Notes: generated from the letters alone by a model not told the origin. Shown: positions 1 to 64,000, numbered from the stretch's first letter. The stretch: 64,000 nucleotides of DNA from Gammaproteobacteria bacterium (GCA_022826245.1 JAJDVG010000002.1:62001-126000), one strand, 5' to 3'. Program-made: numbers and translations.

Positions 1-2
1 AG

Positions 3-212
3 CAGCAGTGGCAGGTCGAGGGCGGCGCCCCCAATGCACTGATTCGCCGCGGCTGGAACAGGAATTCGATCCCCGCGGGCATTCGCGTTCACGTCGAGGG
101 CTTCCAGGCGCGGGACCGCTCTTTCCGCGCGAGCGGCCGCGAAGTCACGCTGCCTGACGGTTCGAGCCTGTTCATGGGCTCGGTCGGTATCGGCGCCCCC
201 AGGGCAGAATAG
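3..212 (+). CDS. DUF6152-like small exported protein, C-terminal part (truncated by window start)
   Basis: Own translation: QQWQVEGGAPNALIRRGWNRNSIPAGIRVHVEGFQARDRSFRASGREVTLPDGSSLFMGSVGIGAPRAE*; matches C-terminal half of the five complete copies (N.L.R.GW.RNS...G..V.V.G..A.D.S). Confidence 0.75.
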   Translation, partial: QQWQVEGGAPNALIRRGWNRNSIPAGIRVHVEGFQARDRSFRASGREVTLPDGSSLFMGSVGIGAPRAE

Positions 213-281
213 GACTGCGCCAGCGAAGGCTGTCCTCGACCGCAAATCAATGCGGCGTGGACAGCGCCTGGCGGCTGCGCC

Positions 282-1418
282 TTACTCCAACTCGTTGATA
301 TTGAAGATTTCGGCGCCCTCTTCCGGAGGGCCGTAGACGTTCATGCCGCCGCGCGGCGGGATCGGCAGGCCCGCTGCGATCGCCTCCTCGACCTGCCGTT
401 CGTAGGCGCGCTCTCCGCTCAACGAATGCCCGACCGCCCCGTTGCCCTCGTGGCAGGAGTACTCGTACGTCTGGTAGTCCGGCTGGGCCGTGATCATGAG
501 ACGGACGGTGAACGGCGCCGTGTACGTGACGGGATCCTCGACCGTCGCGATGTACTCGATCATGTCCGGGTCGACGCGCGTCAGGCGCTCCGTGATCGTC
601 ATCCGCTCGCTGTGGCGAGTACCGTTGCCGTTGGCGCCGATGCTCGTCTCGTCGGTGAAATTTTTCGTTTCGATCACGAGCGTATCGCCGTCCCAGTAGC
701 CGCGCGCGTTGCCCATGTATTGCCGGATGTCGTCGCTGACGTGAGGCCGTCCGTCGAGCGGGACGATGCGCGTATCGTGAATCATCTCGTAGCTGATGGC
801 GAAAGTGTCGGGCGTCTGCGCGATCCTGAGCCCGTTGCCGTAGATCACCGGCAGGATGGAGCCCATGACCCCGCGCGTGATGCAGCGGTCGTAAAGCGTG
901 AAATCCTCGAACCGTTCGAACGGCCCCGGGCCGAAGGTGCCGCGGTCCCGATTCCCCGCTCTGGCCCGGCCGGCTTCGGTCATCTCCGGTATCCGCCCGT
1001 CGGGCGGATCGACGACGAGCGAGGTATAGCCGAAAGTACGGATACCCCATTCATTGCGCAGGAAGGTTTCGGTGTTGACGGCCCGGTCCATGCCGGCCTC
1101 GTCGCGACCGGCCCGCTCGGCGAATTCCTCGGGCGTCAACGATTCGCGCGTGCCGTAACGCGGGTTGCGGCTCGTGCCGACACCGCGCATGTCGTCGGTG
1201 CTCCACACACCTTCGAAGCTCGGATCTCCCCAGGACGTTCTCGGCGTCTGCCAGTTCGGGTCCGTAAGCGCCGCGATCGTCGTTTCGGCCGGAACCGCAC
1301 GGATCGCCGAGGGCTCGACGCTCGACGGTCCGCCCGGCCCCTGCGCCGCTACAACGCCTGAATGCAATGCCGTGACTGCAAGTACCAACCCTGCAGACGA
1401 AATCGGGACGCTACGCAT
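282..1418 (-). CDS. Exported protein, WDGDTLVVET-type family
   Basis: Signal peptide; 'GYWDGDTLVIETKNF', 'YDRCITRG', 'YEYSCHEGN', 'TVEDPVTYTAPF' shared with paralogs in this window. Confidence 0.8.
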   Translation of the reverse strand: MRSVPISSAGLVLAVTALHSGVVAAQGPGGPSSVEPSAIRAVPAETTIAALTDPNWQTPRTSWGDPSFEGVWSTDDMRGVGTSRNPRYGTRESLTPEEFAERAGRDEAGMDRAVNTETFLRNEWGIRTFGYTSLVVDPPDGRIPEMTEAGRARAGNRDRGTFGPGPFERFEDFTLYDRCITRGVMGSILPVIYGNGLRIAQTPDTFAISYEMIHDTRIVPLDGRPHVSDDIRQYMGNARGYWDGDTLVIETKNFTDETSIGANGNGTRHSERMTITERLTRVDPDMIEYIATVEDPVTYTAPFTVRLMITAQPDYQTYEYSCHEGNGAVGHSLSGERAYERQVEEAIAAGLPIPPRGGMNVYGPPEEGAEIFNINELE

Positions 1419-1527
1419 CTCTGCCTCTCCTTGCCGCTTGCCCGCGTCGTATCGAGTTCCGGCTCAAATGGGACATGGCCCGAGCCGATCGGCCGACCGC
1501 TTCACGAATAGAATATTTCATTCACCG

Positions 1528-3267
1528 TCAGTTCTCTATCGGCAGGGCGAATACGAACACGTTCGATCCGCCGGTCGTGGGCTCGAACTCCGGCAACAGC
1601 CTGCCGGCCGTCGCCGCGACCAGCGACGGCCCGGTGCTTACGGCGACGTACTGGCGCCCGTCAACGGCAAAGCTGATCGGAAAACCGCTGACCGGGGAGT
1701 CCAGATTCGTTTCCCACAGGATCTCGCCCGTCTCATCGTCGAACGCCCTGAATCCCCCGTTCGAATCGCCCCCGAATATCAGGCCGCCGCCCGTGGCGAC
1801 GAGGGACAGGGCCGCGGCGCGCTGATCGAACCGCCACAACGCTTCGCCGGTCTCCGCCGATACCGCCCAGATCGAACCAAGCTGATCGGTGTTCGGCGCC
1901 AGTTGCGGCGGCATGTCCAGTCCGTAGACCTGCGAGGGATCGCGCTCACCGGTCTGGACGGACGCGTCCATGCAGGTGTTCTGCATCGGGACATACATGG
2001 CGTTCGTCAGCGGACTGTAGGCGCCGGCCGGCCAGTTCCGGCCGCCCGCCGCGGCCGGGCAGATCGTGATCTGCTGGCCTGCGGCCGTGAAGAGCGTATC
2101 GGGATTGACGGTGACCTTGCCGGTCGCACCGTCGATATCGCTGACGACATTCTGGAAAAGCGTTTCGCGCGCCCACAGAAATTCGCCCGTGGCCCGGTCG
2201 AGGGTGTAGACGATTCCGGTCTTGCCGGGAATCCCCGTGACGACCTGGCGGCGCTCGCCGGGCTCGATCGCCGGGTTGACCCACGGTACTTCGTCGGGAC
2301 TTGGCGCAACAGCCGTGTCGACGAGCACCCGCTCGAACGGATGGTCCAGGTCCCAGTGATCGACGACGTGCTGGTAGTACCAGACGAGCTCGCCGGTCTC
2401 GCCATCGAGCGCGAGCGTGGAATTGTGGTAGAGGTGCTCGTTGTCGTTGCCGCCGAGAATGAACTTCGGCGCAGGAATGGTTACCGACGTACCGATATAG
2501 ACCATGTCCAGTTCCGGGTCATAGCTCGGCACCATCCAGGTTCCGACGTGCCAGCGCTCCTCCAGCGGTACGTCGCCCCAGCTCTCGTCGCCCGGCTCGC
2601 CAGGCCGCGGGATCGTCCTGGCACGCCAGAGTTCCTCGCCCGTGCGCGCATCGTGCGCAGTGACGACGCACGACTCGTGGGTGGCGGCCGGCTGGCACTG
2701 GCGGCCCGTGATCACCCTGCCGTTACCGATGATCGGACCCGAGCTTGCCCGCGCCGGCAGCGATGCCTCGAGAACCGGCGTCTCCCAGACCAGTTCGCCG
2801 GTCCGCGCATCGAGCGCGTACATCTGATTGTCACCGCTCCCGTTGATGATCGTGTCGCCCCAGATCGCGATGTTGCGGTTGGTACCGCCGCGCGCGCCTT
2901 CGGGGTACTCGCGTTGGTATTCCCAGAGCAGGTCGCCCGTTTTCGCGTCGAACGCCTGGATATAGTCGTTCGCGTTCGGCAGGTACATCACGCCGTCATA
3001 GACGAGCGGCGTACCCTCGTGGATACCCGTTCCGACCGGGTGCTGCCAGACGAGTTCGAGTTCCGAGACGTTGGCCGCATCGATCTGGTCGAGCGGGCTG
3101 TATCCCCAGCCGTCGGTCGTACGCCGCCACGAAAGCCAGTCGCCGGGGGCGGGAGACTGCAGCATCGCGTCGGTCACCGGGACGAACTCGCGTGCCGATT
3201 GAGCGCCCGACTGCAAGCTCAGGAGCAGTGCGGCGGTTGCCGCCGCAACTGTGCGAGTGTTTTTCAT
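1528..3267 (-). CDS. PQQ-dependent dehydrogenase (quinoprotein, methanol/ethanol dehydrogenase-like)
   Basis: Repeated beta-propeller blades (ALDARTGELVWE, AFDAKTGDLLWEY, GGLIFGGDSNGGFRAFDDETGEILWE) and 'GFPISFAVDGRQYVAVSTG'; start placed at MKNTRTV with signal peptide. Confidence 0.88.
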   Translation of the reverse strand: MKNTRTVAAATAALLLSLQSGAQSAREFVPVTDAMLQSPAPGDWLSWRRTTDGWGYSPLDQIDAANVSELELVWQHPVGTGIHEGTPLVYDGVMYLPNANDYIQAFDAKTGDLLWEYQREYPEGARGGTNRNIAIWGDTIINGSGDNQMYALDARTGELVWETPVLEASLPARASSGPIIGNGRVITGRQCQPAATHESCVVTAHDARTGEELWRARTIPRPGEPGDESWGDVPLEERWHVGTWMVPSYDPELDMVYIGTSVTIPAPKFILGGNDNEHLYHNSTLALDGETGELVWYYQHVVDHWDLDHPFERVLVDTAVAPSPDEVPWVNPAIEPGERRQVVTGIPGKTGIVYTLDRATGEFLWARETLFQNVVSDIDGATGKVTVNPDTLFTAAGQQITICPAAAGGRNWPAGAYSPLTNAMYVPMQNTCMDASVQTGERDPSQVYGLDMPPQLAPNTDQLGSIWAVSAETGEALWRFDQRAAALSLVATGGGLIFGGDSNGGFRAFDDETGEILWETNLDSPVSGFPISFAVDGRQYVAVSTGPSLVAATAGRLLPEFEPTTGGSNVFVFALPIEN

Positions 3268-3340
3268 TGGCATTCCCCGGCACTCCGGTCTGATGTCCGG
3301 AAAACCTGTTTTCAAGTTGCGTTCGCTTGCGCAGCCGCGC

Positions 3341-4480
3341 TCAGTCCTCCAGCGTGCCGAGAGGCGGCAAGCGGGCGCCCGTGCCCGGACCGGGCTCGTC
3401 ACCGGCGACGACCGGCAGCGTCAGCGTACCGATTCCCTCGATCGTGGCGACGATCTCCTCACCCGGCTGCAGAAAGCGCTGCTCGCCGCGAACGGCCGTG
3501 CCCATGCCGACGCCTCCGGAAGTGCCGTTGTTGATCACGTCGCCCGGGTAAAGCGTAATGATCGACGAAGCGTACTCGATGAGCTCGTAGAGCGTATGGA
3601 TCATGTCTCCTGCGCGGGCTTCCTGCATCTGCTCCCCGTCGACGCTGAGTGTCTGGTGCAGTCTCTCCATCGGGTCGCCGTAGAATTCCTTCGGCACGAT
3701 CCAGGGGCCTTGCGGCGCAAACGTGTCGTGACCCTTGCCGACGAACCAGTCCGATTGAAATGGCGCACCGCCCGGCGGCCGGCCGCCGCGGTCGGAAATG
3801 TCGAGCGAGACCATGTACCCGAAGATGTAGTCCTGTGCGTCCGCAGCAGACACGTATTTGGCCGAACGGCCGATGACCGTGCCGAGTTCGACCTCCCAAT
3901 CCGTGCGGACCCGGCCATACGGAATCACGACCGGATCTCCGTTGCCGATCACGGCGCCGCGGCTCGGCTTGATGAACAGGTACGGTACGCCCCGGTTTAC
4001 GCGCCGCTGCTGCCGCGCCTCGGCGCGTTCCTCGGGCGTTCCGGTCTCATTGACATGAGTGTAGAAATTCACGGCCGCGTTGAGGATCTTGCCCGGGTAC
4101 ATGATCGGCGGCAACGTGCGCACATCGGCGACTTCATGAACAAAGTCCGGACGACCGTCCGCGTCCAGCGCGCCGCCGGCGACCAGGTCGTTGACGATTT
4201 CGTACATGCGCAGCTTCAGCCCGTATTCGTAGCGGCCGATCAGTTCGAGCATGTCGGCGGGCATCGGGATCGCGGGATAGGACGAATCCATCTCGAGGAC
4301 TGCGTTCGCCGCGTTGAGTTCGACGACGAGGCTGTCGCGCAGCACGATGCCGACGGTCGGTACTCCGGCGATTTCGAAGGTTCCGACCTTGAATGGCTCG
4401 GCGCTCGTCGGCGCCTGCGCGTTGAGCGAAAGCGGGCTCGCGAGCACGAAGAACGCAGCGGCGGCCAAGGTGATACGCAT
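3341..4480 (-). CDS. Fumarylacetoacetate hydrolase (FAH) family protein with N-terminal signal peptide
   Basis: FAH-fold motifs 'DWEVELGTVIGRSAKYVSAADAQDYIFGYMVSLDISDRG', 'PGDVINNGTSGGVGMG'; N-term MRITLAAAAFFVLASPLSLNAQ. Confidence 0.85.
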   Translation of the reverse strand: MRITLAAAAFFVLASPLSLNAQAPTSAEPFKVGTFEIAGVPTVGIVLRDSLVVELNAANAVLEMDSSYPAIPMPADMLELIGRYEYGLKLRMYEIVNDLVAGGALDADGRPDFVHEVADVRTLPPIMYPGKILNAAVNFYTHVNETGTPEERAEARQQRRVNRGVPYLFIKPSRGAVIGNGDPVVIPYGRVRTDWEVELGTVIGRSAKYVSAADAQDYIFGYMVSLDISDRGGRPPGGAPFQSDWFVGKGHDTFAPQGPWIVPKEFYGDPMERLHQTLSVDGEQMQEARAGDMIHTLYELIEYASSIITLYPGDVINNGTSGGVGMGTAVRGEQRFLQPGEEIVATIEGIGTLTLPVVAGDEPGPGTGARLPPLGTLED

Positions 4481-4763
4481 GGTGTCTTTCCCCCCTGATA
4501 GCCTTGCCGGCTATCGGCTGATGCGGCAGATAATGGAGTTTGAGTTCTTTACCCTTGCTCGAAAGTTTCTACGCGCGCACGCCGGGTCTGTCAAGGTCGC
4601 CGGATCGACCGCGCGGGCGCCAATTCGCCCTGCCTGACGCCACGTCGAGCAATCGGTCGCGCTCGCTTGCGGCTAGAATGTCCGGACCAGCAATCTGCGG
4701 AACTGCGTCGCACGAAAGTTCGCGTTGCGGCCTGCAGTCTCCTCGAGTCACGGACGCGACCGC

Positions 4764-5966
4764 ATGACGCGCACGGACGAGATCATCAGCCAGACCGAGG
4801 CGGTCACGGCGCGCAATTACGCGCCGCTGCCGATCGTCATCACGCGCGCCGAGGGCGTATGGGCCTGGGATGTCGACGGTCGGCGCTACCTCGACTGCGT
4901 CAGCGCCTACTCCTCGCTGAACCAGGGTCATCGCCACCCGAAGATAATCGCTGCCCTCGTACAACAGGTCAACCGCCTGACGCTGACTTCGCGCGCATTC
5001 CACAACGACCGGATGGGCGCCTATCTGTCCCGGCTCTGCCGGCTTTGCGAAATGGAGATGGCCCTGCCGATGAATACCGGCGCCGAAGCCGTTGAGACGG
5101 CGATCAAGCTCGCGCGTCTGTGGGGCTATCGGCGCAAGGGCATCGCCGCCGACGCAGCCGGGATCGTCGCCTGCAGGAACAATTTTCACGGCCGCACGAC
5201 GACGCTGGTCGGATTCTCGTCGGAATCTCGGTACCGCGACCTTTTCGGACCTCATTCGCCCGGGTTCACGCTCGTCGACTTCGGCGACGCCGACGCGCTA
5301 GCGGCCGCAATCACGCCGAACACCGCCGCTGTCCTCGTGGAACCGATTCAGGCCGAAGCCGGCGTGATCGTGCCGCCGGCGGACTACCTGAGCGCAGCGC
5401 GTCGCATATGCCGCGAGAACAATGTTCTGCTCATCTACGACGAGATTCAGACCGGGCTCGGCCGCACGGGCAAGCTGTTCGCCTACCAGCACGAAACCGA
5501 CGCGAAGCCCGATGTGCTGATACTCGGCAAGGCACTCGGCGGAGGGGTCTATCCGGTATCGGCGGTCGTTTCGTCCGCTGAACTGCTGGGGATCTTCGAG
5601 CCCGGCGAGCACGGCAGCACGTTCGGCGGCAATCCGCTGGCTGCGGCCGTCGGCGACGCCGCGCTCGCCGTCATCGAGGACGAAGCGCTCGCGGAGCGCG
5701 CAGCCGAACTCGGTACCTGGCTGCGCAAGGCACTCGACCGGGTCCGCTCGCCGGCGATACGCGAAGTACGCGGGCGCGGGCTGCTGCTCGGCATTGATAT
5801 CGAGCCCGAAGCCGGAACTGCGCGGAGCCTCTCAGCACGGCTCGCCGAGCGCGGCGTGCTGACCAAGGACACGCATGTCCAGGTCATGCGGCTGGCGCCG
5901 CCGTTGACGATCGAGAAACCCGAACTCGAATGGCTCGTCGAGCAGATCGCAGCGGCCTTCGAGTGA
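4764..5966 (+). CDS. rocD: Ornithine--oxo-acid aminotransferase (class III)
   Basis: 'NTGAEAVETAIKLARLWGY', 'IYDEIQTGLGRTGKLFA', 'LILGKALGGGVYPVSAV', 'HGSTFGGNPLA'; start at MTRTDEII. Confidence 0.88.
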   Translation: MTRTDEIISQTEAVTARNYAPLPIVITRAEGVWAWDVDGRRYLDCVSAYSSLNQGHRHPKIIAALVQQVNRLTLTSRAFHNDRMGAYLSRLCRLCEMEMALPMNTGAEAVETAIKLARLWGYRRKGIAADAAGIVACRNNFHGRTTTLVGFSSESRYRDLFGPHSPGFTLVDFGDADALAAAITPNTAAVLVEPIQAEAGVIVPPADYLSAARRICRENNVLLIYDEIQTGLGRTGKLFAYQHETDAKPDVLILGKALGGGVYPVSAVVSSAELLGIFEPGEHGSTFGGNPLAAAVGDAALAVIEDEALAERAAELGTWLRKALDRVRSPAIREVRGRGLLLGIDIEPEAGTARSLSARLAERGVLTKDTHVQVMRLAPPLTIEKPELEWLVEQIAAAFE

Positions 5967-5996
5967 GGCGCCGTAAACAGGAAGTCCCCGAGTTCC

Positions 5997-6479
5997 CTAT
6001 TCCCAGTTGTCTATCGCGTCACGCTGCAGAGACCCCGCAGGATACTCGCTGAGTTCGATGCGAACGCCGTTGAGGTCGGTGACGTTCGCGAGAATCGCGT
6101 TCGTGCTGCCCGAACGCGGGTCGGAGACATCGGCTCCGCGCCCCGAGAACATTCCTGTCGCTGCGTTCATGTCCTCGACCTCGATGCCGAGGTGCGTAAG
6201 CCCGGGCGGCCGGTTATCGTTGACCGGCTGCAGTTCGACGAATGTGTTGCGGCTGATCTGCACGTAAACGAGCCCGGTCTGCCCGGCATCGTTGACGACG
6301 CGGAAGGCCTCGGGAAACCCCATGGTCTCGGTGTAGTACTCGACCGCGGCGTCGAGGTCGGGCACGGCGATCCCCACGTGATTCAGACCGAGTATTCCGC
6401 CGTCCCGGTTCTGGGCGATCGCGATCTGAACCAACGATCCGACAACGATGCCGCTGACAAACAAGCTGATGCTGCGCAT
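5997..6479 (-). CDS. VOC/glyoxalase-like protein with N-terminal signal/anchor
   Basis: 'LNHVGIAVPDLDAAVEYYTETMGFPEAFRV', 'HLGIEVEDMNAATGMFSGRGADV'; start chosen at MRSISLFVSGIVVGSLVQIAIAQ. Confidence 0.82.
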   Translation of the reverse strand: MRSISLFVSGIVVGSLVQIAIAQNRDGGILGLNHVGIAVPDLDAAVEYYTETMGFPEAFRVVNDAGQTGLVYVQISRNTFVELQPVNDNRPPGLTHLGIEVEDMNAATGMFSGRGADVSDPRSGSTNAILANVTDLNGVRIELSEYPAGSLQRDAIDNWE

Positions 6480-6746
6480 GACGTTCTCCTTATCCTGGAA
6501 ATGATCTTCTGGCCCCGGATCCAAGAGTCGCGATTTTGCCGCCCGTTCCGAACTTCCCGGCAGGGCTATCGACGGTACAGTCATTACGCTACATGATGCG
6601 GTCATGACACGGAACAATCCAGCGGCAGAGGCACTGGTGTACGGGCACGTGGATTCGCTACAGGCTCTACAGTTGACGCCCAAGCCCGGTTGCGCTGCAA
6701 TGAACCGGTTCTCATCCGACCAGCATCCGGGGAGGATCGGTACGCC

Positions 6747-7250
6747 ATGAGAAACCTGAGGTTTCCGGCCGTCCTTGCAACGGCGTTTATCGCGGCCGCG
6801 GTGGTTCCCGCTACTGCATCGGCCCAGTTCGGCGGATTCGTGAATCTGCCGCGCAACGACTTCACGTGGGTGTGGGGGGACCAGGACGATGCCGAGCGCG
6901 GACGGGGCCGCGACATCAACGTGCGGGGCATCGACCGCGGCTTCGACTGCACGCTGACCGCGGCGCTTCGTCCGAGCAATCGGATGACCTCGATGGACAT
7001 CCGCCAGCTCGAGAACAACCTGCGCACGAGCATGGATTTCATCTACTACACCGCCAACACGATGTACTCGATGGAACGCAGTTTCGATCTCGACTGGGGC
7101 AAGCTCGACTGCGCAAGAATGCAGCCGAGTGAGGCTGACGAAGACAAGCAGCAGGAACGGGTCGACAGAGCGCTTGAACGTGCCAGGCGCGAACAGGCCG
7201 AGCGGCGCGAACGCCGCGAACGGCAGGAAGCCAGGGAGAACCGGCGCTAG
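6747..7250 (+). CDS. Exported hypothetical protein with charged C-terminal tail
   Basis: ORF with signal peptide MRNLRFPAVLATAFIAAAVVPATASAQ; Arg/Glu-rich C-terminus. Confidence 0.65.
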   Translation: MRNLRFPAVLATAFIAAAVVPATASAQFGGFVNLPRNDFTWVWGDQDDAERGRGRDINVRGIDRGFDCTLTAALRPSNRMTSMDIRQLENNLRTSMDFIYYTANTMYSMERSFDLDWGKLDCARMQPSEADEDKQQERVDRALERARREQAERRERRERQEARENRR

Positions 7251-7331
7251 CGACCGTTCCCGCGACTTCGCGAGGGTCCGTAATCCGGGCGGTTGTGCCC
7301 CGAACGCGCCTGCTGCGGCCGGAGCTTGCGT

Positions 7332-8609
7332 TCAGCCCCGGTTGTCGACGACGACTTCCCCGTCCTTGACGACGAGCACGATATCGAGCACGGCATCGAT
7401 ATCCGTGAGCGGATCGCCGTCCACGATCACGACATCGGCGCGCTTGCCCGCCTCGAGCGTCCCGGTTTCGTCGCCGAGACCGGCCGTCACGGCGGCGTTC
7501 TTCGTCAGCATCTGCACGATGTCCGCATGCGAGAACACGAGCCTGAGCGGCCGGAGTTCGTGTGCCAGCGACTCGGCCGGCCAGTAGCGTACGTCGGTCC
7601 CGTAGCCGTATAGGAGCCCTCCCTCCCAGAGCAGGCGTGCATTGACCGGGCCCTGGCCGGCACTGGACAGCGTGTCATACGGGAATGGATCGAGGTCACG
7701 GAATCGCGCAATGTTGTCGTGTCCCGTGCGGTCGCGAATCATTTCGTTGTCAACGGCGAAGGTCGGCACGAAGATGCCAAGCGTCGACACCATCGGAATG
7801 CCCGAATCGACGATCGTGCGGACCTGTTCTTCGGTCAGATGACCGATGTGCGGGGTATGCACGAGAACGTCCGTGCGGGCTTCTACGGCAGCCAGCGTGT
7901 CGATCACGGTCACGGCGTGCGTGATGGATGCCATGCCGTGACGTCTGGCTTCTTCAGCGACGACGGCCAGCGTCTCGGTCTCCGGCCCGTTCGACGTCAC
8001 GACGATAACCGTCTTGACCGCATCGAAACCGGCTTCGGCGAGTGCTTGTACGGCCGCTCGGGTCTGTTCGTGCGGGATTGCATCGGCTGTCTCCATGACA
8101 CGATTCGGCCCACGCGACTGGTCGATGCGCGCGGGATCGACTCCCGGAACGAATCCCCCGGGACTCGCGGCCAACGGTACGCGACCCGACGCAATGAGCC
8201 GCGGTCCCTCGATCTCGCCCTCGGCGAGCCGCCGTCTGAGTTCGAGGATGTGTTCAGCGGGATCGCCGGCCGAGAGGATCGTCGTGAATCCGGCCTCGAG
8301 CCAGGCGCGCATCCTCCCTTCGGCTTGCTCTGCCATCCACTGATCCGGGTCGCCCTGGATCACGTGTCGGTGTGCGTCGGTGAAAGCCGGCATGACGGTT
8401 CGACCCTGTGCGTCGATGCGCGGAGCATCGTCGGCCGAGGCCGCTCCCTCCCCGACCGAAACGATTCGTCCGTCGCTGACGACGATGCTGCCATTGTCGA
8501 TGACGCCGCCGTTACCGTCGACGATCCGCGCGTTGTCGATCACGAGATCCTGAGCGATCGCAATGCTCGACGAAAATGCGAGCAGGAACAAGGCTGTCAG
8601 TCGTGTCAT
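7332..8609 (-). CDS. Amidohydrolase family protein (exported)
   Basis: 'DAQGRTVMPAFTDAHRHV', 'GTDVRYWPAES', 'GTLEAGKRADVVIVDGDPLTDI'; signal peptide. Confidence 0.88.
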   Translation of the reverse strand: MTRLTALFLLAFSSSIAIAQDLVIDNARIVDGNGGVIDNGSIVVSDGRIVSVGEGAASADDAPRIDAQGRTVMPAFTDAHRHVIQGDPDQWMAEQAEGRMRAWLEAGFTTILSAGDPAEHILELRRRLAEGEIEGPRLIASGRVPLAASPGGFVPGVDPARIDQSRGPNRVMETADAIPHEQTRAAVQALAEAGFDAVKTVIVVTSNGPETETLAVVAEEARRHGMASITHAVTVIDTLAAVEARTDVLVHTPHIGHLTEEQVRTIVDSGIPMVSTLGIFVPTFAVDNEMIRDRTGHDNIARFRDLDPFPYDTLSSAGQGPVNARLLWEGGLLYGYGTDVRYWPAESLAHELRPLRLVFSHADIVQMLTKNAAVTAGLGDETGTLEAGKRADVVIVDGDPLTDIDAVLDIVLVVKDGEVVVDNRG

Positions 8610-8736
8610 TCTTTTTCTCCTGGCCACAAGCGCAATGATAGAACAAGCCGGGTTCGCATAGCTGGCATTATCTGCACCTCTTCGATCCAGGGCTCGATGA
8701 AAATCTTCGGGTCATCGGCGCCGAGCTCAAATGAAA

Positions 8737-8766
8737 ACGGGGGCTCACCATGGGTGGCCCCCGTTG
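8737..8766 (-). terminator. Rho-independent-type terminator downstream of the DUF1552 gene
   Basis: AACGGGGGC-tcaccatgggtg-GCCCCCGTT; on the minus strand followed by TTTTCATTT. Confidence 0.7.
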
Positions 8767-8795
8767 AAGTCGCTTTTTAAGCGTCGGTTTGGGCG

Positions 8796-10106
8796 TCAGA
8801 TCTCGATCCGGCCCGTGCTCTCGCCGAACGACTGGACTTCCGCGCCCACCATGTCGGCCAGTGCGAGCAGCAGATTGCCGGTCGGTTCCTTGTCCCTGGC
8901 GGCGATGTGCCGGTTGCCCTTGAGGCGACCGTTGCCGCTGCCGAGCAGGATCGCCGGTGCGTTGTGGCGATCGTGCACATTGGCGTTGCTCATGCCGCTG
9001 CCCCAGTAGATGACCGACGAATCGAGCAGCGTGCCGTCGCCATCCGGCGTCGATTGCAGCTTGTCGATGAACTCCGCAAGCTTCGCGATCTGATAGGTCA
9101 CGATCTTCGAGTACTTCTCGATGCCTTCGGGCTTGTCGCCGTGGTGCGAGATCGGATGGTGCGGCTCGGGGATACCGATATGCGCGTAACTGCGGCCGCT
9201 GGCCTCGTGACCGATCATGTAGCTGAAGACGCGCGAGATGTCGCCCTGGAACGCCAGGTGCATGAGGTCATAGGTCACCGTGAGGTGCTCATCGAACTGA
9301 TCCGGCACACCGATCGGCGCGTCAGGCGCTTCGGCGAGCGTGTCGGCGCGGGCGTCCATGCGCTCCAGTTGCTGTTCGACGCGCCGTACGTTCGTCAGGT
9401 ATTCGTCAAGCAGCACGTTGTCGGCGGCGCCGAGAGTGCGCTGCAGGCGCTTCGTCTCGTTAACCACCGAGTCGACCATGCTCTGCTTCTGCCGCAGGCG
9501 CGCCAGACGCTGCTCGGGCGTCCCGGGATCGCCGAACATGCGCTCGAACGTCACCTGCGGGTTGATCGCAACCGGCAGCGGGCTCGTGTCGTCGAGCCAG
9601 GAGATCGTGTTGAAGAACACGCACGGGAAACCGTCGCAGGCGCCCGCCGACGTGCCCATGTCCTCGGTACCGACCTCCAGCGACCTGAGGGGCGTGTCTC
9701 CGGCAACGACGTCAGCGATGTACTGATCGACCGTTTTCTTCGATTCGATACGGCTGTAGTCGCCGGCCTCGCCGACCGGCCCGACGCCGTTCAGCCACTG
9801 CGCACTTGCGCCCAGATGCACCGAGCCATCCGGCGCCTTCATGCGGCTGATGGTAACCAGATGCTCGCGATAGGGCTCAAGCGGCACCATGTTCGGCTTG
9901 AGTTCGAAGTCGCTGCCGGTCTGATCCGGATGCCATTCGGACGGGTAAGCGCCGTGCGGCATGTAAATCGCGCCGAACCGGAACGGTGTGCGCGCACTGG
10001 ACTGGGCGAAAGCGGGCACCATTGCGTCCAGCATCGGCAAGGCCATGGCGGTACCCATGCCTCTAAGGAACGTACGTCGGGGCAAATGCTTCCGGGTAAT
10101 GAACAT
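8796..10106 (-). CDS. DUF1552 domain-containing protein (Tat-type signal)
   Basis: 'LPRRTFLRGMGTAMALPMLDAMVPAFA', 'GRSYAHIGIPEPHHPISHHG', 'VIYWGSGMSNANVHDRHNAPAILLG'. Confidence 0.88.
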   Translation of the reverse strand: MFITRKHLPRRTFLRGMGTAMALPMLDAMVPAFAQSSARTPFRFGAIYMPHGAYPSEWHPDQTGSDFELKPNMVPLEPYREHLVTISRMKAPDGSVHLGASAQWLNGVGPVGEAGDYSRIESKKTVDQYIADVVAGDTPLRSLEVGTEDMGTSAGACDGFPCVFFNTISWLDDTSPLPVAINPQVTFERMFGDPGTPEQRLARLRQKQSMVDSVVNETKRLQRTLGAADNVLLDEYLTNVRRVEQQLERMDARADTLAEAPDAPIGVPDQFDEHLTVTYDLMHLAFQGDISRVFSYMIGHEASGRSYAHIGIPEPHHPISHHGDKPEGIEKYSKIVTYQIAKLAEFIDKLQSTPDGDGTLLDSSVIYWGSGMSNANVHDRHNAPAILLGSGNGRLKGNRHIAARDKEPTGNLLLALADMVGAEVQSFGESTGRIEI

Positions 10107-10110
10107 TGTG

Positions 10111-12543
10111 CTACTCCCTCGTTTGCGCGATGCCTTGCACCGCGTCTGGTTCAGCTAACTTGGTCCGCATCTGGAACGGCAGACTGTCCACGATGCCCAG
10201 TACGATCGACATCATAGTGTAGTCCTCCTGAGCGGCATTTCGCAAGATTCGTCGGACCTGCGGCATGTCGGCCGGTTCGAGCCCCCGGCCGATGGCGTAG
10301 ATCAACAATTTTTCGGCAACCGTACCCGCGAACACCTCGGGTTGCGAGAGGATCGCTGCGCGCAGCGCCGCGGGCCCATCGACCGCGGTGCCGTCGGCAA
10401 GCACGCCAGCGGAGTCGATCGTCAGCCCTTCCCTGCTGGTCTCGCGCCATTGGCCCACGGCGTCGAAGTTCTCAAGCGCAAAACCGACAGGATCGATGTT
10501 GTCATGGCAAGACGCGCACTGGGGACTCGCCCGGTGCAACTCAAGCTGTTCGCGAACCGTCGAAGGTCTGCCCACGGGCACGCTTTCCGACAGATCGGGA
10601 ACTACCGGCGGAGGCGGAGGCGGCGGACTGTTCATCAGGTTCGCAAGAACGTATTTGCCACGAATGATCGGCGACGTTCGAGTCGCCGCCGAGGTCAACG
10701 ACAGCAGACTGCCGTGACCGAGCAGACCCCAACGGTTCGGGTCCGTCAATTCCACCTGGCGAAAGCGCGTACCGTAGACGCCGGGGATATCGTAATGCCG
10801 GGCCAGACGTTCATTGACGAATGTGTAGTTTGCGTCGAGCATCTCGAGCACGCTGCGGTTCTCCCTGAGGACGTGCCCGAACAGCATCTCGGTCTCGCGG
10901 CGGAACGCCTTGCGCAGGTTGTCGTCGAAGTCCGGAAACAGCAGAAGGTCGGGAATGACGCGCTGTTCGAGATTGCGAAGCTGCAGCCACTGTCCGGTGA
11001 AATTGGCGACGAGCGAATCGGCGCGCTCGTCCGCAACCATGCGCCTGACCTGGGCTTCGAGCACACTCGGCTCACGCAAACTTCCCTCGATCGCGAGATC
11101 GAGCAGTTCGTCGTCGGGGATGCTCGACCACAGGAAGAACGACAGCCGCGACGCGAGTTCGACATCGCTGATCGCGTGGCTCGCGCCGACCGGCAGATCC
11201 TCAGAGTCGTGCTCCGCGCGGAACAGGAACGACGGGCTGACGAGAATCCGCGCAAGGCCCGCGCGTATGCCGCTGTCGAAGTCGCCGCCGCCGTCGCGCG
11301 CATCGTTATAGAACGCGAGCGGCGCCTCGATATCGGGCGCGTCGACGGATCGGCGGAAAGCGCGCCTGGCAAGTGTCGAGAAAATCTCGGCCGCACACGG
11401 CGCTTCCTCGACGGCGGACGCGGGTTCGCAGACGAAAACTCGCTCCCGGCTGGGCGTGTCGCTGACTCCGGTCACATTGAACGGGCCGGTAATCGTCGCC
11501 GTTTCGAGCCTCGGATATCCCGCGATATTGTGTACGTCCTGGGAGGCGCGCAGCGGCGGTTGCCAGGCATTCTGTTCCTTCTCCGGCCGCTCGACCCAGG
11601 TGAACGCGAGATCGTGCGGCCCGGCGCTTATCGGTATCGGGGGCGATGTCATCAACTGGTCGATCTCGAGTTTCGCGAGTACCTGGTCCTCGATCTGCAG
11701 GTTGTGGATGTCGGGGCCGCCGATCATCGCGGAGTAAACCTGCTCCCCGTCGACCATGATCACGAACTCGTGCGGAGTGTCGTGACCCTCGACACCGAAG
11801 TAACCTTCGATAAGGCCGAAAATCAGCCGGCCCGACAGCACGTAATCGCCATCGGCCGCGAAATTGTGACGAACGAGCACACCGCCGCGCGTGCCGAGCG
11901 GCAGACCCTCCAGGTGCTTGTCCTGCGTGACCTCCATGGCGATCGTATACGGGTAGGCCAACGGCACCGCCTCGGCATCCCCGACGGCCAATGCGCTGAC
12001 CCTGAGCGCAGCGGTGAGGTAGCGCTCGAGCAGCAATGGCGACGTCGTCAGCGCGGAAGCGATGTTGTCGAAGCCGAAGTCGCCGCCGTCGCTCGGCAGC
12101 AGTTCCATCACGTCGACTTCGATGCCGAGCAGATCGCGTATGGCATTGGCATACTCGGCACGATTGAGGCGGTGCACGAGATGCGTACCGGAATAGGGTT
12201 CCGCGTTCGCCGCGGCATCCAGCCTCGATTCCAGCGCCGCAACGAACTCGGCTCGCGCCGCAGCTTCGGGTTGCGGCTCGCTGCGCGGCGGCATCATGGC
12301 CACGCGGAGCTTTGCTATCGCGGCCTCGAACAGCGCCCTGTCGGCAACGACATCGGACGGGTTCAAGCCCTCGAACGAAACTCCGCCGGTGACCTCGTAG
12401 TCGTTGTGGCACTCGACGCAGTAACTGTCGAGCATCGCCCAATGCTCGGTGAGTGCCGCTTCAGGGGAGCGAGCTTGCCAGACATACGCGGCCACCGCCG
12501 CTACGGCTACGGCGCCCGTCCCGAGGTAAAGCTGGGTTTTCAT
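10111..12543 (-). CDS. DUF1592 (DUF1587/1588/1585-type) c-heme protein
   Basis: CxxCH motifs 'YCVECHNDYEV' and 'CASCHDNIDPVGFALENFDAVG'; 'HRLNRAEYANAIRDLLG', 'NSPPPPPPPVVPDL'. Confidence 0.9.
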   Translation of the reverse strand: MKTQLYLGTGAVAVAAVAAYVWQARSPEAALTEHWAMLDSYCVECHNDYEVTGGVSFEGLNPSDVVADRALFEAAIAKLRVAMMPPRSEPQPEAAARAEFVAALESRLDAAANAEPYSGTHLVHRLNRAEYANAIRDLLGIEVDVMELLPSDGGDFGFDNIASALTTSPLLLERYLTAALRVSALAVGDAEAVPLAYPYTIAMEVTQDKHLEGLPLGTRGGVLVRHNFAADGDYVLSGRLIFGLIEGYFGVEGHDTPHEFVIMVDGEQVYSAMIGGPDIHNLQIEDQVLAKLEIDQLMTSPPIPISAGPHDLAFTWVERPEKEQNAWQPPLRASQDVHNIAGYPRLETATITGPFNVTGVSDTPSRERVFVCEPASAVEEAPCAAEIFSTLARRAFRRSVDAPDIEAPLAFYNDARDGGGDFDSGIRAGLARILVSPSFLFRAEHDSEDLPVGASHAISDVELASRLSFFLWSSIPDDELLDLAIEGSLREPSVLEAQVRRMVADERADSLVANFTGQWLQLRNLEQRVIPDLLLFPDFDDNLRKAFRRETEMLFGHVLRENRSVLEMLDANYTFVNERLARHYDIPGVYGTRFRQVELTDPNRWGLLGHGSLLSLTSAATRTSPIIRGKYVLANLMNSPPPPPPPVVPDLSESVPVGRPSTVREQLELHRASPQCASCHDNIDPVGFALENFDAVGQWRETSREGLTIDSAGVLADGTAVDGPAALRAAILSQPEVFAGTVAEKLLIYAIGRGLEPADMPQVRRILRNAAQEDYTMMSIVLGIVDSLPFQMRTKLAEPDAVQGIAQTRE

Positions 12544-14210
12544 CAGGCGTCGTCCGGTTCGTCCGCGTCTTCCTCCGCAGGTTCGGGCGCGGGCTCGATG
12601 GGCACGCCGGCCTCCTCCATCGCGGTACGCAGCGCGCTCGCGATTTCATCAGGCGTGGCGCCCTCGATGTTTATGCGGCCCGGTTCAAAAACGTTTTCGT
12701 GCGCCTCGGTCGGCAGAGCTTCGGCGACATGCAACGCCGTCAGCCCGTCCTCGTCCTTCGCATCGAGGGTGGCACCCGCATCGATCAACGCTCCGATAGT
12801 GCCAAGATTGCGAGTCCTCACGGCTTCGTGCAGCGCGAATGTCTCGTCTTCGGGCATGGCCGCGTCCGGATCCGCGCCGGCATCGAGCAGCAACTGAACC
12901 GCGTCGGCCGGCTCGCGATTGGAAAGCTCGCGAAACGGCGGCGGGCCTTCGCGTTCGTAGCCGGGACCGGCCGACAAGCGCACGCCCTTGCCGCCGTTGA
13001 TCGCCGCGATCAGCGCCGGCTTGCCGGCGTGTGTGTTGGCGCCCATCCCGGCCACGCTCATCCCGAGACCTTCGATCTCCTCCGGCATCCAGTTCACGTC
13101 GACACCCTGCGCGATGAGCAACTTGAGCGCCTCGACGTCCGCGGCCACGGCCGCGCGATAGAACGCCGTGCCGTTATTGTAGGTGTCGCAGCACATTTCC
13201 TCCGAGTGCATCTGCTGGACGAGCGGCTTGTCGGGATCGGCGCCCGCTTCGAGCAGGAGCGCCACGAGATCGAGCGCAGTCAATTCGTTATCGTGATTCG
13301 CGCGAAGCTGGGAACCGTCCCGCGCATACCAGTCGGTCGTCGCGTCGCGCATCTGGACGGCGTGATAGAGCGAGCCGTCGTCGGGGTCCGCGCCGAGTTC
13401 AAGCAGCTTCGCCGCAAGATCGAAGCGGTCGTTGACAATGGCGAGCATCATTGCGGTCGCGTCGTCGCCGTTCCTGATGTTCAGGTCGGCACCCGCGTCC
13501 ACCAGCCGCCTGACGATGTCCTCGTCGCCGTTGCGTACCGCCCACATCAATGCCGTGAAGCCGCCGCTCGAATAGTCGCCGTAGTCGCTGCGTTGGGTCA
13601 GCTCCGTAAAACGCGCCTGCGCGTTCGGGTCGGCGCCCGCCAGGAGCAGCGTATCGACGACGTCAATATGCCCTTCCGCCGTCGCCCACATCAGCGCCGT
13701 CTGGTGCTGGAACGAGTCCGCGGCGTTCGGATCTGCGCCGCGCTCGAGCAAAAGGCTGACAGCGTCGACGCGTCCCGTCCCCGCGGCAGCCGTGAGCGGA
13801 CTCAGACCTTCAGGATGCCCGAGCGCGATATCGGCACCGCCGTCAAGCAGCACCCGGATAACGGCGGCGTCGCCCGTGCGGCTCGCCTGCAGCAGCGGCG
13901 TCACGCCGAAGTCGTTCGCGGCGTTCGGATCGGCGCCGGCTTCAAGGAGGGCTTGCGCCATTTCGGCATGATGGTTATAGGCCGCCCACAAAAGCGCCGT
14001 CGAGCCATCGGAAGCGACAAGATTGACGTCCGCTCCCTGTGCGATGAGTTCGCTCACCGCGGAAAGTTCGTCATCGCGAGCGGCATCGGCGATCGGACTC
14101 CCGGCCGCGTGACCGGGACCGGTGGGCCAGATCAGAACGGCCGCCGCCATCAGAACCGGGATACCGGGCGCAGCCCGGTTGGTCAAACGCAGGATTACTG
14201 GTGCGCGCAT
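12543..14210 (-). CDS. Ankyrin-repeat protein, exported
   Basis: Many repeats of the type 'TALMWATAEGHIDVVDTLLLAGADPNAQ'; start at MRAPVILRL with signal peptide; stop overlaps next start (TGATG). Confidence 0.9.
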   Translation of the reverse strand: MRAPVILRLTNRAAPGIPVLMAAAVLIWPTGPGHAAGSPIADAARDDELSAVSELIAQGADVNLVASDGSTALLWAAYNHHAEMAQALLEAGADPNAANDFGVTPLLQASRTGDAAVIRVLLDGGADIALGHPEGLSPLTAAAGTGRVDAVSLLLERGADPNAADSFQHQTALMWATAEGHIDVVDTLLLAGADPNAQARFTELTQRSDYGDYSSGGFTALMWAVRNGDEDIVRRLVDAGADLNIRNGDDATAMMLAIVNDRFDLAAKLLELGADPDDGSLYHAVQMRDATTDWYARDGSQLRANHDNELTALDLVALLLEAGADPDKPLVQQMHSEEMCCDTYNNGTAFYRAAVAADVEALKLLIAQGVDVNWMPEEIEGLGMSVAGMGANTHAGKPALIAAINGGKGVRLSAGPGYEREGPPPFRELSNREPADAVQLLLDAGADPDAAMPEDETFALHEAVRTRNLGTIGALIDAGATLDAKDEDGLTALHVAEALPTEAHENVFEPGRINIEGATPDEIASALRTAMEEAGVPIEPAPEPAEEDADEPDDA

Positions 14211-14429
14211 GTGATCTCTCCCCTCAACCTGAGCCGGCCGGGGCACGCGCCTGGATAGATAGCGTGCCGCGACGACCGAGCATGACCCACATCCGGATGA
14301 AACCACTGGAATATATCACAACGGCAATTGGCCGGTGAGCGGGGGAACTGGCCTGGACGCCGTCGAAACGACGCTCATGGGCAACAAACCGCGGCGCGAC
14401 GATCGCACCGCCCGACTGCAACGATCGCG

Positions 14430-15731
14430 TTAGTTCATCACGCGTGAGCGGATGCCTTCGCGATCGACCTCCTCGCCGCGCAGATACACCGATGCGATCC
14501 GCCGCGTGTTCGTGATGTCATCGAGCGGGTTGGCTTCGAGCACGACGAAATCGGCGCTCTTGCCCGCCTCGATCGTGCCCATGTCCGTGAGCCCGAGCGC
14601 GGCGGCGGAGGTGCCGGTCGCCGCAACGATCACGTCCGCGGGCGACATGCCGGCTTCCACCATGTCTTCCATTTCGACATGCGCCGCCCACGGCGTGTTG
14701 CCGTCCGTGCCGAACGCCACGATCATGCCGGCTTCGCTGAGTCTTGCAAGGTTGCGCGCCTGGATGCCGTGCGCTTCCTGAGCAGCGGGATCCGCCTCGG
14801 TCGCCTGCAGCGCCTGCAACTGGTCGTCGGGCATCGTGCCGGCCAGCCAGCCCAGGTCCGTCGGAACGCCGCGCGCCGGCAGGTTCGGAACGAGCACGAC
14901 GTCCGGGCGTTCGGCGACGAGGTCCAGGAACTCCTGGTCGATGTCCCGGTCGCGAACGCCGTGCGCGAAGACATCGACACCGGCCTGCAACAGCCCCTTG
15001 CCATCCTCGAGATTGAAAATGTGCGCCGCAACCTGAAGGCCGTTCGCGTGCGCTTCCTCGATGACGGCCGTGTAAATCTCGGGGCTGAGCTTGTCGTACT
15101 GGCCGTCGCGGTCATCGACCCAGATCTTGATCATGTCGACGTCGCGGGCTGCCTCGTCCCTGACGGCCTGACGGGCTTCGTCTTCAGTCGTGACCCAGTG
15201 AACGACCCGGCGGCCCGGCTCGGGCGACGTGATGCCGAGCCCCGCGGACAGGAAGCGCGCGGCGTCCGGAATCACCTCGTTGCGGATTTCAAGCGGCGTC
15301 CCGGCATCGTCGGACCCCATGCTGATTGCGGCTCCGACGCCGAAATAGGCGCGCCGCTGCAAGTCGGCGATGAGTTCGTCGCGCGTCGTGCTCATGTGCA
15401 CATGCGCATCGACGATCGCGGGAATGACGGTCATGCCGGACAGGTCCACGCGGGCCGCGCCATCGGGCACGGCAATGGAACCTGCGGCCCCCACCTCGAT
15501 GATTTGTCCCTCGTCGACGGAAAACGTCCCGTTTTCGATCGGCGCGGAGCCGTCACCGACAATGAGTCGCGCACCTTCGTACACGACCACGCTCGACTCC
15601 GGCGTGGGCGGCGGCGGCTCCGGAGCGGGTTCACAGCCAGCCAGTCCAACCATAAACGCAAGCGCGGCCAGCATCGGTGCGCTGAAGCCGCGGCTATGTC
15701 TCGATTTCTTGTTCTGTGCTTGCATCGTCAA
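14430..15731 (-). CDS. Amidohydrolase family lipoprotein
   Basis: 'SGMTVIPAIVDAHVHMSTTRDE', 'FGTDGNTPWAAHVEMEDMVEAGM', 'AGKSADFVVLEANPLDDI'; lipobox-like LAGC. Confidence 0.88.
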   Translation of the reverse strand: MTMQAQNKKSRHSRGFSAPMLAALAFMVGLAGCEPAPEPPPPTPESSVVVYEGARLIVGDGSAPIENGTFSVDEGQIIEVGAAGSIAVPDGAARVDLSGMTVIPAIVDAHVHMSTTRDELIADLQRRAYFGVGAAISMGSDDAGTPLEIRNEVIPDAARFLSAGLGITSPEPGRRVVHWVTTEDEARQAVRDEAARDVDMIKIWVDDRDGQYDKLSPEIYTAVIEEAHANGLQVAAHIFNLEDGKGLLQAGVDVFAHGVRDRDIDQEFLDLVAERPDVVLVPNLPARGVPTDLGWLAGTMPDDQLQALQATEADPAAQEAHGIQARNLARLSEAGMIVAFGTDGNTPWAAHVEMEDMVEAGMSPADVIVAATGTSAAALGLTDMGTIEAGKSADFVVLEANPLDDITNTRRIASVYLRGEEVDREGIRSRVMN

Positions 15732-15919
15732 CTCCGGTGGCCTACAGACGAACTTGAACTGTCAATATTACGCTCCGGCGGCAATACACGCATCCGGCGT
15801 GCGGCAAGATCCTGATTCACGCCGGCACGGTGGACTTCCGGGCACATTCGCACAATCTTGCGGCACGCGATACGCTTCGCCGTCGTGTCCTGCGAAGAAC
15901 CAAGAAGGGGAGACCACCG

Positions 15920-17602
15920 ATGCAATCCGTGATGATCGTGGTGCTGGGGCTCGCCGGAATGGCGTTCGGCTGGTTTGTCTATTCGCGGTTCATCGCGACG
16001 AGGATCTATCGGCTCGATCCCGATTTCGTGACGCCGGCGCACGAGCTTCGCGACGGTGTCGACTATGTGCCGACCAACAGGTACGTACTGTGGGGCCATC
16101 ACTTCACGTCGGTCGCCGGCGCCGCACCGATCGTCGGACCCGCGATTGCCGTGTACTGGGGTTGGGTGCCGGCCGTTCTCTGGGTCACGCTCGGAACCGT
16201 ATTCTTCGCCGGCGTGCACGATTTCGGCGCGATCTGGGCCAGCGCCCGCAACCAGGGCAAGTCGATCGGCGCCCTGTCCGAAGACGTCGTCGGCAAGCGC
16301 ACGCGCGCGCTGTTCATGATCGTCATTTTTCTCGTGCTGCTCATGGTCAATGCCGTGTTCGGCGTCGTCATCGCGGGCTTGTTCGTCGATACATCGACGG
16401 CGGTGTTCCCCGCCTGGTCGGCGATCGCGGTCGCGCTCATCATCGGCCAGCTACTGCACCGCAACTTCAATCTCACGCTGCTCTCGGTGCTCGGTGTCGC
16501 TGCCCTCTACACCTCGATTTACGTCGGCAGCCTCATGCCGATCGAACTGCCCGACCAGATGTTCGGCCTCGCAGCCAACGCCAATTGGCTCATCATCCTG
16601 TTCGTCTATGCGGCCATCGCATCGATGCTGCCGGTCTGGGTGCTGCTTCAGCCGCGTGACTTCATCAACGGCATGCAGCTCTTCATCGGCTTGATTCTGC
16701 TCTACAGCGCCGTGTTGATCTCCCTGCCTGACATATCGGCGCCGGCCTTCAACAGCCAGGTGGGCGCGGATGCGCCGTCGATCGTCCCGTTGCTGTTCGT
16801 GACGATCGCCTGCGGCGCAGTCTCGGGATTTCACGGCATCGTGTCGTCGGGTACGACGTCGAAGCAACTCGACAAGGAGACCGATGCCCGTTTCGTGGGC
16901 TATCTCGGCGCGGTCGGCGAAGGCTCGCTCGCGCTGATCACGATCGTGGCGGTCAGCGGCGCCGCGCTCGCGGCAACGCCCGAACTATGGCATGCGCTTT
17001 ACGAGCGCTACGGCGAAGCCGGAGCGGCGACTTTCGTTCAGGGCGGAGCGCAGCTCATACAGGACGGCTGGGGCATCCCGGTCGCCGTATCGACCACACT
17101 GCTCGCGACGATGGTCGTGCTGTTCGCCGCTACGACGATGGATACCGGAGTGCGCCTGCAGCGCTACATCATCCAGGAATGGGGCGAGATCTACGGGATC
17201 GGAGTGCTCAGGAACGGCGTCGTGTCCACGCTCGTCGCTGTCGGCTGCTGTCTGTTCCTCGCATTCGGCGCGGGCGGCGCGTCGGGTCAGGGGGGACTGA
17301 TCATCTGGCCGCTGTTCGGGTCGACGAACCAGATCCTCGCGGGGCTCACGTTGCTCGTCATCTCGGTCATGCTGATCAAGCTCGGCCGGCCGGCCCGCTA
17401 CACGCTGATCCCGATGATGTTCGTGCTGATCACGTCGGCCTGGGCGGCGCTGCTCAAGCTGATCGAGTGGTATCTGGCCGGTAACTGGCTGCTGGTCGCC
17501 ATCGACCTGGTCGTGATCGTCACGAGCCTGCTCGTGATTCTCGAAGCGGCGTCTGTGATCGCGCGCTACCGTCGCGACAATCTCGCGTCGGAAACGCTCT
17601 GA
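15920..17602 (+). CDS. cstA: Carbon starvation protein A family (CstA) transporter
   Basis: 'GHHFTSVAGAAPIVGPAIAVYWGWVPAVLWVTLGTVFFAGVHDF', 'SGFHGIVSSGTTSKQL', 'LFGSTNQILAGLTLL'. Confidence 0.92.
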   Translation: MQSVMIVVLGLAGMAFGWFVYSRFIATRIYRLDPDFVTPAHELRDGVDYVPTNRYVLWGHHFTSVAGAAPIVGPAIAVYWGWVPAVLWVTLGTVFFAGVHDFGAIWASARNQGKSIGALSEDVVGKRTRALFMIVIFLVLLMVNAVFGVVIAGLFVDTSTAVFPAWSAIAVALIIGQLLHRNFNLTLLSVLGVAALYTSIYVGSLMPIELPDQMFGLAANANWLIILFVYAAIASMLPVWVLLQPRDFINGMQLFIGLILLYSAVLISLPDISAPAFNSQVGADAPSIVPLLFVTIACGAVSGFHGIVSSGTTSKQLDKETDARFVGYLGAVGEGSLALITIVAVSGAALAATPELWHALYERYGEAGAATFVQGGAQLIQDGWGIPVAVSTTLLATMVVLFAATTMDTGVRLQRYIIQEWGEIYGIGVLRNGVVSTLVAVGCCLFLAFGAGGASGQGGLIIWPLFGSTNQILAGLTLLVISVMLIKLGRPARYTLIPMMFVLITSAWAALLKLIEWYLAGNWLLVAIDLVVIVTSLLVILEAASVIARYRRDNLASETL

Positions 17603-17671
17603 GCAATCTGCCGGGAGCAGTTCGTAGCGGCGTCCGCTGCCGGTCGCGATGCCGGTGCCGGCACGGCGACC

Positions 17672-18088
17672 TTACTCGTCGTCGGATTCGTCCCGGACAC
17701 CGCCGCCGAAGACCGCCTCACCGTTCTCGCGGCTGATGCCGCTGGCACGCGCAACCGTGGGCCGGCCGCGCGCCCGGTGACCACTGACGAGGATCCGGTC
17801 GCCGGGTTGCAGGTCGTTGCGCGACCAGCCGTTTCGCATCAGCGAATTGGGGCTCGACAATTCGAAGTCGTATGTGACGGTTTCGCCGTTCTCTTCCACG
17901 TCAACGTGGAGCCAGCCGTGCGGGTTCGTCCACTGGATCGAATTCACCACGCCCTCGATCCGGAACGGTTGATTGATGTCGAACTCCGAAGCGAAGGAAT
18001 GGTGGGCCGACGACGATGCCGGCAGCAGCCCGGTGACGATGATCAGAGCGCCGCAAGCTGCCACGAAACGAAGAATCGATGCTGTCAT
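17672..18088 (-). CDS. DUF6152-like small exported protein
   Basis: Signal peptide ending ...SSSA then HHSFASEFD; 'GVVNSIQWTNPHGWLHVDV', 'RNGWSRNDLQPGDRILVSGHRA'. Confidence 0.82.
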   Translation of the reverse strand: MTASILRFVAACGALIIVTGLLPASSSAHHSFASEFDINQPFRIEGVVNSIQWTNPHGWLHVDVEENGETVTYDFELSSPNSLMRNGWSRNDLQPGDRILVSGHRARGRPTVARASGISRENGEAVFGGGVRDESDDE

Positions 18089-18144
18089 GTCCCTTGTCCT
18101 CGAAATGTCCGCCATCCGCTCGTCGCGCGCCCGCGCAGCCGTTT

Positions 18145-18993
18145 TCACTCGTCGGAATCGTAATAGTACCGGCTCGACACCTCGTTCTCGATGCATACGA
18201 ACTCGATCAGACTCGTGTCGAGCAGAATCCGCTGATTGACACGGACCGTGAACGGTTCCGTGTACGCCATCGGGTCCTCGATCGTCACATCGATCTCGAG
18301 CGTGCCGAAATTCGGCCGGCGGAAACGCTCGGTGATCTTGCCCGACGAGGTCAACGGGCTGCCGTTGTAGTCGAGCCAGACGTCATCGCGAAAGCCCGTG
18401 GTCTCGACGACGAGCGTGTCGCCGTCCCAGTGGCCGACGGAATAGCCGAACCACCACGGCAGGGCATCGCTGCCGGGCAATTCCCGGCCGTCGAGAAACA
18501 CCTGCCTCAGACCCGAGTTCGCCTCGTTGATGATCAGCACGAGTTCGGGCGTCTGCACGATTTTTCGCGGCTGCGGGTGCAGGTGGTAGTGCATGTGACC
18601 CATGGGCAGGCAATAGCCGTCGGGGTTGCCGCGCGCCATGTCGTCGATGCGCTCCTGGGTGATTCGGTCGCCCCACTCCGTGTAGGGCGGATCGAACTGG
18701 GCGCCGATATCGAAGAAGTGCGCGACCGGAGGTGAACCTTCCGGCGGATCCGCGTTAGGGCCCCGCCCGAGTTGCCCGTCGACGGGTCCGCGGCGCCCGC
18801 CTACTGCTTCCCAGATGCCCGACAGATCCGGCCGACCATCGGCCGTCGTCGGAGTCGGGCCTTCGAGATCGGGTTCCCCGTCGGCTGTCAACGGCACGTT
18901 GGGCGTCGGATGCGGCGCCCACTGTGCGAGCGCGGTTCCGGCTCCGAAGGAAAGGGATGCGGTCAAGGCCGCTGCAGACTTCCAGCCCTTCAC
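18145..18993 (-). CDS. Exported protein, WDGDTLVVET-type family
   Basis: 'TADGRPDLSGIWEAV', 'GYCLPMGH', 'GHWDGDTLVVETTGFRDDVW', 'EFVCIENE'. Confidence 0.8.
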   Translation of the reverse strand: MKGWKSAAALTASLSFGAGTALAQWAPHPTPNVPLTADGEPDLEGPTPTTADGRPDLSGIWEAVGGRRGPVDGQLGRGPNADPPEGSPPVAHFFDIGAQFDPPYTEWGDRITQERIDDMARGNPDGYCLPMGHMHYHLHPQPRKIVQTPELVLIINEANSGLRQVFLDGRELPGSDALPWWFGYSVGHWDGDTLVVETTGFRDDVWLDYNGSPLTSSGKITERFRRPNFGTLEIDVTIEDPMAYTEPFTVRVNQRILLDTSLIEFVCIENEVSSRYYYDSDE

Positions 18994-19130
18994 AGTTCAC
19001 TCCCGTATCTACGCATCGTCGCGCATTATGCCCTGATCGGCGGCCCACCGGGGAGACAGTGCCGCGCACGAGCGATCGACTGCGCGGCGCTCTCCGCTGC
19101 AAGCGCCCGTCTGCGACTCACGCGCGCTCG

Positions 19131-19766
19131 TCAGCGCTCGAGCGGGGGCAGCAACGCCTCCCGCCCCGGTGGCAGTTGCTGGTCGACCGCATTGAGCATG
19201 ATGCCGACCCTGATGTACTCACCCATGATCGCCATGAGCTGGACCGTGTGCTGATATCCGTAGAGGTCGACCATCTGCTGCCAGAGCTCGCTGCTGACCG
19301 CGTTGTCGCGCAGCAGAGTGCGTCCGAAAGTGATGAACGTGGCGTCCCTGTCCGATAGCCCGGTCACGTCGCGGTCGTACTTGACGACGTCGATGACCGA
19401 TTGCTCGAGACCCTGCCGCAACCCGGCGGGCTCGTGCGCGGACCATTCGAACTGTTGGTCGAACTCGCGCGCTGCGATCAGCACGGCAAGCTGAAAGAAA
19501 CGCGCACCGACAGGACTGCCCTCCCCCGACGGAATCCCGAGATAACGGTCCCTCGGTGCGTAGATCGTCACATGAGGCGGGCCCGGGCGGGCCTCGAAGT
19601 CCGGCCGCTCGGCCAGGTAGCGCCGCCCTTCCTCGTCAAGATCTTCCGGAGTCACGGGAGGCAAGCGCGAGAGCGTCACGGGATGAATGTCCGGCGGAAG
19701 CTGTGTCTGCGCCTGCGCCGCGACCGACAGCGCAGCAAGAAGCGCCAGGAACAATCGAACGGTCAT
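19131..19766 (-). CDS. Carboxymuconolactone decarboxylase (AhpD-fold)-like protein with signal peptide
   Basis: 'FFQLAVLIAAREFDQQFEWSAHEPAGLRQGLEQSVIDVVKYDRDVTGLSDRDATFITFGRTLLRDNAVSSELWQQMVDLYGYQHTVQLMAIMGEY' pattern; signal peptide MTVRLFLALLAALSVAAQAQ. Confidence 0.75.
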   Translation of the reverse strand: MTVRLFLALLAALSVAAQAQTQLPPDIHPVTLSRLPPVTPEDLDEEGRRYLAERPDFEARPGPPHVTIYAPRDRYLGIPSGEGSPVGARFFQLAVLIAAREFDQQFEWSAHEPAGLRQGLEQSVIDVVKYDRDVTGLSDRDATFITFGRTLLRDNAVSSELWQQMVDLYGYQHTVQLMAIMGEYIRVGIMLNAVDQQLPPGREALLPPLER

Positions 19767-19856
19767 GGTTTTCCCCCAGTTCGCGAAACGATTGAAAATC
19801 CAGTCTAGCCAGCGCCTGCCCGACCGTCCAGACGCGGCTCGGGACGTCCGTACAGG

Positions 19857-20012
19857 GGTTTTCCGATCAGCTACGCCGTGGACGGCAAGCAGTTCGTCGC
19901 CGTATCGACCGGGCTCGGCCGGGGCAGTCCGAGAGGCGTGCCGGCGACGAGCACACCGGAAATCAGCGTGCCCGCCCGCGGGCATGCCCTTTGCATGTTT
20001 GCCCTGCCGTAG
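19857..20012 (+). pseudogene. 3' remnant of a PQQ-dependent dehydrogenase gene
   Basis: Own translation in a frame not in the ORF track: GFPISYAVDGKQFVAVSTGLGRGSPRGVPATSTPEISVPARGHALCMFALP*; compare GFPISFAVDGRQYVAVSTG...VFVFALP of the intact gene at 1528-3267; no start or upstream domain. Confidence 0.8.
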
Positions 20013-20036
20013 CCGGGGTGCGCGTTGACCGCTCCC

Positions 20037-21119
20037 CTACTTCGTCGCCGCTGCCTCGATTTCAGCGGCAAGCTCGATGAAGACCTCCGCATACGCCGCG
20101 TTGTCGAGCTGGGCCATTGCGAAGTGGCCGCCGCCCTCGAGACCGCGATCCGGAAAATACACCGAACTCGCATCTACGCCGGCTTGCTGCCAGGCGGCAG
20201 CCTGACATGCGATTACCTTGCCTCCATCGACCGGTCCGGATATTGCGCCGAGCCCGTATTCGCTCGCCACGAGTACGACGGGCACGTCATCGAAATTGAC
20301 GAGCCTGCTCGGAGAGTCTCCCTGCATCGGGCAGCCGTCGCGGTCCAGGGCCGCAAAGTCCTCGGGAAGCGCAGGCTCGACCTGCCAGTCGGCGATCGGC
20401 GGCCGGCCGCCGAAGCCTGGCGCGACCGGGTTGCCGCCCGCGGCTTCGAACGCAATGATGCCGACGACGTTTTCGGAGTTGAGGTCCGGCACGAGGAAAG
20501 TGCTGCCGCCACCTGCCGAATGCGAAATGAGTATCGCGGGACCGATCTCGTCGAGCAGGGTAGAAATCGTTTGAGCGGCAATTGCATTGCCGCAATACGG
20601 CGCTGTTGCGGAACTCGCAGACCAATCGACAATTGCGTCGTTGGTCGGAGTCGGCTCGCCGCCCGGCCAGACACTCGCGTCGGAGGTCGCAAGCCTCGAG
20701 ATGAACGCGGTATTCGCGCCGCCGACGGCGCCGTCCCCGCAACTCGCGTTGCTCTGCGAGCGGCCGTGACCCGGACGGTCGACGACATAGACGTCCCAGC
20801 CGTCAGCGACAAAATAGTCGACCCATCCGTCCCGCCCGTCCGGAGTTTCGAGCCAGTCTGTCCCCTGACCGCCACCGCCATGGATCAGGACAAGCGGGTA
20901 GCGGTGCCGGCTGTCCGCCGGCAGGAGATACTCAACGAACATCGCATTGAGCACATTGAGCGAGCCGTTGTCGCCATCTTCGGTCGTATGACCGACGAAC
21001 TTCCACCCGACGTCGCGGAGCACGAGTTCACCGGCTTCGCCGCCCGCGAGCGCGGATCCTGTCGCCGCAACGGCGCCCAGTGCCGCGCCCGCAAGCAAAT
21101 TCGTGATTTTCCCGTTCAT
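20037..21119 (-). CDS. Alpha/beta hydrolase (exported)
   Basis: 'YPLVLIHGGGGQGTDWLETPDGRDGWVDYFVADGWDVYVVDRPGHGRS', 'ILISHSAGGGSTFLV'; signal peptide. Confidence 0.85.
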   Translation of the reverse strand: MNGKITNLLAGAALGAVAATGSALAGGEAGELVLRDVGWKFVGHTTEDGDNGSLNVLNAMFVEYLLPADSRHRYPLVLIHGGGGQGTDWLETPDGRDGWVDYFVADGWDVYVVDRPGHGRSQSNASCGDGAVGGANTAFISRLATSDASVWPGGEPTPTNDAIVDWSASSATAPYCGNAIAAQTISTLLDEIGPAILISHSAGGGSTFLVPDLNSENVVGIIAFEAAGGNPVAPGFGGRPPIADWQVEPALPEDFAALDRDGCPMQGDSPSRLVNFDDVPVVLVASEYGLGAISGPVDGGKVIACQAAAWQQAGVDASSVYFPDRGLEGGGHFAMAQLDNAAYAEVFIELAAEIEAAATK

Positions 21120-21251
21120 TGATACTGCTCCATGATCTGACAATTGTTTTTTCGTTGTCCCCGGTCGATAGTGCCGAACGCGAGCGAAACCCCGGCCAGC
21201 GAGTTTATCCCGACCGCGCTTGCGTGGCCATGTCCGGCCGCCTGCAGACGG

Positions 21252-21635
21252 CTACTGGAACTCGCGGCCGTCCTCGAGCCTGACCCGTCGCAGAAAGTAG
21301 ACGCCCGGATCTTCGCGAAGCGGAGAACCGATCGCGGTGATCCTCGTCCCGGGCTCGATCATGGCCGGCCGCAAACCCCGGCGAACGAGCATATTGGCGG
21401 GCGCGCCCTCGATGAAGGTAATCGTCTCCTCATCGCCGTTTTCAAGCGTCCGCGTCAATGTCATCGCGATATGCGGATTCTTGAAATTCAGGGTCTCGAC
21501 GACGCCTTCGAAGGGAATCTCCTGACTGAAATCGTAGATCGCAAATGAATGGTGCCCGAGTGCGGGCGCCGCGATCATTGCGATTACCGCAAGGACCGCA
21601 GGCGCGAAGCTCGGACCGCGCGATGCTCTTCTCAT
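21252..21635 (-). CDS. DUF6152-like small exported protein (divergent copy)
   Basis: Signal peptide ...APALG then HHSFAIYDF; 'GVVETLNFKNPHIAMTL', 'NMLVRRGLRPAMIEPGTRITAIGSP'. Confidence 0.78.
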   Translation of the reverse strand: MRRASRGPSFAPAVLAVIAMIAAPALGHHSFAIYDFSQEIPFEGVVETLNFKNPHIAMTLTRTLENGDEETITFIEGAPANMLVRRGLRPAMIEPGTRITAIGSPLREDPGVYFLRRVRLEDGREFQ

Positions 21636-21842
21636 CCTCGTTGCTCCGCGGAAATGGGCCGCCAAACGATAACAAGGCGTATCCCGAAAGACCATAATAG
21701 GCGAACGCGCGGCGAGCTTGACGTGATTTGCGCGGCCATGGCTTCTTGCGATAAAAGACTCTCAAGCCACAAGAGACTCCGGGGGCGCTGCGGCTCGCGT
21801 CGTATGCAGCCACCCGCCGAAGCCTGACAGGGGGATTTTTCG

Positions 21843-22583
21843 ATGAACTGCACAAGCATCAGGTCGGTTTTCGCAAGCATGGTTCTGGTGGCAGCAGGAA
21901 GCAGCGCGAATGCGCAGATCGTGGCCGAACCGGATTTCACCGGAATCTGGATGCCGCTGATCGAGAGCGAATCATCGGTCGAGCGGATCTCCTGGCCGTC
22001 TGAACTACCGTATACGGAATACGGGCAGGCGCTCTGGGACGCGTACGCGGCCGAGTTCGACCCGGTAACCGACGATCCGGCAAGGTTCTGCGTTCATCCG
22101 GGCATGCCGAGCTCGATGCTCGGCACGCCGACATTTCCGATCGAGATCTTCCAGCGTCCACACGACCTGACGATCTTCCTCGAGGCGTATTACCAATACC
22201 GAAAGATCTACATCGAAGTCGAGGACCGCGAGCCTCCCGAGCCGATTCTGTCGTCCCGAATGGGCTATTCGACCGCTCATTGGGAGGACGACACGCTCGT
22301 CGTCGAAACGTCCTGGCTCGCCGCACGGGACAAGGGACGCATCGTGATGTCGGCGGATGCGCGCGTCGTCGAGCGCATCCACATGGAGATCGATGACGAG
22401 GGTCGGCGACTGCTGGTCGACAACATCAGTTTCATCGACCCGATGGTCTACTCCGAACCCATCGACATCCGCGGCATCTGGTACTACTCACCGGATACAC
22501 CGGTCATGGAATACGTGTGCAGCCAGAACATCTATGACGAGCACATCGCAGCAAAGCGCGCGGCCGCTGCAGCCGCGCCTTGA
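21843..22583 (+). CDS. Exported protein, WDGDTLVVET-type family
   Basis: 'EPDFTGIWMP', 'RFCVHPGMPSS', 'AHWEDDTLVVETSW', 'MEYVCSQN'. Confidence 0.78.
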   Translation: MNCTSIRSVFASMVLVAAGSSANAQIVAEPDFTGIWMPLIESESSVERISWPSELPYTEYGQALWDAYAAEFDPVTDDPARFCVHPGMPSSMLGTPTFPIEIFQRPHDLTIFLEAYYQYRKIYIEVEDREPPEPILSSRMGYSTAHWEDDTLVVETSWLAARDKGRIVMSADARVVERIHMEIDDEGRRLLVDNISFIDPMVYSEPIDIRGIWYYSPDTPVMEYVCSQNIYDEHIAAKRAAAAAAP

Positions 22584-22642
22584 TGAGCGTGCTCACTTTT
22601 CCATAAACTTGCACACTTGCAAACCGTTCAGGAGCAGTTTCC

Positions 22643-23563
22643 ATGACGAAGCTCAACAAGCCTTGTCTTTCGCTCGGCGCCGTGCTGATCCTCGCTGGCG
22701 CCGCGATGCCGCTCGAGCAGTCAGCGGCACAGCGTCAGGCGCCGCCGCCCCCGTCGCCCGAAAAACAGGCGATGATCGACCTCGGAATCGAGCACGAGAC
22801 CGCTCGAGGCCTCTATGAGTACTTCAGGAGTGAAGCCGACGGCGACGGTACCCTGGCCTGGGAGGATGTGCCCGACTGGAGCGGCGTATGGACGCGGGAG
22901 ACATTCGTGTTCTTCTGGGACGGCGATCAGGGCACCATGGACACGCTGCCGACGGCGAAGCTGACCCCCGAATACGAACGCAGGCTCATCGAGAAGCTCG
23001 ACCGCATCGACCAGGGTATCGAATACGACCCGCTGAGTGCGGGCGAACCGGCCGGAATGCCGCGCTGGATCTCGGAGCCGTTCCTGAAGGACTTCGCCGT
23101 CACGCCGCAGCAGACCTGGCTCATCAACGAGATGATGAACGAAATCCGCCGCGTCTACACCGACGGCCGCGACCATCCGCCGTCCGAAGACGCCTACCCG
23201 CTCTGGCTCGGCGATTCGATCGGATTCTGGGATGAAGACCGACTCGTCATTCATACCAACCAGATGCGCGACGGGCAGTACCAGCGCATTCAGCCGGAAT
23301 ACACCGACCAGGTCGAAACCGTCGAGATCTGGCAGAAGACGGCCGACGACACGATCGAGGTCGACATCTGGGTCTACGACCCGCCGGTTCTCGTTGAACC
23401 TTGGTACACTAGACAGGTTTTCAAGAAGCTGACCAATGACGATAACGGGCTCAGGATTCGCTATTGGCACTTCAACGAGAACCAGAACAACGCCGTGTTC
23501 GAGACCGACGAAGGCAGTTCGGACTTCGCTGACTTCACGTTCACGGACCAGGACGACAACTGA
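22643..23563 (+). CDS. Exported protein, WDGDTLVVET-type family (divergent, cysteine-free mature form)
   Basis: 'VPDWSGVWTRE', 'GDSIGFWDEDRLVIHTNQMRDG', 'IRYWHFNENQNN'; signal peptide. Confidence 0.72.
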   Translation: MTKLNKPCLSLGAVLILAGAAMPLEQSAAQRQAPPPPSPEKQAMIDLGIEHETARGLYEYFRSEADGDGTLAWEDVPDWSGVWTRETFVFFWDGDQGTMDTLPTAKLTPEYERRLIEKLDRIDQGIEYDPLSAGEPAGMPRWISEPFLKDFAVTPQQTWLINEMMNEIRRVYTDGRDHPPSEDAYPLWLGDSIGFWDEDRLVIHTNQMRDGQYQRIQPEYTDQVETVEIWQKTADDTIEVDIWVYDPPVLVEPWYTRQVFKKLTNDDNGLRIRYWHFNENQNNAVFETDEGSSDFADFTFTDQDDN

Positions 23564-23582
23564 CGGTCAGGAGAAATCAACC

Positions 23583-23969
23583 ATGAAGATCAAGTTGGCA
23601 GTGACACTCGCGAGCGCGGTTCTCGTTGCAACGACAGCGCTCGCCCACCACTCGACGGTCATGTTCGACGAGGAACGGGAAGTTACCGTGACGGGCGTCG
23701 TCAAGGAATTCCAGTACACGAATCCACATTCGTGGCTGCTCGTCGACGTCACGAACGAAGACGGTTCGGTCACGACCTGGGGCTTCGAGGCCGAGGGCCC
23801 GAGCACGCTCATGCGGGCAGGTATCCGCAGAAGCGATTTCTCGCCCGGCACTGAGCTTACGATCACCGGGCATCCGATGAGGGACGGACGTCCCGGCGCG
23901 GCGTGGTTGCACGCGACCCGCGGCGATGGCACTGAATTCGATCCGCGCTCCGGGTTTGCGATCCGCTAG
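23583..23969 (+). CDS. DUF6152-like small exported protein
   Basis: Signal peptide ...TTALA then HHSTVMFDE; 'GVVKEFQYTNPHSWLLVDV', 'LMRAGIRRSDFSPGTELTITGHPMRDG'. Confidence 0.82.
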   Translation: MKIKLAVTLASAVLVATTALAHHSTVMFDEEREVTVTGVVKEFQYTNPHSWLLVDVTNEDGSVTTWGFEAEGPSTLMRAGIRRSDFSPGTELTITGHPMRDGRPGAAWLHATRGDGTEFDPRSGFAIR

Positions 23970-23994
23970 ATCAAGCGCGCTTTCGCCACTCAAC

Positions 23995-24033
23995 ATACGG
24001 CGGCTCCGGTACGCGCTACCGGAGCCGCCGTAT
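23995..24033. terminator. Bidirectional hairpin terminator between convergent genes
   Basis: Perfect 17-bp arms ATACGGCGGCTCCGGTA-CGCGC-TACCGGAGCCGCCGTAT between stops at 23969 (+) and 24038 (-). Confidence 0.75.
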
Positions 24034-24037
24034 TCCG

Positions 24038-25354
24038 TCAGGCCACGGAATGTCCGCGTTCGAATGCCGGCGCGACGATCTGCGGACCGGAGCGTAGATG
24101 CAGGTCGCGCTGCGGATACGGAATTTCGATGCCCTCTGCCTTGAACTTGTCCCAGATGCGAAGCAGCACTGCGCTCTTCACGTTCGTTACACCGTTGTGC
24201 GCATCGGCGATCCAGAACCGGACCTGCAGATCGACCGAGCTGTCGCCAAACCCGACGAGCAGGCACTTGGCGACCGGATCGTCGAGCACACGATCGACAC
24301 CCGCTGCTGCTTCCGTGCACAGTTCGATCGCCCGTTTGACGTCGGAGTCGTAATGCACGCCGACATCGAGCTTCAGGCGCGTTCTGTTGTTCGTATGCGT
24401 CCAGTTCTCCACGTGTTCGGAAATCAGCGTCTCGTTCGGAATCAGGTGTTCCACGCCGTCCCGCGTCACCACCGACACGTAGCGGCCGCCGAGCGCCGTG
24501 ACCCAGCCATAGGTGCCTGAGACGGCAATCACGTCACCCGGTTTGATCGACTTGTCGAGCAGCAGAATCACGCCGCTGATCAGGTTGCCGATGACCTTCT
24601 GAAGACCGAAACCGATACCGAGGCCGATTGCGCCGCCGACGACCGCGAGCGCCGTCAGGTCGATGCCGACGCTGTCGATCGCGATCAGGATCGCAAGGCC
24701 GATCAGCACGATCTTCAGGGACTTCGCGAACAGCACCTGAACGGACGGCGAGAAGGCCTGAATGCTGCGAATCCGGGCTTCGAGGACGCGCGTCAGATAC
24801 ATCGCGATCCACAGCAGCACGGCCAGTGCGAGCGTCGACTGGACCACCGTGTACAACGATATCCTGAGTTCGCCAAGCGTGATCGCGATCGAATCGAGCA
24901 CGGTGATCGTCGGTTGCAGAAGATCGAGGATGTTGAGCGCGGCGATCGACCATGCGACGAGCGTGAAAGCCCTCGACCACACCTCGTTCCTGGCAAGCTG
25001 CGACACGAACCGTATCGCGACCCAGGCCGTCAGGAGGCTCGCCACGGTGATGAGCAATCGATCCGGCCAGCTCATCGTGCTTGCGGTCGCGATCGCCAGC
25101 CACAGCAAGGCAAGCCAGATCAGCGGAAGCTTCAATGGCCTGGAAATATCGATCACTCGTGCCGCTCCGGGCCTGGACCTCTGAGTGTCGAGCAACGGCC
25201 TCAGACGCCGGGAGATCCACAGGGCGATACCCCATGCGGCGACGATGACCGCAAGCTGTACGGCGCTGTCGAGCACCAGCACATTGACCACTGTCCATTC
25301 GTACGCAAGATTGGCGAGCTCGATTAGCCGCTCAGCCGAAAACAGGTCGTTCAT
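24038..25354 (-). CDS. MscS-family mechanosensitive ion channel
   Basis: 'VVGGAIGLGIGFGLQKVIGNLISGVILLLDKSIKPGDVIAVSGTYGWVTALGGRYVSVVTRDGVEHLIPNETLI'. Confidence 0.93.
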   Translation of the reverse strand: MNDLFSAERLIELANLAYEWTVVNVLVLDSAVQLAVIVAAWGIALWISRRLRPLLDTQRSRPGAARVIDISRPLKLPLIWLALLWLAIATASTMSWPDRLLITVASLLTAWVAIRFVSQLARNEVWSRAFTLVAWSIAALNILDLLQPTITVLDSIAITLGELRISLYTVVQSTLALAVLLWIAMYLTRVLEARIRSIQAFSPSVQVLFAKSLKIVLIGLAILIAIDSVGIDLTALAVVGGAIGLGIGFGLQKVIGNLISGVILLLDKSIKPGDVIAVSGTYGWVTALGGRYVSVVTRDGVEHLIPNETLISEHVENWTHTNNRTRLKLDVGVHYDSDVKRAIELCTEAAAGVDRVLDDPVAKCLLVGFGDSSVDLQVRFWIADAHNGVTNVKSAVLLRIWDKFKAEGIEIPYPQRDLHLRSGPQIVAPAFERGHSVA

Positions 25355-25441
25355 TTGCCGTCACTCCGTTTGGCCATCCACGAACGTCGGTCAGTCTAAC
25401 CCGCATGTCTTGTCCTGGGTCGGGGAGTCGCGCGGTCATGC

Positions 25442-25551
25442 GGGGAGGCGCATTGCGCGCCGCTTGAAACACGCCGTGAATACATCCCTGTAGGCTCCGC
25501 GCGCGCATCCCTGCGCGCGAGGGTTTCAAGCGGCGCGCAATGCACCTCCCC
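25442..25551. repeat. Intergenic nested-hairpin repeat element, copy 1
   Basis: Long inverted repeat GGGGAGGCGCATTGCGCGCCGCTTGAAAC ... GTTTCAAGCGGCGCGCAATGCACCTCCCC enclosing hairpin CGCGCGCA-TCCC-TGCGCGCG; core shared with 52888-52957. Confidence 0.85.
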
Positions 25552-25677
25552 TTGGTTTGTCGCGGATTGGGGCCGGAACCTGTGACGCTGGTGACGGCGT
25601 GTGAGTACGCGCCTCACCTGCACGCTTGTCGAGCGCGTGAAGGACCCGCTGGTGGGTGGAGTAAGGCGAGGCTGGTG

Positions 25678-26439
25678 CTAGCGGGCGCGGCAGGGTTGGG
25701 GGTCCCAGCCGCTGCGGTCGGTCTGTCTGCGGAAGTTGCTGCTCGTGATGACGCGGGTCGTGAAGTATTCGGGATCGTCCACGATGCTCAGAACGGTGAG
25801 CCACACGGTGCCGTCGGGGTGGGTCAGAAGATCGAAGTACTCGGTGAGCCGGGCGTTCTCACTGTACGGCACGCCGTTTTTCCTGAGATAACCGGCGCGC
25901 ATGGCTGTCGTCTCGACCCTGAGCGTGCCGTTCGCGGCCGGCTGGCCGCGGCCGCCGCCGTGCATGACCCACTCGGCTTCCGAAACGCCCTGCCAGGTCG
26001 GCTCGGCGGGTTCCGGGGCGCCGTCGAAGTGGAGCATGCGGATCTGGCGTCCCGCATCCGTTTCGATCTCGAGCGTCGAATCGTCCACCCACGAGATTCT
26101 GAGCCGGCCCGGCACTCGCATGATCGCCGCGGCGCCGTAGGACCTGCACTCATTGCCTTCGGCCTCGTCGCGCTCGGGGTCCCAGGCATCGGCAGCCGCC
26201 CGGGCGGCCTGGCTCAGCGGCAGCCCGGGAAAATCGTTTCTCGGCGGCGTCACCATCCTGAACCGCCAGTCCTCGGTGACGATCGAAACCCATTGGCCGG
26301 TCAGATCGATGGGCGCCATGTCCCGGGCCGGCCCCTCGGGGCCGCGAGCGCCGCCGAACTGCGCCATGGCCTGTCCGTGGATGACGAAGCCGATGAAAGC
26401 CAGCGCAAATGCCGCAGTGATCCGCCGCGCCGCGTTCAT
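25678..26439 (-). CDS. Exported protein distantly related to the WDGDTLVVET family
   Basis: 'PIDLTGQWVSIVTEDWRFRMVTPP', 'NECRSYG', 'WVDDSTLEIETDAGRQIRMLHF', C-terminal 'PCRAR'. Confidence 0.65.
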   Translation of the reverse strand: MNAARRITAAFALAFIGFVIHGQAMAQFGGARGPEGPARDMAPIDLTGQWVSIVTEDWRFRMVTPPRNDFPGLPLSQAARAAADAWDPERDEAEGNECRSYGAAAIMRVPGRLRISWVDDSTLEIETDAGRQIRMLHFDGAPEPAEPTWQGVSEAEWVMHGGGRGQPAANGTLRVETTAMRAGYLRKNGVPYSENARLTEYFDLLTHPDGTVWLTVLSIVDDPEYFTTRVITSSNFRRQTDRSGWDPQPCRAR

Positions 26440-27428
26440 TGTTCGTCCCCTGCCTGGCCGCTCAAACTTGCATATGCCGCTTCGACAAACCGTTCGGTCG
26501 TCCAGAACCCTTCGGTCGAGCCGTAGACCGGGTCGTAGTCGCGCGTCGGCCCGGCCGCCTTGACCTGTTCGAGCGTCATTCCCTCATCGATCATGCTCGT
26601 GAGGCGATCGTGGATGACCAGCACCATCTCCCGGTAGTCGAGAACGTCACCGAGACCGGACAGCCGGCCGTGACCCGGGACCACGAGCGTGCCGCCGTCC
26701 TGCCCGTACACGGGGATGATGAGGTCGACGATCGAGTTGAGCGCGTCGATCACGCCCCGGTAGCTGCCGCCGGCGCCGAGGTCGATTACGGGATAGTTTG
26801 TGGTGGAAAAGACATCGCCCACCGCGATGACATCAGAGCGGCGGAAGAACACGATCACGTCGCCGTCGGTGTGCGCCCGCGGCTGATGAACGATCCGTAC
26901 ACCCTCGCCGTTGAAGTAGAGCCGCTTTTCGTCGTTGAAGAAGGTATTCGTCGGCCAGAGCGTCGACGGAACCGCCTGTTCGCCTGTCGTTGCGCTCAGG
27001 CGCAGCAACACGTTCTCGTGGGCGATCACCTGCGCGCCCGCCCCGACATAGGGCACGGGCCCCGGCATGTTGCCGCCGATGACGGTGGCGCCGCCAGCAC
27101 GCAGGTTCTCGTTGCCGCCGATGTGGTCGCCGTGATGGTGCGTGTTGACGATGTAGCGAATCGGCAGATCGCTGAGTTCGGCGATCGCGGCGGCGATCCT
27201 GTCCGACAGCGGCGCAAATTGCGTATCGACGATGAGCACGCCGTCGTTGCCGATCTGGACGGTGACGTTTCCGCCGGCGCCGACGAGCATGTAAATGTTG
27301 TCGGTCACCCTGAGCGTACCGATCTCGACGCTGCTGAAGTCCTGCTGCTGCGCATCGAGCCCGCCGGCCGGCAATACCGCGGCGACGGCAAGAACCGCGA
27401 GCCCCGCGCATGCACGAAATCCCGTCAC
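26436..27428 (-). CDS. MBL-fold metallo-hydrolase (exported)
   Basis: 'IVNTHHHGDHIGGNENLRAGGATVIG', 'HTDGDVIVFFRRSDVIAVGDVF', 'VPGHGRLSGLGDVLDYREM'; overlaps next gene start. Confidence 0.9.
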   Translation of the reverse strand: MTGFRACAGLAVLAVAAVLPAGGLDAQQQDFSSVEIGTLRVTDNIYMLVGAGGNVTVQIGNDGVLIVDTQFAPLSDRIAAAIAELSDLPIRYIVNTHHHGDHIGGNENLRAGGATVIGGNMPGPVPYVGAGAQVIAHENVLLRLSATTGEQAVPSTLWPTNTFFNDEKRLYFNGEGVRIVHQPRAHTDGDVIVFFRRSDVIAVGDVFSTTNYPVIDLGAGGSYRGVIDALNSIVDLIIPVYGQDGGTLVVPGHGRLSGLGDVLDYREMVLVIHDRLTSMIDEGMTLEQVKAAGPTRDYDPVYGSTEGFWTTERFVEAAYASLSGQAGDEQ

Positions 27429-27453
27429 TTGCGCACCTCCCTGACAGCCCCGC

Positions 27454-28326
27454 TCATTGTTCCGGCGCCTCGGGCGGCGGCATCTGCCCGATCGCCTCCA
27501 TGTACTCCGGGTACATCGTCGCCGCGCCGCCCTGGGTCGCCTCGTAGGGAATGCCGTGATTGATCGAATACTCCGTCAGATAGGGGTTTTCGCCCGGCAG
27601 ATAGTGCGGAAAATAGTTCTCGGGCGTGTCGGTCTCGATCACGCTCTCGCAGGGATAAGGGCCCATGCGGCCGCTCGGATTCAGGACGTAGTCGCGGTTG
27701 CGGAAGAACGGCTCCTCGAGGTACGCCGGATCCTCGATGTAGACGTGCCAGGTCAGGATGTCCTCATGGCGCGTGAAATGCTCCGTGAGCGTCGCATTCC
27801 AGCTTCGCGCCACGCCGTTGCGGCGCAGCCAGCCTTCCTTGAGATGCGTGGTGCGTACCTTGAGCGTCCGCCCGATGAATTCGCCGGTCGAGAAACCCAT
27901 GGCCGTATGCTGTGCGTATTCGGGCGGATGCTGTCGCCCGTCCATCCAGATCGTGCGCGTGGTGCCCCAGGCAAAATGCTGCACGTGGATCGCTTCGAGC
28001 TGTTGCGTGTCCGGATCGACCGTCTCCCAAATCCTGATCTGCGCGAAGCTTGCGGCGTAGTCGACCGGATGGACGCGGCACTGATACAGCGGCAACGAAA
28101 GAATCGAGGCGCTCCATGCCTGCGCCCGCATGCGGTTCGCGTCGTTCAGCGGCAGACCGCCGTAGTCGCCGAGTTCAGGACCAGGTAACCGGTCCGGCTG
28201 GTCCTCGTGATACATGCCGGTCCACTGGCCGGCGAGGTTCACCTGAGCCATCGCCGGATCGCCCGTGTACGCCGCACCGAGCACGACGGCAAGCCAGACC
28301 GTCCCGAGCGGGAGGACGTTTTTCAT
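27454..28326 (-). CDS. Exported protein distantly related to the WDGDTLVVET family
   Basis: 'VNLAGQWTGMYHEDQPDRLPG', 'YQCRVHP', 'EFIGRTLKVRTTHLKEGWLRRNGV', 'YPCESV'. Confidence 0.65.
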   Translation of the reverse strand: MKNVLPLGTVWLAVVLGAAYTGDPAMAQVNLAGQWTGMYHEDQPDRLPGPELGDYGGLPLNDANRMRAQAWSASILSLPLYQCRVHPVDYAASFAQIRIWETVDPDTQQLEAIHVQHFAWGTTRTIWMDGRQHPPEYAQHTAMGFSTGEFIGRTLKVRTTHLKEGWLRRNGVARSWNATLTEHFTRHEDILTWHVYIEDPAYLEEPFFRNRDYVLNPSGRMGPYPCESVIETDTPENYFPHYLPGENPYLTEYSINHGIPYEATQGGAATMYPEYMEAIGQMPPPEAPEQ

Positions 28327-28507
28327 CCACAGGCTCCCTGGAGTGTTGTGTTGCGCCGCCACGCGTACAAACAGCCAAACAGGCCGAATGTCCGGCGCGC
28401 GGGGCGGCGAAAAATGCTAGCACAGCTCGCCCAACGGCGGCGCAACCTTCCGGGCGCACGTCGCTCTGCCTCAAATGTCGAGAATTCTCAAGTTCGGGAT
28501 GTTTGGC

Positions 28508-28536
28508 TTGTCCCGAGCGGAACCATTACCTATGCT
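28508..28536 (+). promoter_or_regulatory. Sigma70-type promoter for the GntR-RND operon
   Basis: TTGTCC (28508) - 17 nt - TATGCT (28531). Confidence 0.5.
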
Positions 28537-28538
28537 TT

Positions 28539-28563
28539 TGGTCGGACCACCTTGGTAGGACCA
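28539..28563 (+). promoter_or_regulatory. Tandem GntR/FadR-type operator
   Basis: TGGTCGGACCA (28539-28549) and TGGTAGGACCA (28553-28563), 14-bp period, just 5' of the GntR gene start. Confidence 0.6.
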
Positions 28564-28571
28564 TTTTCCCC

Positions 28572-29324
28572 ATGTCAACACCTCAACCGCAGCCCAGAAA
28601 GCCTGCGCCCGTGTCCCGCAGCGAAGGCATCGTCGCAGTCCTGCGCGACGAGATCCTGCGCGGCCAGTACCGCGCAGGCGAGCGATTGCCGTCCGAACGG
28701 GACCTGACCACGCGTTTCGACACGAGCCGCGGAGCCGTGCGCGAAGCACTGAAGAAGCTCGAGCAGCTCGGCATCGCGTCGATCCAGCGTGGTGGCGCGC
28801 GGGTCGTGCCGGTAGAGCACTGCACGCTCGACGTACTCGGTCCGCTACTCGATCTCGACGACATTCCGGATGCGAAGCTCGTTGACGAGGTGTTGCAGGT
28901 TTTCGGCGTCCTGATGGACACGGCCGCGCGCGCGGCACTCGAAAAGGCGACGGACGAAGATCTCGCGTACGCCGACGGCATCATCGCTGAAATACTTGCT
29001 CATGACCGTTCCGACATTCAGGCGCATGTCGCCACGCGCCGACTTGGCGAATTCTTCGTGGATGTCGCGGATCATCTCGTGCTGCGGCTCATCGTCAACG
29101 GGCTCAGGACAACGTTTCTCGCACGGCTGCGGGAACGCGGATTCCTCGTCAAGCTCAGCGACGAAAGTCGGTGGCGCGTGGCAACGGAGCTGCGCTCGGC
29201 TCTTGCCGCACGCGACGCGGCGGGCGTCGGCCGGGCAATGCGGCGCCTGAACCGGATTTTTCGAAACAGCGCAAGAGACGCGCTCCTGTCAGCTCGGACC
29301 GGCAAGCAAAGGACTACCGCATGA
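28572..29324 (+). CDS. GntR/FadR-family transcriptional regulator
   Basis: 'IVAVLRDEILRGQYRAGERLPSERDLTTRFDTSRGAVREALKKLEQLGIASIQRGGARVV' winged-helix domain plus FCD-like C-terminus. Confidence 0.9.
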   Translation: MSTPQPQPRKPAPVSRSEGIVAVLRDEILRGQYRAGERLPSERDLTTRFDTSRGAVREALKKLEQLGIASIQRGGARVVPVEHCTLDVLGPLLDLDDIPDAKLVDEVLQVFGVLMDTAARAALEKATDEDLAYADGIIAEILAHDRSDIQAHVATRRLGEFFVDVADHLVLRLIVNGLRTTFLARLRERGFLVKLSDESRWRVATELRSALAARDAAGVGRAMRRLNRIFRNSARDALLSARTGKQRTTA

Positions 29325-30469
29325 AGGCCAGATACATACTCCCCTTTGTCCTGATCCTCTTCGCAGGGGCCGCGGCAGCCATCCTGATCGGCACCAGCAG
29401 CCGGCTCAGCCCGTCGCAGCCGGAAGCTGCGCCGATCGCCGTGCGAGTCGTCGAAGCCCGACCCGGGCCCGTGCAATTGCAGGTGCACGCTCAAGGCACT
29501 GTCGAACCGCGAACGGAAACGGAACTCGTGCCCGAAGTATCCGGCAACGTGGTCTGGATCTCGCCGAACCTCGTCTCGGGCGGCTACTTCGAGACGGGCG
29601 AGCCGCTGCTCAGAATCGACGACCGCGATTACCGCGCGGCCGCGCAACGCGCCCAGGCTACCCTGACCCGGGCACAGGCCGAATTTGAACTCGCGCAGGC
29701 GGAACTTGCGCGGGCCGAAGATCTGCTCGACAGGCAACTGATCAGCCGCGCCGACTTCGACACAAGGCTGCGCACCGCGCGCGTGGCGCAGGCGACGCTT
29801 CAGGACGCCGAGCTCGTCCTCGAAACGTCCCGCAGGGATCTCACGCGAACGACGCTGGCAGCGCCGTTCGACGGTCTCGTGCGCAGCGAGCAGGTCGACG
29901 TCGGCCAGTTCATCAGCCGCGGCGCCTCGATTGCGAGCGTATACGCCGTCGATTTCGTTGAGGTGCGCCTGCCGATCGCCGACCAGCAGCTCGCCTATCT
30001 CAACGTACCGCTGAGCCAGCGCGGCGAGATCGACGAGGCACGGGCGCCCGACGTGTCGCTGACTGCCGAATTCGCCGGGCAAAAACAACTCTGGACCGGC
30101 AAGATCGCCCGCACGGAAGCGCAGATCGACCCCGGCAGCCGCATGGTCTACGCGATCGCGAGAGTGCGCGCGGACGCGAGCGAGAACGCCGTACCGCCAC
30201 CCGTCGGCCTGTTCGTCCAGGCGGAGATCGAGGGCATTGCCGAGGACGATGTCGTCGTCCTGCCGCGCTCGGCACTGCGCAACGAGAATCAGGTGCTCGT
30301 CGTCGACACCGAGAACCGGATTCATTTCCGAACGGTAGAGGTGCTGCGCGTATACCGCGACGACGTATTCGTCACGGCCGGACTCGAACGCGGCGAACTG
30401 GTCAGCGTCTCGGCGCTGCAGACCGTCGTGGAAGGAATGCGCGTACAACCGCTTTTGCCGCAAGGCTGA
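29321..30469 (+). CDS. RND efflux periplasmic adaptor (HlyD-like membrane fusion protein)
   Basis: 'EPRTETELVPEVSGNVVWISPNLVSGGYFETGEPLLRIDDRDY', coiled-coil region, 'TLAAPFDGLV'; ATGA overlap with upstream gene. Confidence 0.9.
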   Translation: MKARYILPFVLILFAGAAAAILIGTSSRLSPSQPEAAPIAVRVVEARPGPVQLQVHAQGTVEPRTETELVPEVSGNVVWISPNLVSGGYFETGEPLLRIDDRDYRAAAQRAQATLTRAQAEFELAQAELARAEDLLDRQLISRADFDTRLRTARVAQATLQDAELVLETSRRDLTRTTLAAPFDGLVRSEQVDVGQFISRGASIASVYAVDFVEVRLPIADQQLAYLNVPLSQRGEIDEARAPDVSLTAEFAGQKQLWTGKIARTEAQIDPGSRMVYAIARVRADASENAVPPPVGLFVQAEIEGIAEDDVVVLPRSALRNENQVLVVDTENRIHFRTVEVLRVYRDDVFVTAGLERGELVSVSALQTVVEGMRVQPLLPQG

Positions 30470-30484
30470 CTGAGGAAACGGCAG

Positions 30485-33400
30485 ATGAGAAGCATCATCC
30501 AGTGGTTCGTCGACAACCCGGTCGCCGCGAACCTCCTGATGACCGTGCTCGTGGTTGGCGGACTGATCTCCCTCAGCAACACGCGCCAGGAAGAGTTTCC
30601 CGCGGTCGATCTCGAAATCGTCACGGTCACCGTACCGTTTCTCGGCGCTACCCCCGAGGAGGTCGAGGAAGGCGTCTGCATACGCATCGAGGAAGCGCTC
30701 GAAGGCACGGAAAACGTCTTCAGAATGACGTCCACATCGAACGAGGGCAGTTGCTCGGTGATCGTGGAACTCGAATCGGGCTCCGACACCATCAAGGCGC
30801 TCAACGACGTCAAGAGCAAGGTCGACAGCATCAACACCTTCCCCGCCCAGACCGAACGGCCGATCGTTTCGCAGGTCGCCATTACGAGTCAGGTTGCCGA
30901 CATCGTCATCTCCGGACAGACCGACGAGCGTACGCTCAAGACGCTCGCGGAGCAGATGCGCGAGGAAATCGCCGCGATCGAGGGTATTTCACAGGTCACG
31001 ATGGAATACGTACGGCCCGACGAGTTGTCGATCGAGGTCTCCGAAAACACGCTCAGGCGCTATGGCCTGACTCTCGATACGGTGGCCGACGCGATACGCC
31101 GCTCATCGCTCGATCTGCCGGGCGGCGCCATCAGGACCGGCGGCGGCGAAATCCTCGTGCGCACCAAGGGCCAGTACTACGTCGGCCAGGAATTCGAGGA
31201 CATCGTCGTCGTCACGCGCGCGGACGGCACGGCGCTGACGCTCGGCGAGATCGCGCGCGTGGTCGACGGTTTCGAGGAAGGCGACCTGCGCGTGCGTTTC
31301 AACGGCGAACCGGCGGCAATGGTGCGTGTCTATCGCATCGGCAACGAGGATACGATCGAATCGTCGGAGAAGGTCAGAGCCTACCTTGAAGAAACGCAGG
31401 CACTTCTGCCGGAGGGCATCGAACTCACGATATGGCGCGACTCCGCCGACGAACTCGGCGCACGGCTCAACGTGCTGCTCACCATGGCGCTTGGCGGCCT
31501 CGCGCTCGTGCTGATGGTGCTCGCCCTGCCGTTGCGCTTCAGGCTTGCGATGTGGGTCGCCGCGGGTATCCCGATTGCGCTCCTCGGCAGCATCATGACG
31601 TTCGGTTTCTTCGACGTGACGATGAGCACGCTGACGGTCATGGGCTTCATTCTGGTGCTCGGCATCGTTGTCGACGACGCGATCGTCGTCGGCGAACGCA
31701 TCTATGCGCACGAGAGAGACTCCGAAGACCAGCGCACGGCGGCTGTCAACGGCACACATGAGGTGGCCGTGCCGGTGATCTTTGGCGTGATGACGACCGT
31801 TGCCGCGTTCATGCCGATCATCTTCGTGCCCGGCCGTCTCGGAGAGTTTTTTTCCATCGTCGGCATCGTGGTCTGCATCTGCCTCGCGTTCAGCATCATC
31901 GAATGCATGATGATCCTGCCGTCGCACCTGTCGCACCGCAGACGCGCCCGCGACACCAGGCCGGGCCGTCTCACGCGAGGGTGGCTCGGTTTCCAGAACA
32001 AGCTCGCGGAGGGACTTGAAGACTTTGCCGAGCATACGTACGGGGACAGGCTGCGCGCGCTTCTCCCATGGCGCTATTCCGTGCTCGCCGCCGGAGGCGC
32101 CGTGCTCATCGTCATGGTCGGGCTCGCGCTCAGCGGCCGGGTCGGGTTTTCCTTCTTTCCGGCGATCGAAGGCAATCAGGTCACCGCCTCGCTGACAATG
32201 CCCGAAGGGATCAACGTCGCCGACACGACGCTCGCTGCCGAACAGATCGAACGCGCCGCCCAGGAACTCATCGCGGAACTCGACGCCGACTACCCGGAGA
32301 CGCCGGGGATCGTCCAGTACCTCCTTACATCGGTCGGCCGCAGCGCGAGCGGCGGAGGCGGACCGCAGGGCAACATTGTCGCGCCCGCGGAAAGTCACCG
32401 CGCCGAGGTTGCGCTCGCCCTTCTGCCGACATCCGAGCGCGGCGGCGTGACAGCCAACGGAATCTCGCAGCGCTGGCGCGAACTGACCGGGTCCGTGCCC
32501 GACGCCGTTGAGCTCAGCTTCTCCGCAAACGCATTCACGGCCGGCGCGCCGATCTCGATCCAGCTTCGCGGCCGCAATGTCGATGACTTGCGCGAGGCCG
32601 CGACCTTGCTTCGGGGGGAACTCGCCCGTTTCAACGGCGTGACCGACATCACCGATTCGTTCCGATCCGGCAAGCAGGAAGCGAAGCTCTCGCTGCGGCC
32701 GGAAGCCCGCGTACTCGGCCTGACCCTGAACGATCTCGCGAGGCAGGCGCGCCAATCGTTCTACGGCGAGGAAGCACAGCGGATTCAGCGCGGTACCGAA
32801 GATGTGCGCGTCATGGTGCGCTATCCCGAAGACGAGCGCCGCTCCCTCGGAGACCTCGAGGACATGCGCATCCGCACCGGCACGGGCGTCGAGGTTCCGT
32901 TCGCATCCGTGGCAAACGTCGAGTTCGGCAACGGCTACTCGAGCATTCAGCGGGTCGACCGGCAGCGCGTCGTGACCGTTACGGCCGATGTCGTGCGCTC
33001 GGTGACTTCCCCGGAACGCGTGCTCGCCTCGCTGCAAAGCGGCGCATTGCCGGCGCTCCTCTCCAACTATCGCGGAATCAGCTACACCCTGAGCGGCGAG
33101 CAGGAAGAGCGCGATCAGGCGATCGGCGGCCTGTTCAGCCTCGTGCCGATGGCGTTGCTCGTAATCTACGCGATACTCGCGATTCCGCTGAAGTCGTACT
33201 TTCAGCCGATCGTCATCATGAGCGTAATTCCGTTCGGAACGGTCGGCGCCCTGCTCGGCCACATGATCATGGGCTGGACGCCCGGTCTGCCGTCGATCCT
33301 GGGAATGATCGCGCTATCGGGCGTTGTCGTGAACTCGAGCCTGGTGATGGTCCATTACGTCAACCGGCAGCGACGCCACGGAGTTGGCGTTCAGGAAGCG

Positions 33401-33679
33401 GTAACGCGTGCGGGCGTGGTGCGGTTTCGCCCGATTCTGCTGACTTCCGTGACGACGTTTGTGGGCTTGCTGCCGCTCATGCTGAGCGATACGCCGGAAA
33501 CCGCGTTCATCGTGCCGATGGCCATCTCGCTGGCCTGGGGCGTCGTATTTGCGACGGTCATCACGCTGTTCCTCGTGCCGTGCCTGTACCTGGCACTCGA
33601 AGACTTCATCAAGTGGAACGTGCCCGATACACCCGAGGATGTCGTGCCGTCGTCGTACCGGGCCAGCCGGACGAGCTGA
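30485..33679 (+). CDS. RND efflux transporter permease
   Basis: ~1064 aa; N-term 'FVDNPVAANLLMTVLVVGGLISL', 'MGFILVLGIVVDDAIVVGERIY', 'IIFVPGRLGEFFSIVGIVVCICLAFSIIECMMILPSHLS'. Confidence 0.95.
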   Translation: MRSIIQWFVDNPVAANLLMTVLVVGGLISLSNTRQEEFPAVDLEIVTVTVPFLGATPEEVEEGVCIRIEEALEGTENVFRMTSTSNEGSCSVIVELESGSDTIKALNDVKSKVDSINTFPAQTERPIVSQVAITSQVADIVISGQTDERTLKTLAEQMREEIAAIEGISQVTMEYVRPDELSIEVSENTLRRYGLTLDTVADAIRRSSLDLPGGAIRTGGGEILVRTKGQYYVGQEFEDIVVVTRADGTALTLGEIARVVDGFEEGDLRVRFNGEPAAMVRVYRIGNEDTIESSEKVRAYLEETQALLPEGIELTIWRDSADELGARLNVLLTMALGGLALVLMVLALPLRFRLAMWVAAGIPIALLGSIMTFGFFDVTMSTLTVMGFILVLGIVVDDAIVVGERIYAHERDSEDQRTAAVNGTHEVAVPVIFGVMTTVAAFMPIIFVPGRLGEFFSIVGIVVCICLAFSIIECMMILPSHLSHRRRARDTRPGRLTRGWLGFQNKLAEGLEDFAEHTYGDRLRALLPWRYSVLAAGGAVLIVMVGLALSGRVGFSFFPAIEGNQVTASLTMPEGINVADTTLAAEQIERAAQELIAELDADYPETPGIVQYLLTSVGRSASGGGGPQGNIVAPAESHRAEVALALLPTSERGGVTANGISQRWRELTGSVPDAVELSFSANAFTAGAPISIQLRGRNVDDLREAATLLRGELARFNGVTDITDSFRSGKQEAKLSLRPEARVLGLTLNDLARQARQSFYGEEAQRIQRGTEDVRVMVRYPEDERRSLGDLEDMRIRTGTGVEVPFASVANVEFGNGYSSIQRVDRQRVVTVTADVVRSVTSPERVLASLQSGALPALLSNYRGISYTLSGEQEERDQAIGGLFSLVPMALLVIYAILAIPLKSYFQPIVIMSVIPFGTVGALLGHMIMGWTPGLPSILGMIALSGVVVNSSLVMVHYVNRQRRHGVGVQEAVTRAGVVRFRPILLTSVTTFVGLLPLMLSDTPETAFIVPMAISLAWGVVFATVITLFLVPCLYLALEDFIKWNVPDTPEDVVPSSYRASRTS

Positions 33680-33680
33680 A

Positions 33681-34283
33681 TCAGATTCTTGCGGCCGGGG
33701 CGAGAACCCAGGAGTAGAGCGGGTCAGCGCCCTGTGACACGGTCTGAGGCGCAAACGGCGTCGAAGCGTGCGTGGTGGATACTTCCGTCCGACCGCTGGG
33801 ACATTCGGCAACGACGTCGGCCATGCAGGCGCTCCAATCGGACCTCGATTCGAGTGCCTTGCCGTGTTCCAGCATCGCCACGGGGCCGGACAGCTCATGT
33901 TCGACGAATCCCGCCCCGAACCGATGCCTGGCACGGAACACGATTCGCATGCCCCGGTCCCGGCCAAGCTGCTCGAAACAGAACATGGGCCCGTGAGCCG
34001 TGAGACCCGCGACCGCGACCGGCTCCCGCTTCCAGACGTGATACAGATCCTCGTACCAGAAACTCGTCATGTCGCCTTCGATGGGCTCCAGCGGCAAACC
34101 CAGGGCCGAGGCTCGCCGGGCAAACGCCTGCCCGGCATCGAAACGCCTGTCGTAGACCGCCCTGTAGAGCTTGAGCGCTCCGCGGCCGAACATCTCGCCT
34201 CCGGCAGCCCGCGCTGCACGGGACGCGAGCGGCAACGCCGTTGCCGTTACGCCGATCTGCAGGAACTGTCTCCGGCTGGTCAT
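33681..34283 (-). CDS. Exported hypothetical protein with Tat-type signal
   Basis: 'MTSRRQFLQIGVTATALPLASRAARA' twin-arginine leader. Confidence 0.65.
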   Translation of the reverse strand: MTSRRQFLQIGVTATALPLASRAARAAGGEMFGRGALKLYRAVYDRRFDAGQAFARRASALGLPLEPIEGDMTSFWYEDLYHVWKREPVAVAGLTAHGPMFCFEQLGRDRGMRIVFRARHRFGAGFVEHELSGPVAMLEHGKALESRSDWSACMADVVAECPSGRTEVSTTHASTPFAPQTVSQGADPLYSWVLAPAARI

Positions 34284-34513
34284 CCCGCGAACTCCTTGCT
34301 CAATTGTTCCAGGAACATCGTCGGCATAGCATACCGGCTCGATTTCGCATACGCGAGGCGAACCGGGCCGGATCGAACCGGGCACCGCTGGGGGCCGGCA
34401 GGCGACGCATTCTCGGGGAGGACGCACGTCACCCCGTCGCCGTGCCCGCGGACCAGGTCCGTTTGTATATCATCGGACGCGCACGCCGTAACGGACACAG
34501 GAGGAGACCGCAG

Positions 34514-35320
34514 ATGAACGATCCGAATCCCAACGCAGCCGAACGCGGTTCGCAAGCCACCTGGCTCGGCTGGATCGCCGGAATCGCCCTCCTCGCCGGA
34601 CTCGCCACCGGCGGCCTGGCGCTCGCCTCCGCCGTCGGCATCTGGCTCGGGCTCTGGAACTTCCCGACGGGCTTCGGCATGCTGCAGATCGTCGGCTCCG
34701 TCGGCCAGCCCGTGACCGTGGCGGCAGTTGCCGCGGCCGTTGCGATCGGCGTGCTCGGGAAGCGGCTTGCCGCCGACGGCAGCCTGAAACTCGCGGCACA
34801 CGCGCTGATCGGCGCGATCGCGGCGGGGCTCGGCTACTACGTCCCGGCGTCCTACGTCCCCGGCGAAGGCGAGAACATCCCGCCGATTCACGACATCTCG
34901 ACCGACACCGTCAATCCGCCGGAGTTCGTCGCGGTCCTGCCGCTCAGGGCCGACGCGCCGAATCCGACCGTCTATGGCGGTTCCGATGACGTGACTCCGC
35001 AGACGCTCGCCGAAATGCAGACCGATGCCTATCCGGATCTCACGACGCGCACGCTCAGCGACCCGCCCGATGTCGTTTTCGAGCGTGCGCTCGCCGCCGT
35101 CGACCGGCTCGGCTGGGAACTCGTGGCCCAGGTACCGGAGGAAGGCCGCATCGAGGCCACCGACACGACGTTCTGGTACCGTTTCAAGGACGATGTCGTG
35201 ATCCGGATCCAGCCCGCCCCGAACGGGACGATGGTCGACGCGCGATCCCTGTCACGCGTCGGACGCGGCGACGCCGGCACGAATGCGAGACGGTTGAGGG
35301 CATTCTTCGACGTGCTTTAG
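34514..35320 (+). CDS. DUF1499 domain-containing membrane protein
   Basis: N-terminal TM segments; C-term 'DVVFERALAAVDRLGWELVAQVPEEGRIEATDTTFWYRFKDDVVIRIQP...ARSLSRVGRGDAGTNARRLRAFFDVL'. Confidence 0.85.
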   Translation: MNDPNPNAAERGSQATWLGWIAGIALLAGLATGGLALASAVGIWLGLWNFPTGFGMLQIVGSVGQPVTVAAVAAAVAIGVLGKRLAADGSLKLAAHALIGAIAAGLGYYVPASYVPGEGENIPPIHDISTDTVNPPEFVAVLPLRADAPNPTVYGGSDDVTPQTLAEMQTDAYPDLTTRTLSDPPDVVFERALAAVDRLGWELVAQVPEEGRIEATDTTFWYRFKDDVVIRIQPAPNGTMVDARSLSRVGRGDAGTNARRLRAFFDVL

Positions 35321-35387
35321 TCGCGCGCGCCGCGAACAATCCCCAGGGTCAATAGCGAGCCCTGTTCACGAGCGCCTGGACGACGAC

Positions 35388-36572
35388 TCAGGCGAGTTGC
35401 GAGCGGTAAGCTCGTAACGAGCGTGCGAACTCCTGCAAGGCCGCGATACCGCTTGCCTCCGCATCGGCGCACCACGCCTGCAGACGCGCGAGCGGCTCGG
35501 CCTGATCCATGCCGCGCTGATTCCACAGCGCCTTGAGCCGCTGCTTGAACTCGAAAATGGTCCTGAGCGTCTGGTTGTCCGCGAGAGCCGCGGACAGTTG
35601 CTGGTCGGCGACACGATCGATGGCCGTGTCTTCGGTCGAGATCTGCTTGCGCAGGCCGAGCAACCGCTTTTTCTCGGCGCCCTGTTCTGCCTTGCATGCG
35701 GAGCGAAACACCGGCCTTACCACGCGGCTGCCATAGAGCTTGAGCACGTGAAATCGATTCGCGACGATCGCGCTCAGCAATTCGGTATCGACGGCGGGTC
35801 GATCGTCGGCGAAACTCGTTTTCGGCGCGACCCTGCGCACCTCGGCAAGCCCGAGAAGCTCCAGCAGTCGAATGTAGAGCCAACCCACGTCGAACTCCCA
35901 CCACTTGTTCGAGAACTTCGCCGATACGCCGTAGGCGTGGTGATTGTTGTGCATCTCCTCGCCGCCGATGATCAGACCGAACGGGACGATGTTGCGCGAA
36001 GCGTCCTCGGTCTCGAAATTGCGGTAGCCCCAGTAATGCCCTACCCCGTTGATGACGCCGGCCGCCCAGAACGGTATCCACATCATCTGCACGACCCAGA
36101 TCGCGAGCCCCACGATGCCGAACAGGATCAGGTCGGCGGTGAGCATGAGGAAGATGCCGAGAAAAACGTGGCGGCTGTAGAGGTTGCGCTCGAGCCAGTC
36201 GTCGGGCGTGCCGTGGCCGTAAGCTTCGAGCGTTTCTCGTTTGGCCGCTTCCTTGCGGTAGAGGAACGCGCCGCCGAAGAGCACCGAGGCGATGCTCGTT
36301 TGCTGAGGGCTGTGCGGGTCGTCCTCGAGTTCGCACTTCGCGTGGTGCTTTCTGTGCACGGCCACCCACTGGCGCGTCACCATGCCGGTCGTCAACCACA
36401 GCCAGAACCTGAAAAAGTGACTCGCGACCGGGTGCAGCGTCAGCCCGCGATGGGCCTGGGCACGGTGCAGGAAGATCGTGACGCTCGCGATCGTGATGTG
36501 AGTCAGCAGCAATGTCGCCCAGAAGTAGCCCCAGCCGGACAACTCAAGCAAGCCCTGAAAATCCATACTCAT
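35388..36572 (-). CDS. Acyl-CoA/fatty-acid desaturase
   Basis: Histidine boxes HRAQAHR, HRKHH, HNNHH. Confidence 0.92.
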   Translation of the reverse strand: MSMDFQGLLELSGWGYFWATLLLTHITIASVTIFLHRAQAHRGLTLHPVASHFFRFWLWLTTGMVTRQWVAVHRKHHAKCELEDDPHSPQQTSIASVLFGGAFLYRKEAAKRETLEAYGHGTPDDWLERNLYSRHVFLGIFLMLTADLILFGIVGLAIWVVQMMWIPFWAAGVINGVGHYWGYRNFETEDASRNIVPFGLIIGGEEMHNNHHAYGVSAKFSNKWWEFDVGWLYIRLLELLGLAEVRRVAPKTSFADDRPAVDTELLSAIVANRFHVLKLYGSRVVRPVFRSACKAEQGAEKKRLLGLRKQISTEDTAIDRVADQQLSAALADNQTLRTIFEFKQRLKALWNQRGMDQAEPLARLQAWCADAEASGIAALQEFARSLRAYRSQLA

Positions 36573-36705
36573 CTCTTGTCGTTTTTAACAGGCCGGTCGA
36601 GCGCCCCGGCGTGCCGGATGTCGCCGGCCAATTGTAGCGGCCCGAATTAATAATTGAAGAGCCGGATCATGCGATTCGGACTCGATTCGGTTCATGATCG
36701 GGCCC

Positions 36706-38760
36706 CTATTGGGCGCCGGGCGCGAGGCCGCAGTCCTCGGCCAGAAAATCGAGCAACGCCCCGTAGAACTCCATGTTGTGCTCGTAACCGAGCGTATCCA
36801 CCGTATGTGCGGCATCGATGAGCTTGACGTACTTGTAGGGCTTCTGCAGCCGTTCGAGTTCCAGCGCGAAGAGGTCGCTGTGCCTGATCGGCACGATCAG
36901 ATCCCGGTCGCCGTGCACGAGCAGCACGGGAACGTTCACGTTCTCCACGAGTTCGAGGGGCGAGAGCCCGCCCCGGGTCATCTGAAAGATGTCCCTGAAC
37001 CGGTAATTCCACTCTTCCTTGGCGATCAATTCCATGCTGCTGACACCTGCGCCCGGAATGGCGCAGTTATACAGATTCGGCTCGCGGAGCGAACCCATGA
37101 ACGCGGAGAATCCACCGTAGCTCCAGCCGAATATCGCAAGACGGTCGGGATCCGCGATACCCTGGTCGATCAGGTATTCGATTCCGTCATCCACGTCGTC
37201 CTGCATTGCGAGGCCCCACTGCCGGTCGCCTGCCGCGAAGTACTCGTAGCCGAATCCGGTCGAACCGCGAAAGTTTGGCTGCAGCACGGCGTAGCCGCGC
37301 GTCGCGAGCAATTGCGGCCACTCGTCCCAGAACGACGAGTTCCAGTGCAGCGAGTCGCGCGATTGGGGGCCGCCATGCGGATGAGCAACGGTCGGGTACG
37401 GCGGTTCACCGCTCGTCGGTAGCGTAAGAACCGCATTGAGGAGCATCCCGTCGCGTGCCTCGTACCAGACGACCTGCCGTTCGCCGAGTTGCCCGGGTTC
37501 GATGGCGGCTGCCGTTGCGAGCAACTGGAGATTGCTCCGATCGGTGAGCAGATAGTACCGGCCCGGCTCCCGCGGTCCCGTGGAGTGAATGACGATGTAC
37601 TTGTCTTCGGCCGCCCGGTCATGGATGCGGTTGAAGTTGTCCGCGGGGAGCGCCGCGTCGATGGATTGCTGAAGCGCCGCCGCTTCTTCGTCAATGTAGT
37701 AGATGGTCGGCGCGTCGCCCGTGTAGAAAAAACCGACGAGACTCGGATCCTCGTCTCCGTCGACGCAAGCGTCCGAGATGCACGCCGAAACGACCCCACC
37801 GGCATCGTAACGGTCGGTCGCGAAAAGCAACTCCGGTTCCGCGTCCAGACTATTCAGATCGTACTGGAATATCCCTTCGGTATCGCGGTCTTTCGCCCAC
37901 GAGACGTAGACCTTGTTCGGCTCGCCCGGCACGAATCCCTGCACAGCCAGGGAACGGCGCTCGTCGGCATCGTAACGAATCCACTCGTTCCATTCGGTCT
38001 CTCCCTTCAGACGAAACTGAATGACGATGTCATTGTCGTTGGGCGTCACGTAGGAGCGGATGCGCACGTCTCCGTCATAGTCGTAGGCGTATCCGAAATA
38101 GCTCGATGAGAACTGAAACAGCGGGTCGCTGCGGCCGTCGTTGACGTTGACCCGGAAGACCTCGGTGCCCACATCGTCCGAACCCAGCCACTCGATCATC
38201 ACCCAGTCGTCTTCCTCGGGCAGGCGGTGCACCAGGGCGGGACTGTAGAGGCGCTGCGCGACAGTCTCCGATGCAAAGCGGGCGATATTGGTCTTGGCCG
38301 GCAACTCCACCCAGGGACCGCCATCGAGCCCCACGGACAACAGCTTGTACGCGTAAGTCTTGACCCGCCCCGGAGCGCCGATGCCGGCGGTGTTGTAGGC
38401 GACCCGCCGGCCCGGCACTTCGACAGGCTGACGGGTACGAATCAGGAGCCGCTCGTCATTCGCCCAGTCGACGCCCACGATATCCATGTGCTCTGCGCCG
38501 AGCGTGTAGGGCTCGCCCGCGATATTTTCCGTTTCGTAGACGTCGACCACGTAATTCTGGCCGCGCCCGAGCAGGCGCATGACGGCCAGACGTTCGCCGG
38601 ACGGCGAGAGATCCACGTCGCGCACGATGGGCCTCATGGCGAAGGCCTCCAGGGGCGGCGGAGACTGAGCCACCGCTACGCCAAGGGGAGCAAGGATTCC
38701 TGCGGCGAAAAGTACACGCCGCGCTGCAACGATTGTCCTGACGCGAGCTTTGGCATTCAT
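36706..38760 (-). CDS. S9 family (prolyl oligopeptidase-like) peptidase
   Basis: 'HPHGGPQSRDSLHWNSSFWDEWPQLLATRGYAVLQPNFRGSTGFG', 'LAIFGWSYGGFSAFMG', 'LLVHGDRDLIVP'; signal peptide. Confidence 0.92.
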   Translation of the reverse strand: MNAKARVRTIVAARRVLFAAGILAPLGVAVAQSPPPLEAFAMRPIVRDVDLSPSGERLAVMRLLGRGQNYVVDVYETENIAGEPYTLGAEHMDIVGVDWANDERLLIRTRQPVEVPGRRVAYNTAGIGAPGRVKTYAYKLLSVGLDGGPWVELPAKTNIARFASETVAQRLYSPALVHRLPEEDDWVMIEWLGSDDVGTEVFRVNVNDGRSDPLFQFSSSYFGYAYDYDGDVRIRSYVTPNDNDIVIQFRLKGETEWNEWIRYDADERRSLAVQGFVPGEPNKVYVSWAKDRDTEGIFQYDLNSLDAEPELLFATDRYDAGGVVSACISDACVDGDEDPSLVGFFYTGDAPTIYYIDEEAAALQQSIDAALPADNFNRIHDRAAEDKYIVIHSTGPREPGRYYLLTDRSNLQLLATAAAIEPGQLGERQVVWYEARDGMLLNAVLTLPTSGEPPYPTVAHPHGGPQSRDSLHWNSSFWDEWPQLLATRGYAVLQPNFRGSTGFGYEYFAAGDRQWGLAMQDDVDDGIEYLIDQGIADPDRLAIFGWSYGGFSAFMGSLREPNLYNCAIPGAGVSSMELIAKEEWNYRFRDIFQMTRGGLSPLELVENVNVPVLLVHGDRDLIVPIRHSDLFALELERLQKPYKYVKLIDAAHTVDTLGYEHNMEFYGALLDFLAEDCGLAPGAQ

Positions 38761-38804
38761 TGTGTCAATACTCCGTGGAAACTGTCGGCGGCAAACACGA
38801 TCGG

Positions 38805-41800
38805 TCACGTGCCCTGGAAACTGTAGCTGAACGAAGCGAATACGCGACGCCCGAGCAGATCGTAGCCGGAGCCGAGCGGAATGTTGTACGAAACAGGACT
38901 CGATACGGACGGCGAGAAGGGTCCCCAGCCGACAAGCGGCGGCTTCTTGTCGAACAGATTGCGGACGCCGAAAACCACAACGTAGCGCCCGTTGGGATCG
39001 CTGTAGCGCACCGACGCCGTGTGGAAGTAGCGCCTGTTCGCAGTTGCCACGTTCGTGAACACGGGCGCGCTGCGAAGCCGGTAAACCGGCGCCTCGTCCG
39101 TGGAGCCCACGTAGTCGATCGACCAGGTAAACGTGAAATCGCGCCAGTCGAAGCGGATGTCCGCTTCGCCGCGCCACTTCGGATAGGCGTGACGACCGAT
39201 GTAGTCCTGACTCTCCGCGCCGGTCAAGCCGTATTCATAGCCTGTAACCTTCGCGAGCAGAAGATCCACACTCAGGTCCCCGACCGCGTACTCGCGTTCG
39301 GCGCGGACCGTGATGTCGTATCCCTTGGATAGTTCGACGGCGACATTGACGAAAGACGAGTTCACGGAACTGATCTGGCCGTCGTCCCTGCGGTCGCCGA
39401 CCAGCGTGCATTCCTGGGCGGAAAAACCCGGCGAACTGTAGCAACGCGACAATATGCTGCCCGCACCGAGTTGGGAGATCGAATTCGCAAGATCGATTTC
39501 GTAGTAGTCCACCGCGACGCTCAGGTTGAGTCCCACGCGCGGAAATCGGGACGCGAGATCGGGCGTAAATACAAGACCCAGTGTCCTGGAATCCGAGGTT
39601 TCCGCGTTGAGATCAAGGTTGCCGCCGGTGATCAGGAGCAGACTCGAAGTCGCGGAATAGCCCGGTGGAATGATCCCCTGGTCCTCGAGCGACTGGCAGT
39701 TCTGGTACAGATTGCTGCCCGGATCCAGATCCCGCGTGGGATCCCTGAAGTTGTTGCACGGGTCCGCCCGCGAGGCAACGAAACCGGTCTGATTGGCGAG
39801 ATAAAGCTCGTAGAGCGCAGGCGCGCGAAACGAGGTGCCAAGGGCCGCGCGGAGCCTGAGCAGCGTGCTCGGCGCCCAGTTGACAAGCGCCCGCCAGGTG
39901 GAGTCGCTACCGTAGGAGCTGTAGTCCGTGTAGCGCCAGGACGCATTAAGCGTGAACTCCTCCGCCAGTTCCTGGCCTGCCACGAGCGGCAGTTCGAGTT
40001 CGCCGTATAGCTCGCTGACCTTGTCATCTCCGATCGTGCGACCGGCGGCCGTGAAACCCCATTGATTGTCCTCGACCGATGCCAGCGGCGGGCGGTCGTC
40101 GATCTCCCTGCTGCGCCACTCCGCCCCCAGCACACCGCGCACCTGGCCTGCCGGCAGGTTGAACAGCCCGCCTTCGAGATTGAATCCCGCGCTCAGAAGA
40201 TCGTAATCGGTTTCCAGATATTGCCGTTCCGTGATGTAGTTGGCGGCGTCTGCGGGTATTTCGCCGCGCAGGGCGCTTGCGCTGAAAAGGTCGAGCGGCA
40301 CGCAGGCAGGATCGGGGCCTTCGGCGAAAACCCCTTCAACCACGGGGTTCTCGAAATTGGCCGCGAAGAAGAGCTGCCCGGGATCGAGCACGCACTGAAG
40401 GTTGCCGTTGCCATCGACCGCGCTGGACAGTGCGCGGGCCACCTTGTCCTTGAGCCAGGAGTCGTAGTTCCAGCCACCGCGGCTGTACGAATAACCGACG
40501 AACACATCCCAGGAAAAATCGCCGCGATCTCCCTCGAGACCGAGCGTCAGCGCGGTGACATCGTTTTCGACCTCGGTTGCCGGGTCGAGCATGTCGTAGG
40601 CCATGACGACGGGATTCGCTATGCCTCCGATCACGCCAAACGGATTGGTCGGATTATTGGGGTGAACGAACGGAAAGAACTGCCGGTAACCGCTGTTGAT
40701 CGTGTCCTCGCGCTGGCTGAAATAAAGTTCGTAGGTGCCGCTGACAGTACCGACACCCTCTCCGACCCTGAAATCCAGCAACCCGTCGCTGTAGGCCTGG
40801 ATGGTCTTGCGCTTCGGGTAAATGTCCTCCACCGTCCAGTTGCGATCCTCGCGCAGACCGGGCTCCGGCACCGTCTCGCCGCCCGGACCCACGGCGACCT
40901 CGCGCCACGGCAGGCCGGTGCCGAAGAAGTTGGCCGCCGTATCGGGGATGGAACTGATCGATGTAGCCCGAAGACCATACACGTCGACAAACGCGTGCAC
41001 GCTGCCGAAACAGCGTCCATTGAAGGTCGGCTGGAATATCGAGGGATGCACTTCGCCGTTGGTCAGCGGCCGCTCGTCGCAGAAGCTGTATTCGAACTCG
41101 TTGCGCTTGACGGGTCCGAAGCCGGAAGCCTCGATGGCAAGGTCGAAGTAACCGCGGTCGAATGTCTTGCCGTAGAGCAGGCTGACGGATCCATAGTCCG
41201 ATATCTCCTGGTAATCGGCTTCTATACGGAAATCGTCGAATCTTCTCCTCGTGATGATGTTCACGACACCGGCCACGGCGTCGGCGCCGTATACCGACGA
41301 AGCGCCGTCCTTGAGAATCTCGATGCGTTGCACGGCAACGAAGGGGATGGAGTTCAGGTCGACGCTGGCCACCTGACCGCGAGTACCCGCCGGCGTGAAC
41401 CGGCGCCCGTTGACCAGCACGAGGGTACGGTCGGCGTCTAGGCTGCGAAGCCCGAAGGTATTGGCGCCCGGGCCGCCGGAAACCACGAAACCGCCGAACG
41501 TGTTGTCGATCTGCACGCCGGAAGCGAGCGCGCTCGACTGCAGCATCTCCGTGGTGTTGGCGAGGCCGGCCAGCAGGGCGCGCTCATCGGTGATGACGGT
41601 CACCGGCAACGCGGCAGTAAAGTTGTCGCGCCGAATACGCGAGCCGGTCACGACGACTTCCTCGGCAACGCCGGCCGCAGGCGCAACGACCGGCACGTCG
41701 GCGGCCGCGTCCGGCGCCTCCTCGGCAGCGGCGGACTCCTCGATCTGCTCGTCCTGGCCCGCGGCGGATTCCGCATCCTCCGCTTCCTGTGCGATGGAGG

Positions 41801-41858
41801 CTGCCGTCAACGCGATCGCCGCAAGTGCCCCCACTGCCGTTCGCAGAAAAATCGTCAT
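38805..41858 (-). CDS. TonB-dependent receptor
   Basis: Plug 'EEVVVTGSRIRRDNFTAALPVTVITDE', 'VQRIEILKDGASSVYGADAVAGVVNIITRRR'; C-terminal barrel ending in F-S-Y-S-F-QGT. Confidence 0.93.
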   Translation of the reverse strand: MTIFLRTAVGALAAIALTAASIAQEAEDAESAAGQDEQIEESAAAEEAPDAAADVPVVAPAAGVAEEVVVTGSRIRRDNFTAALPVTVITDERALLAGLANTTEMLQSSALASGVQIDNTFGGFVVSGGPGANTFGLRSLDADRTLVLVNGRRFTPAGTRGQVASVDLNSIPFVAVQRIEILKDGASSVYGADAVAGVVNIITRRRFDDFRIEADYQEISDYGSVSLLYGKTFDRGYFDLAIEASGFGPVKRNEFEYSFCDERPLTNGEVHPSIFQPTFNGRCFGSVHAFVDVYGLRATSISSIPDTAANFFGTGLPWREVAVGPGGETVPEPGLREDRNWTVEDIYPKRKTIQAYSDGLLDFRVGEGVGTVSGTYELYFSQREDTINSGYRQFFPFVHPNNPTNPFGVIGGIANPVVMAYDMLDPATEVENDVTALTLGLEGDRGDFSWDVFVGYSYSRGGWNYDSWLKDKVARALSSAVDGNGNLQCVLDPGQLFFAANFENPVVEGVFAEGPDPACVPLDLFSASALRGEIPADAANYITERQYLETDYDLLSAGFNLEGGLFNLPAGQVRGVLGAEWRSREIDDRPPLASVEDNQWGFTAAGRTIGDDKVSELYGELELPLVAGQELAEEFTLNASWRYTDYSSYGSDSTWRALVNWAPSTLLRLRAALGTSFRAPALYELYLANQTGFVASRADPCNNFRDPTRDLDPGSNLYQNCQSLEDQGIIPPGYSATSSLLLITGGNLDLNAETSDSRTLGLVFTPDLASRFPRVGLNLSVAVDYYEIDLANSISQLGAGSILSRCYSSPGFSAQECTLVGDRRDDGQISSVNSSFVNVAVELSKGYDITVRAEREYAVGDLSVDLLLAKVTGYEYGLTGAESQDYIGRHAYPKWRGEADIRFDWRDFTFTWSIDYVGSTDEAPVYRLRSAPVFTNVATANRRYFHTASVRYSDPNGRYVVVFGVRNLFDKKPPLVGWGPFSPSVSSPVSYNIPLGSGYDLLGRRVFASFSYSFQGT

Positions 41859-41933
41859 GGCACTTCCCCTTTTCGCTTGAAATTGCCCGATTTCCATTCT
41901 AGCGCCCGGAACCCTTTTGTGCTGCACGTTCGC

Positions 41934-42449
41934 TCAATAGATGATGGCCGGAGGACGGTAGAACGTGATCAACCTTCCGGCGCACATCACGGCGATGAGC
42001 AGCACGAGCGAGACTGCGCCCATGATCCTCGCCGGCCGCGGCGCATCGTCGTAAGGCCCCATCGCGGCGACGGCTTTGAATTGCAGCCGATAGAACAGCA
42101 CCACGTTCATGCCCATGAGGGCAAGGCAGACTGCCTTCACGTGGAACGCCGAGTTGTAGAAATACTGATCGGGCGCGCCGGAGATGAACAGCAGCCCGGT
42201 CAGCAAGGAGACGCCGAACCCCGCGAAGCCCAGGCGCAGCAGCCCGTGCATCGCGCCGGGACGAATGCCCTTGGCTAGCCCGAGCAGGCGCAGGTCGAAC
42301 ACGCCGACGGAAGCGGCCATGAGCGTGAGCCCGATGAAGTGCAGGGTCTCGCTGATCGGCCACGCCCACTGCCAGGTCGTCACGAACTGTGACGGCGGCG
42401 TGCTGACGATCCAGCTCATCAGGGCCTGCATGAATGTTCCGGCTTGCAT
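41934..42449 (-). CDS. Small multi-pass membrane protein (DUF6644-like)
   Basis: 'WPISETLHFIGLTLMAASVGVFDLRLLGLAKG' plus several TM helices. Confidence 0.6.
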   Translation of the reverse strand: MQAGTFMQALMSWIVSTPPSQFVTTWQWAWPISETLHFIGLTLMAASVGVFDLRLLGLAKGIRPGAMHGLLRLGFAGFGVSLLTGLLFISGAPDQYFYNSAFHVKAVCLALMGMNVVLFYRLQFKAVAAMGPYDDAPRPARIMGAVSLVLLIAVMCAGRLITFYRPPAIIY

Positions 42450-42458
42450 GAGCGTGCC

Positions 42459-42968
42459 TCAGTTCACCACGTCGCCGGCCATCAGAATGCTGTGGGTATA
42501 AGCCAGAAACCTTCCCGTCGCGATCGTTCCAACCCAGAGCGCAAGCGTGGTCGCCGCGACGCCCTTGACGCGAAAACCCGGCTCGAACACTCGGCCAGCA
42601 TTGGCGCCGGCAAAGACCTGCCGGCCAAGCCATGTAAGCGCTACGACCGCCACCGCGATGAGCCCGAGCTTGATGTAGAAGATCGGATTGGTCAGCGCCT
42701 TGGCCGGATAGGCCACGAGCAGCAGGACGCCCGACACGGCATTGATCGCGAACCCGATCCACATGACCGGCAGGAGTTGCCGCAACGGAGCGATCGGATA
42801 ACGGTTCGCGAAACCGAGCACCCAGACGTTCACGGCCACGCTGACGCCAACGACGAAACCGAGACCGAGCGTATGCAGGAACAGAATGAAGGGAAACGCG
42901 AAGACCGACGGCGTCTCGCGAATCCAGACGCTCAAGGCCGTTTGCTCCAGCGCAGCGAGAAAAGCCAT
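42459..42968 (-). CDS. Small multi-pass membrane protein (same type as 41934-42449)
   Basis: 'SVFAFPFILFLHTLGLGFVVGVSVAVNVWVLGFA' and TM helices; adjacent, same strand. Confidence 0.6.
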   Translation of the reverse strand: MAFLAALEQTALSVWIRETPSVFAFPFILFLHTLGLGFVVGVSVAVNVWVLGFANRYPIAPLRQLLPVMWIGFAINAVSGVLLLVAYPAKALTNPIFYIKLGLIAVAVVALTWLGRQVFAGANAGRVFEPGFRVKGVAATTLALWVGTIATGRFLAYTHSILMAGDVVN

Positions 42969-43147
42969 CGTGGGCAAATGTTAGCAGAGTCTCCTGCTGC
43001 CCACCCGCGCGGGAGGATCGCGAAATCCACGCGGGCGACCGCGTTGCGCCGCTCGTTCCCAGCACCCGGCAACTGTTCAGACAGCATGCGTAATGATACC
43101 TTCGCCACCGTCCCGTAACTTTGCGCAAGCGCGACACGAGGTTTCGA

Positions 43148-44323
43148 ATGGCGGACCCGCTCTACAAGATTCTGGTCGTGGACGACGAGCCCGACCTGGA
43201 ACCGCTCGTAAAGATGCGCATGCGCCGGGAAATCCGGTCGAAACTCTATACCTTCGTCTTCGCGCACAACGGTGTCGAAGCGCTCGAAGTGCTCGAACGC
43301 GAAGGCGATGTCGATCTCGTGCTTTCCGACATCAACATGCCCCGGATGGACGGCCTGACGCTTCTGGAACAGATCGCGGGAGCCGAGGCCGACATGCGCG
43401 CGGTGATCATTTCCGCCTACGGGGACATGAAGAACATCCGCACGGCCATGAATCGCGGTGCGTTCGATTTCATCATCAAGCCCATCGACTTCGACGACTT
43501 CAGGGTCACGGTCAACCGCGCCTTGAGCCACCTGGCCAAGTGGCGCGAAGCGCTCGTGTCGCGCGACAAGCTGGTCTCCCTGCAGAACGAACTCGACGTC
43601 GCAGCGACCATCCAGCAGTCGATTCTGCCGACGGTGTTCCCGGAAAACGCGGAATTCCAGATCTACGGCTCCATGGAGCCGGCCCGCGCCGTCGGGGGCG
43701 ACTTCTTCTTCGTCGAGCGTTTTCCCGACGGCCGGATTGCGCTCGCCATCGCCGATGTCTCCGACAAGGGTGTGCCGGCCGCACTGTTCATGATGCTGAC
43801 CCGAACGTTGCTCAAGGGCGCACTGCGCGACGGCGCACCACCGGGCCAGGTTCTCGAAGAGGTCAACGACCTGTTGCACGAGGATAACGACACCGCGATG
43901 TTCGTCACCCTGTTTTGCGCGATTTACGATTCGCAGACGGGCGCGCTCGTTTTTGCCAATGGCGGCCATAACCCGCCCCTGCATGTCCGCATGGATGGAA
44001 GCTCCGAAGAATTGCCGATGACCGGCGGTATCGCATTGGGCGTGGCGCCCGAGTTTTCCTTCTCCGAACAAACCATCGTGCTCGCGCCGGGCGAGAGCGC
44101 CGTGCTTTATACTGACGGCGTAACCGAGGCCATCGACGACGCTGACGAGGAGTTCGGAATGGTGCGTCTTGGCGATGTCTTTACCGAAGCGCCCGCCATG
44201 GATGCACGCAACGGAAACAGGGCGGTATTCGACGCGGTCAGAACGTTTACGGGCGAAACGCCGCAATTCGACGACATTACCTGCCTCGTGCTGCATCGAA
44301 AACAGCCTTCCCGAGCATCATGA
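43148..44323 (+). CDS. Response regulator fused to SpoIIE/PP2C serine phosphatase (RsbU-like)
   Basis: Receiver 'KILVVDDEPDLEPL...LVLSDINMPRMDGLTLLEQI...FIIKPIDFDDF'; phosphatase 'AATIQQSILPTVFPE...ARAVGGDFFFVERFPDGRIALAIADVSDKGVPAALFM...LYTDGVTEA'. Confidence 0.94.
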   Translation: MADPLYKILVVDDEPDLEPLVKMRMRREIRSKLYTFVFAHNGVEALEVLEREGDVDLVLSDINMPRMDGLTLLEQIAGAEADMRAVIISAYGDMKNIRTAMNRGAFDFIIKPIDFDDFRVTVNRALSHLAKWREALVSRDKLVSLQNELDVAATIQQSILPTVFPENAEFQIYGSMEPARAVGGDFFFVERFPDGRIALAIADVSDKGVPAALFMMLTRTLLKGALRDGAPPGQVLEEVNDLLHEDNDTAMFVTLFCAIYDSQTGALVFANGGHNPPLHVRMDGSSEELPMTGGIALGVAPEFSFSEQTIVLAPGESAVLYTDGVTEAIDDADEEFGMVRLGDVFTEAPAMDARNGNRAVFDAVRTFTGETPQFDDITCLVLHRKQPSRAS

Positions 44324-44739
44324 CCAGAGAAATCACGCTGAAAGTCGGCGGGTCCACGGCTGAGCTTGAACGCATCAACGCCGCGGTCGAGGAATTGGCC
44401 GAGACCGAAGGCTGGCCCCCCGATCTGGTCTTCCAGACGACCCTCGTTCTGGAAGAACTCGAAGTGAACATCATGAACTACGCGTTCGGCGAAGACGAAA
44501 ACGTGCAAAGCCAGATCGTGCTGCGTTCCGAACCCGACCGCCTGACCATCGAAATCTCCGACGGCGGGAAAGCTTTCAACCCGCTTGAAGATGCCACGGA
44601 ACCGGATCTCGACGCGTCGCTCGAGGAACGCAAGGTGGGTGGCCTGGGCATCCACTTTGTACGTACGCTCATGGACGAAGTCAGCTATCGCCGGGAGAAC
44701 GGAAGGAATCACCTGACGCTCGTGAAGCGGAGAGATTGA
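44320..44739 (+). CDS. HATPase-type serine kinase/anti-sigma regulatory protein (RsbW/SpoIIAB-like)
   Basis: 'VLEELEVNIMNYAFG', 'IEISDGGKAFNPLE', 'GGLGIHFVRTLMDEVSYRRENGRNHLTLVKR'; ATGA overlap. Confidence 0.9.
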   Translation: MTREITLKVGGSTAELERINAAVEELAETEGWPPDLVFQTTLVLEELEVNIMNYAFGEDENVQSQIVLRSEPDRLTIEISDGGKAFNPLEDATEPDLDASLEERKVGGLGIHFVRTLMDEVSYRRENGRNHLTLVKRRD

Positions 44740-45923
44740 TGCAGTCAATGACGCGCCGCCTTGTGTGGTCATGCTGCGCGGTGGCGCTGACCGGTATGCC
44801 CTTCTCCGGCGCCGGCGCACAGGAACCGGGCATCTTCGACGACCGGATCGTGTTCGGCCAGTCGGCGGCCTTCAGCGGAGAAGCGCAGGAACTCGGCATC
44901 AATCTGCGCCTCGGTATCGAGGCAGCGTTCGAGGAGGCGCGGGCCGGCGGCGGCGTGCACGGCCGCGTCCCGGAACTCGTCACCCTGGATGACGGCTACG
45001 AACCGGAAGCCGCCATCGTCAACACTCGCCGGTTGATCGAGGAAGACGGCGTATTCGCACTCATCGGCGCCGTCGGCACGCCCACATCCCGTTCCGCCAC
45101 TCCCGTTGCCGCCGCGGCGGGCGTGCCCTATATCGCCCCATTTACCGGCGCGGAATTCCTTCGCGATCCGCAGTGGAACAACGTCGTCAACCTTCGGGCA
45201 TCCTACTACCAGGAAGCCGAAGCGATGGTCCGCCACCTGACCGAGGATCTCGGGACCGAACGCATCGCCGTGTTCTACCAGGACGATTCCTTCGGTCAGG
45301 CCGGCTACGAGGGAGTCACGCGGGCGCTTGCCAGACGCGGTATGGAAGCCGTGGCGCTGACGGTTTTTCCGCGCAACACGAGAGCCGTCAAGACCGGTGT
45401 GCTCGAGCTGCGCAACGCGAGTCCGGAAGCGCTGGTCATGGTCGGATCCTACCAACCCGTGGCGGAAACCATTGCCTGGTCCCGGCGAATCGGTTTCGAT
45501 CCCGTGTTCCTGACCGTGTCCTTCGTCGGCAGCAACGCTCTCGCCCAGGTACTCGGTCCGGGCGGCGCCGGAGCCATCGTGACGCAGGTGGTACCGTTTC
45601 CTCTCGATGACGAGCTTCCCGTGATCCGGCAATACCGTGACGCCCTCGCCGCGCACGCGCCCGATGCAGTACCGGGATTCGTCTCCCTGGAAGGCTACCT
45701 GGCCGGCAGGCTGGCGTTGGCAGCGCTGCAAGGTGCAGGCCCCGACCTGACGCGCGCACGCTTCCTCGATGCGCTCACGACCATGGACCGGCTGGATCTC
45801 GGCGGCTTTCTCCTGTCCTTCGGCGATGACAACCAGGGATCCGACGCGGTTTACCTCACGGTCATCGACGACTCCGGGCAATACCGGGCGCTCACCAATC
45901 TGAACGAAGCAAGCGGGCCTTGA
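44736..45923 (+). CDS. ABC-type periplasmic substrate-binding protein (LivJ/branched-chain amino acid type)
   Basis: 'IVFGQSAAFSGEAQELGINLRLGIEAAFEEARAGGGVHGRVPELVTLDDGYEPEAAIVNTRRLIEEDGVFALIGAVGTPTS'; ATGA overlap with upstream gene. Confidence 0.9.
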   Translation: MMQSMTRRLVWSCCAVALTGMPFSGAGAQEPGIFDDRIVFGQSAAFSGEAQELGINLRLGIEAAFEEARAGGGVHGRVPELVTLDDGYEPEAAIVNTRRLIEEDGVFALIGAVGTPTSRSATPVAAAAGVPYIAPFTGAEFLRDPQWNNVVNLRASYYQEAEAMVRHLTEDLGTERIAVFYQDDSFGQAGYEGVTRALARRGMEAVALTVFPRNTRAVKTGVLELRNASPEALVMVGSYQPVAETIAWSRRIGFDPVFLTVSFVGSNALAQVLGPGGAGAIVTQVVPFPLDDELPVIRQYRDALAAHAPDAVPGFVSLEGYLAGRLALAALQGAGPDLTRARFLDALTTMDRLDLGGFLLSFGDDNQGSDAVYLTVIDDSGQYRALTNLNEASGP

Positions 45924-45933
45924 CGCACCGCCA

Positions 45934-48123
45934 ATGAAGAACTGGCTCACGCGCATCGTCTCGGCCAGCAACCGCATCTCGGTGCGGCTGTACATCGGCA
46001 TCGGCGGCGCCATCGCACTGACCATGACCACGAGCCTCATCGCCTGGTTTTCGTTCATCCGGGTCGGCGACACGCAGGACCGCATCAACGAGTACGTTCC
46101 GGAGATGGTCACCGATTTCCTGCTCGCCCAGCAGAACAACTCGCTGTCCGCCGCGGCGTCAAGGCTGACCGCGGCCGTCTCGCGCGAGGATTTCGCACGT
46201 GTCAGCGACGAGATCGCCGGGGAACTGGCGCTGTTCGAGGAACGTCTGAACGAGCTGACGCTGCAGGACGACACCGAGGGCGGCGTCAACGACATCCGTT
46301 CCGGGGCGGAGGCCCTGATCGACAACATTCAGGCCATCGAGAGTTCCGTCGCGGAGCGTTTCACGCTCGGCGAGCGCAGCGAGAACCTGTACGCGGAACT
46401 CGCCGCACTGCAACAGTTGCTCGAACGACAGCTTGCCGAGGCAACCGACGATCAGTTCTTCTACACCGTCACCGGATTCCGCGAAATCGACGCGCCGCCG
46501 GTGGACGAAGGAGTTCATTTCACCGAACCGGAGCTGCATCGTTTTCGCTATCTCATGGAACTCGATTTTGCGAGCACGCTCGGCGCGCAGATTCTTGCCG
46601 CAGTCTCGAATACCTCCGATCCGAGCCAACTTGAGCCATTGAGGGAGCGTTTCGAAGCGGCCGCGGCAACGATCGACCGGAACCTCCGGAACATCGGCGG
46701 GGAAGCTGCGCTCCCCGCCGAACTCATGGCCGACTTCGACCGGCTCGTCGAGATGGGCAGCGGCGCGGACGGGAGTTTCGCCCTGCGCTCGCAGGAGCTC
46801 ATCCTGGCGGAACGGCAGGAAGAGTTGCTGACGACGAATCGCGCACTGGCCGACGAGCTCGGCGTGTTGATCGAGGGCAACGTGAGTGCGGCGCGGGCCC
46901 GTTCTCTCGGAGCCACGCTCGAAGCGACCGAAACGACCGACGGCGCGCAGAACGTGCTGCTCTGGATCAACATACTCGCGATCGCCGGAGGCATAGCGAT
47001 CGCGTGGCTCTACGTCGGTACGCTCGTCGAACGCATCAAGTGGCTGTCGCAGCGGATGCGGCGCATGGCTGCCGGAGAACTCAAGGCCAAGGTCGAGATG
47101 AGCGGCCGAGACGAAGTTGCCGAAATGGCGGCAGCGCTCGAAGTGTTTCGCCACAACTCTCTCGAAGCGCAGCGCCTGAATCTCGTCGAAAAACTTGCCG
47201 AGGAACTGCGCGGCAAGAACGAGGAACTCGAGAAGGTTCTGGGAGAACTCAGGCAGGCTCAGGATCAGATCGTCATGCGCGAGAAGCTTGCGGCGCTCGG
47301 AGAGTTGACAGCCGGCGTTGCGCACGAGATCAAGAATCCGCTCAATTTTGTCAAGAATTTCGCGGAAGGCTCCGTGGAAATCATCGACGAGTTGAAAGAG
47401 GTTCTTGCTGAAACCGGAGAAGAATTGACGGACGAGCAACGCGAATTGCTGCTCGAGATTGGCGGGGATCTCGACGAGAACCTGTCAACCATTCTTCGCA
47501 ACAGCGAACGCGCCAACCGCATCGTGCAGGACATGCTCAGCATGGGGCGGGGATCCGGCGAATGGGGGCGTGCCGACATGAACACGCTGCTGACCGAGAA
47601 TGCCAATCTTGCCTACCATGCCGTCCGGGCCAACGATCCCAACTTCGTGCTGACCATCAAGGAGGACCTGGATCCCGACGCCGGCCAGATCGAAGCCATT
47701 CCGCACGACCTGGGCAGGGTATTCCTCAACATGGTCACGAACGCCTGCCACGCCACGGATGCGAAGCGCAAGCAAATCGAGGCGGAAACCGGAACGAGCA
47801 TTCAGCCCGGCAGCGGCGGCTACGAGCCCGAACTCACGCTCGGCACGCGCCGCGAATCGGACACCATGATCGTGACCGTCCGCGACAACGGCTCGGGCAT
47901 GCCGGCTGAAGTCGTCGAAAAGATTTTCAATCCCTTCTTTACGACCAAGCCGCCTGACAAGGGCACCGGTCTCGGGCTGTCGCTCTCCAACGACATCATC
48001 CGTGAACACGGCGGCACGATCACGGTCGCGACCGAAGACGGCGAATACACGGAGATGAGAGTCGAACTTCCGCTCGAGTCCAGACTGGCGGCGCAGACGG
48101 AAGACTCCGAGCAAGACGCGTAG
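45934..48123 (+). CDS. HAMP-domain sensor histidine kinase
   Basis: Periplasmic domain between TMs; HAMP 'RMRRMAAGELKAKVEMSGRDEVAEMAAALEVFR'; H-box 'LAALGELTAGVAHEIKNPLNFVKNF'; 'TVRDNGSGMPAEVVEKIFNPFFTTKPPDKGTGLGLSLSNDIIREHGG'. Confidence 0.94.
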   Translation: MKNWLTRIVSASNRISVRLYIGIGGAIALTMTTSLIAWFSFIRVGDTQDRINEYVPEMVTDFLLAQQNNSLSAAASRLTAAVSREDFARVSDEIAGELALFEERLNELTLQDDTEGGVNDIRSGAEALIDNIQAIESSVAERFTLGERSENLYAELAALQQLLERQLAEATDDQFFYTVTGFREIDAPPVDEGVHFTEPELHRFRYLMELDFASTLGAQILAAVSNTSDPSQLEPLRERFEAAAATIDRNLRNIGGEAALPAELMADFDRLVEMGSGADGSFALRSQELILAERQEELLTTNRALADELGVLIEGNVSAARARSLGATLEATETTDGAQNVLLWINILAIAGGIAIAWLYVGTLVERIKWLSQRMRRMAAGELKAKVEMSGRDEVAEMAAALEVFRHNSLEAQRLNLVEKLAEELRGKNEELEKVLGELRQAQDQIVMREKLAALGELTAGVAHEIKNPLNFVKNFAEGSVEIIDELKEVLAETGEELTDEQRELLLEIGGDLDENLSTILRNSERANRIVQDMLSMGRGSGEWGRADMNTLLTENANLAYHAVRANDPNFVLTIKEDLDPDAGQIEAIPHDLGRVFLNMVTNACHATDAKRKQIEAETGTSIQPGSGGYEPELTLGTRRESDTMIVTVRDNGSGMPAEVVEKIFNPFFTTKPPDKGTGLGLSLSNDIIREHGGTITVATEDGEYTEMRVELPLESRLAAQTEDSEQDA

Positions 48124-48129
48124 CCTTCG

Positions 48130-48158
48130 AATGCGGCGCAGAACCGCGCTGCCGCATT
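48130..48158. terminator. Possible hairpin terminator between convergent genes
   Basis: AATGCGGC-N13-GCCGCATT between stops at 48123 (+) and 48203 (-); no clear T tract. Confidence 0.35.
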
Positions 48159-48202
48159 GCCGCATCGCCGCCTGCGTGGACGGCACGCGGCCCGACCGGG
48201 TT

Positions 48203-48535
48203 TCAGCCGATCGCTGCCCGCGCGTTCTCCGGCGACTCGTGAACCTTGATGACCTTGTCGAAGCCGCTGATTTCGAAGACTTCCCGGATCGGGTCGGACA
48301 GCGAGCAAATGGCGAAGCCCGCGTTGCGCTGTTCGAGTACCTTGGCAAGCATCAGCAAGACGCGCAGGCCCGCGCTGCTGATATAGGCAAGTCGCTCCAT
48401 ATCCATGATGACCGCAGTGTCGTCGTCGGCGATCGCCGCCTTGACGTCACTGTGAAAGTCGTTCGCGTTGGAGCCATCGATACGGCCTTGCACTTTCACG
48501 GAAAGTACGCCTCCGTCTCGTTCGGTTTCGATCAT
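48203..48535 (-). CDS. STAS-domain anti-sigma factor antagonist (RsbV/SpoIIAA-like)
   Basis: 'VKVQGRIDGSNANDFHSDVKAAIADDDTAVIMDMERLAYISSAGLRVLLMLAKVL'. Confidence 0.92.
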   Translation of the reverse strand: MIETERDGGVLSVKVQGRIDGSNANDFHSDVKAAIADDDTAVIMDMERLAYISSAGLRVLLMLAKVLEQRNAGFAICSLSDPIREVFEISGFDKVIKVHESPENARAAIG

Positions 48536-48799
48536 GAATGTCTCCTTGCCACGATCAGCCGCTCATGCGGTTCTGCCCGCTACCGGCTGCCTGCGCCGGC
48601 ATTGACCGGGGTCACGCGCGGTAGCGAGGCGTTAGTTTACGCCATAACGGACGAAACGTGCACCGTATTCTTTACACTCGTGAAAGTCGGGCTGTGTGTC
48701 CGACCCGATGATGGCTGCGCGCTGCGGCAAGCCGTACGGGCATTCGCGTTTTCTGGTACTTTCCCCGTCAGTCGGGAGTAATAGCGACAAGTGGGCGAT

Positions 48800-49186
48800 A
48801 TGGCAAGAGCAAATGCGTGGGTCGTGCTCGCAAGCGGAGCACTGCTGAGCGCGGCGGCGCCCGCTCAGGAGGGCTACCCGCTTGACGGCACCTGGCGCGG
48901 AAGTTTCGGTCCGGATGCCGGTGAGCGCACGCCCGTGGTCATCATCATGAAGTGGGACGGCGAACGCATCAACGGCATGATCAATCCCGGCCCCCGCTCG
49001 ATCGACTTCACGCTCGCTGAACTCGATCCCGGTAGCTGGACCGTGCGCATCGAAGCGCAACCCGCGGAAGCCGAAGGGATCGTTATCGAAGGTACGCTGC
49101 AGGAAATCGGTTCGTACAACCGATTCATCGACGGTGTCTGGCGCCAGGGCGGCACGGAATCGAGCTTCCGGCTCACGCGCGAATAG
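48800..49186 (+). CDS. Small exported hypothetical protein
   Basis: Signal peptide; 'YPLDGTWRGSFGPDAGERTPVVIIMKWDGERINGMINPG'. Confidence 0.7.
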   Translation: MARANAWVVLASGALLSAAAPAQEGYPLDGTWRGSFGPDAGERTPVVIIMKWDGERINGMINPGPRSIDFTLAELDPGSWTVRIEAQPAEAEGIVIEGTLQEIGSYNRFIDGVWRQGGTESSFRLTRE

Positions 49187-49212
49187 CCGGCAGGACCGAC
49201 ACGACCGACCCG

Positions 49213-50112
49213 ATGACCGACGCCATATGCACCCGGCACGAGACGCTTGTGGCGGCGACGACGCGCAGCGGTCGGCGCATGATGGCGTTGCGCGAGGTTG
49301 TGAAACGCCGCGCAGCGGGAACGACGTTGCTGGCTGCTCTGGCCCTCGCGGCCTGCGACCCCCGGCCGTCGTCATCCGCCCTCGGGAGTTCCGACGGTAT
49401 ATCGCCCCCGGAGACGGCGGTCCGGGCGACACCCAGATACGACGACGGACTGGTGCGCTTCGATCGCGTTCCCGGCGAAAAGGGCTACTGGGCTCAGGCA
49501 AGCGCGAGTTCGCTGGTCGAGACGGGCGTCGACGTGCCCATGAACGACATCGGCCTGCTCGACGACCTGGCGGATGCCCCCCGGGTCGCACCGTTCAGGC
49601 CATGGGCGCTTGCGCTCTACGAGCACCGGCAAGGGAACGGGCTCGCGGACGATCCCACGCAGTTCTGTCTGCCGCCGGCCGGACCTCGTCATCTGCATGC
49701 GCCCGGTGGATTTCGGATCATCCAGGACCGGAATTTCGATCGCGTCTACCTGATGTTCGGGGGCGGCAACCGCAACTGGCGCGTGATCTTTCTCGATGGC
49801 CGCGAGCCTCCCGATCCCGAAGAGGTCGTCGGAACCTACTACGGCTACTCGTCGGGCCACTGGGACGGCGACACGCTCATCGTCGAATCGAGCGGTTTCA
49901 ACGCGCGGTTCTGGTTTTCCAACGGCGGTCTGCCCCACACCGAAGCGCTGCACCTGACGGAGCGCTTCTCGCGCCCCGACCATCACACGCTCCGATACGA
50001 AGTCACCATCGACGATCCATACACCTATACACGGCCCTGGAGCGCCGAGTGGACCGTCTCATGGGTCGAAGGGGGCGTAATTCCCGAGCAGTTTTGTGAA
50101 GACCGTCGCTGA
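49213..50112 (+). CDS. WDGDTLVVET-type family protein, probable lipoprotein
   Basis: Lipobox-like LALAAC; 'FRPWALALYEHRQ', 'FCLPPAG', 'GHWDGDTLIVESSGFNARFWFSNGGLPHTEALHLTERFSRPDHHTLRYEVTIDDP', 'EQFCEDRR'. Confidence 0.82.
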   Translation: MTDAICTRHETLVAATTRSGRRMMALREVVKRRAAGTTLLAALALAACDPRPSSSALGSSDGISPPETAVRATPRYDDGLVRFDRVPGEKGYWAQASASSLVETGVDVPMNDIGLLDDLADAPRVAPFRPWALALYEHRQGNGLADDPTQFCLPPAGPRHLHAPGGFRIIQDRNFDRVYLMFGGGNRNWRVIFLDGREPPDPEEVVGTYYGYSSGHWDGDTLIVESSGFNARFWFSNGGLPHTEALHLTERFSRPDHHTLRYEVTIDDPYTYTRPWSAEWTVSWVEGGVIPEQFCEDRR

Positions 50113-50228
50113 GGAGTTCGATGGTATGCCCATGCCGCTGTTCTTCCCGCTTCACCGGCACTTCCCGAAGTCCGCTCCGCAGAGGGCCGCATATGTCACA
50201 ATGCGGTTTTCCGAGAGGTAAGCCGGCA

Positions 50229-50663
50229 ATGGCGACCAACATCGCTCCATGGATTGCGCGGCTGGCGGGTCTGCTGCTGGCAGTATCGCTGCCCGTCCAG
50301 GCGCACCATTCGTTCCGCTCGCAGTACGATGCCGACCAGCCCGTGACGTTCACCGGAATCGTCACGAAGGTCGACTGGATGAATCCGCATGTCTACTTCT
50401 ACATCGACGTGGAAGACGAGGAAACCGGCGCGCTCGAGAACTGGGGATTCGAAATGGGACCGCCGCACATGCTTCAACAGCGCGGCTGGAAGCGAAATTC
50501 CATGCAGATCGGCGACGAAGTCGAAGTTCACGGAACGCGGGCTCGCGACGGCAGCACGACGGCAAATGCGCGCCGGGTCACGTTGACGTCGACCGGGCAG
50601 ATACTCGGTGCGGCGTCAAGCGAAGGGCAGACGATTACATCGGGGGAACAATCGGCCAACTGA
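50229..50663 (+). CDS. DUF6152-like small exported protein
   Basis: Signal peptide ...LPVQA then HHSFRSQYD; 'GIVTKVDWMNPHVYFYIDVEDEETG', 'QQRGWKRNSMQIGDEVEVHGTRARDGS'. Confidence 0.85.
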   Translation: MATNIAPWIARLAGLLLAVSLPVQAHHSFRSQYDADQPVTFTGIVTKVDWMNPHVYFYIDVEDEETGALENWGFEMGPPHMLQQRGWKRNSMQIGDEVEVHGTRARDGSTTANARRVTLTSTGQILGAASSEGQTITSGEQSAN

Positions 50664-50679
50664 GCGGGAACGAATCGAG

Positions 50680-51522
50680 GTGACACGACAGGCTCATCAT
50701 TCACTCACGATGGTCGCGCTGGTCGCGGCGGCCGCGATGGTCGCGCTCGCGGCGGAGCAGACCGCAGCCCAGCAGTCCGAACCGGACACGGCCCGCCCCG
50801 CGCCGCGCTGGCCCGACGGCCGTATCAGCTTCACCGGGCCGGACGGCGAGATCGGCAACTGGGGCGGCCCGCCGACGAGCACGCTCGCCAACCACTACCG
50901 CGAGGGCGCGCTCGGTGATTCCGGCGTCAATCTCGAGACGAATCTCGATGCGGAGGACGTGCCGTTTCAACCGTGGGCTCGCGAGGCCTACGAATACCGG
51001 CAGGCCACCTTCACGAAGGACGATCCGCATACGCGCTGCAAGCCGTCCGGCGGCGCGCGACTGTTCCACACGCCCTATGGGTTCGAAATACTCGACCTCG
51101 GCGACGAAATCATCTTCGTCACCGTCGGCGCGCCGCATTCATGGCGCGTCGTGCACATGGACCGGACCGAGCATCCCGCCGATCTCGAACCATCCTGGTA
51201 CGGCCACTCCATCGGCCGCTGGGAGGACGACACGCTCGTGATCGACACGATCGGTTTCAACGACAGGTTCTGGATTTCGCGCGGCGGATTTCCGCACACG
51301 ACCGAGCTGCACACGATAGAACGCATCTCGCGGCCCGATTTCAACCGCCTGCGTTACGAGATCACGATCGACGATCCGGGCGCCTACACCGACACCTGGT
51401 CCGGCGGCTGGTATATCCCGTGGATAGCGGGCAACGAACCGTTCGACTACCTGTGTCAGGAGAACAACCTCGATGCCGCGCGCATGGTCGGCCCGGATCT
51501 CGACGACGAGTCAGGCGACTGA
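50680..51522 (+). CDS. Exported protein, WDGDTLVVET-type family (GTG start likely)
   Basis: 'FQPWAREAYEYRQ', 'RCKPSGGAR', 'GRWEDDTLVIDTIGFNDRFWISRGGFPHTTELHTIERISRPDFNRLRYEITIDDP', 'DYLCQENNLD'. Confidence 0.82.
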   Translation: MTRQAHHSLTMVALVAAAAMVALAAEQTAAQQSEPDTARPAPRWPDGRISFTGPDGEIGNWGGPPTSTLANHYREGALGDSGVNLETNLDAEDVPFQPWAREAYEYRQATFTKDDPHTRCKPSGGARLFHTPYGFEILDLGDEIIFVTVGAPHSWRVVHMDRTEHPADLEPSWYGHSIGRWEDDTLVIDTIGFNDRFWISRGGFPHTTELHTIERISRPDFNRLRYEITIDDPGAYTDTWSGGWYIPWIAGNEPFDYLCQENNLDAARMVGPDLDDESGD

Positions 51523-51571
51523 AGACGGCGCTTGAGCGAAGCGGCTGACCGAATCCCGAGGGGAAACCGCA

Positions 51572-52843
51572 ATGAGCACTGCAAGACAGGAAATCGCCCA
51601 CAACTGGCCCTTGATGGTCGTCGCATTTCTGCTCGTGTTCTTCGCCTTCGGAGTGCCGACCTACTCGCTGCCGTTCATGTACGGCGCAGCCATGGACGAA
51701 TTCGGCTGGTCGAACGCCCAGGTCAATCTCCTGTCCACGGCGAAGTTCCTGATCGGCGCGGTCGCCGCGCTCGGCATGGGCATCCTCGTCGACAGGATGG
51801 GCGGACGCTGGACGGTGCTCATCGGCGCCGCATCCGGCGGCGTTGCGATGGCGCTCTTCCTCTTCGCGACCAACCTCCCCGTCTACTACCTCGCCGGCGC
51901 CATGCTCGGTTTCTCCGCGTCTTCGATCGTCGCGGCCATGAAGGTCATCGTCGCGCGCCTCTTCGCCGTCAACCAGGGTCTGGCGATGGGCATCGTGCTG
52001 ACCGCCACGAGCTTCGGCGGCGTCGTAATGCCCTGGGTCTGGCCCGTCATGCTCGAGGTCATGAACTGGCGCTACATCATCGCCATGCTGAGCCTCGGTT
52101 CGTTCCTGGTCGCAGTGCCGGCGTGGCTGATCTTCATGGCGACGAGCGCACGCATGCGGGAAGTCGTGAGCGCGCCGTCAGCAGCGCAAAGCGGCACGAC
52201 GATCTGGCAGCACTTCCGCTCGATCAGCCGCGAGCGCGCTTTCTGGCTGATCGCGACCGGGATATTTCTCGTTTCGGCCGTCGATCAGGCGCTGATGCAG
52301 AACTACGTGAACTTCCTGCGCGTCGACAAGGGTATGGACCTGCGCGGCACGATCTCCTGGGCCGGCAGCCTGCTCGCGATCATCGGCGTCGCGGCCAAAG
52401 TCGGTTCGGGCTGGTTCTTCGACCGCTTCTCGATCCGCGGCATCGCGTTCTTCTACTTTCTGCTCGCGATTTCGATCTTCCTCGGACTGCCCGTGGCCGG
52501 AGTCGGCACGCTGCTCGCGTTCATCATCGTGCGCGGCGTCGCCCACGGCGGAATGATCGTCGACGTGCCGATCCTGACCCGGCACTACTTCGGCATGGAG
52601 CGCATCGGGATGACGATGGGGATCATGGCCGTCTGCGTCAATCTCGGCTTCGCTGCCGGTCCGCCCATCTTCGGCTGGCTCGCCGACACCTACGGCAACT
52701 TCAGCGTGGGGATGATCGTTTACGGTTCGATCGCTGCCGTCGCGACATTGACGCTGTTGCCGATCAAGCCGCGCTACTGGGTTTCCCCTGCCGAGCGCCG
52801 CGAGGGCAAGCTGCCGCCGGCGATGCAGCCCGCCGCGGGTTAG
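51572..52843 (+). CDS. MFS transporter
   Basis: 12-TM pattern; 'SLPFMYGAAMDEFGWSNAQVNLLSTAKFLIGAVAALGMGILVDRMGGRWTVLIG'. Confidence 0.9.
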   Translation: MSTARQEIAHNWPLMVVAFLLVFFAFGVPTYSLPFMYGAAMDEFGWSNAQVNLLSTAKFLIGAVAALGMGILVDRMGGRWTVLIGAASGGVAMALFLFATNLPVYYLAGAMLGFSASSIVAAMKVIVARLFAVNQGLAMGIVLTATSFGGVVMPWVWPVMLEVMNWRYIIAMLSLGSFLVAVPAWLIFMATSARMREVVSAPSAAQSGTTIWQHFRSISRERAFWLIATGIFLVSAVDQALMQNYVNFLRVDKGMDLRGTISWAGSLLAIIGVAAKVGSGWFFDRFSIRGIAFFYFLLAISIFLGLPVAGVGTLLAFIIVRGVAHGGMIVDVPILTRHYFGMERIGMTMGIMAVCVNLGFAAGPPIFGWLADTYGNFSVGMIVYGSIAAVATLTLLPIKPRYWVSPAERREGKLPPAMQPAAG

Positions 52844-52868
52844 CGCGGAAAGCTCGCCGCAGGGATGC

Positions 52869-52977
52869 GGGGAGTCGCACTACCGATCGCTTGAGACACG
52901 CGGTGAATACGTCCCTGTACGCTCCGCGCGCATCCTTGCGCGCGAGGGTCTCAAGCGAGTGCTTGTACGGCTACCCT
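52869..52977. repeat. Intergenic nested-hairpin repeat element, copy 2
   Basis: Core CGCTTGAGAC...GTGAATACGTCCCTGTACGCTCCGCGCGCATCCTTGCGCGCGAGG-GTCTCAAGCG, near-identical to copy 1; outer arms partly conserved. Confidence 0.82.
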
Positions 52978-53042
52978 TGACGTTCACGCGAGTGCGTGTG
53001 AAGGACAGCGCTTGCGCTACGGCAGGCGCGGCTCGCAGTCGG

Positions 53043-53801
53043 CTACTGTCCGACCAGGTGGGCCGGATCGAGGTTGTTGTCCTGGCAGAAGTACTCGATG
53101 AACTCGTCGTTCGGATTCCATCGCTTCGTCCAGCTCGTGCTCCACGGTTCGTGGTAGGCGAGCGGGTCGTCGATCGTGATCTCGTAGCGCAGCGTCATGA
53201 GATCCGGCCGTGAGATGCGTTCCACGAGGTGCAGCGCCTCGGTATGCGGGTAACCTTCGCGGTGGATCCAGAAGCGCTCGTTGAAGCCGACCGTGTCGAT
53301 CACGAGCGTATCGCCGTCCCAGCGTCCGACCGAGTGACCGAAATAGCTCGGATTCAGGAAATCGCCTTCCGGATGCGGCCGGCCGTCCATGTAGACTTCG
53401 CGCCAGGGCCTCGTCGAGCCGCCCGAAAGAATGTAGATGCGTTGGATCGACGGCGCTTGCACGATCTGCAGACCGAACGGAACGGCCATCTGCCTCGGCC
53501 CGCCCGGCGGCGCGCAGCGCGCGTGCGGATCGTCCTTCGCGAGCGTGCTCTTGCGGTGCTCGTAAAGCGCGCGCGCCCAGGGTCTGAAAGGAATCTCGTC
53601 GGGCGGCGGATAGTCGGCGCCGCCGACCAGGGGTCCCGAACCGCCTTCCCAGTAGCCCTTGCCGTCTGCGAGCGGCCCGAAGTTCGGCGTTCCGTCCGGC
53701 AGCCTCGGGGTTTGCGCTGCAGCATTGTCCTGCGCAAGCACCGGCCCCGCTGTGAGCAGCAGTGCCGCCGTGAACGCGGCAGCGCGACGACTTGCCGCCA
53801 T
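53043..53801 (-). CDS. Exported protein, WDGDTLVVET-type family
   Basis: 'FRPWARALYEHRKS', 'RCAPPGGPR', 'GRWDGDTLVIDTVGFNERFWIHREGYPHTEALHLVERISRPDLMTLRYEITIDDP', 'EYFCQDNNLDPAHLVGQ'. Confidence 0.82.
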   Translation of the reverse strand: MAASRRAAAFTAALLLTAGPVLAQDNAAAQTPRLPDGTPNFGPLADGKGYWEGGSGPLVGGADYPPPDEIPFRPWARALYEHRKSTLAKDDPHARCAPPGGPRQMAVPFGLQIVQAPSIQRIYILSGGSTRPWREVYMDGRPHPEGDFLNPSYFGHSVGRWDGDTLVIDTVGFNERFWIHREGYPHTEALHLVERISRPDLMTLRYEITIDDPLAYHEPWSTSWTKRWNPNDEFIEYFCQDNNLDPAHLVGQ

Positions 53802-54256
53802 TACTGACTGCTGCCTGCGTTACTGAGCCGTTCTTCGGCCGGTGTCCGCGTGAACAGTTTCTGGCCCGTGCTGACCAGCACAACCGACTGTGCGTTCATG
53901 AGCGCGCTGCCGTCACGTGCCAGAATGCCGTCAACGACCACCGAGTCGCCGATCTTCATCGAATTGCGCGTCCAGCCCCGCCGCATGAGTCCGACCGGTG
54001 ACGTCAGTTCGCAGGCCCAGGTTGCAATCTCGCCCGTCGCCTCGTCCTCGACGTCCAGGTAGAAGTAGGCATGGGGATTGAGCCAATCGATCTTGACGAC
54101 AACGCCATTCAGGGTAACCGGCTTTTCGCTGTCGTACTGCGCCGAAAATGCGTGGTGCGCGACAGCAGGCGTGCCAGCCGAAGCGACCATCAGGCATGCA
54201 CATAGCGCAAGAAATCCGGATGCGCCTTCGTTCACCATCCACCTCCCGCTTTTCAT
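53801..54256 (-). CDS. DUF6152-like small exported protein
   Basis: Signal peptide ...TPAVA then HHAFSAQYD; 'GVVVKIDWLNPHAYFYLDVEDEATG', 'RRGWTRNSMKIGDSVVVDG'; TAATG overlap with downstream gene. Confidence 0.85.
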   Translation of the reverse strand: MKSGRWMVNEGASGFLALCACLMVASAGTPAVAHHAFSAQYDSEKPVTLNGVVVKIDWLNPHAYFYLDVEDEATGEIATWACELTSPVGLMRRGWTRNSMKIGDSVVVDGILARDGSALMNAQSVVLVSTGQKLFTRTPAEERLSNAGSSQ

Positions 54257-54441
54257 CGCCCGCTCGCGCGTTTCTTCCCCGCAGATACTACCGCGAAGAC
54301 ACACGCAACGGTACGCCGGTGCGTTTTTCGGTGCTGCCGGGCACACCTATAATGGCCCGCCCGTCGTCGCGGCCGCGCTCGAGGCACGCACCACGACACT
54401 GGCGCCCGAATCGAATCGCCGACCGGAACGAGGAAATCCAA

Positions 54442-55452
54442 TTGATCATCGACTGTCATGCCCATGTATCGGCTCCCAAGGCGTATTGGGCCTACAAGGC
54501 CGGTCTCGTCTCGCATCGAGGTTCGCACGGCCGGGGCAAGCTCCGGATCAGCGACGATGACATCATCGCGGCCTGGAACGCGCGGGAGATGGCTCCGACG
54601 GGCCATCTCGACCACATGGCCGCCTGCGGTATCGACATGCAGTGCATTTCGCCGCGGCCGTTCCAGATGATGCATTCGGAAAAGCCTGCCAGAATCGTCC
54701 ACTACTGGACCGAGGCCACCAACGAGATCATTCACCGCAGTTGCCAACTCATGCCGGACAGGTTCTTTCCCCTTGCCGGTTTGCCGCAGACCGCGGGAGA
54801 TCCGATCGAGGAATCGCTGCCGGAGCTTGAGCGCTGCGTCAGGGATCTCGGTTTCAAGGGATGCATACTGAATCCCGATCCTTACGAGAACGGCGCCGGG
54901 AAAGCGCCGCCGCTTGGCGACCGTTATTGGTACCCGCTGTACGAAAAGCTCTGCGAACTCGACGTGGTCGCGCACATTCACGCCACGGGGTCGCGCGAGC
55001 CCGAGCGCGAACCGTATACGCTGCATTTCATCAACGAGGAGACGACCGCGGTCTACGGCCTCGTGAACTCCTCGGTGCTCGACGACTTTCCGGATATCCG
55101 GATTCTCGTCTCGCACGGCGGCGGCGCCATACCGTTCCAGCTCGGCCGATTCGATTCCGCCTCGGCACGCCGCGGCGGCGAACGCTTTCGCGACCGGATG
55201 CGCAGGCTGTACTACGATACCGTGCTTTACACGCCGGAGGCGCTCGAATTGCTGATCAAGGTCGTGGGCGTCGATCACGTGCTCTACGGCGCCGAATGCC
55301 CGGGGGTGGGTTCGGCCATAAACCCGGATACGGGTCTGACCTTCGACAACATCGTGCCGCACATTCAGGCCTTCGACTGGTTGTCGGACGAGGACAAGGG
55401 CAAGATTCTCGAGCACAATGCGCGCAAGTTGTTCAAGCTCCAGTCCAGATAG
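54442..55452 (+). CDS. Amidohydrolase 2 family, LigJ-like (4-oxalomesaconate hydratase-like)
   Basis: 'IIDCHAHVSAPKAY', 'CISPRPFQMMHSEK', 'FKGCILNPDPYENGAGKAPPLGDRYWYPLYEKLCELDVVAHIH', 'VSHGGGAIPFQLGRF'; TTG start preceded by GAGGAA. Confidence 0.8.
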   Translation: MIIDCHAHVSAPKAYWAYKAGLVSHRGSHGRGKLRISDDDIIAAWNAREMAPTGHLDHMAACGIDMQCISPRPFQMMHSEKPARIVHYWTEATNEIIHRSCQLMPDRFFPLAGLPQTAGDPIEESLPELERCVRDLGFKGCILNPDPYENGAGKAPPLGDRYWYPLYEKLCELDVVAHIHATGSREPEREPYTLHFINEETTAVYGLVNSSVLDDFPDIRILVSHGGGAIPFQLGRFDSASARRGGERFRDRMRRLYYDTVLYTPEALELLIKVVGVDHVLYGAECPGVGSAINPDTGLTFDNIVPHIQAFDWLSDEDKGKILEHNARKLFKLQSR

Positions 55453-55467
55453 CTCTCGTAGCCGTAT

Positions 55468-55527
55468 TCCAGAATATAATTATTTATATAACAGTATATT
55501 AAATAATATTTGTAAAGTGTTTTATCA
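55468..55527 (+). promoter_or_regulatory. AT-only leader/possible promoter between the LigJ- and LigK-like genes
   Basis: ttccagaatataattatttatataacagtatattaaataatatttgtaaagtgttttatca in an otherwise GC-rich region. Confidence 0.4.
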
Positions 55528-56199
55528 ATGACGGACGACGAGCTTCAGAGGCTCATGAGCAAACTGCGAGCGCTCGATAGCTGCGCCGTCTCCGACGCGC
55601 TCGACTCGTTGGCCCTTCCGCCCGCCGTCACCGGTCTCCCGCCGCTGTCCGTGGCGAACCGCATCGCCGGCCCCGCAGTAACGGTCAAACTTGGCCCCGG
55701 CTCAGCGGCCGGCGGCAGCGACCGCCACCTCGGTACAACCGCGATCGAGGCTGCGAGGACCGGCGACATCATCGTGATCGAACACGCCTACGGCATCGAC
55801 TGCGCGGGCTGGGGCGGCGTGTTGTCCGTTGGCGCACAACTACGCGGCATCGCGGGCGTCATCATCGACGGTCCGGCGCGCGACATCGACGAAGCGCGAG
55901 ACCTCGATTTCCCGGTTTACGGCCGCTCCGCCACTTCACGCACGGCGCGCGGCCGGGTCCACGAACAGGATTTCGATTGTCCGGTCACGATCGGCGATGT
56001 CGTCGTCTCCCCCGGCGATATCGCGCTCGCCGATGCGAGCGGCGTCGTTTTCGTTCCGCACGCACACCTCTCCGAGGTCGTCCGCCGCGCCGAACGCATC
56101 ACCGCGCGCGAACGACTCATGGTCGAGGCGCTGCGGGACGGCGAGCCGATCACCGAGGTCGTCGGCCGCGACTACGAAGAAATGCTCGACGAGCTGTAG
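55528..56199 (+). CDS. RraA/HMG-aldolase family (4-carboxy-4-hydroxy-2-oxoadipate aldolase, LigK-like)
   Basis: 'WGGVLSVGAQLRGIAGVIIDGPARDIDEARDLDFPVYGRSATSRTARGRV', 'VSPGDIALADASGVVFVP'. Confidence 0.85.
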   Translation: MTDDELQRLMSKLRALDSCAVSDALDSLALPPAVTGLPPLSVANRIAGPAVTVKLGPGSAAGGSDRHLGTTAIEAARTGDIIVIEHAYGIDCAGWGGVLSVGAQLRGIAGVIIDGPARDIDEARDLDFPVYGRSATSRTARGRVHEQDFDCPVTIGDVVVSPGDIALADASGVVFVPHAHLSEVVRRAERITARERLMVEALRDGEPITEVVGRDYEEMLDEL

Positions 56200-56286
56200 C
56201 CTGCATGTCTTTGCTGAAGGTGCCCGTGGCTGCTGTCGGGAAGCGCGCTACCCTCTCACGCGCCTCATCCTGATCGGGCCGGGCCG

Positions 56287-57297
56287 CTACCGCCAGGCCA
56301 GGAAACCCTGTGCCGTGCCGCTGCCCGCTTCGGAGCGATAGCACGGCACGTAGTCGATGAGATCGCCCGCGAGATCCGTTTCGAACAGGCAGCCCGACGC
56401 CGACACCCAGTTGAGCAGCTCGGATGTGCCGTCCTGCATGAGTCCAGGGTCGATCTCCTGCAGATACTCCGCATCGCGGCGCTGGATCGCGTCGATGAGC
56501 CCTCGGTCGAAGTCCTCGTTGATCACGAAATGGCTCATGCCGCCTGAACCGACCACGGCGACGCGCAGGTCGCTGTCCCAGTCCTCGAGAACGTCGCGCA
56601 CGAGCTCGCCGAGTTCGAAACAGCGCCACGGCCGCGGTTGATTGGGCGCGAAGAAGGTATTCGTGATGATCGGCAGGATCGGAACGGCCCGGTCTTCCAT
56701 TACCCGCCTCAGAATGTAGGCGAACGCATGGGGCGTACCGATATGGTGGTGGTCCGGATACTCGGGTAATTCGTTCGACGCCGCGAAGTCCCATCGTTCG
56801 TCGAGACCGCGCTCGAGCAGCTTCCGGGCCAGTTCGGGCATGCCCTGGTACTCGGTTCTTGCCTCCGGGCGATTGGCCCACTCGGCCTCGCGGATACCGA
56901 CCGGCAGTTTCGCCGAGCGCCATTCGGGCATCGGACCGTTCCAGAACGTGTCACCATGGTAGATCGTGTAGGCTGGCTGAAGCTGTGGCAGCACGAGTTC
57001 GCGCTGATCGTTGCCGAATATCACGGCAACGTCAGGATCAACCTCCTCCCAGATCCGCGCGACTTCTGCGATAGCGGCCTGGCAGGCGGCGTGGTTGCGT
57101 GTGCGGGCTTCAAGCGTCGAGCGTTCGGCGAGATGCTCGTTCCGCCGGAGTTCGACGAGATCGTCGAACGAATAGCGCCTGCCCTTGTACCAATGCACAC
57201 GGGCCCGGTCGCCCGGCACGCGCAGCATCCACTCCTCGGGCGTCGTACTCAGTTGCGGGCCGTGCGTCGTCCACAGTCCCAATACGATATTCGCCAT
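56287..57297 (-). CDS. Class III extradiol ring-cleavage dioxygenase, LigB-type subunit
   Basis: 'VVGSGGMSHFVINEDFDRGLIDAIQRRDAEYLQEIDPGLMQDGTSELLNWVSASGCL...IDYVPCYRSEAGSGTAQGFLAWR', 'PDHHHIGTPHAFAYILRR'. Confidence 0.87.
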   Translation of the reverse strand: MANIVLGLWTTHGPQLSTTPEEWMLRVPGDRARVHWYKGRRYSFDDLVELRRNEHLAERSTLEARTRNHAACQAAIAEVARIWEEVDPDVAVIFGNDQRELVLPQLQPAYTIYHGDTFWNGPMPEWRSAKLPVGIREAEWANRPEARTEYQGMPELARKLLERGLDERWDFAASNELPEYPDHHHIGTPHAFAYILRRVMEDRAVPILPIITNTFFAPNQPRPWRCFELGELVRDVLEDWDSDLRVAVVGSGGMSHFVINEDFDRGLIDAIQRRDAEYLQEIDPGLMQDGTSELLNWVSASGCLFETDLAGDLIDYVPCYRSEAGSGTAQGFLAWR

Positions 57298-57371
57298 GGC
57301 GGTAGTCGCGCCTCGTTCTCGGTGGCGGCAAGGAAACTGCCTGAGCCGCGGATTGTACTACCGCGCAGAGG

Positions 57372-58259
57372 TCACTCGTTCCGGAGTTCGTCCGCAAAAA
57401 GCTCGTCGAGTTTGCGCTCGAATGCGTGGTAGTCGAGCACGTCGTAGAGCGACTCGCGCGTCTGCATCGAGCCGATCTGCGCGAACTGCGTACCCGCCTC
57501 CCTGATCGCGCCATAGACGTCGAGCGCCGCCCGACTCATCGCCCGAAACGCCGACAGGGGGTAGAGAATCAGCGCGACACCTGCGTCGCCGAGTTCGTCG
57601 CGTGTGAAGTTCGGCGTCACACCGAATTCGGTCAGATTCGCGAGCACCGGCGCCTGCACGGCCGCCGTGAACGCACGGTAGTCGTCGAGCGTAGCGAGCG
57701 CCTCCGCAAAGATCATGTCGGCGCCGGCCTCGACATAAGCCGAGGCGCGCTCGAGCGATATCGCGAGCCCTTCTTTTGCGAACGCGTCCGTTCGGGCCAT
57801 GATCGTGAACTGCTCGTCGGTCCGGGCGTCGACGGCGGCCTTGATCCGATCGCACATTTCGTCGGTCGGCACGATCGCCTTGTTCGGGCGGTGGCCGCAG
57901 CGCTTGCCCTGTTCCTGGTCTTCGATATGCATCGCAGCGGCGCCCGCGCGGATCATCTCCCGAGTCGTACGCGCGATGTTGAACGCACCGCCCCAGCCGG
58001 TATCGGCATCGACGAGCAGCGGCACGGTACTTGCGCCCGTGATGCGCCGCACATCTTCGAGCACATCGTTGAGCGACGTCATGCCGAGATCGGGCAGACC
58101 GAACGACGCGTTGGCAACGCCGGCTCCGGACAGATAGATGGCCCGAAATCCGGCGCGCTCGGCGAGCAAGGCGCAATAGGCATTGATCGTGCCCGGAATC
58201 TGCAGCGGGGCATGCTCCTCGGCGGCCTTCCTGAATCTGTATCCCGGACTATCCGTCAT
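57372..58259 (-). CDS. prpB: Isocitrate lyase/PEP mutase family (methylisocitrate lyase-like)
   Basis: '[49 protein letters not shown]', '[44 protein letters not shown]'. Confidence 0.82.
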
Positions 58260-58392
58260 TCCCGTCTTCCGCGATTCGAGCGAACAAGGCACTGCGGCCC
58301 GATGCGACGAACGATCGTGACCGGCGAATGTTCGTTGCAAGAGCTTGCACTCGCCGTTCGCGCCGCTATTCTGCCATGTCCCTGATCCCGAC

Positions 58393-58833
58393 ATGGAGAA
58401 CACGATGGCCGCTATCTCGCTGAACCAGGCCAACACGATCATCGCGAAAGCGCTCGAAAAGGCCCGCGAAATGGACATTCCACCCGTCGCGGTCGTCGTG
58501 CTCGACGAGGGCGGCCACCTCAAGGCGATGCAGCGCGAGGACGGCGCAAGCATGTTCCGATCCCCTGTGGCAACGGGCAAAGCCTGGGCTTCGGTCGCGA
58601 TGGGCGTATCGAGCCGCGCGCTTGCGGCCCGTGCGAAGCGCAATCCCAATTTCATGATCACGCTGGCGGCGACGGCGGAAGGCAAGTTCCTGCCGCAACC
58701 CGGCGGAGTGCTGATTCGCGACGAGAACGGCCGCATCGTCGGCGCTGCCGGCGCAAGCGGCGGGAAGGGCGAGGAGGATGAGGAGATCTGCGCGTTCGGC
58801 ATCGGCCACGCGGGCCTGAACGCCGACCTGTAG
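58393..58833 (+). CDS. GlcG/HbpS-type heme-binding family protein
   Basis: '[41 protein letters not shown]', '[27 protein letters not shown]'. Confidence 0.85.
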
Positions 58834-58896
58834 ACCCGCCACCCCCGGCGTTCGTCCTCCGGACGGCATCTGTTCGAGCCTGGGCGGGACGCTGCC

Positions 58897-60327
58897 GTGC
58901 AACATCGCTATCGCGTCTTCCTCGTCTGCGCGATCGGGGTTTTCACTTCCACTTTCGATGCGAGTGCGTCCGTCGTAGCCCTGCCGACGATCGCACTGCA
59001 GTTCGGCACGGACCTCCCGACCGCTCAATGGGTCGTCGTCGGCAACGGTCTGACGATCGCGGCACTGCTCGTCCCGATGGGACGCCTGTCGGACCTGATC
59101 GGCCGCAAGTCCATCTACGTGGTCGGATGCCTGCTGTTCGCTTCCGGAGCGCTGCTCGCCTCGCTGTCGGACACGGTTTTCGCGCTGATCGGGTCGAGGA
59201 TCGTCGTCGGTGTCGGCTCGGCGATGACGCAGGCCACGGCCATGGCCATCCTGGTCAGCAACTTCGACGCGGCCGAACGTGCGCGCCTGCTCGGCTTTCA
59301 ACTCGGCGGCGTCGGTCTTGGCGCGATCCTCGGTCCGGCGGCCGGCGGCCTGATCGTCGCCACGATCGGCTGGCGCATGCTCTATGCGCTGACGGCCATA
59401 GCAATACTCGCGATCGGGATCGCGGCTCAACGCGTGCTGCGCAAGCGCGTACGGCGACCTGAAGGCGCGCAAGCGGTCTTCGACATGGGCGGTGCGGCGC
59501 TGTTCTCGAGCCTTCTGGTTGCGGGGCTCCTGACGCTGACGCTCGGGCCGCGACTGGGCTGGGCGCACCCAGCGCCGCTGACGGGCGCCGCAATATTCTG
59601 CGTCCTGCTCGCGGCCTTTATCGTCGTCGAGCGGCGTCACCCCCTGCCGATGCTCGACTTCAGGCTGTTCAGGCGCGCCGATTTTGCGCTCGGTGCGCTT
59701 GCCGCGCTGGTCCTGTTCATGGGGGTATCGGCGACACGGTTTCTGGCGCCGTTCTTCTTTCAGAGCGTGAAAGGCTTCGACCCGGCGCGCGTCGGACTGT
59801 TGATGATGCCCGCGGCCATCGTGATCGCGATCGGTGCACCCCTGATCGGCCGGTTCGCGGACAACTTCGGAGTACGCCGCTCCGCGAACATCGGATTCTT
59901 CGTGGTCATCGTCGGACTCATGACGTTCGCGCTGGTCGAGGCGAGTTCACCGACCTGGCTCGTCGTTGTCGGGCTCATGATTTCCGCACTGGGCGTGGCG
60001 GCCTTCAGCGCGTCAAATTCGGCGGCGATACTCAATTCCGTCGATCGGGACGCCCACGGCGTCGCGGCGGGCTTCGTGAACCTGTGCCGCAATACCGGCA
60101 ACGTGATCGGCATTGCCTTCGGCACGGCGATGGTGACGCTGACGATGGCGCGTGAAGGATTCCCGCCGACGCTCGATGCGATCGATGCCGAGTCGGGGCA
60201 GGGTGTGCTCGTCGCGTTCGCGCGCGGCATCAGCTCCGCAGCCGTCGCGCTTATCGTCCTCTTCGCGCTGGTGCTCGGGATTCTGATCGTCTGGGCGCTG
60301 CGAGCGCAAGCCGGGCGTCAGCCGTAA
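58897..60327 (+). CDS. MFS transporter, DHA2/EmrB-like
   Basis: '[59 protein letters not shown]'; GTG start. Confidence 0.9.
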
Positions 60328-60345
60328 GCTCTGAACCCAATGGTT

Positions 60346-61248
60346 TCAGTGCCCGGCGCCCAGATGCGCGTCGAGAAACTCCACGACCATCGCGTTGCGC
60401 ACGGCATCGAAGAACGCAGGTCCGCCGTGGGGCGAACCGTGCACGACCTCGAATTCGACGGGCAGGCCGTGATCCTTGAATGCGCCATGAAGCTCGTGCG
60501 ACTGATTGATCGGCATCTGCGGATCCTGGTCGCCGTGCAGCAAGTACAGGGGCGGATCGTCGGCATCGACGTGAAATACGGGGCTTGCGAGGCGCGCAAG
60601 CCCGGTCGTTTCTTCGATCGTACCGCCGAACAGCGCTTCGAGCGCCGGCACGCGCAGGTTCAGCCCGAACGGCGTCGACTGATCGAGAATGCTGGTCAGA
60701 TTCGTCGCCGGGAAATAGGCGACGACCGCATCGACATCCGATGACCGATCGAGGTTGCCGCCGACGTCGCCTTCGAGTTCCGAATGGCCGTTCGTCACGC
60801 CCACGAGCGCGGCGAGATGAGCGCCGGCCGACGAACCGAGGATGCCGATTCGTGAAGCGTCGTAACCGTAATCGCCGGCATTCGCCCTGAGAAATCGTAT
60901 CGCTCCCTTGATGTCGTGGCTCTGCGCGGGAAACGGCGCGACGCCCGAAAGCCGATAGCTCACGCTCGCGAGCGCGTAACCGGACTCGACGTATGTGAGC
61001 GACGATACCGACTTGCGGCTGCCGGCGCGCCAGGCGCCGCCGTGCACCCATACGAGCAACGGCGGGTTGTCCGCGGCCGCCGGCATGTAGAGATCGAGCG
61101 CGAGCTCATGGCCGTCGACCGTGGCAAACGGGATATCGGCCGTGACCGTCGCGCCATCGGGCAGTTCCGGCGGCCCGCCGGGTTGCGCCAGCGCCGCGAA
61201 CGCGGCGAACATCGCCGCGAGTACCGCTACCGCATGTATCGTCTTCAT
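60346..61248 (-). CDS. Alpha/beta hydrolase (esterase-like), exported
   Basis: 'LLVWVHGGAWRAGSRKS', 'IGILGSSAGAHLAALVG', 'LLHGDQDPQMPINQSHELH'. Confidence 0.9.
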   Translation of the reverse strand: MKTIHAVAVLAAMFAAFAALAQPGGPPELPDGATVTADIPFATVDGHELALDLYMPAAADNPPLLVWVHGGAWRAGSRKSVSSLTYVESGYALASVSYRLSGVAPFPAQSHDIKGAIRFLRANAGDYGYDASRIGILGSSAGAHLAALVGVTNGHSELEGDVGGNLDRSSDVDAVVAYFPATNLTSILDQSTPFGLNLRVPALEALFGGTIEETTGLARLASPVFHVDADDPPLYLLHGDQDPQMPINQSHELHGAFKDHGLPVEFEVVHGSPHGGPAFFDAVRNAMVVEFLDAHLGAGH

Positions 61249-61380
61249 TCTGCTTACCCCCAGTTCGACATGTGCGTTGCCGCTGCTTCCCGCGTCGGGC
61301 GCTGGTCGAGCCTGCCCTGCCGGCCGACGCTCCGATTCTACCCGTTCGCCCGGTAAGGTAGTCCGGCAGCGGCTGCCGAG

Positions 61381-63297
61381 TCAGTCCGGCAACGCGAGTG
61401 CAACGAGTTCCGCGGGACCCGTCCTGCCGACCGTCAATACGATGTACTGGCGCCCGTCAACCATGTAGGTCATCGGCCTGCCGCTCACGGCGCCGGGCAG
61501 TTCGATCTCCGCAAGTATTTCCCCGGTCGCCTTGTCGTGCGCCCGCAGGACCGGATCGCCGCCGTAGCCCTCTCCGGCGATGAGCAGCGTCTTCGTGACG
61601 AGCAGCATGGCGCGCGAGAACTTGCCCGTGCGCGGAATCTCGATGCCGGACAGCGCCGGATTGCTGGCGACATCGTCGGGCGTGTCGCCGTTGGCGACCA
61701 TCCAGACGTGCTCGCCCGTGTTCATGTCGATCGCCGTGATCCGTCCCCATGGCGGCTTGACGATCGGCAGACCCATCGGGTCGGGCACGGGGCCGCTCGC
61801 GAACACGTAGCGGATGTTCGTGAAGTCCGGATCCGGCCTGAGCGCGAACACGGCAGGGTTCGTCTGCGAGCCGACGTAGAGAAAGCCCGTCTCCGGATCC
61901 GCGGCGCCGCCCTCCCAGTTCGCACCGCCGCCGTAGTGCGGCAGGATCAGCGTCCCGCGCGTCCCGTCTTCGGCCTCCAGCAGCGACGGCGGCGTGTACA
62001 GGGGGCCGATCCTGAGATCGTGCAAGGACTCGAGCGCCGCGGCCCGGATTTCGGGCGTGAAATCGATGAGGTCGTCCTCGCTGAAGCCCTGCCGGTCGAA
62101 TGCCGCGGGCCGCGTCGGGAACGGCTGGGTCGGCGAGGTCCACTCGCCCGGCACGTCGGATTCCGTGACGGGACGCTCCTCCAGCGGCCATAGCGGCTCC
62201 CCCGTCTCGCGGTCGAAGGCATAGGCGAAGGCCTGCTTCGTGAGCTGTACGACGGCTTTGACGGGACGGCCGTCCACGGTCACATCGAGCAGGATCGGGG
62301 CCGTCGGATTATCGTAGTCCCAGATGTCGTGGTGAATGAGCTGCTGATGCCAGATGCGTTCGCCCGTGCGTACGTCGAGCGCGACGAGACTGTTGCCGAA
62401 CAGGTTCGCGCCGGGACGCTCGCCGCCGTACATGTCGCTCGTCGGCATCTCGACGGGCAGATAGACGATGCCGAGTTCGGGATCGCCCGAGATCGGACCC
62501 CAGACTCCGGCGTTGCCCGTGTAGAGCGCCGAATCGTCGAGCCAGGTGTCGTAGCCGAACTCGCCGGGCTCCGGGATCGTGCGGAACGTCCACAACAGCT
62601 CCCCGCTGCGCGCGTCGAACCCGCGTATGTCGCCCTTGGTCTGTTCCTTCGAGTTCGGCCTGGCGCCGACGCCATGCGCCGGGCCGACGATCACGACGTC
62701 GCCGAGCACGAGCGGCGGCGAAGTGGATGTGATCTCGATGTTGTCGGCCGGGCCGCGCAGCCATTGCATCATGTCGACGCTGCCCGCTTCGCCGAATTCC
62801 CGTTTCGGCAACCCCGTGTCCGCGTCGAGCGCGACGAGGAAAAACCCCGGAGTCGCCGTGAAGATGCGTTCGTCGCCCTCCCCGTCCGTCCAGAAAGCAA
62901 CGCCGCGTCCGGACATCTTCCGCGGCGAGTCGTCGAACCTCTGGCCTTCGTCGGGTCGCCATATCCACAGTGTCTCGCCGCTCGCAGCGTCAATCGCGAC
63001 GACGTTGCGCGTGATCCCGGCCGTGGCGTAGAGCACGCCATCGATCATGAGCGGGGTCGTCTCGTTCTTGATTTCCGGCCTGGGTCCGAAGTTGCCCGCA
63101 TACCAGCGCCATTCGATGCGCAGCTCGCCGACGTTACCTGCGTCGATCTGCTCGAGCGGAGAATAGAACTGCGACATCTCGCTGCCGCCGTACACGCGCC
63201 ACTCGGCCATGGCTGCCGCGGTATCGGTCTGGGCAATGGATACCTGGTTTGCGACAACCAGCGCGCCGATCAGCAGCGAATGTTGGATTGTCCTCAT
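61381..63297 (-). CDS. PQQ-dependent dehydrogenase (quinoprotein glucose dehydrogenase-like)
   Basis: 'YGGSEMSQFYSPLEQIDAGNVGELRIEWRW', 'HHDIWDYDNPTAPILLDVTVDGRPVKAVVQLTKQAFAYAFDRETGEPLWPLEERPV'; start at MRTIQHS with signal peptide. Confidence 0.93.
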   Translation of the reverse strand: MRTIQHSLLIGALVVANQVSIAQTDTAAAMAEWRVYGGSEMSQFYSPLEQIDAGNVGELRIEWRWYAGNFGPRPEIKNETTPLMIDGVLYATAGITRNVVAIDAASGETLWIWRPDEGQRFDDSPRKMSGRGVAFWTDGEGDERIFTATPGFFLVALDADTGLPKREFGEAGSVDMMQWLRGPADNIEITSTSPPLVLGDVVIVGPAHGVGARPNSKEQTKGDIRGFDARSGELLWTFRTIPEPGEFGYDTWLDDSALYTGNAGVWGPISGDPELGIVYLPVEMPTSDMYGGERPGANLFGNSLVALDVRTGERIWHQQLIHHDIWDYDNPTAPILLDVTVDGRPVKAVVQLTKQAFAYAFDRETGEPLWPLEERPVTESDVPGEWTSPTQPFPTRPAAFDRQGFSEDDLIDFTPEIRAAALESLHDLRIGPLYTPPSLLEAEDGTRGTLILPHYGGGANWEGGAADPETGFLYVGSQTNPAVFALRPDPDFTNIRYVFASGPVPDPMGLPIVKPPWGRITAIDMNTGEHVWMVANGDTPDDVASNPALSGIEIPRTGKFSRAMLLVTKTLLIAGEGYGGDPVLRAHDKATGEILAEIELPGAVSGRPMTYMVDGRQYIVLTVGRTGPAELVALALPD

Positions 63298-63367
63298 CGA
63301 CAACATACCCTGATTCGTGCGGAACACAGCTTCTTGCCAAAGCCGGTTCGCGGCGCGCCCGACGACA

Positions 63368-64000
63368 TCAGTCCACTCGCACAAACGGCCAGGCGCCGGA
63401 AACGTGCACCTCGGCAACTTCCGTCGCCATTCCGTTTTCATCGCCCGAGAAGACGAAGCCGAGACCGCAAATGCACTCGAAGGCGGTGTCGGACAGTGCA
63501 ACGAGCGGCAGTTTCTCGGACTCGATGTTCGCGTTCAGCCGGTAGGGCGGCGTTCTGAGCAGGTACAGATCGCCGTTTTCCACGGTGACCTCAACCGTGA
63601 TCAGGTTGCCCAGCCAGATGCCTTCGTAGGTACCCACGTATCTCGCCAGGACTTCCGGCGCAACCTCCACCACCTGGGCTTCGGCCTGCGAGATGTCGCC
63701 GCTCCAGTGGCTTCGGCCCTCGGAGGACTCGTCGCAGACGGACTCGAGCATTTCGTCGTCGGCCCGCAAGCGCCACTCGAGCGACACCTGCAGCGGAGTA
63801 TCGAACGTATCGGGATCTTCGTACGTCGCGTCGACCTCGATGAGTCCGAAGTTCACCCGACGGTAACGCTCGGTGACACGCAGGCGCTCCGAATGGGGCA
63901 AACCCCGGGCATGCAGCCAGGTTCTGTCGTTGTAGCCGTTGCTCTCGACCACGAGCGAATCGCCGTCCCAGCGGCCTACGGAGTATCCCGTCCAGGTCGG
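63368..64000 (-). CDS. WDGDTLVVET-type family protein with C-terminal extension (5' end beyond window)
   Basis: Minus-strand reading through the window end: 'TWTGYSVGRWDGDSLVVESNGYNDRTWLHARGLPHSERLRVTERYRR...ESVCDESSEG'. Confidence 0.78.
   Translation of the reverse strand, partial: PTWTGYSVGRWDGDSLVVESNGYNDRTWLHARGLPHSERLRVTERYRRVNFGLIEVDATYEDPDTFDTPLQVSLEWRLRADDEMLESVCDESSEGRSHWSGDISQAEAQVVEVAPEVLARYVGTYEGIWLGNLITVEVTVENGDLYLLRTPPYRLNANIESEKLPLVALSDTAFECICGLGFVFSGDENGMATEVAEVHVSGAWPFVRVD

Follow-up and report, generated by a model that had tools for sequence, protein, structure and literature searches.

Recurrent pairing of exported DUF6152 proteins with a family of predicted calycin-like barrels in a gammaproteobacterial genome

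DUF6152 and W genes of the window

The window analyzed in this study is a 64,000-nucleotide stretch (G000:C15:62001-126000) of a draft gammaproteobacterial genome (GCA_022826245.1; 3.6 Mb, 62 contigs, 96.5% complete, 0.5% contaminated). Genes were called using a simple ORF finder, and family membership was assigned by profile match. Two families recur in the window: DUF6152 (Pfam PF19649), here called D, and the WDGDTLVVET family, here called W. The six D genes of the preliminary description, together with their neighboring W genes, were all recovered in place, the first D being cut by the window edge, and PF19649 matched the D genes of the window above the cut-off. The same description counted seven W genes; the window actually holds ten W matches.

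D1 (3–212, + strand) is the 3' part of a gene whose start precedes the window (match C15:61844-62119). It adjoins W1, a secreted, predicted barrel protein of the W family (282–1418, −; the ORF finder places the start at 1208), as had been described, but W1 is convergent with D1, and the probable real partner is a co-directional W gene that lies just upstream, beyond the window edge (C15:60947-61675, gap 169). W1 is neighbored by a gene for a PQQ-dependent dehydrogenase (1528–3267, −). D2 (17672–18088, −), with HHSF after the signal peptide, lies beside W2 (18145–18993, −), the protein chosen for the W model below. D3 (21252–21635, −) is divergent from W3 (21843–22583, +), and W4 (22643–23563, +) ends 19 nt upstream of D4 (23583–23969, +). 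D5 (50229–50663, +) stands between W5 (49213–50112, +) and W6 (50710–51522, +), the latter 46 nt after D5. The start of W7 (53043–53801, −) overlaps the stop of D6 (53801–54256, −), which carries HHAF after the signal peptide.

Two of the three additional W matches are divergent members of the family (25678–26439, −, with GxW, DP, and the C-terminal Cys kept; 27454–28326, −), and they flank a gene for an exported MBL-fold hydrolase resembling SoxH_rel_PQQ (26436–27428, −). The W-hydrolase-W cluster (25678–28326, −) contains no D. The third is cut by the window end (63368–64000, −; match C15:125716-126333), and its D lies outside the window. A PQQ dehydrogenase of the glucose/quinate type is encoded at 61381–63297 (−). 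The window also carries a Planctomycete-type PSD1-5 cytochrome-associated protein (DUF1592/1588/1587/1585/1595; 10111–12543, −) in this gammaproteobacterial genome.

Linkage of D and W within and beyond the genome

Genome-wide, PF19649 gave 91 matches, 90 of them above the 27-bit cut-off, and 112 matches, a few of them fragments at contig ends, were obtained with a W profile based on seven proteins of the window. A W gene was located within 1.5 kb of 80 of the 91 D genes, compared with 8.9 ± 3.2 by chance and a maximum of 22 in 2000 circular shifts. When fusions were left out, 55 of 66 D genes were near a W gene (5.1 expected, maximum 14 in circular shifts). The adjacency reported for the window thus exceeds what family abundance yields, and the claim of a recurrent paired exported module, made of two families with no assigned function, is strongly supported. 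In 25 cases, D is fused in frame to W, with D first every time, as checked by translation. The unfused pairs are mostly in the opposite order (W before D, 34; D before W, 18). Gaps between D and W are mostly short and operon-like, including several 4-nt overlaps. Adjacent unfused D and W genes are co-directional in 54 of 60 cases (divergent, 5; convergent, 1), against 68% of background gene pairs, so the variable orientation noted in the window is real there but is the exception in the genome.

The copies are highly diverged, with a median identity of 32% for D and 26% for W, which indicates that the duplications are old. Recent mobility of D and W was rejected because copies are only 26–32% identical. 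Distances among D proteins correlate with those among their partner W proteins (Mantel r = 0.51 for 55 unfused pairs, with 0 of 5000 permutations as high; 0.54 within the W-before-D pairs alone), although paralogues are not independent in such permutation tests. The correlation argues that the pairs were duplicated as units and diverged together. On the D tree, order or fusion state required at least 23 changes (31–38 with shuffled labels), and fusion state alone required 8 (17–22 in shuffles); the tree was a quick one of 100 columns, and these counts are approximate. Linkage has therefore outlived repeated reordering. The preliminary description held that the association survived rearrangement instead of descending from one tandem copy; the rearrangement is borne out, but co-duplication occurred as well. 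Linkage, fusion, operon-like spacing, and co-duplication are shown by these results, and D and W are best read as two halves of one exported module that was duplicated to about 80–90 diverged copies in the genome. The fusions were absent from the preliminary description, as were three features treated below: the predicted His-His at the mature N-terminus, the modeled barrel fold of W, and DUF6644 as an older partner of D.

Some loci depart from the simple pair. A tandem W-W protein with two barrels in one chain adjoins a D (L077:13011-14579, −). Two lone D genes of an HHSHGNY type (L101:4947-6011, +; L104:4292-5327, +) adjoin genes for related exported proteins of ~210 aa belonging to no Pfam family, which are possibly a third partner of D.

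Both families occur in 18 of 18 genomes of the GTDB family of the source (source included), at 4 to at least 117 copies of D and 3 to at least 90 of W. Neither was found in 11 genomes from other families of the order. Elsewhere in the class, 273 genomes yielded D in only 5, each with one distant copy, and W in only 2, and none had both. Twelve genomes reached via W loci, belonging to Acidobacteriota, Gammaproteobacteria, and in one case Gemmatimonadetes, hold 3 to 148 copies of D; one of the twelve is evidently a same-genus relative already sampled (G304 = G001, with identical match places). In a draw of 199 genomes from the phylum of an acidobacterial record (L137), D was present in 22. Of 80 W loci picked regardless of D, 34 lie no more than 1.5 kb from a D gene and 5 contain fusions, and the pairing recurs in Acidobacteriota. 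Many W genes of Bryobacterales have no D nearby, which indicates that a neighboring D is not required for W to work. One Bryobacteraceae contig carries four tandem W genes and no D (L143:1296-4302, +); W amplifies alone in some Acidobacteriota.

Predicted folds and conserved residues

In all 91 D proteins, His-His directly follows a hydrophobic signal sequence, and position −1 is A, S, or G in 89 of 91; the signal-peptidase-like site was assigned by the −3,−1 rule. The His of NPH is 100% conserved among the 91 copies, as is one Gly, and nothing else reaches 100%. HH is in place in 48 of 50 D proteins from other genomes, the exceptions being one truncated frame and one full-length protein. In the latter (L188:3372-4565, +), a DUF6152-W fusion, HH is gone and NPH has become NPS, so that both parts of the putative metal site were lost together in a natural protein. 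Distant single-copy relatives of D, scoring 40–48 bits, keep HH...NPH. No fusion has D at its C-terminal end although most unfused pairs have W first, which fits a requirement of D for a free N-terminus.

An AlphaFold2 model of a natural D-W fusion (pLDDT 84.7) gave an OB fold for the D part, with NPH in the turn linking strands one and two. Foldseek matched the D model to the OB part of PolD, PriB, SSB, and LysRS, and weak Pfam matches were to the OB families tRNA_anti-codon, TOBE, and DUF4131. A comparison of the D profile with PDB sequences gave nothing meaningful. D does not belong to the LPMO and CopC families proper, having neither their Ig-like/CopC fold by Foldseek nor a corresponding Pfam match. 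The sequences and the model strongly indicate that D is a small OB-fold protein with a signal peptide predicted to be cut exactly before His-His. The conserved residues likewise point to a putative metal site of the N-terminal-histidine type, in which the amino group and imidazole of His1 would act with His2 and/or the His of NPH. Copper is the likeliest candidate for the metal at this predicted site.

W gave no match in Pfam, NCBIfam, or PDB sequences, and by sequence or profile it corresponds to no known calycin family. The AlphaFold2 model of W2 (pLDDT 90.3, pTM 0.88) consists of nine strands, and helices are inserted between strands one and two. Barrels of the FABP, CRABP, and CRBP types make up nearly all of its best Foldseek matches, and the fold match is moderate (probability ~1.0, E from 1.2e-3, TM ~0.5 to the target and 0.33 to the query). 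G36 (100%) and W38 (96%) are conserved and lie on the first strand (36–40). A G-x-W on the first strand is the calycin signature. Cys105 and Cys244 are nearly invariant and probably form a disulfide, judging from their conservation; other conserved residues are R140, E199, and D217-P218. These features, read on the model, indicate a calycin/FABP-like beta-barrel for W, one that carries a disulfide and is closed by a helical lid. W would share with lipocalins and FABP/CRABP the barrel, the GxW on strand A, and a lid of helices that connects strand A to strand B. In contrast to these calycins, W lacks a sequence-level match to them, is exported, has a predicted disulfide and a conserved core of ~220 residues, and is fused to an OB domain. 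By its modeled shape, W is probably a ligand binder, and the ligand to be expected is small and mostly hydrophobic.

The WDGDTLVVET motif was rejected as an active site, as it forms a beta-hairpin in the W model (strands 161–167 and 170–176) and is probably structural. A metal-binding or haem barrel was also rejected for W because no His is conserved. Two further fusions of W were seen. In one, W stands behind two domains of the glyoxalase/dioxygenase superfamily in a 578-aa protein (L068:5830-7566, +); in the other, it stands behind a YncE-like/cytochrome-D1-like beta-propeller (L110:5309-6985, −).

Proposed function and competing explanations

Proteins of various folds chelate transition metals through a His at the mature N-terminus, as has been established experimentally (PMC12537917), and examples are the LPMOs, pMMO, and CopC (PMC10952591). 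The N-terminal-His metalloproteins, comprising the histidine-brace proteins LPMO and pMMO, CopC, PCuAC, YcnI, DUF4198, DUF6702, and anglerases, share with D export, a mature His1 (predicted for D), and a further invariant His; one class is fused to membrane permeases (PMC12537917). The described proteins are Ig-like or beta-sandwich, whereas D has a predicted OB fold with His-His at positions 1–2, a calycin-like barrel as partner, and ~90 copies per genome. D may represent a further N-terminal-His class on an OB scaffold. Pfam gives DUF6152 no function. In the open-access papers searched, we found no mention of DUF6152 or the W motif, no description of the W pairing, the fusions, or the mature HH site, and no work joining "histidine brace" with "OB-fold".

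We propose that D and W form an exported metal-center and ligand-barrel module that was duplicated so that each pair serves a different ligand, a proposal to which we give an even chance of being right. For the metal, the ligand, and the chemistry of the module, we infer the following course. Removal of the signal peptide would place His-His at the mature N-terminus of D and expose a free amino group. The amino group and imidazole of His1, with His2 and/or the NPH His, would then build a metal site, most likely for copper, while the W barrel would hold a small, mostly hydrophobic ligand. In the periplasm, the metal center of D would act on, or be delivered with, the ligand of its own W. A different ligand for each pair would explain the expansion of the barrel on an unchanging metal site. 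The likeliest chemistry would be metal-dependent oxidation or capture of small organics feeding periplasmic quinoprotein metabolism; we rank such oxidation or capture with W first and metal handling second. A bolder form, which we consider doubtful, would make DUF6152 an OB-fold class of copper mono-oxygenases or peroxygenases, with each W presenting a different lipophilic substrate and with ~90 exported copper enzymes forming a P450-like repertoire.

D also has another partner. In 7 of 7 annotated plasmid records, from Sinorhizobium, Comamonas, Paracoccus, Azospirillum, and Caballeronia, a single DUF6152 gene is directly followed by a gene for a small membrane protein of the DUF6644/DUF2214 type. 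The source genome has one DUF6152-DUF6644 unit (L067:4956-5825, +), and relatives appear to carry a D followed by two DUF6644 genes (e.g., G001:C10:76518-77921 and G010:C77:4022-5437). This operon, in which DUF6152 is joined by one or two DUF6644 genes, is conserved and widespread in Proteobacteria. In the pair of Paracoccus denitrificans (WP_011751034 and WP_011751035), D likewise has HH...NPH, and the unit is a single-copy operon; a small membrane protein takes the place of W. Since the D-DUF6644 unit is the older, single-copy form, the pairing with W seems to be a second use of D that was then amplified, and this older form suggests an origin of D in metal handling at the membrane. It is possible, though we lean against it, that D is a copper/nickel chaperone or sequestering protein similar to CopC, YcnI, or DUF6702, and that W is a scaffold or delivery partner; metal would be supplied to exported enzymes or removed, with no ligand chemistry. 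Most known N-terminal-His proteins outside LPMO and pMMO are metal carriers (PMC10952591, PMC12537917), the older D sits with a small membrane protein, and siderophore/TonB genes are near in 2 of the 7 records. However, ~90 diverged copies are hard to explain by mere metal supply, and W diverges while having no conserved metal ligands. No copper gene recurs beside the D-W pairs. DUF6644 is not detectably CopD-like: a relation to CopD was not supported by hhalign (probability 6%, E 0.006). One sub-threshold CopD match lies inside a DUF6644 protein. The DUF6644 profile gave nothing meaningful against PDB sequences.

The surroundings of the pairs bear on a second explanation, namely that D-W serves the quinoprotein pathways of the periplasm (PQQ dehydrogenase, SoxH-like MBL) as a redox or structural accessory that passes electrons or holds the substrate of a neighboring enzyme. 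In ~0.9 Mb of sequence taken in stretches around D and W genes, the units lie among diverse genes, housekeeping genes included, and we found no dominant catabolic neighborhood. Within 1.5 kb of D or W are 7 of the 14 copies of an MBL-fold family (1.8 expected, P = 0.001) and 8 of the 23 PQQ dehydrogenases (3.4 expected, P = 0.013); neither P value is corrected, and these two families were chosen after the fact. The MBL family is closest to the SoxH-like metallohydrolases of the quinoprotein relay, with a score far below the NCBIfam model cut-off. SoxH_rel_PQQ metallohydrolases and PQQ dehydrogenases are thus recurrent neighbors, but as families they are separate from D and W, and their scores are below the curated NCBIfam cut-offs. 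The placement near oxidoreductases, transporters, and hydrolases noted for the window is weakly upheld by this modest enrichment. The accessory role also draws on the fusions of W to the YncE-like propeller and to the glyoxalase/dioxygenase domains, one each. Most units, however, stand alone and adjoin neither enzyme, and among 80 loci of other genomes a PQQ match was present at 5 and an MBL match at 3. We regard this role as unlikely.

It is very unlikely that D and W are surface, adhesion, or recognition proteins diversified by host or phage contact, with structural His residues. A large paralogous expansion, export, and diverse genomic contexts would fit such proteins. However, three His residues, unchanged in ~160 highly divergent proteins and located at the extreme N-terminus, are unlike structural residues. 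Moreover, PADLOC gave no match to an anti-phage defense model, and we saw no recurrent surface-anchoring signal. An adjacency that merely reflects abundant families, tandem duplication of recent date, or mobility would suit two families with ~200 genes, but it is already refuted by the circular-shift null and runs against the old duplications, the fusions, and the linkage in other phyla, leaving it a negligible probability.

The module of metal center and ligand barrel that we favor, paired, fused, and amplified ~90-fold, matches nothing described in the open-access papers searched, and its metal chemistry would be of the known N-terminal-His kind. The linkage and fusions of D and W suggest that a large system beyond the inner membrane has so far escaped description. 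Together, these two exported and unstudied families account for ~200 genes in a genome of 3.6 Mb, and they are found again across two phyla whose bacteria are largely uncultured. If only metal is handled by D, a function for DUF6152 would still have been found and a new calycin-like family named. If D is a metalloprotein, N-terminal-histidine metal chemistry would gain a new scaffold whose dedicated partner for ligand binding comes in many natural variants, and this scaffold may be useful for selective oxidation.
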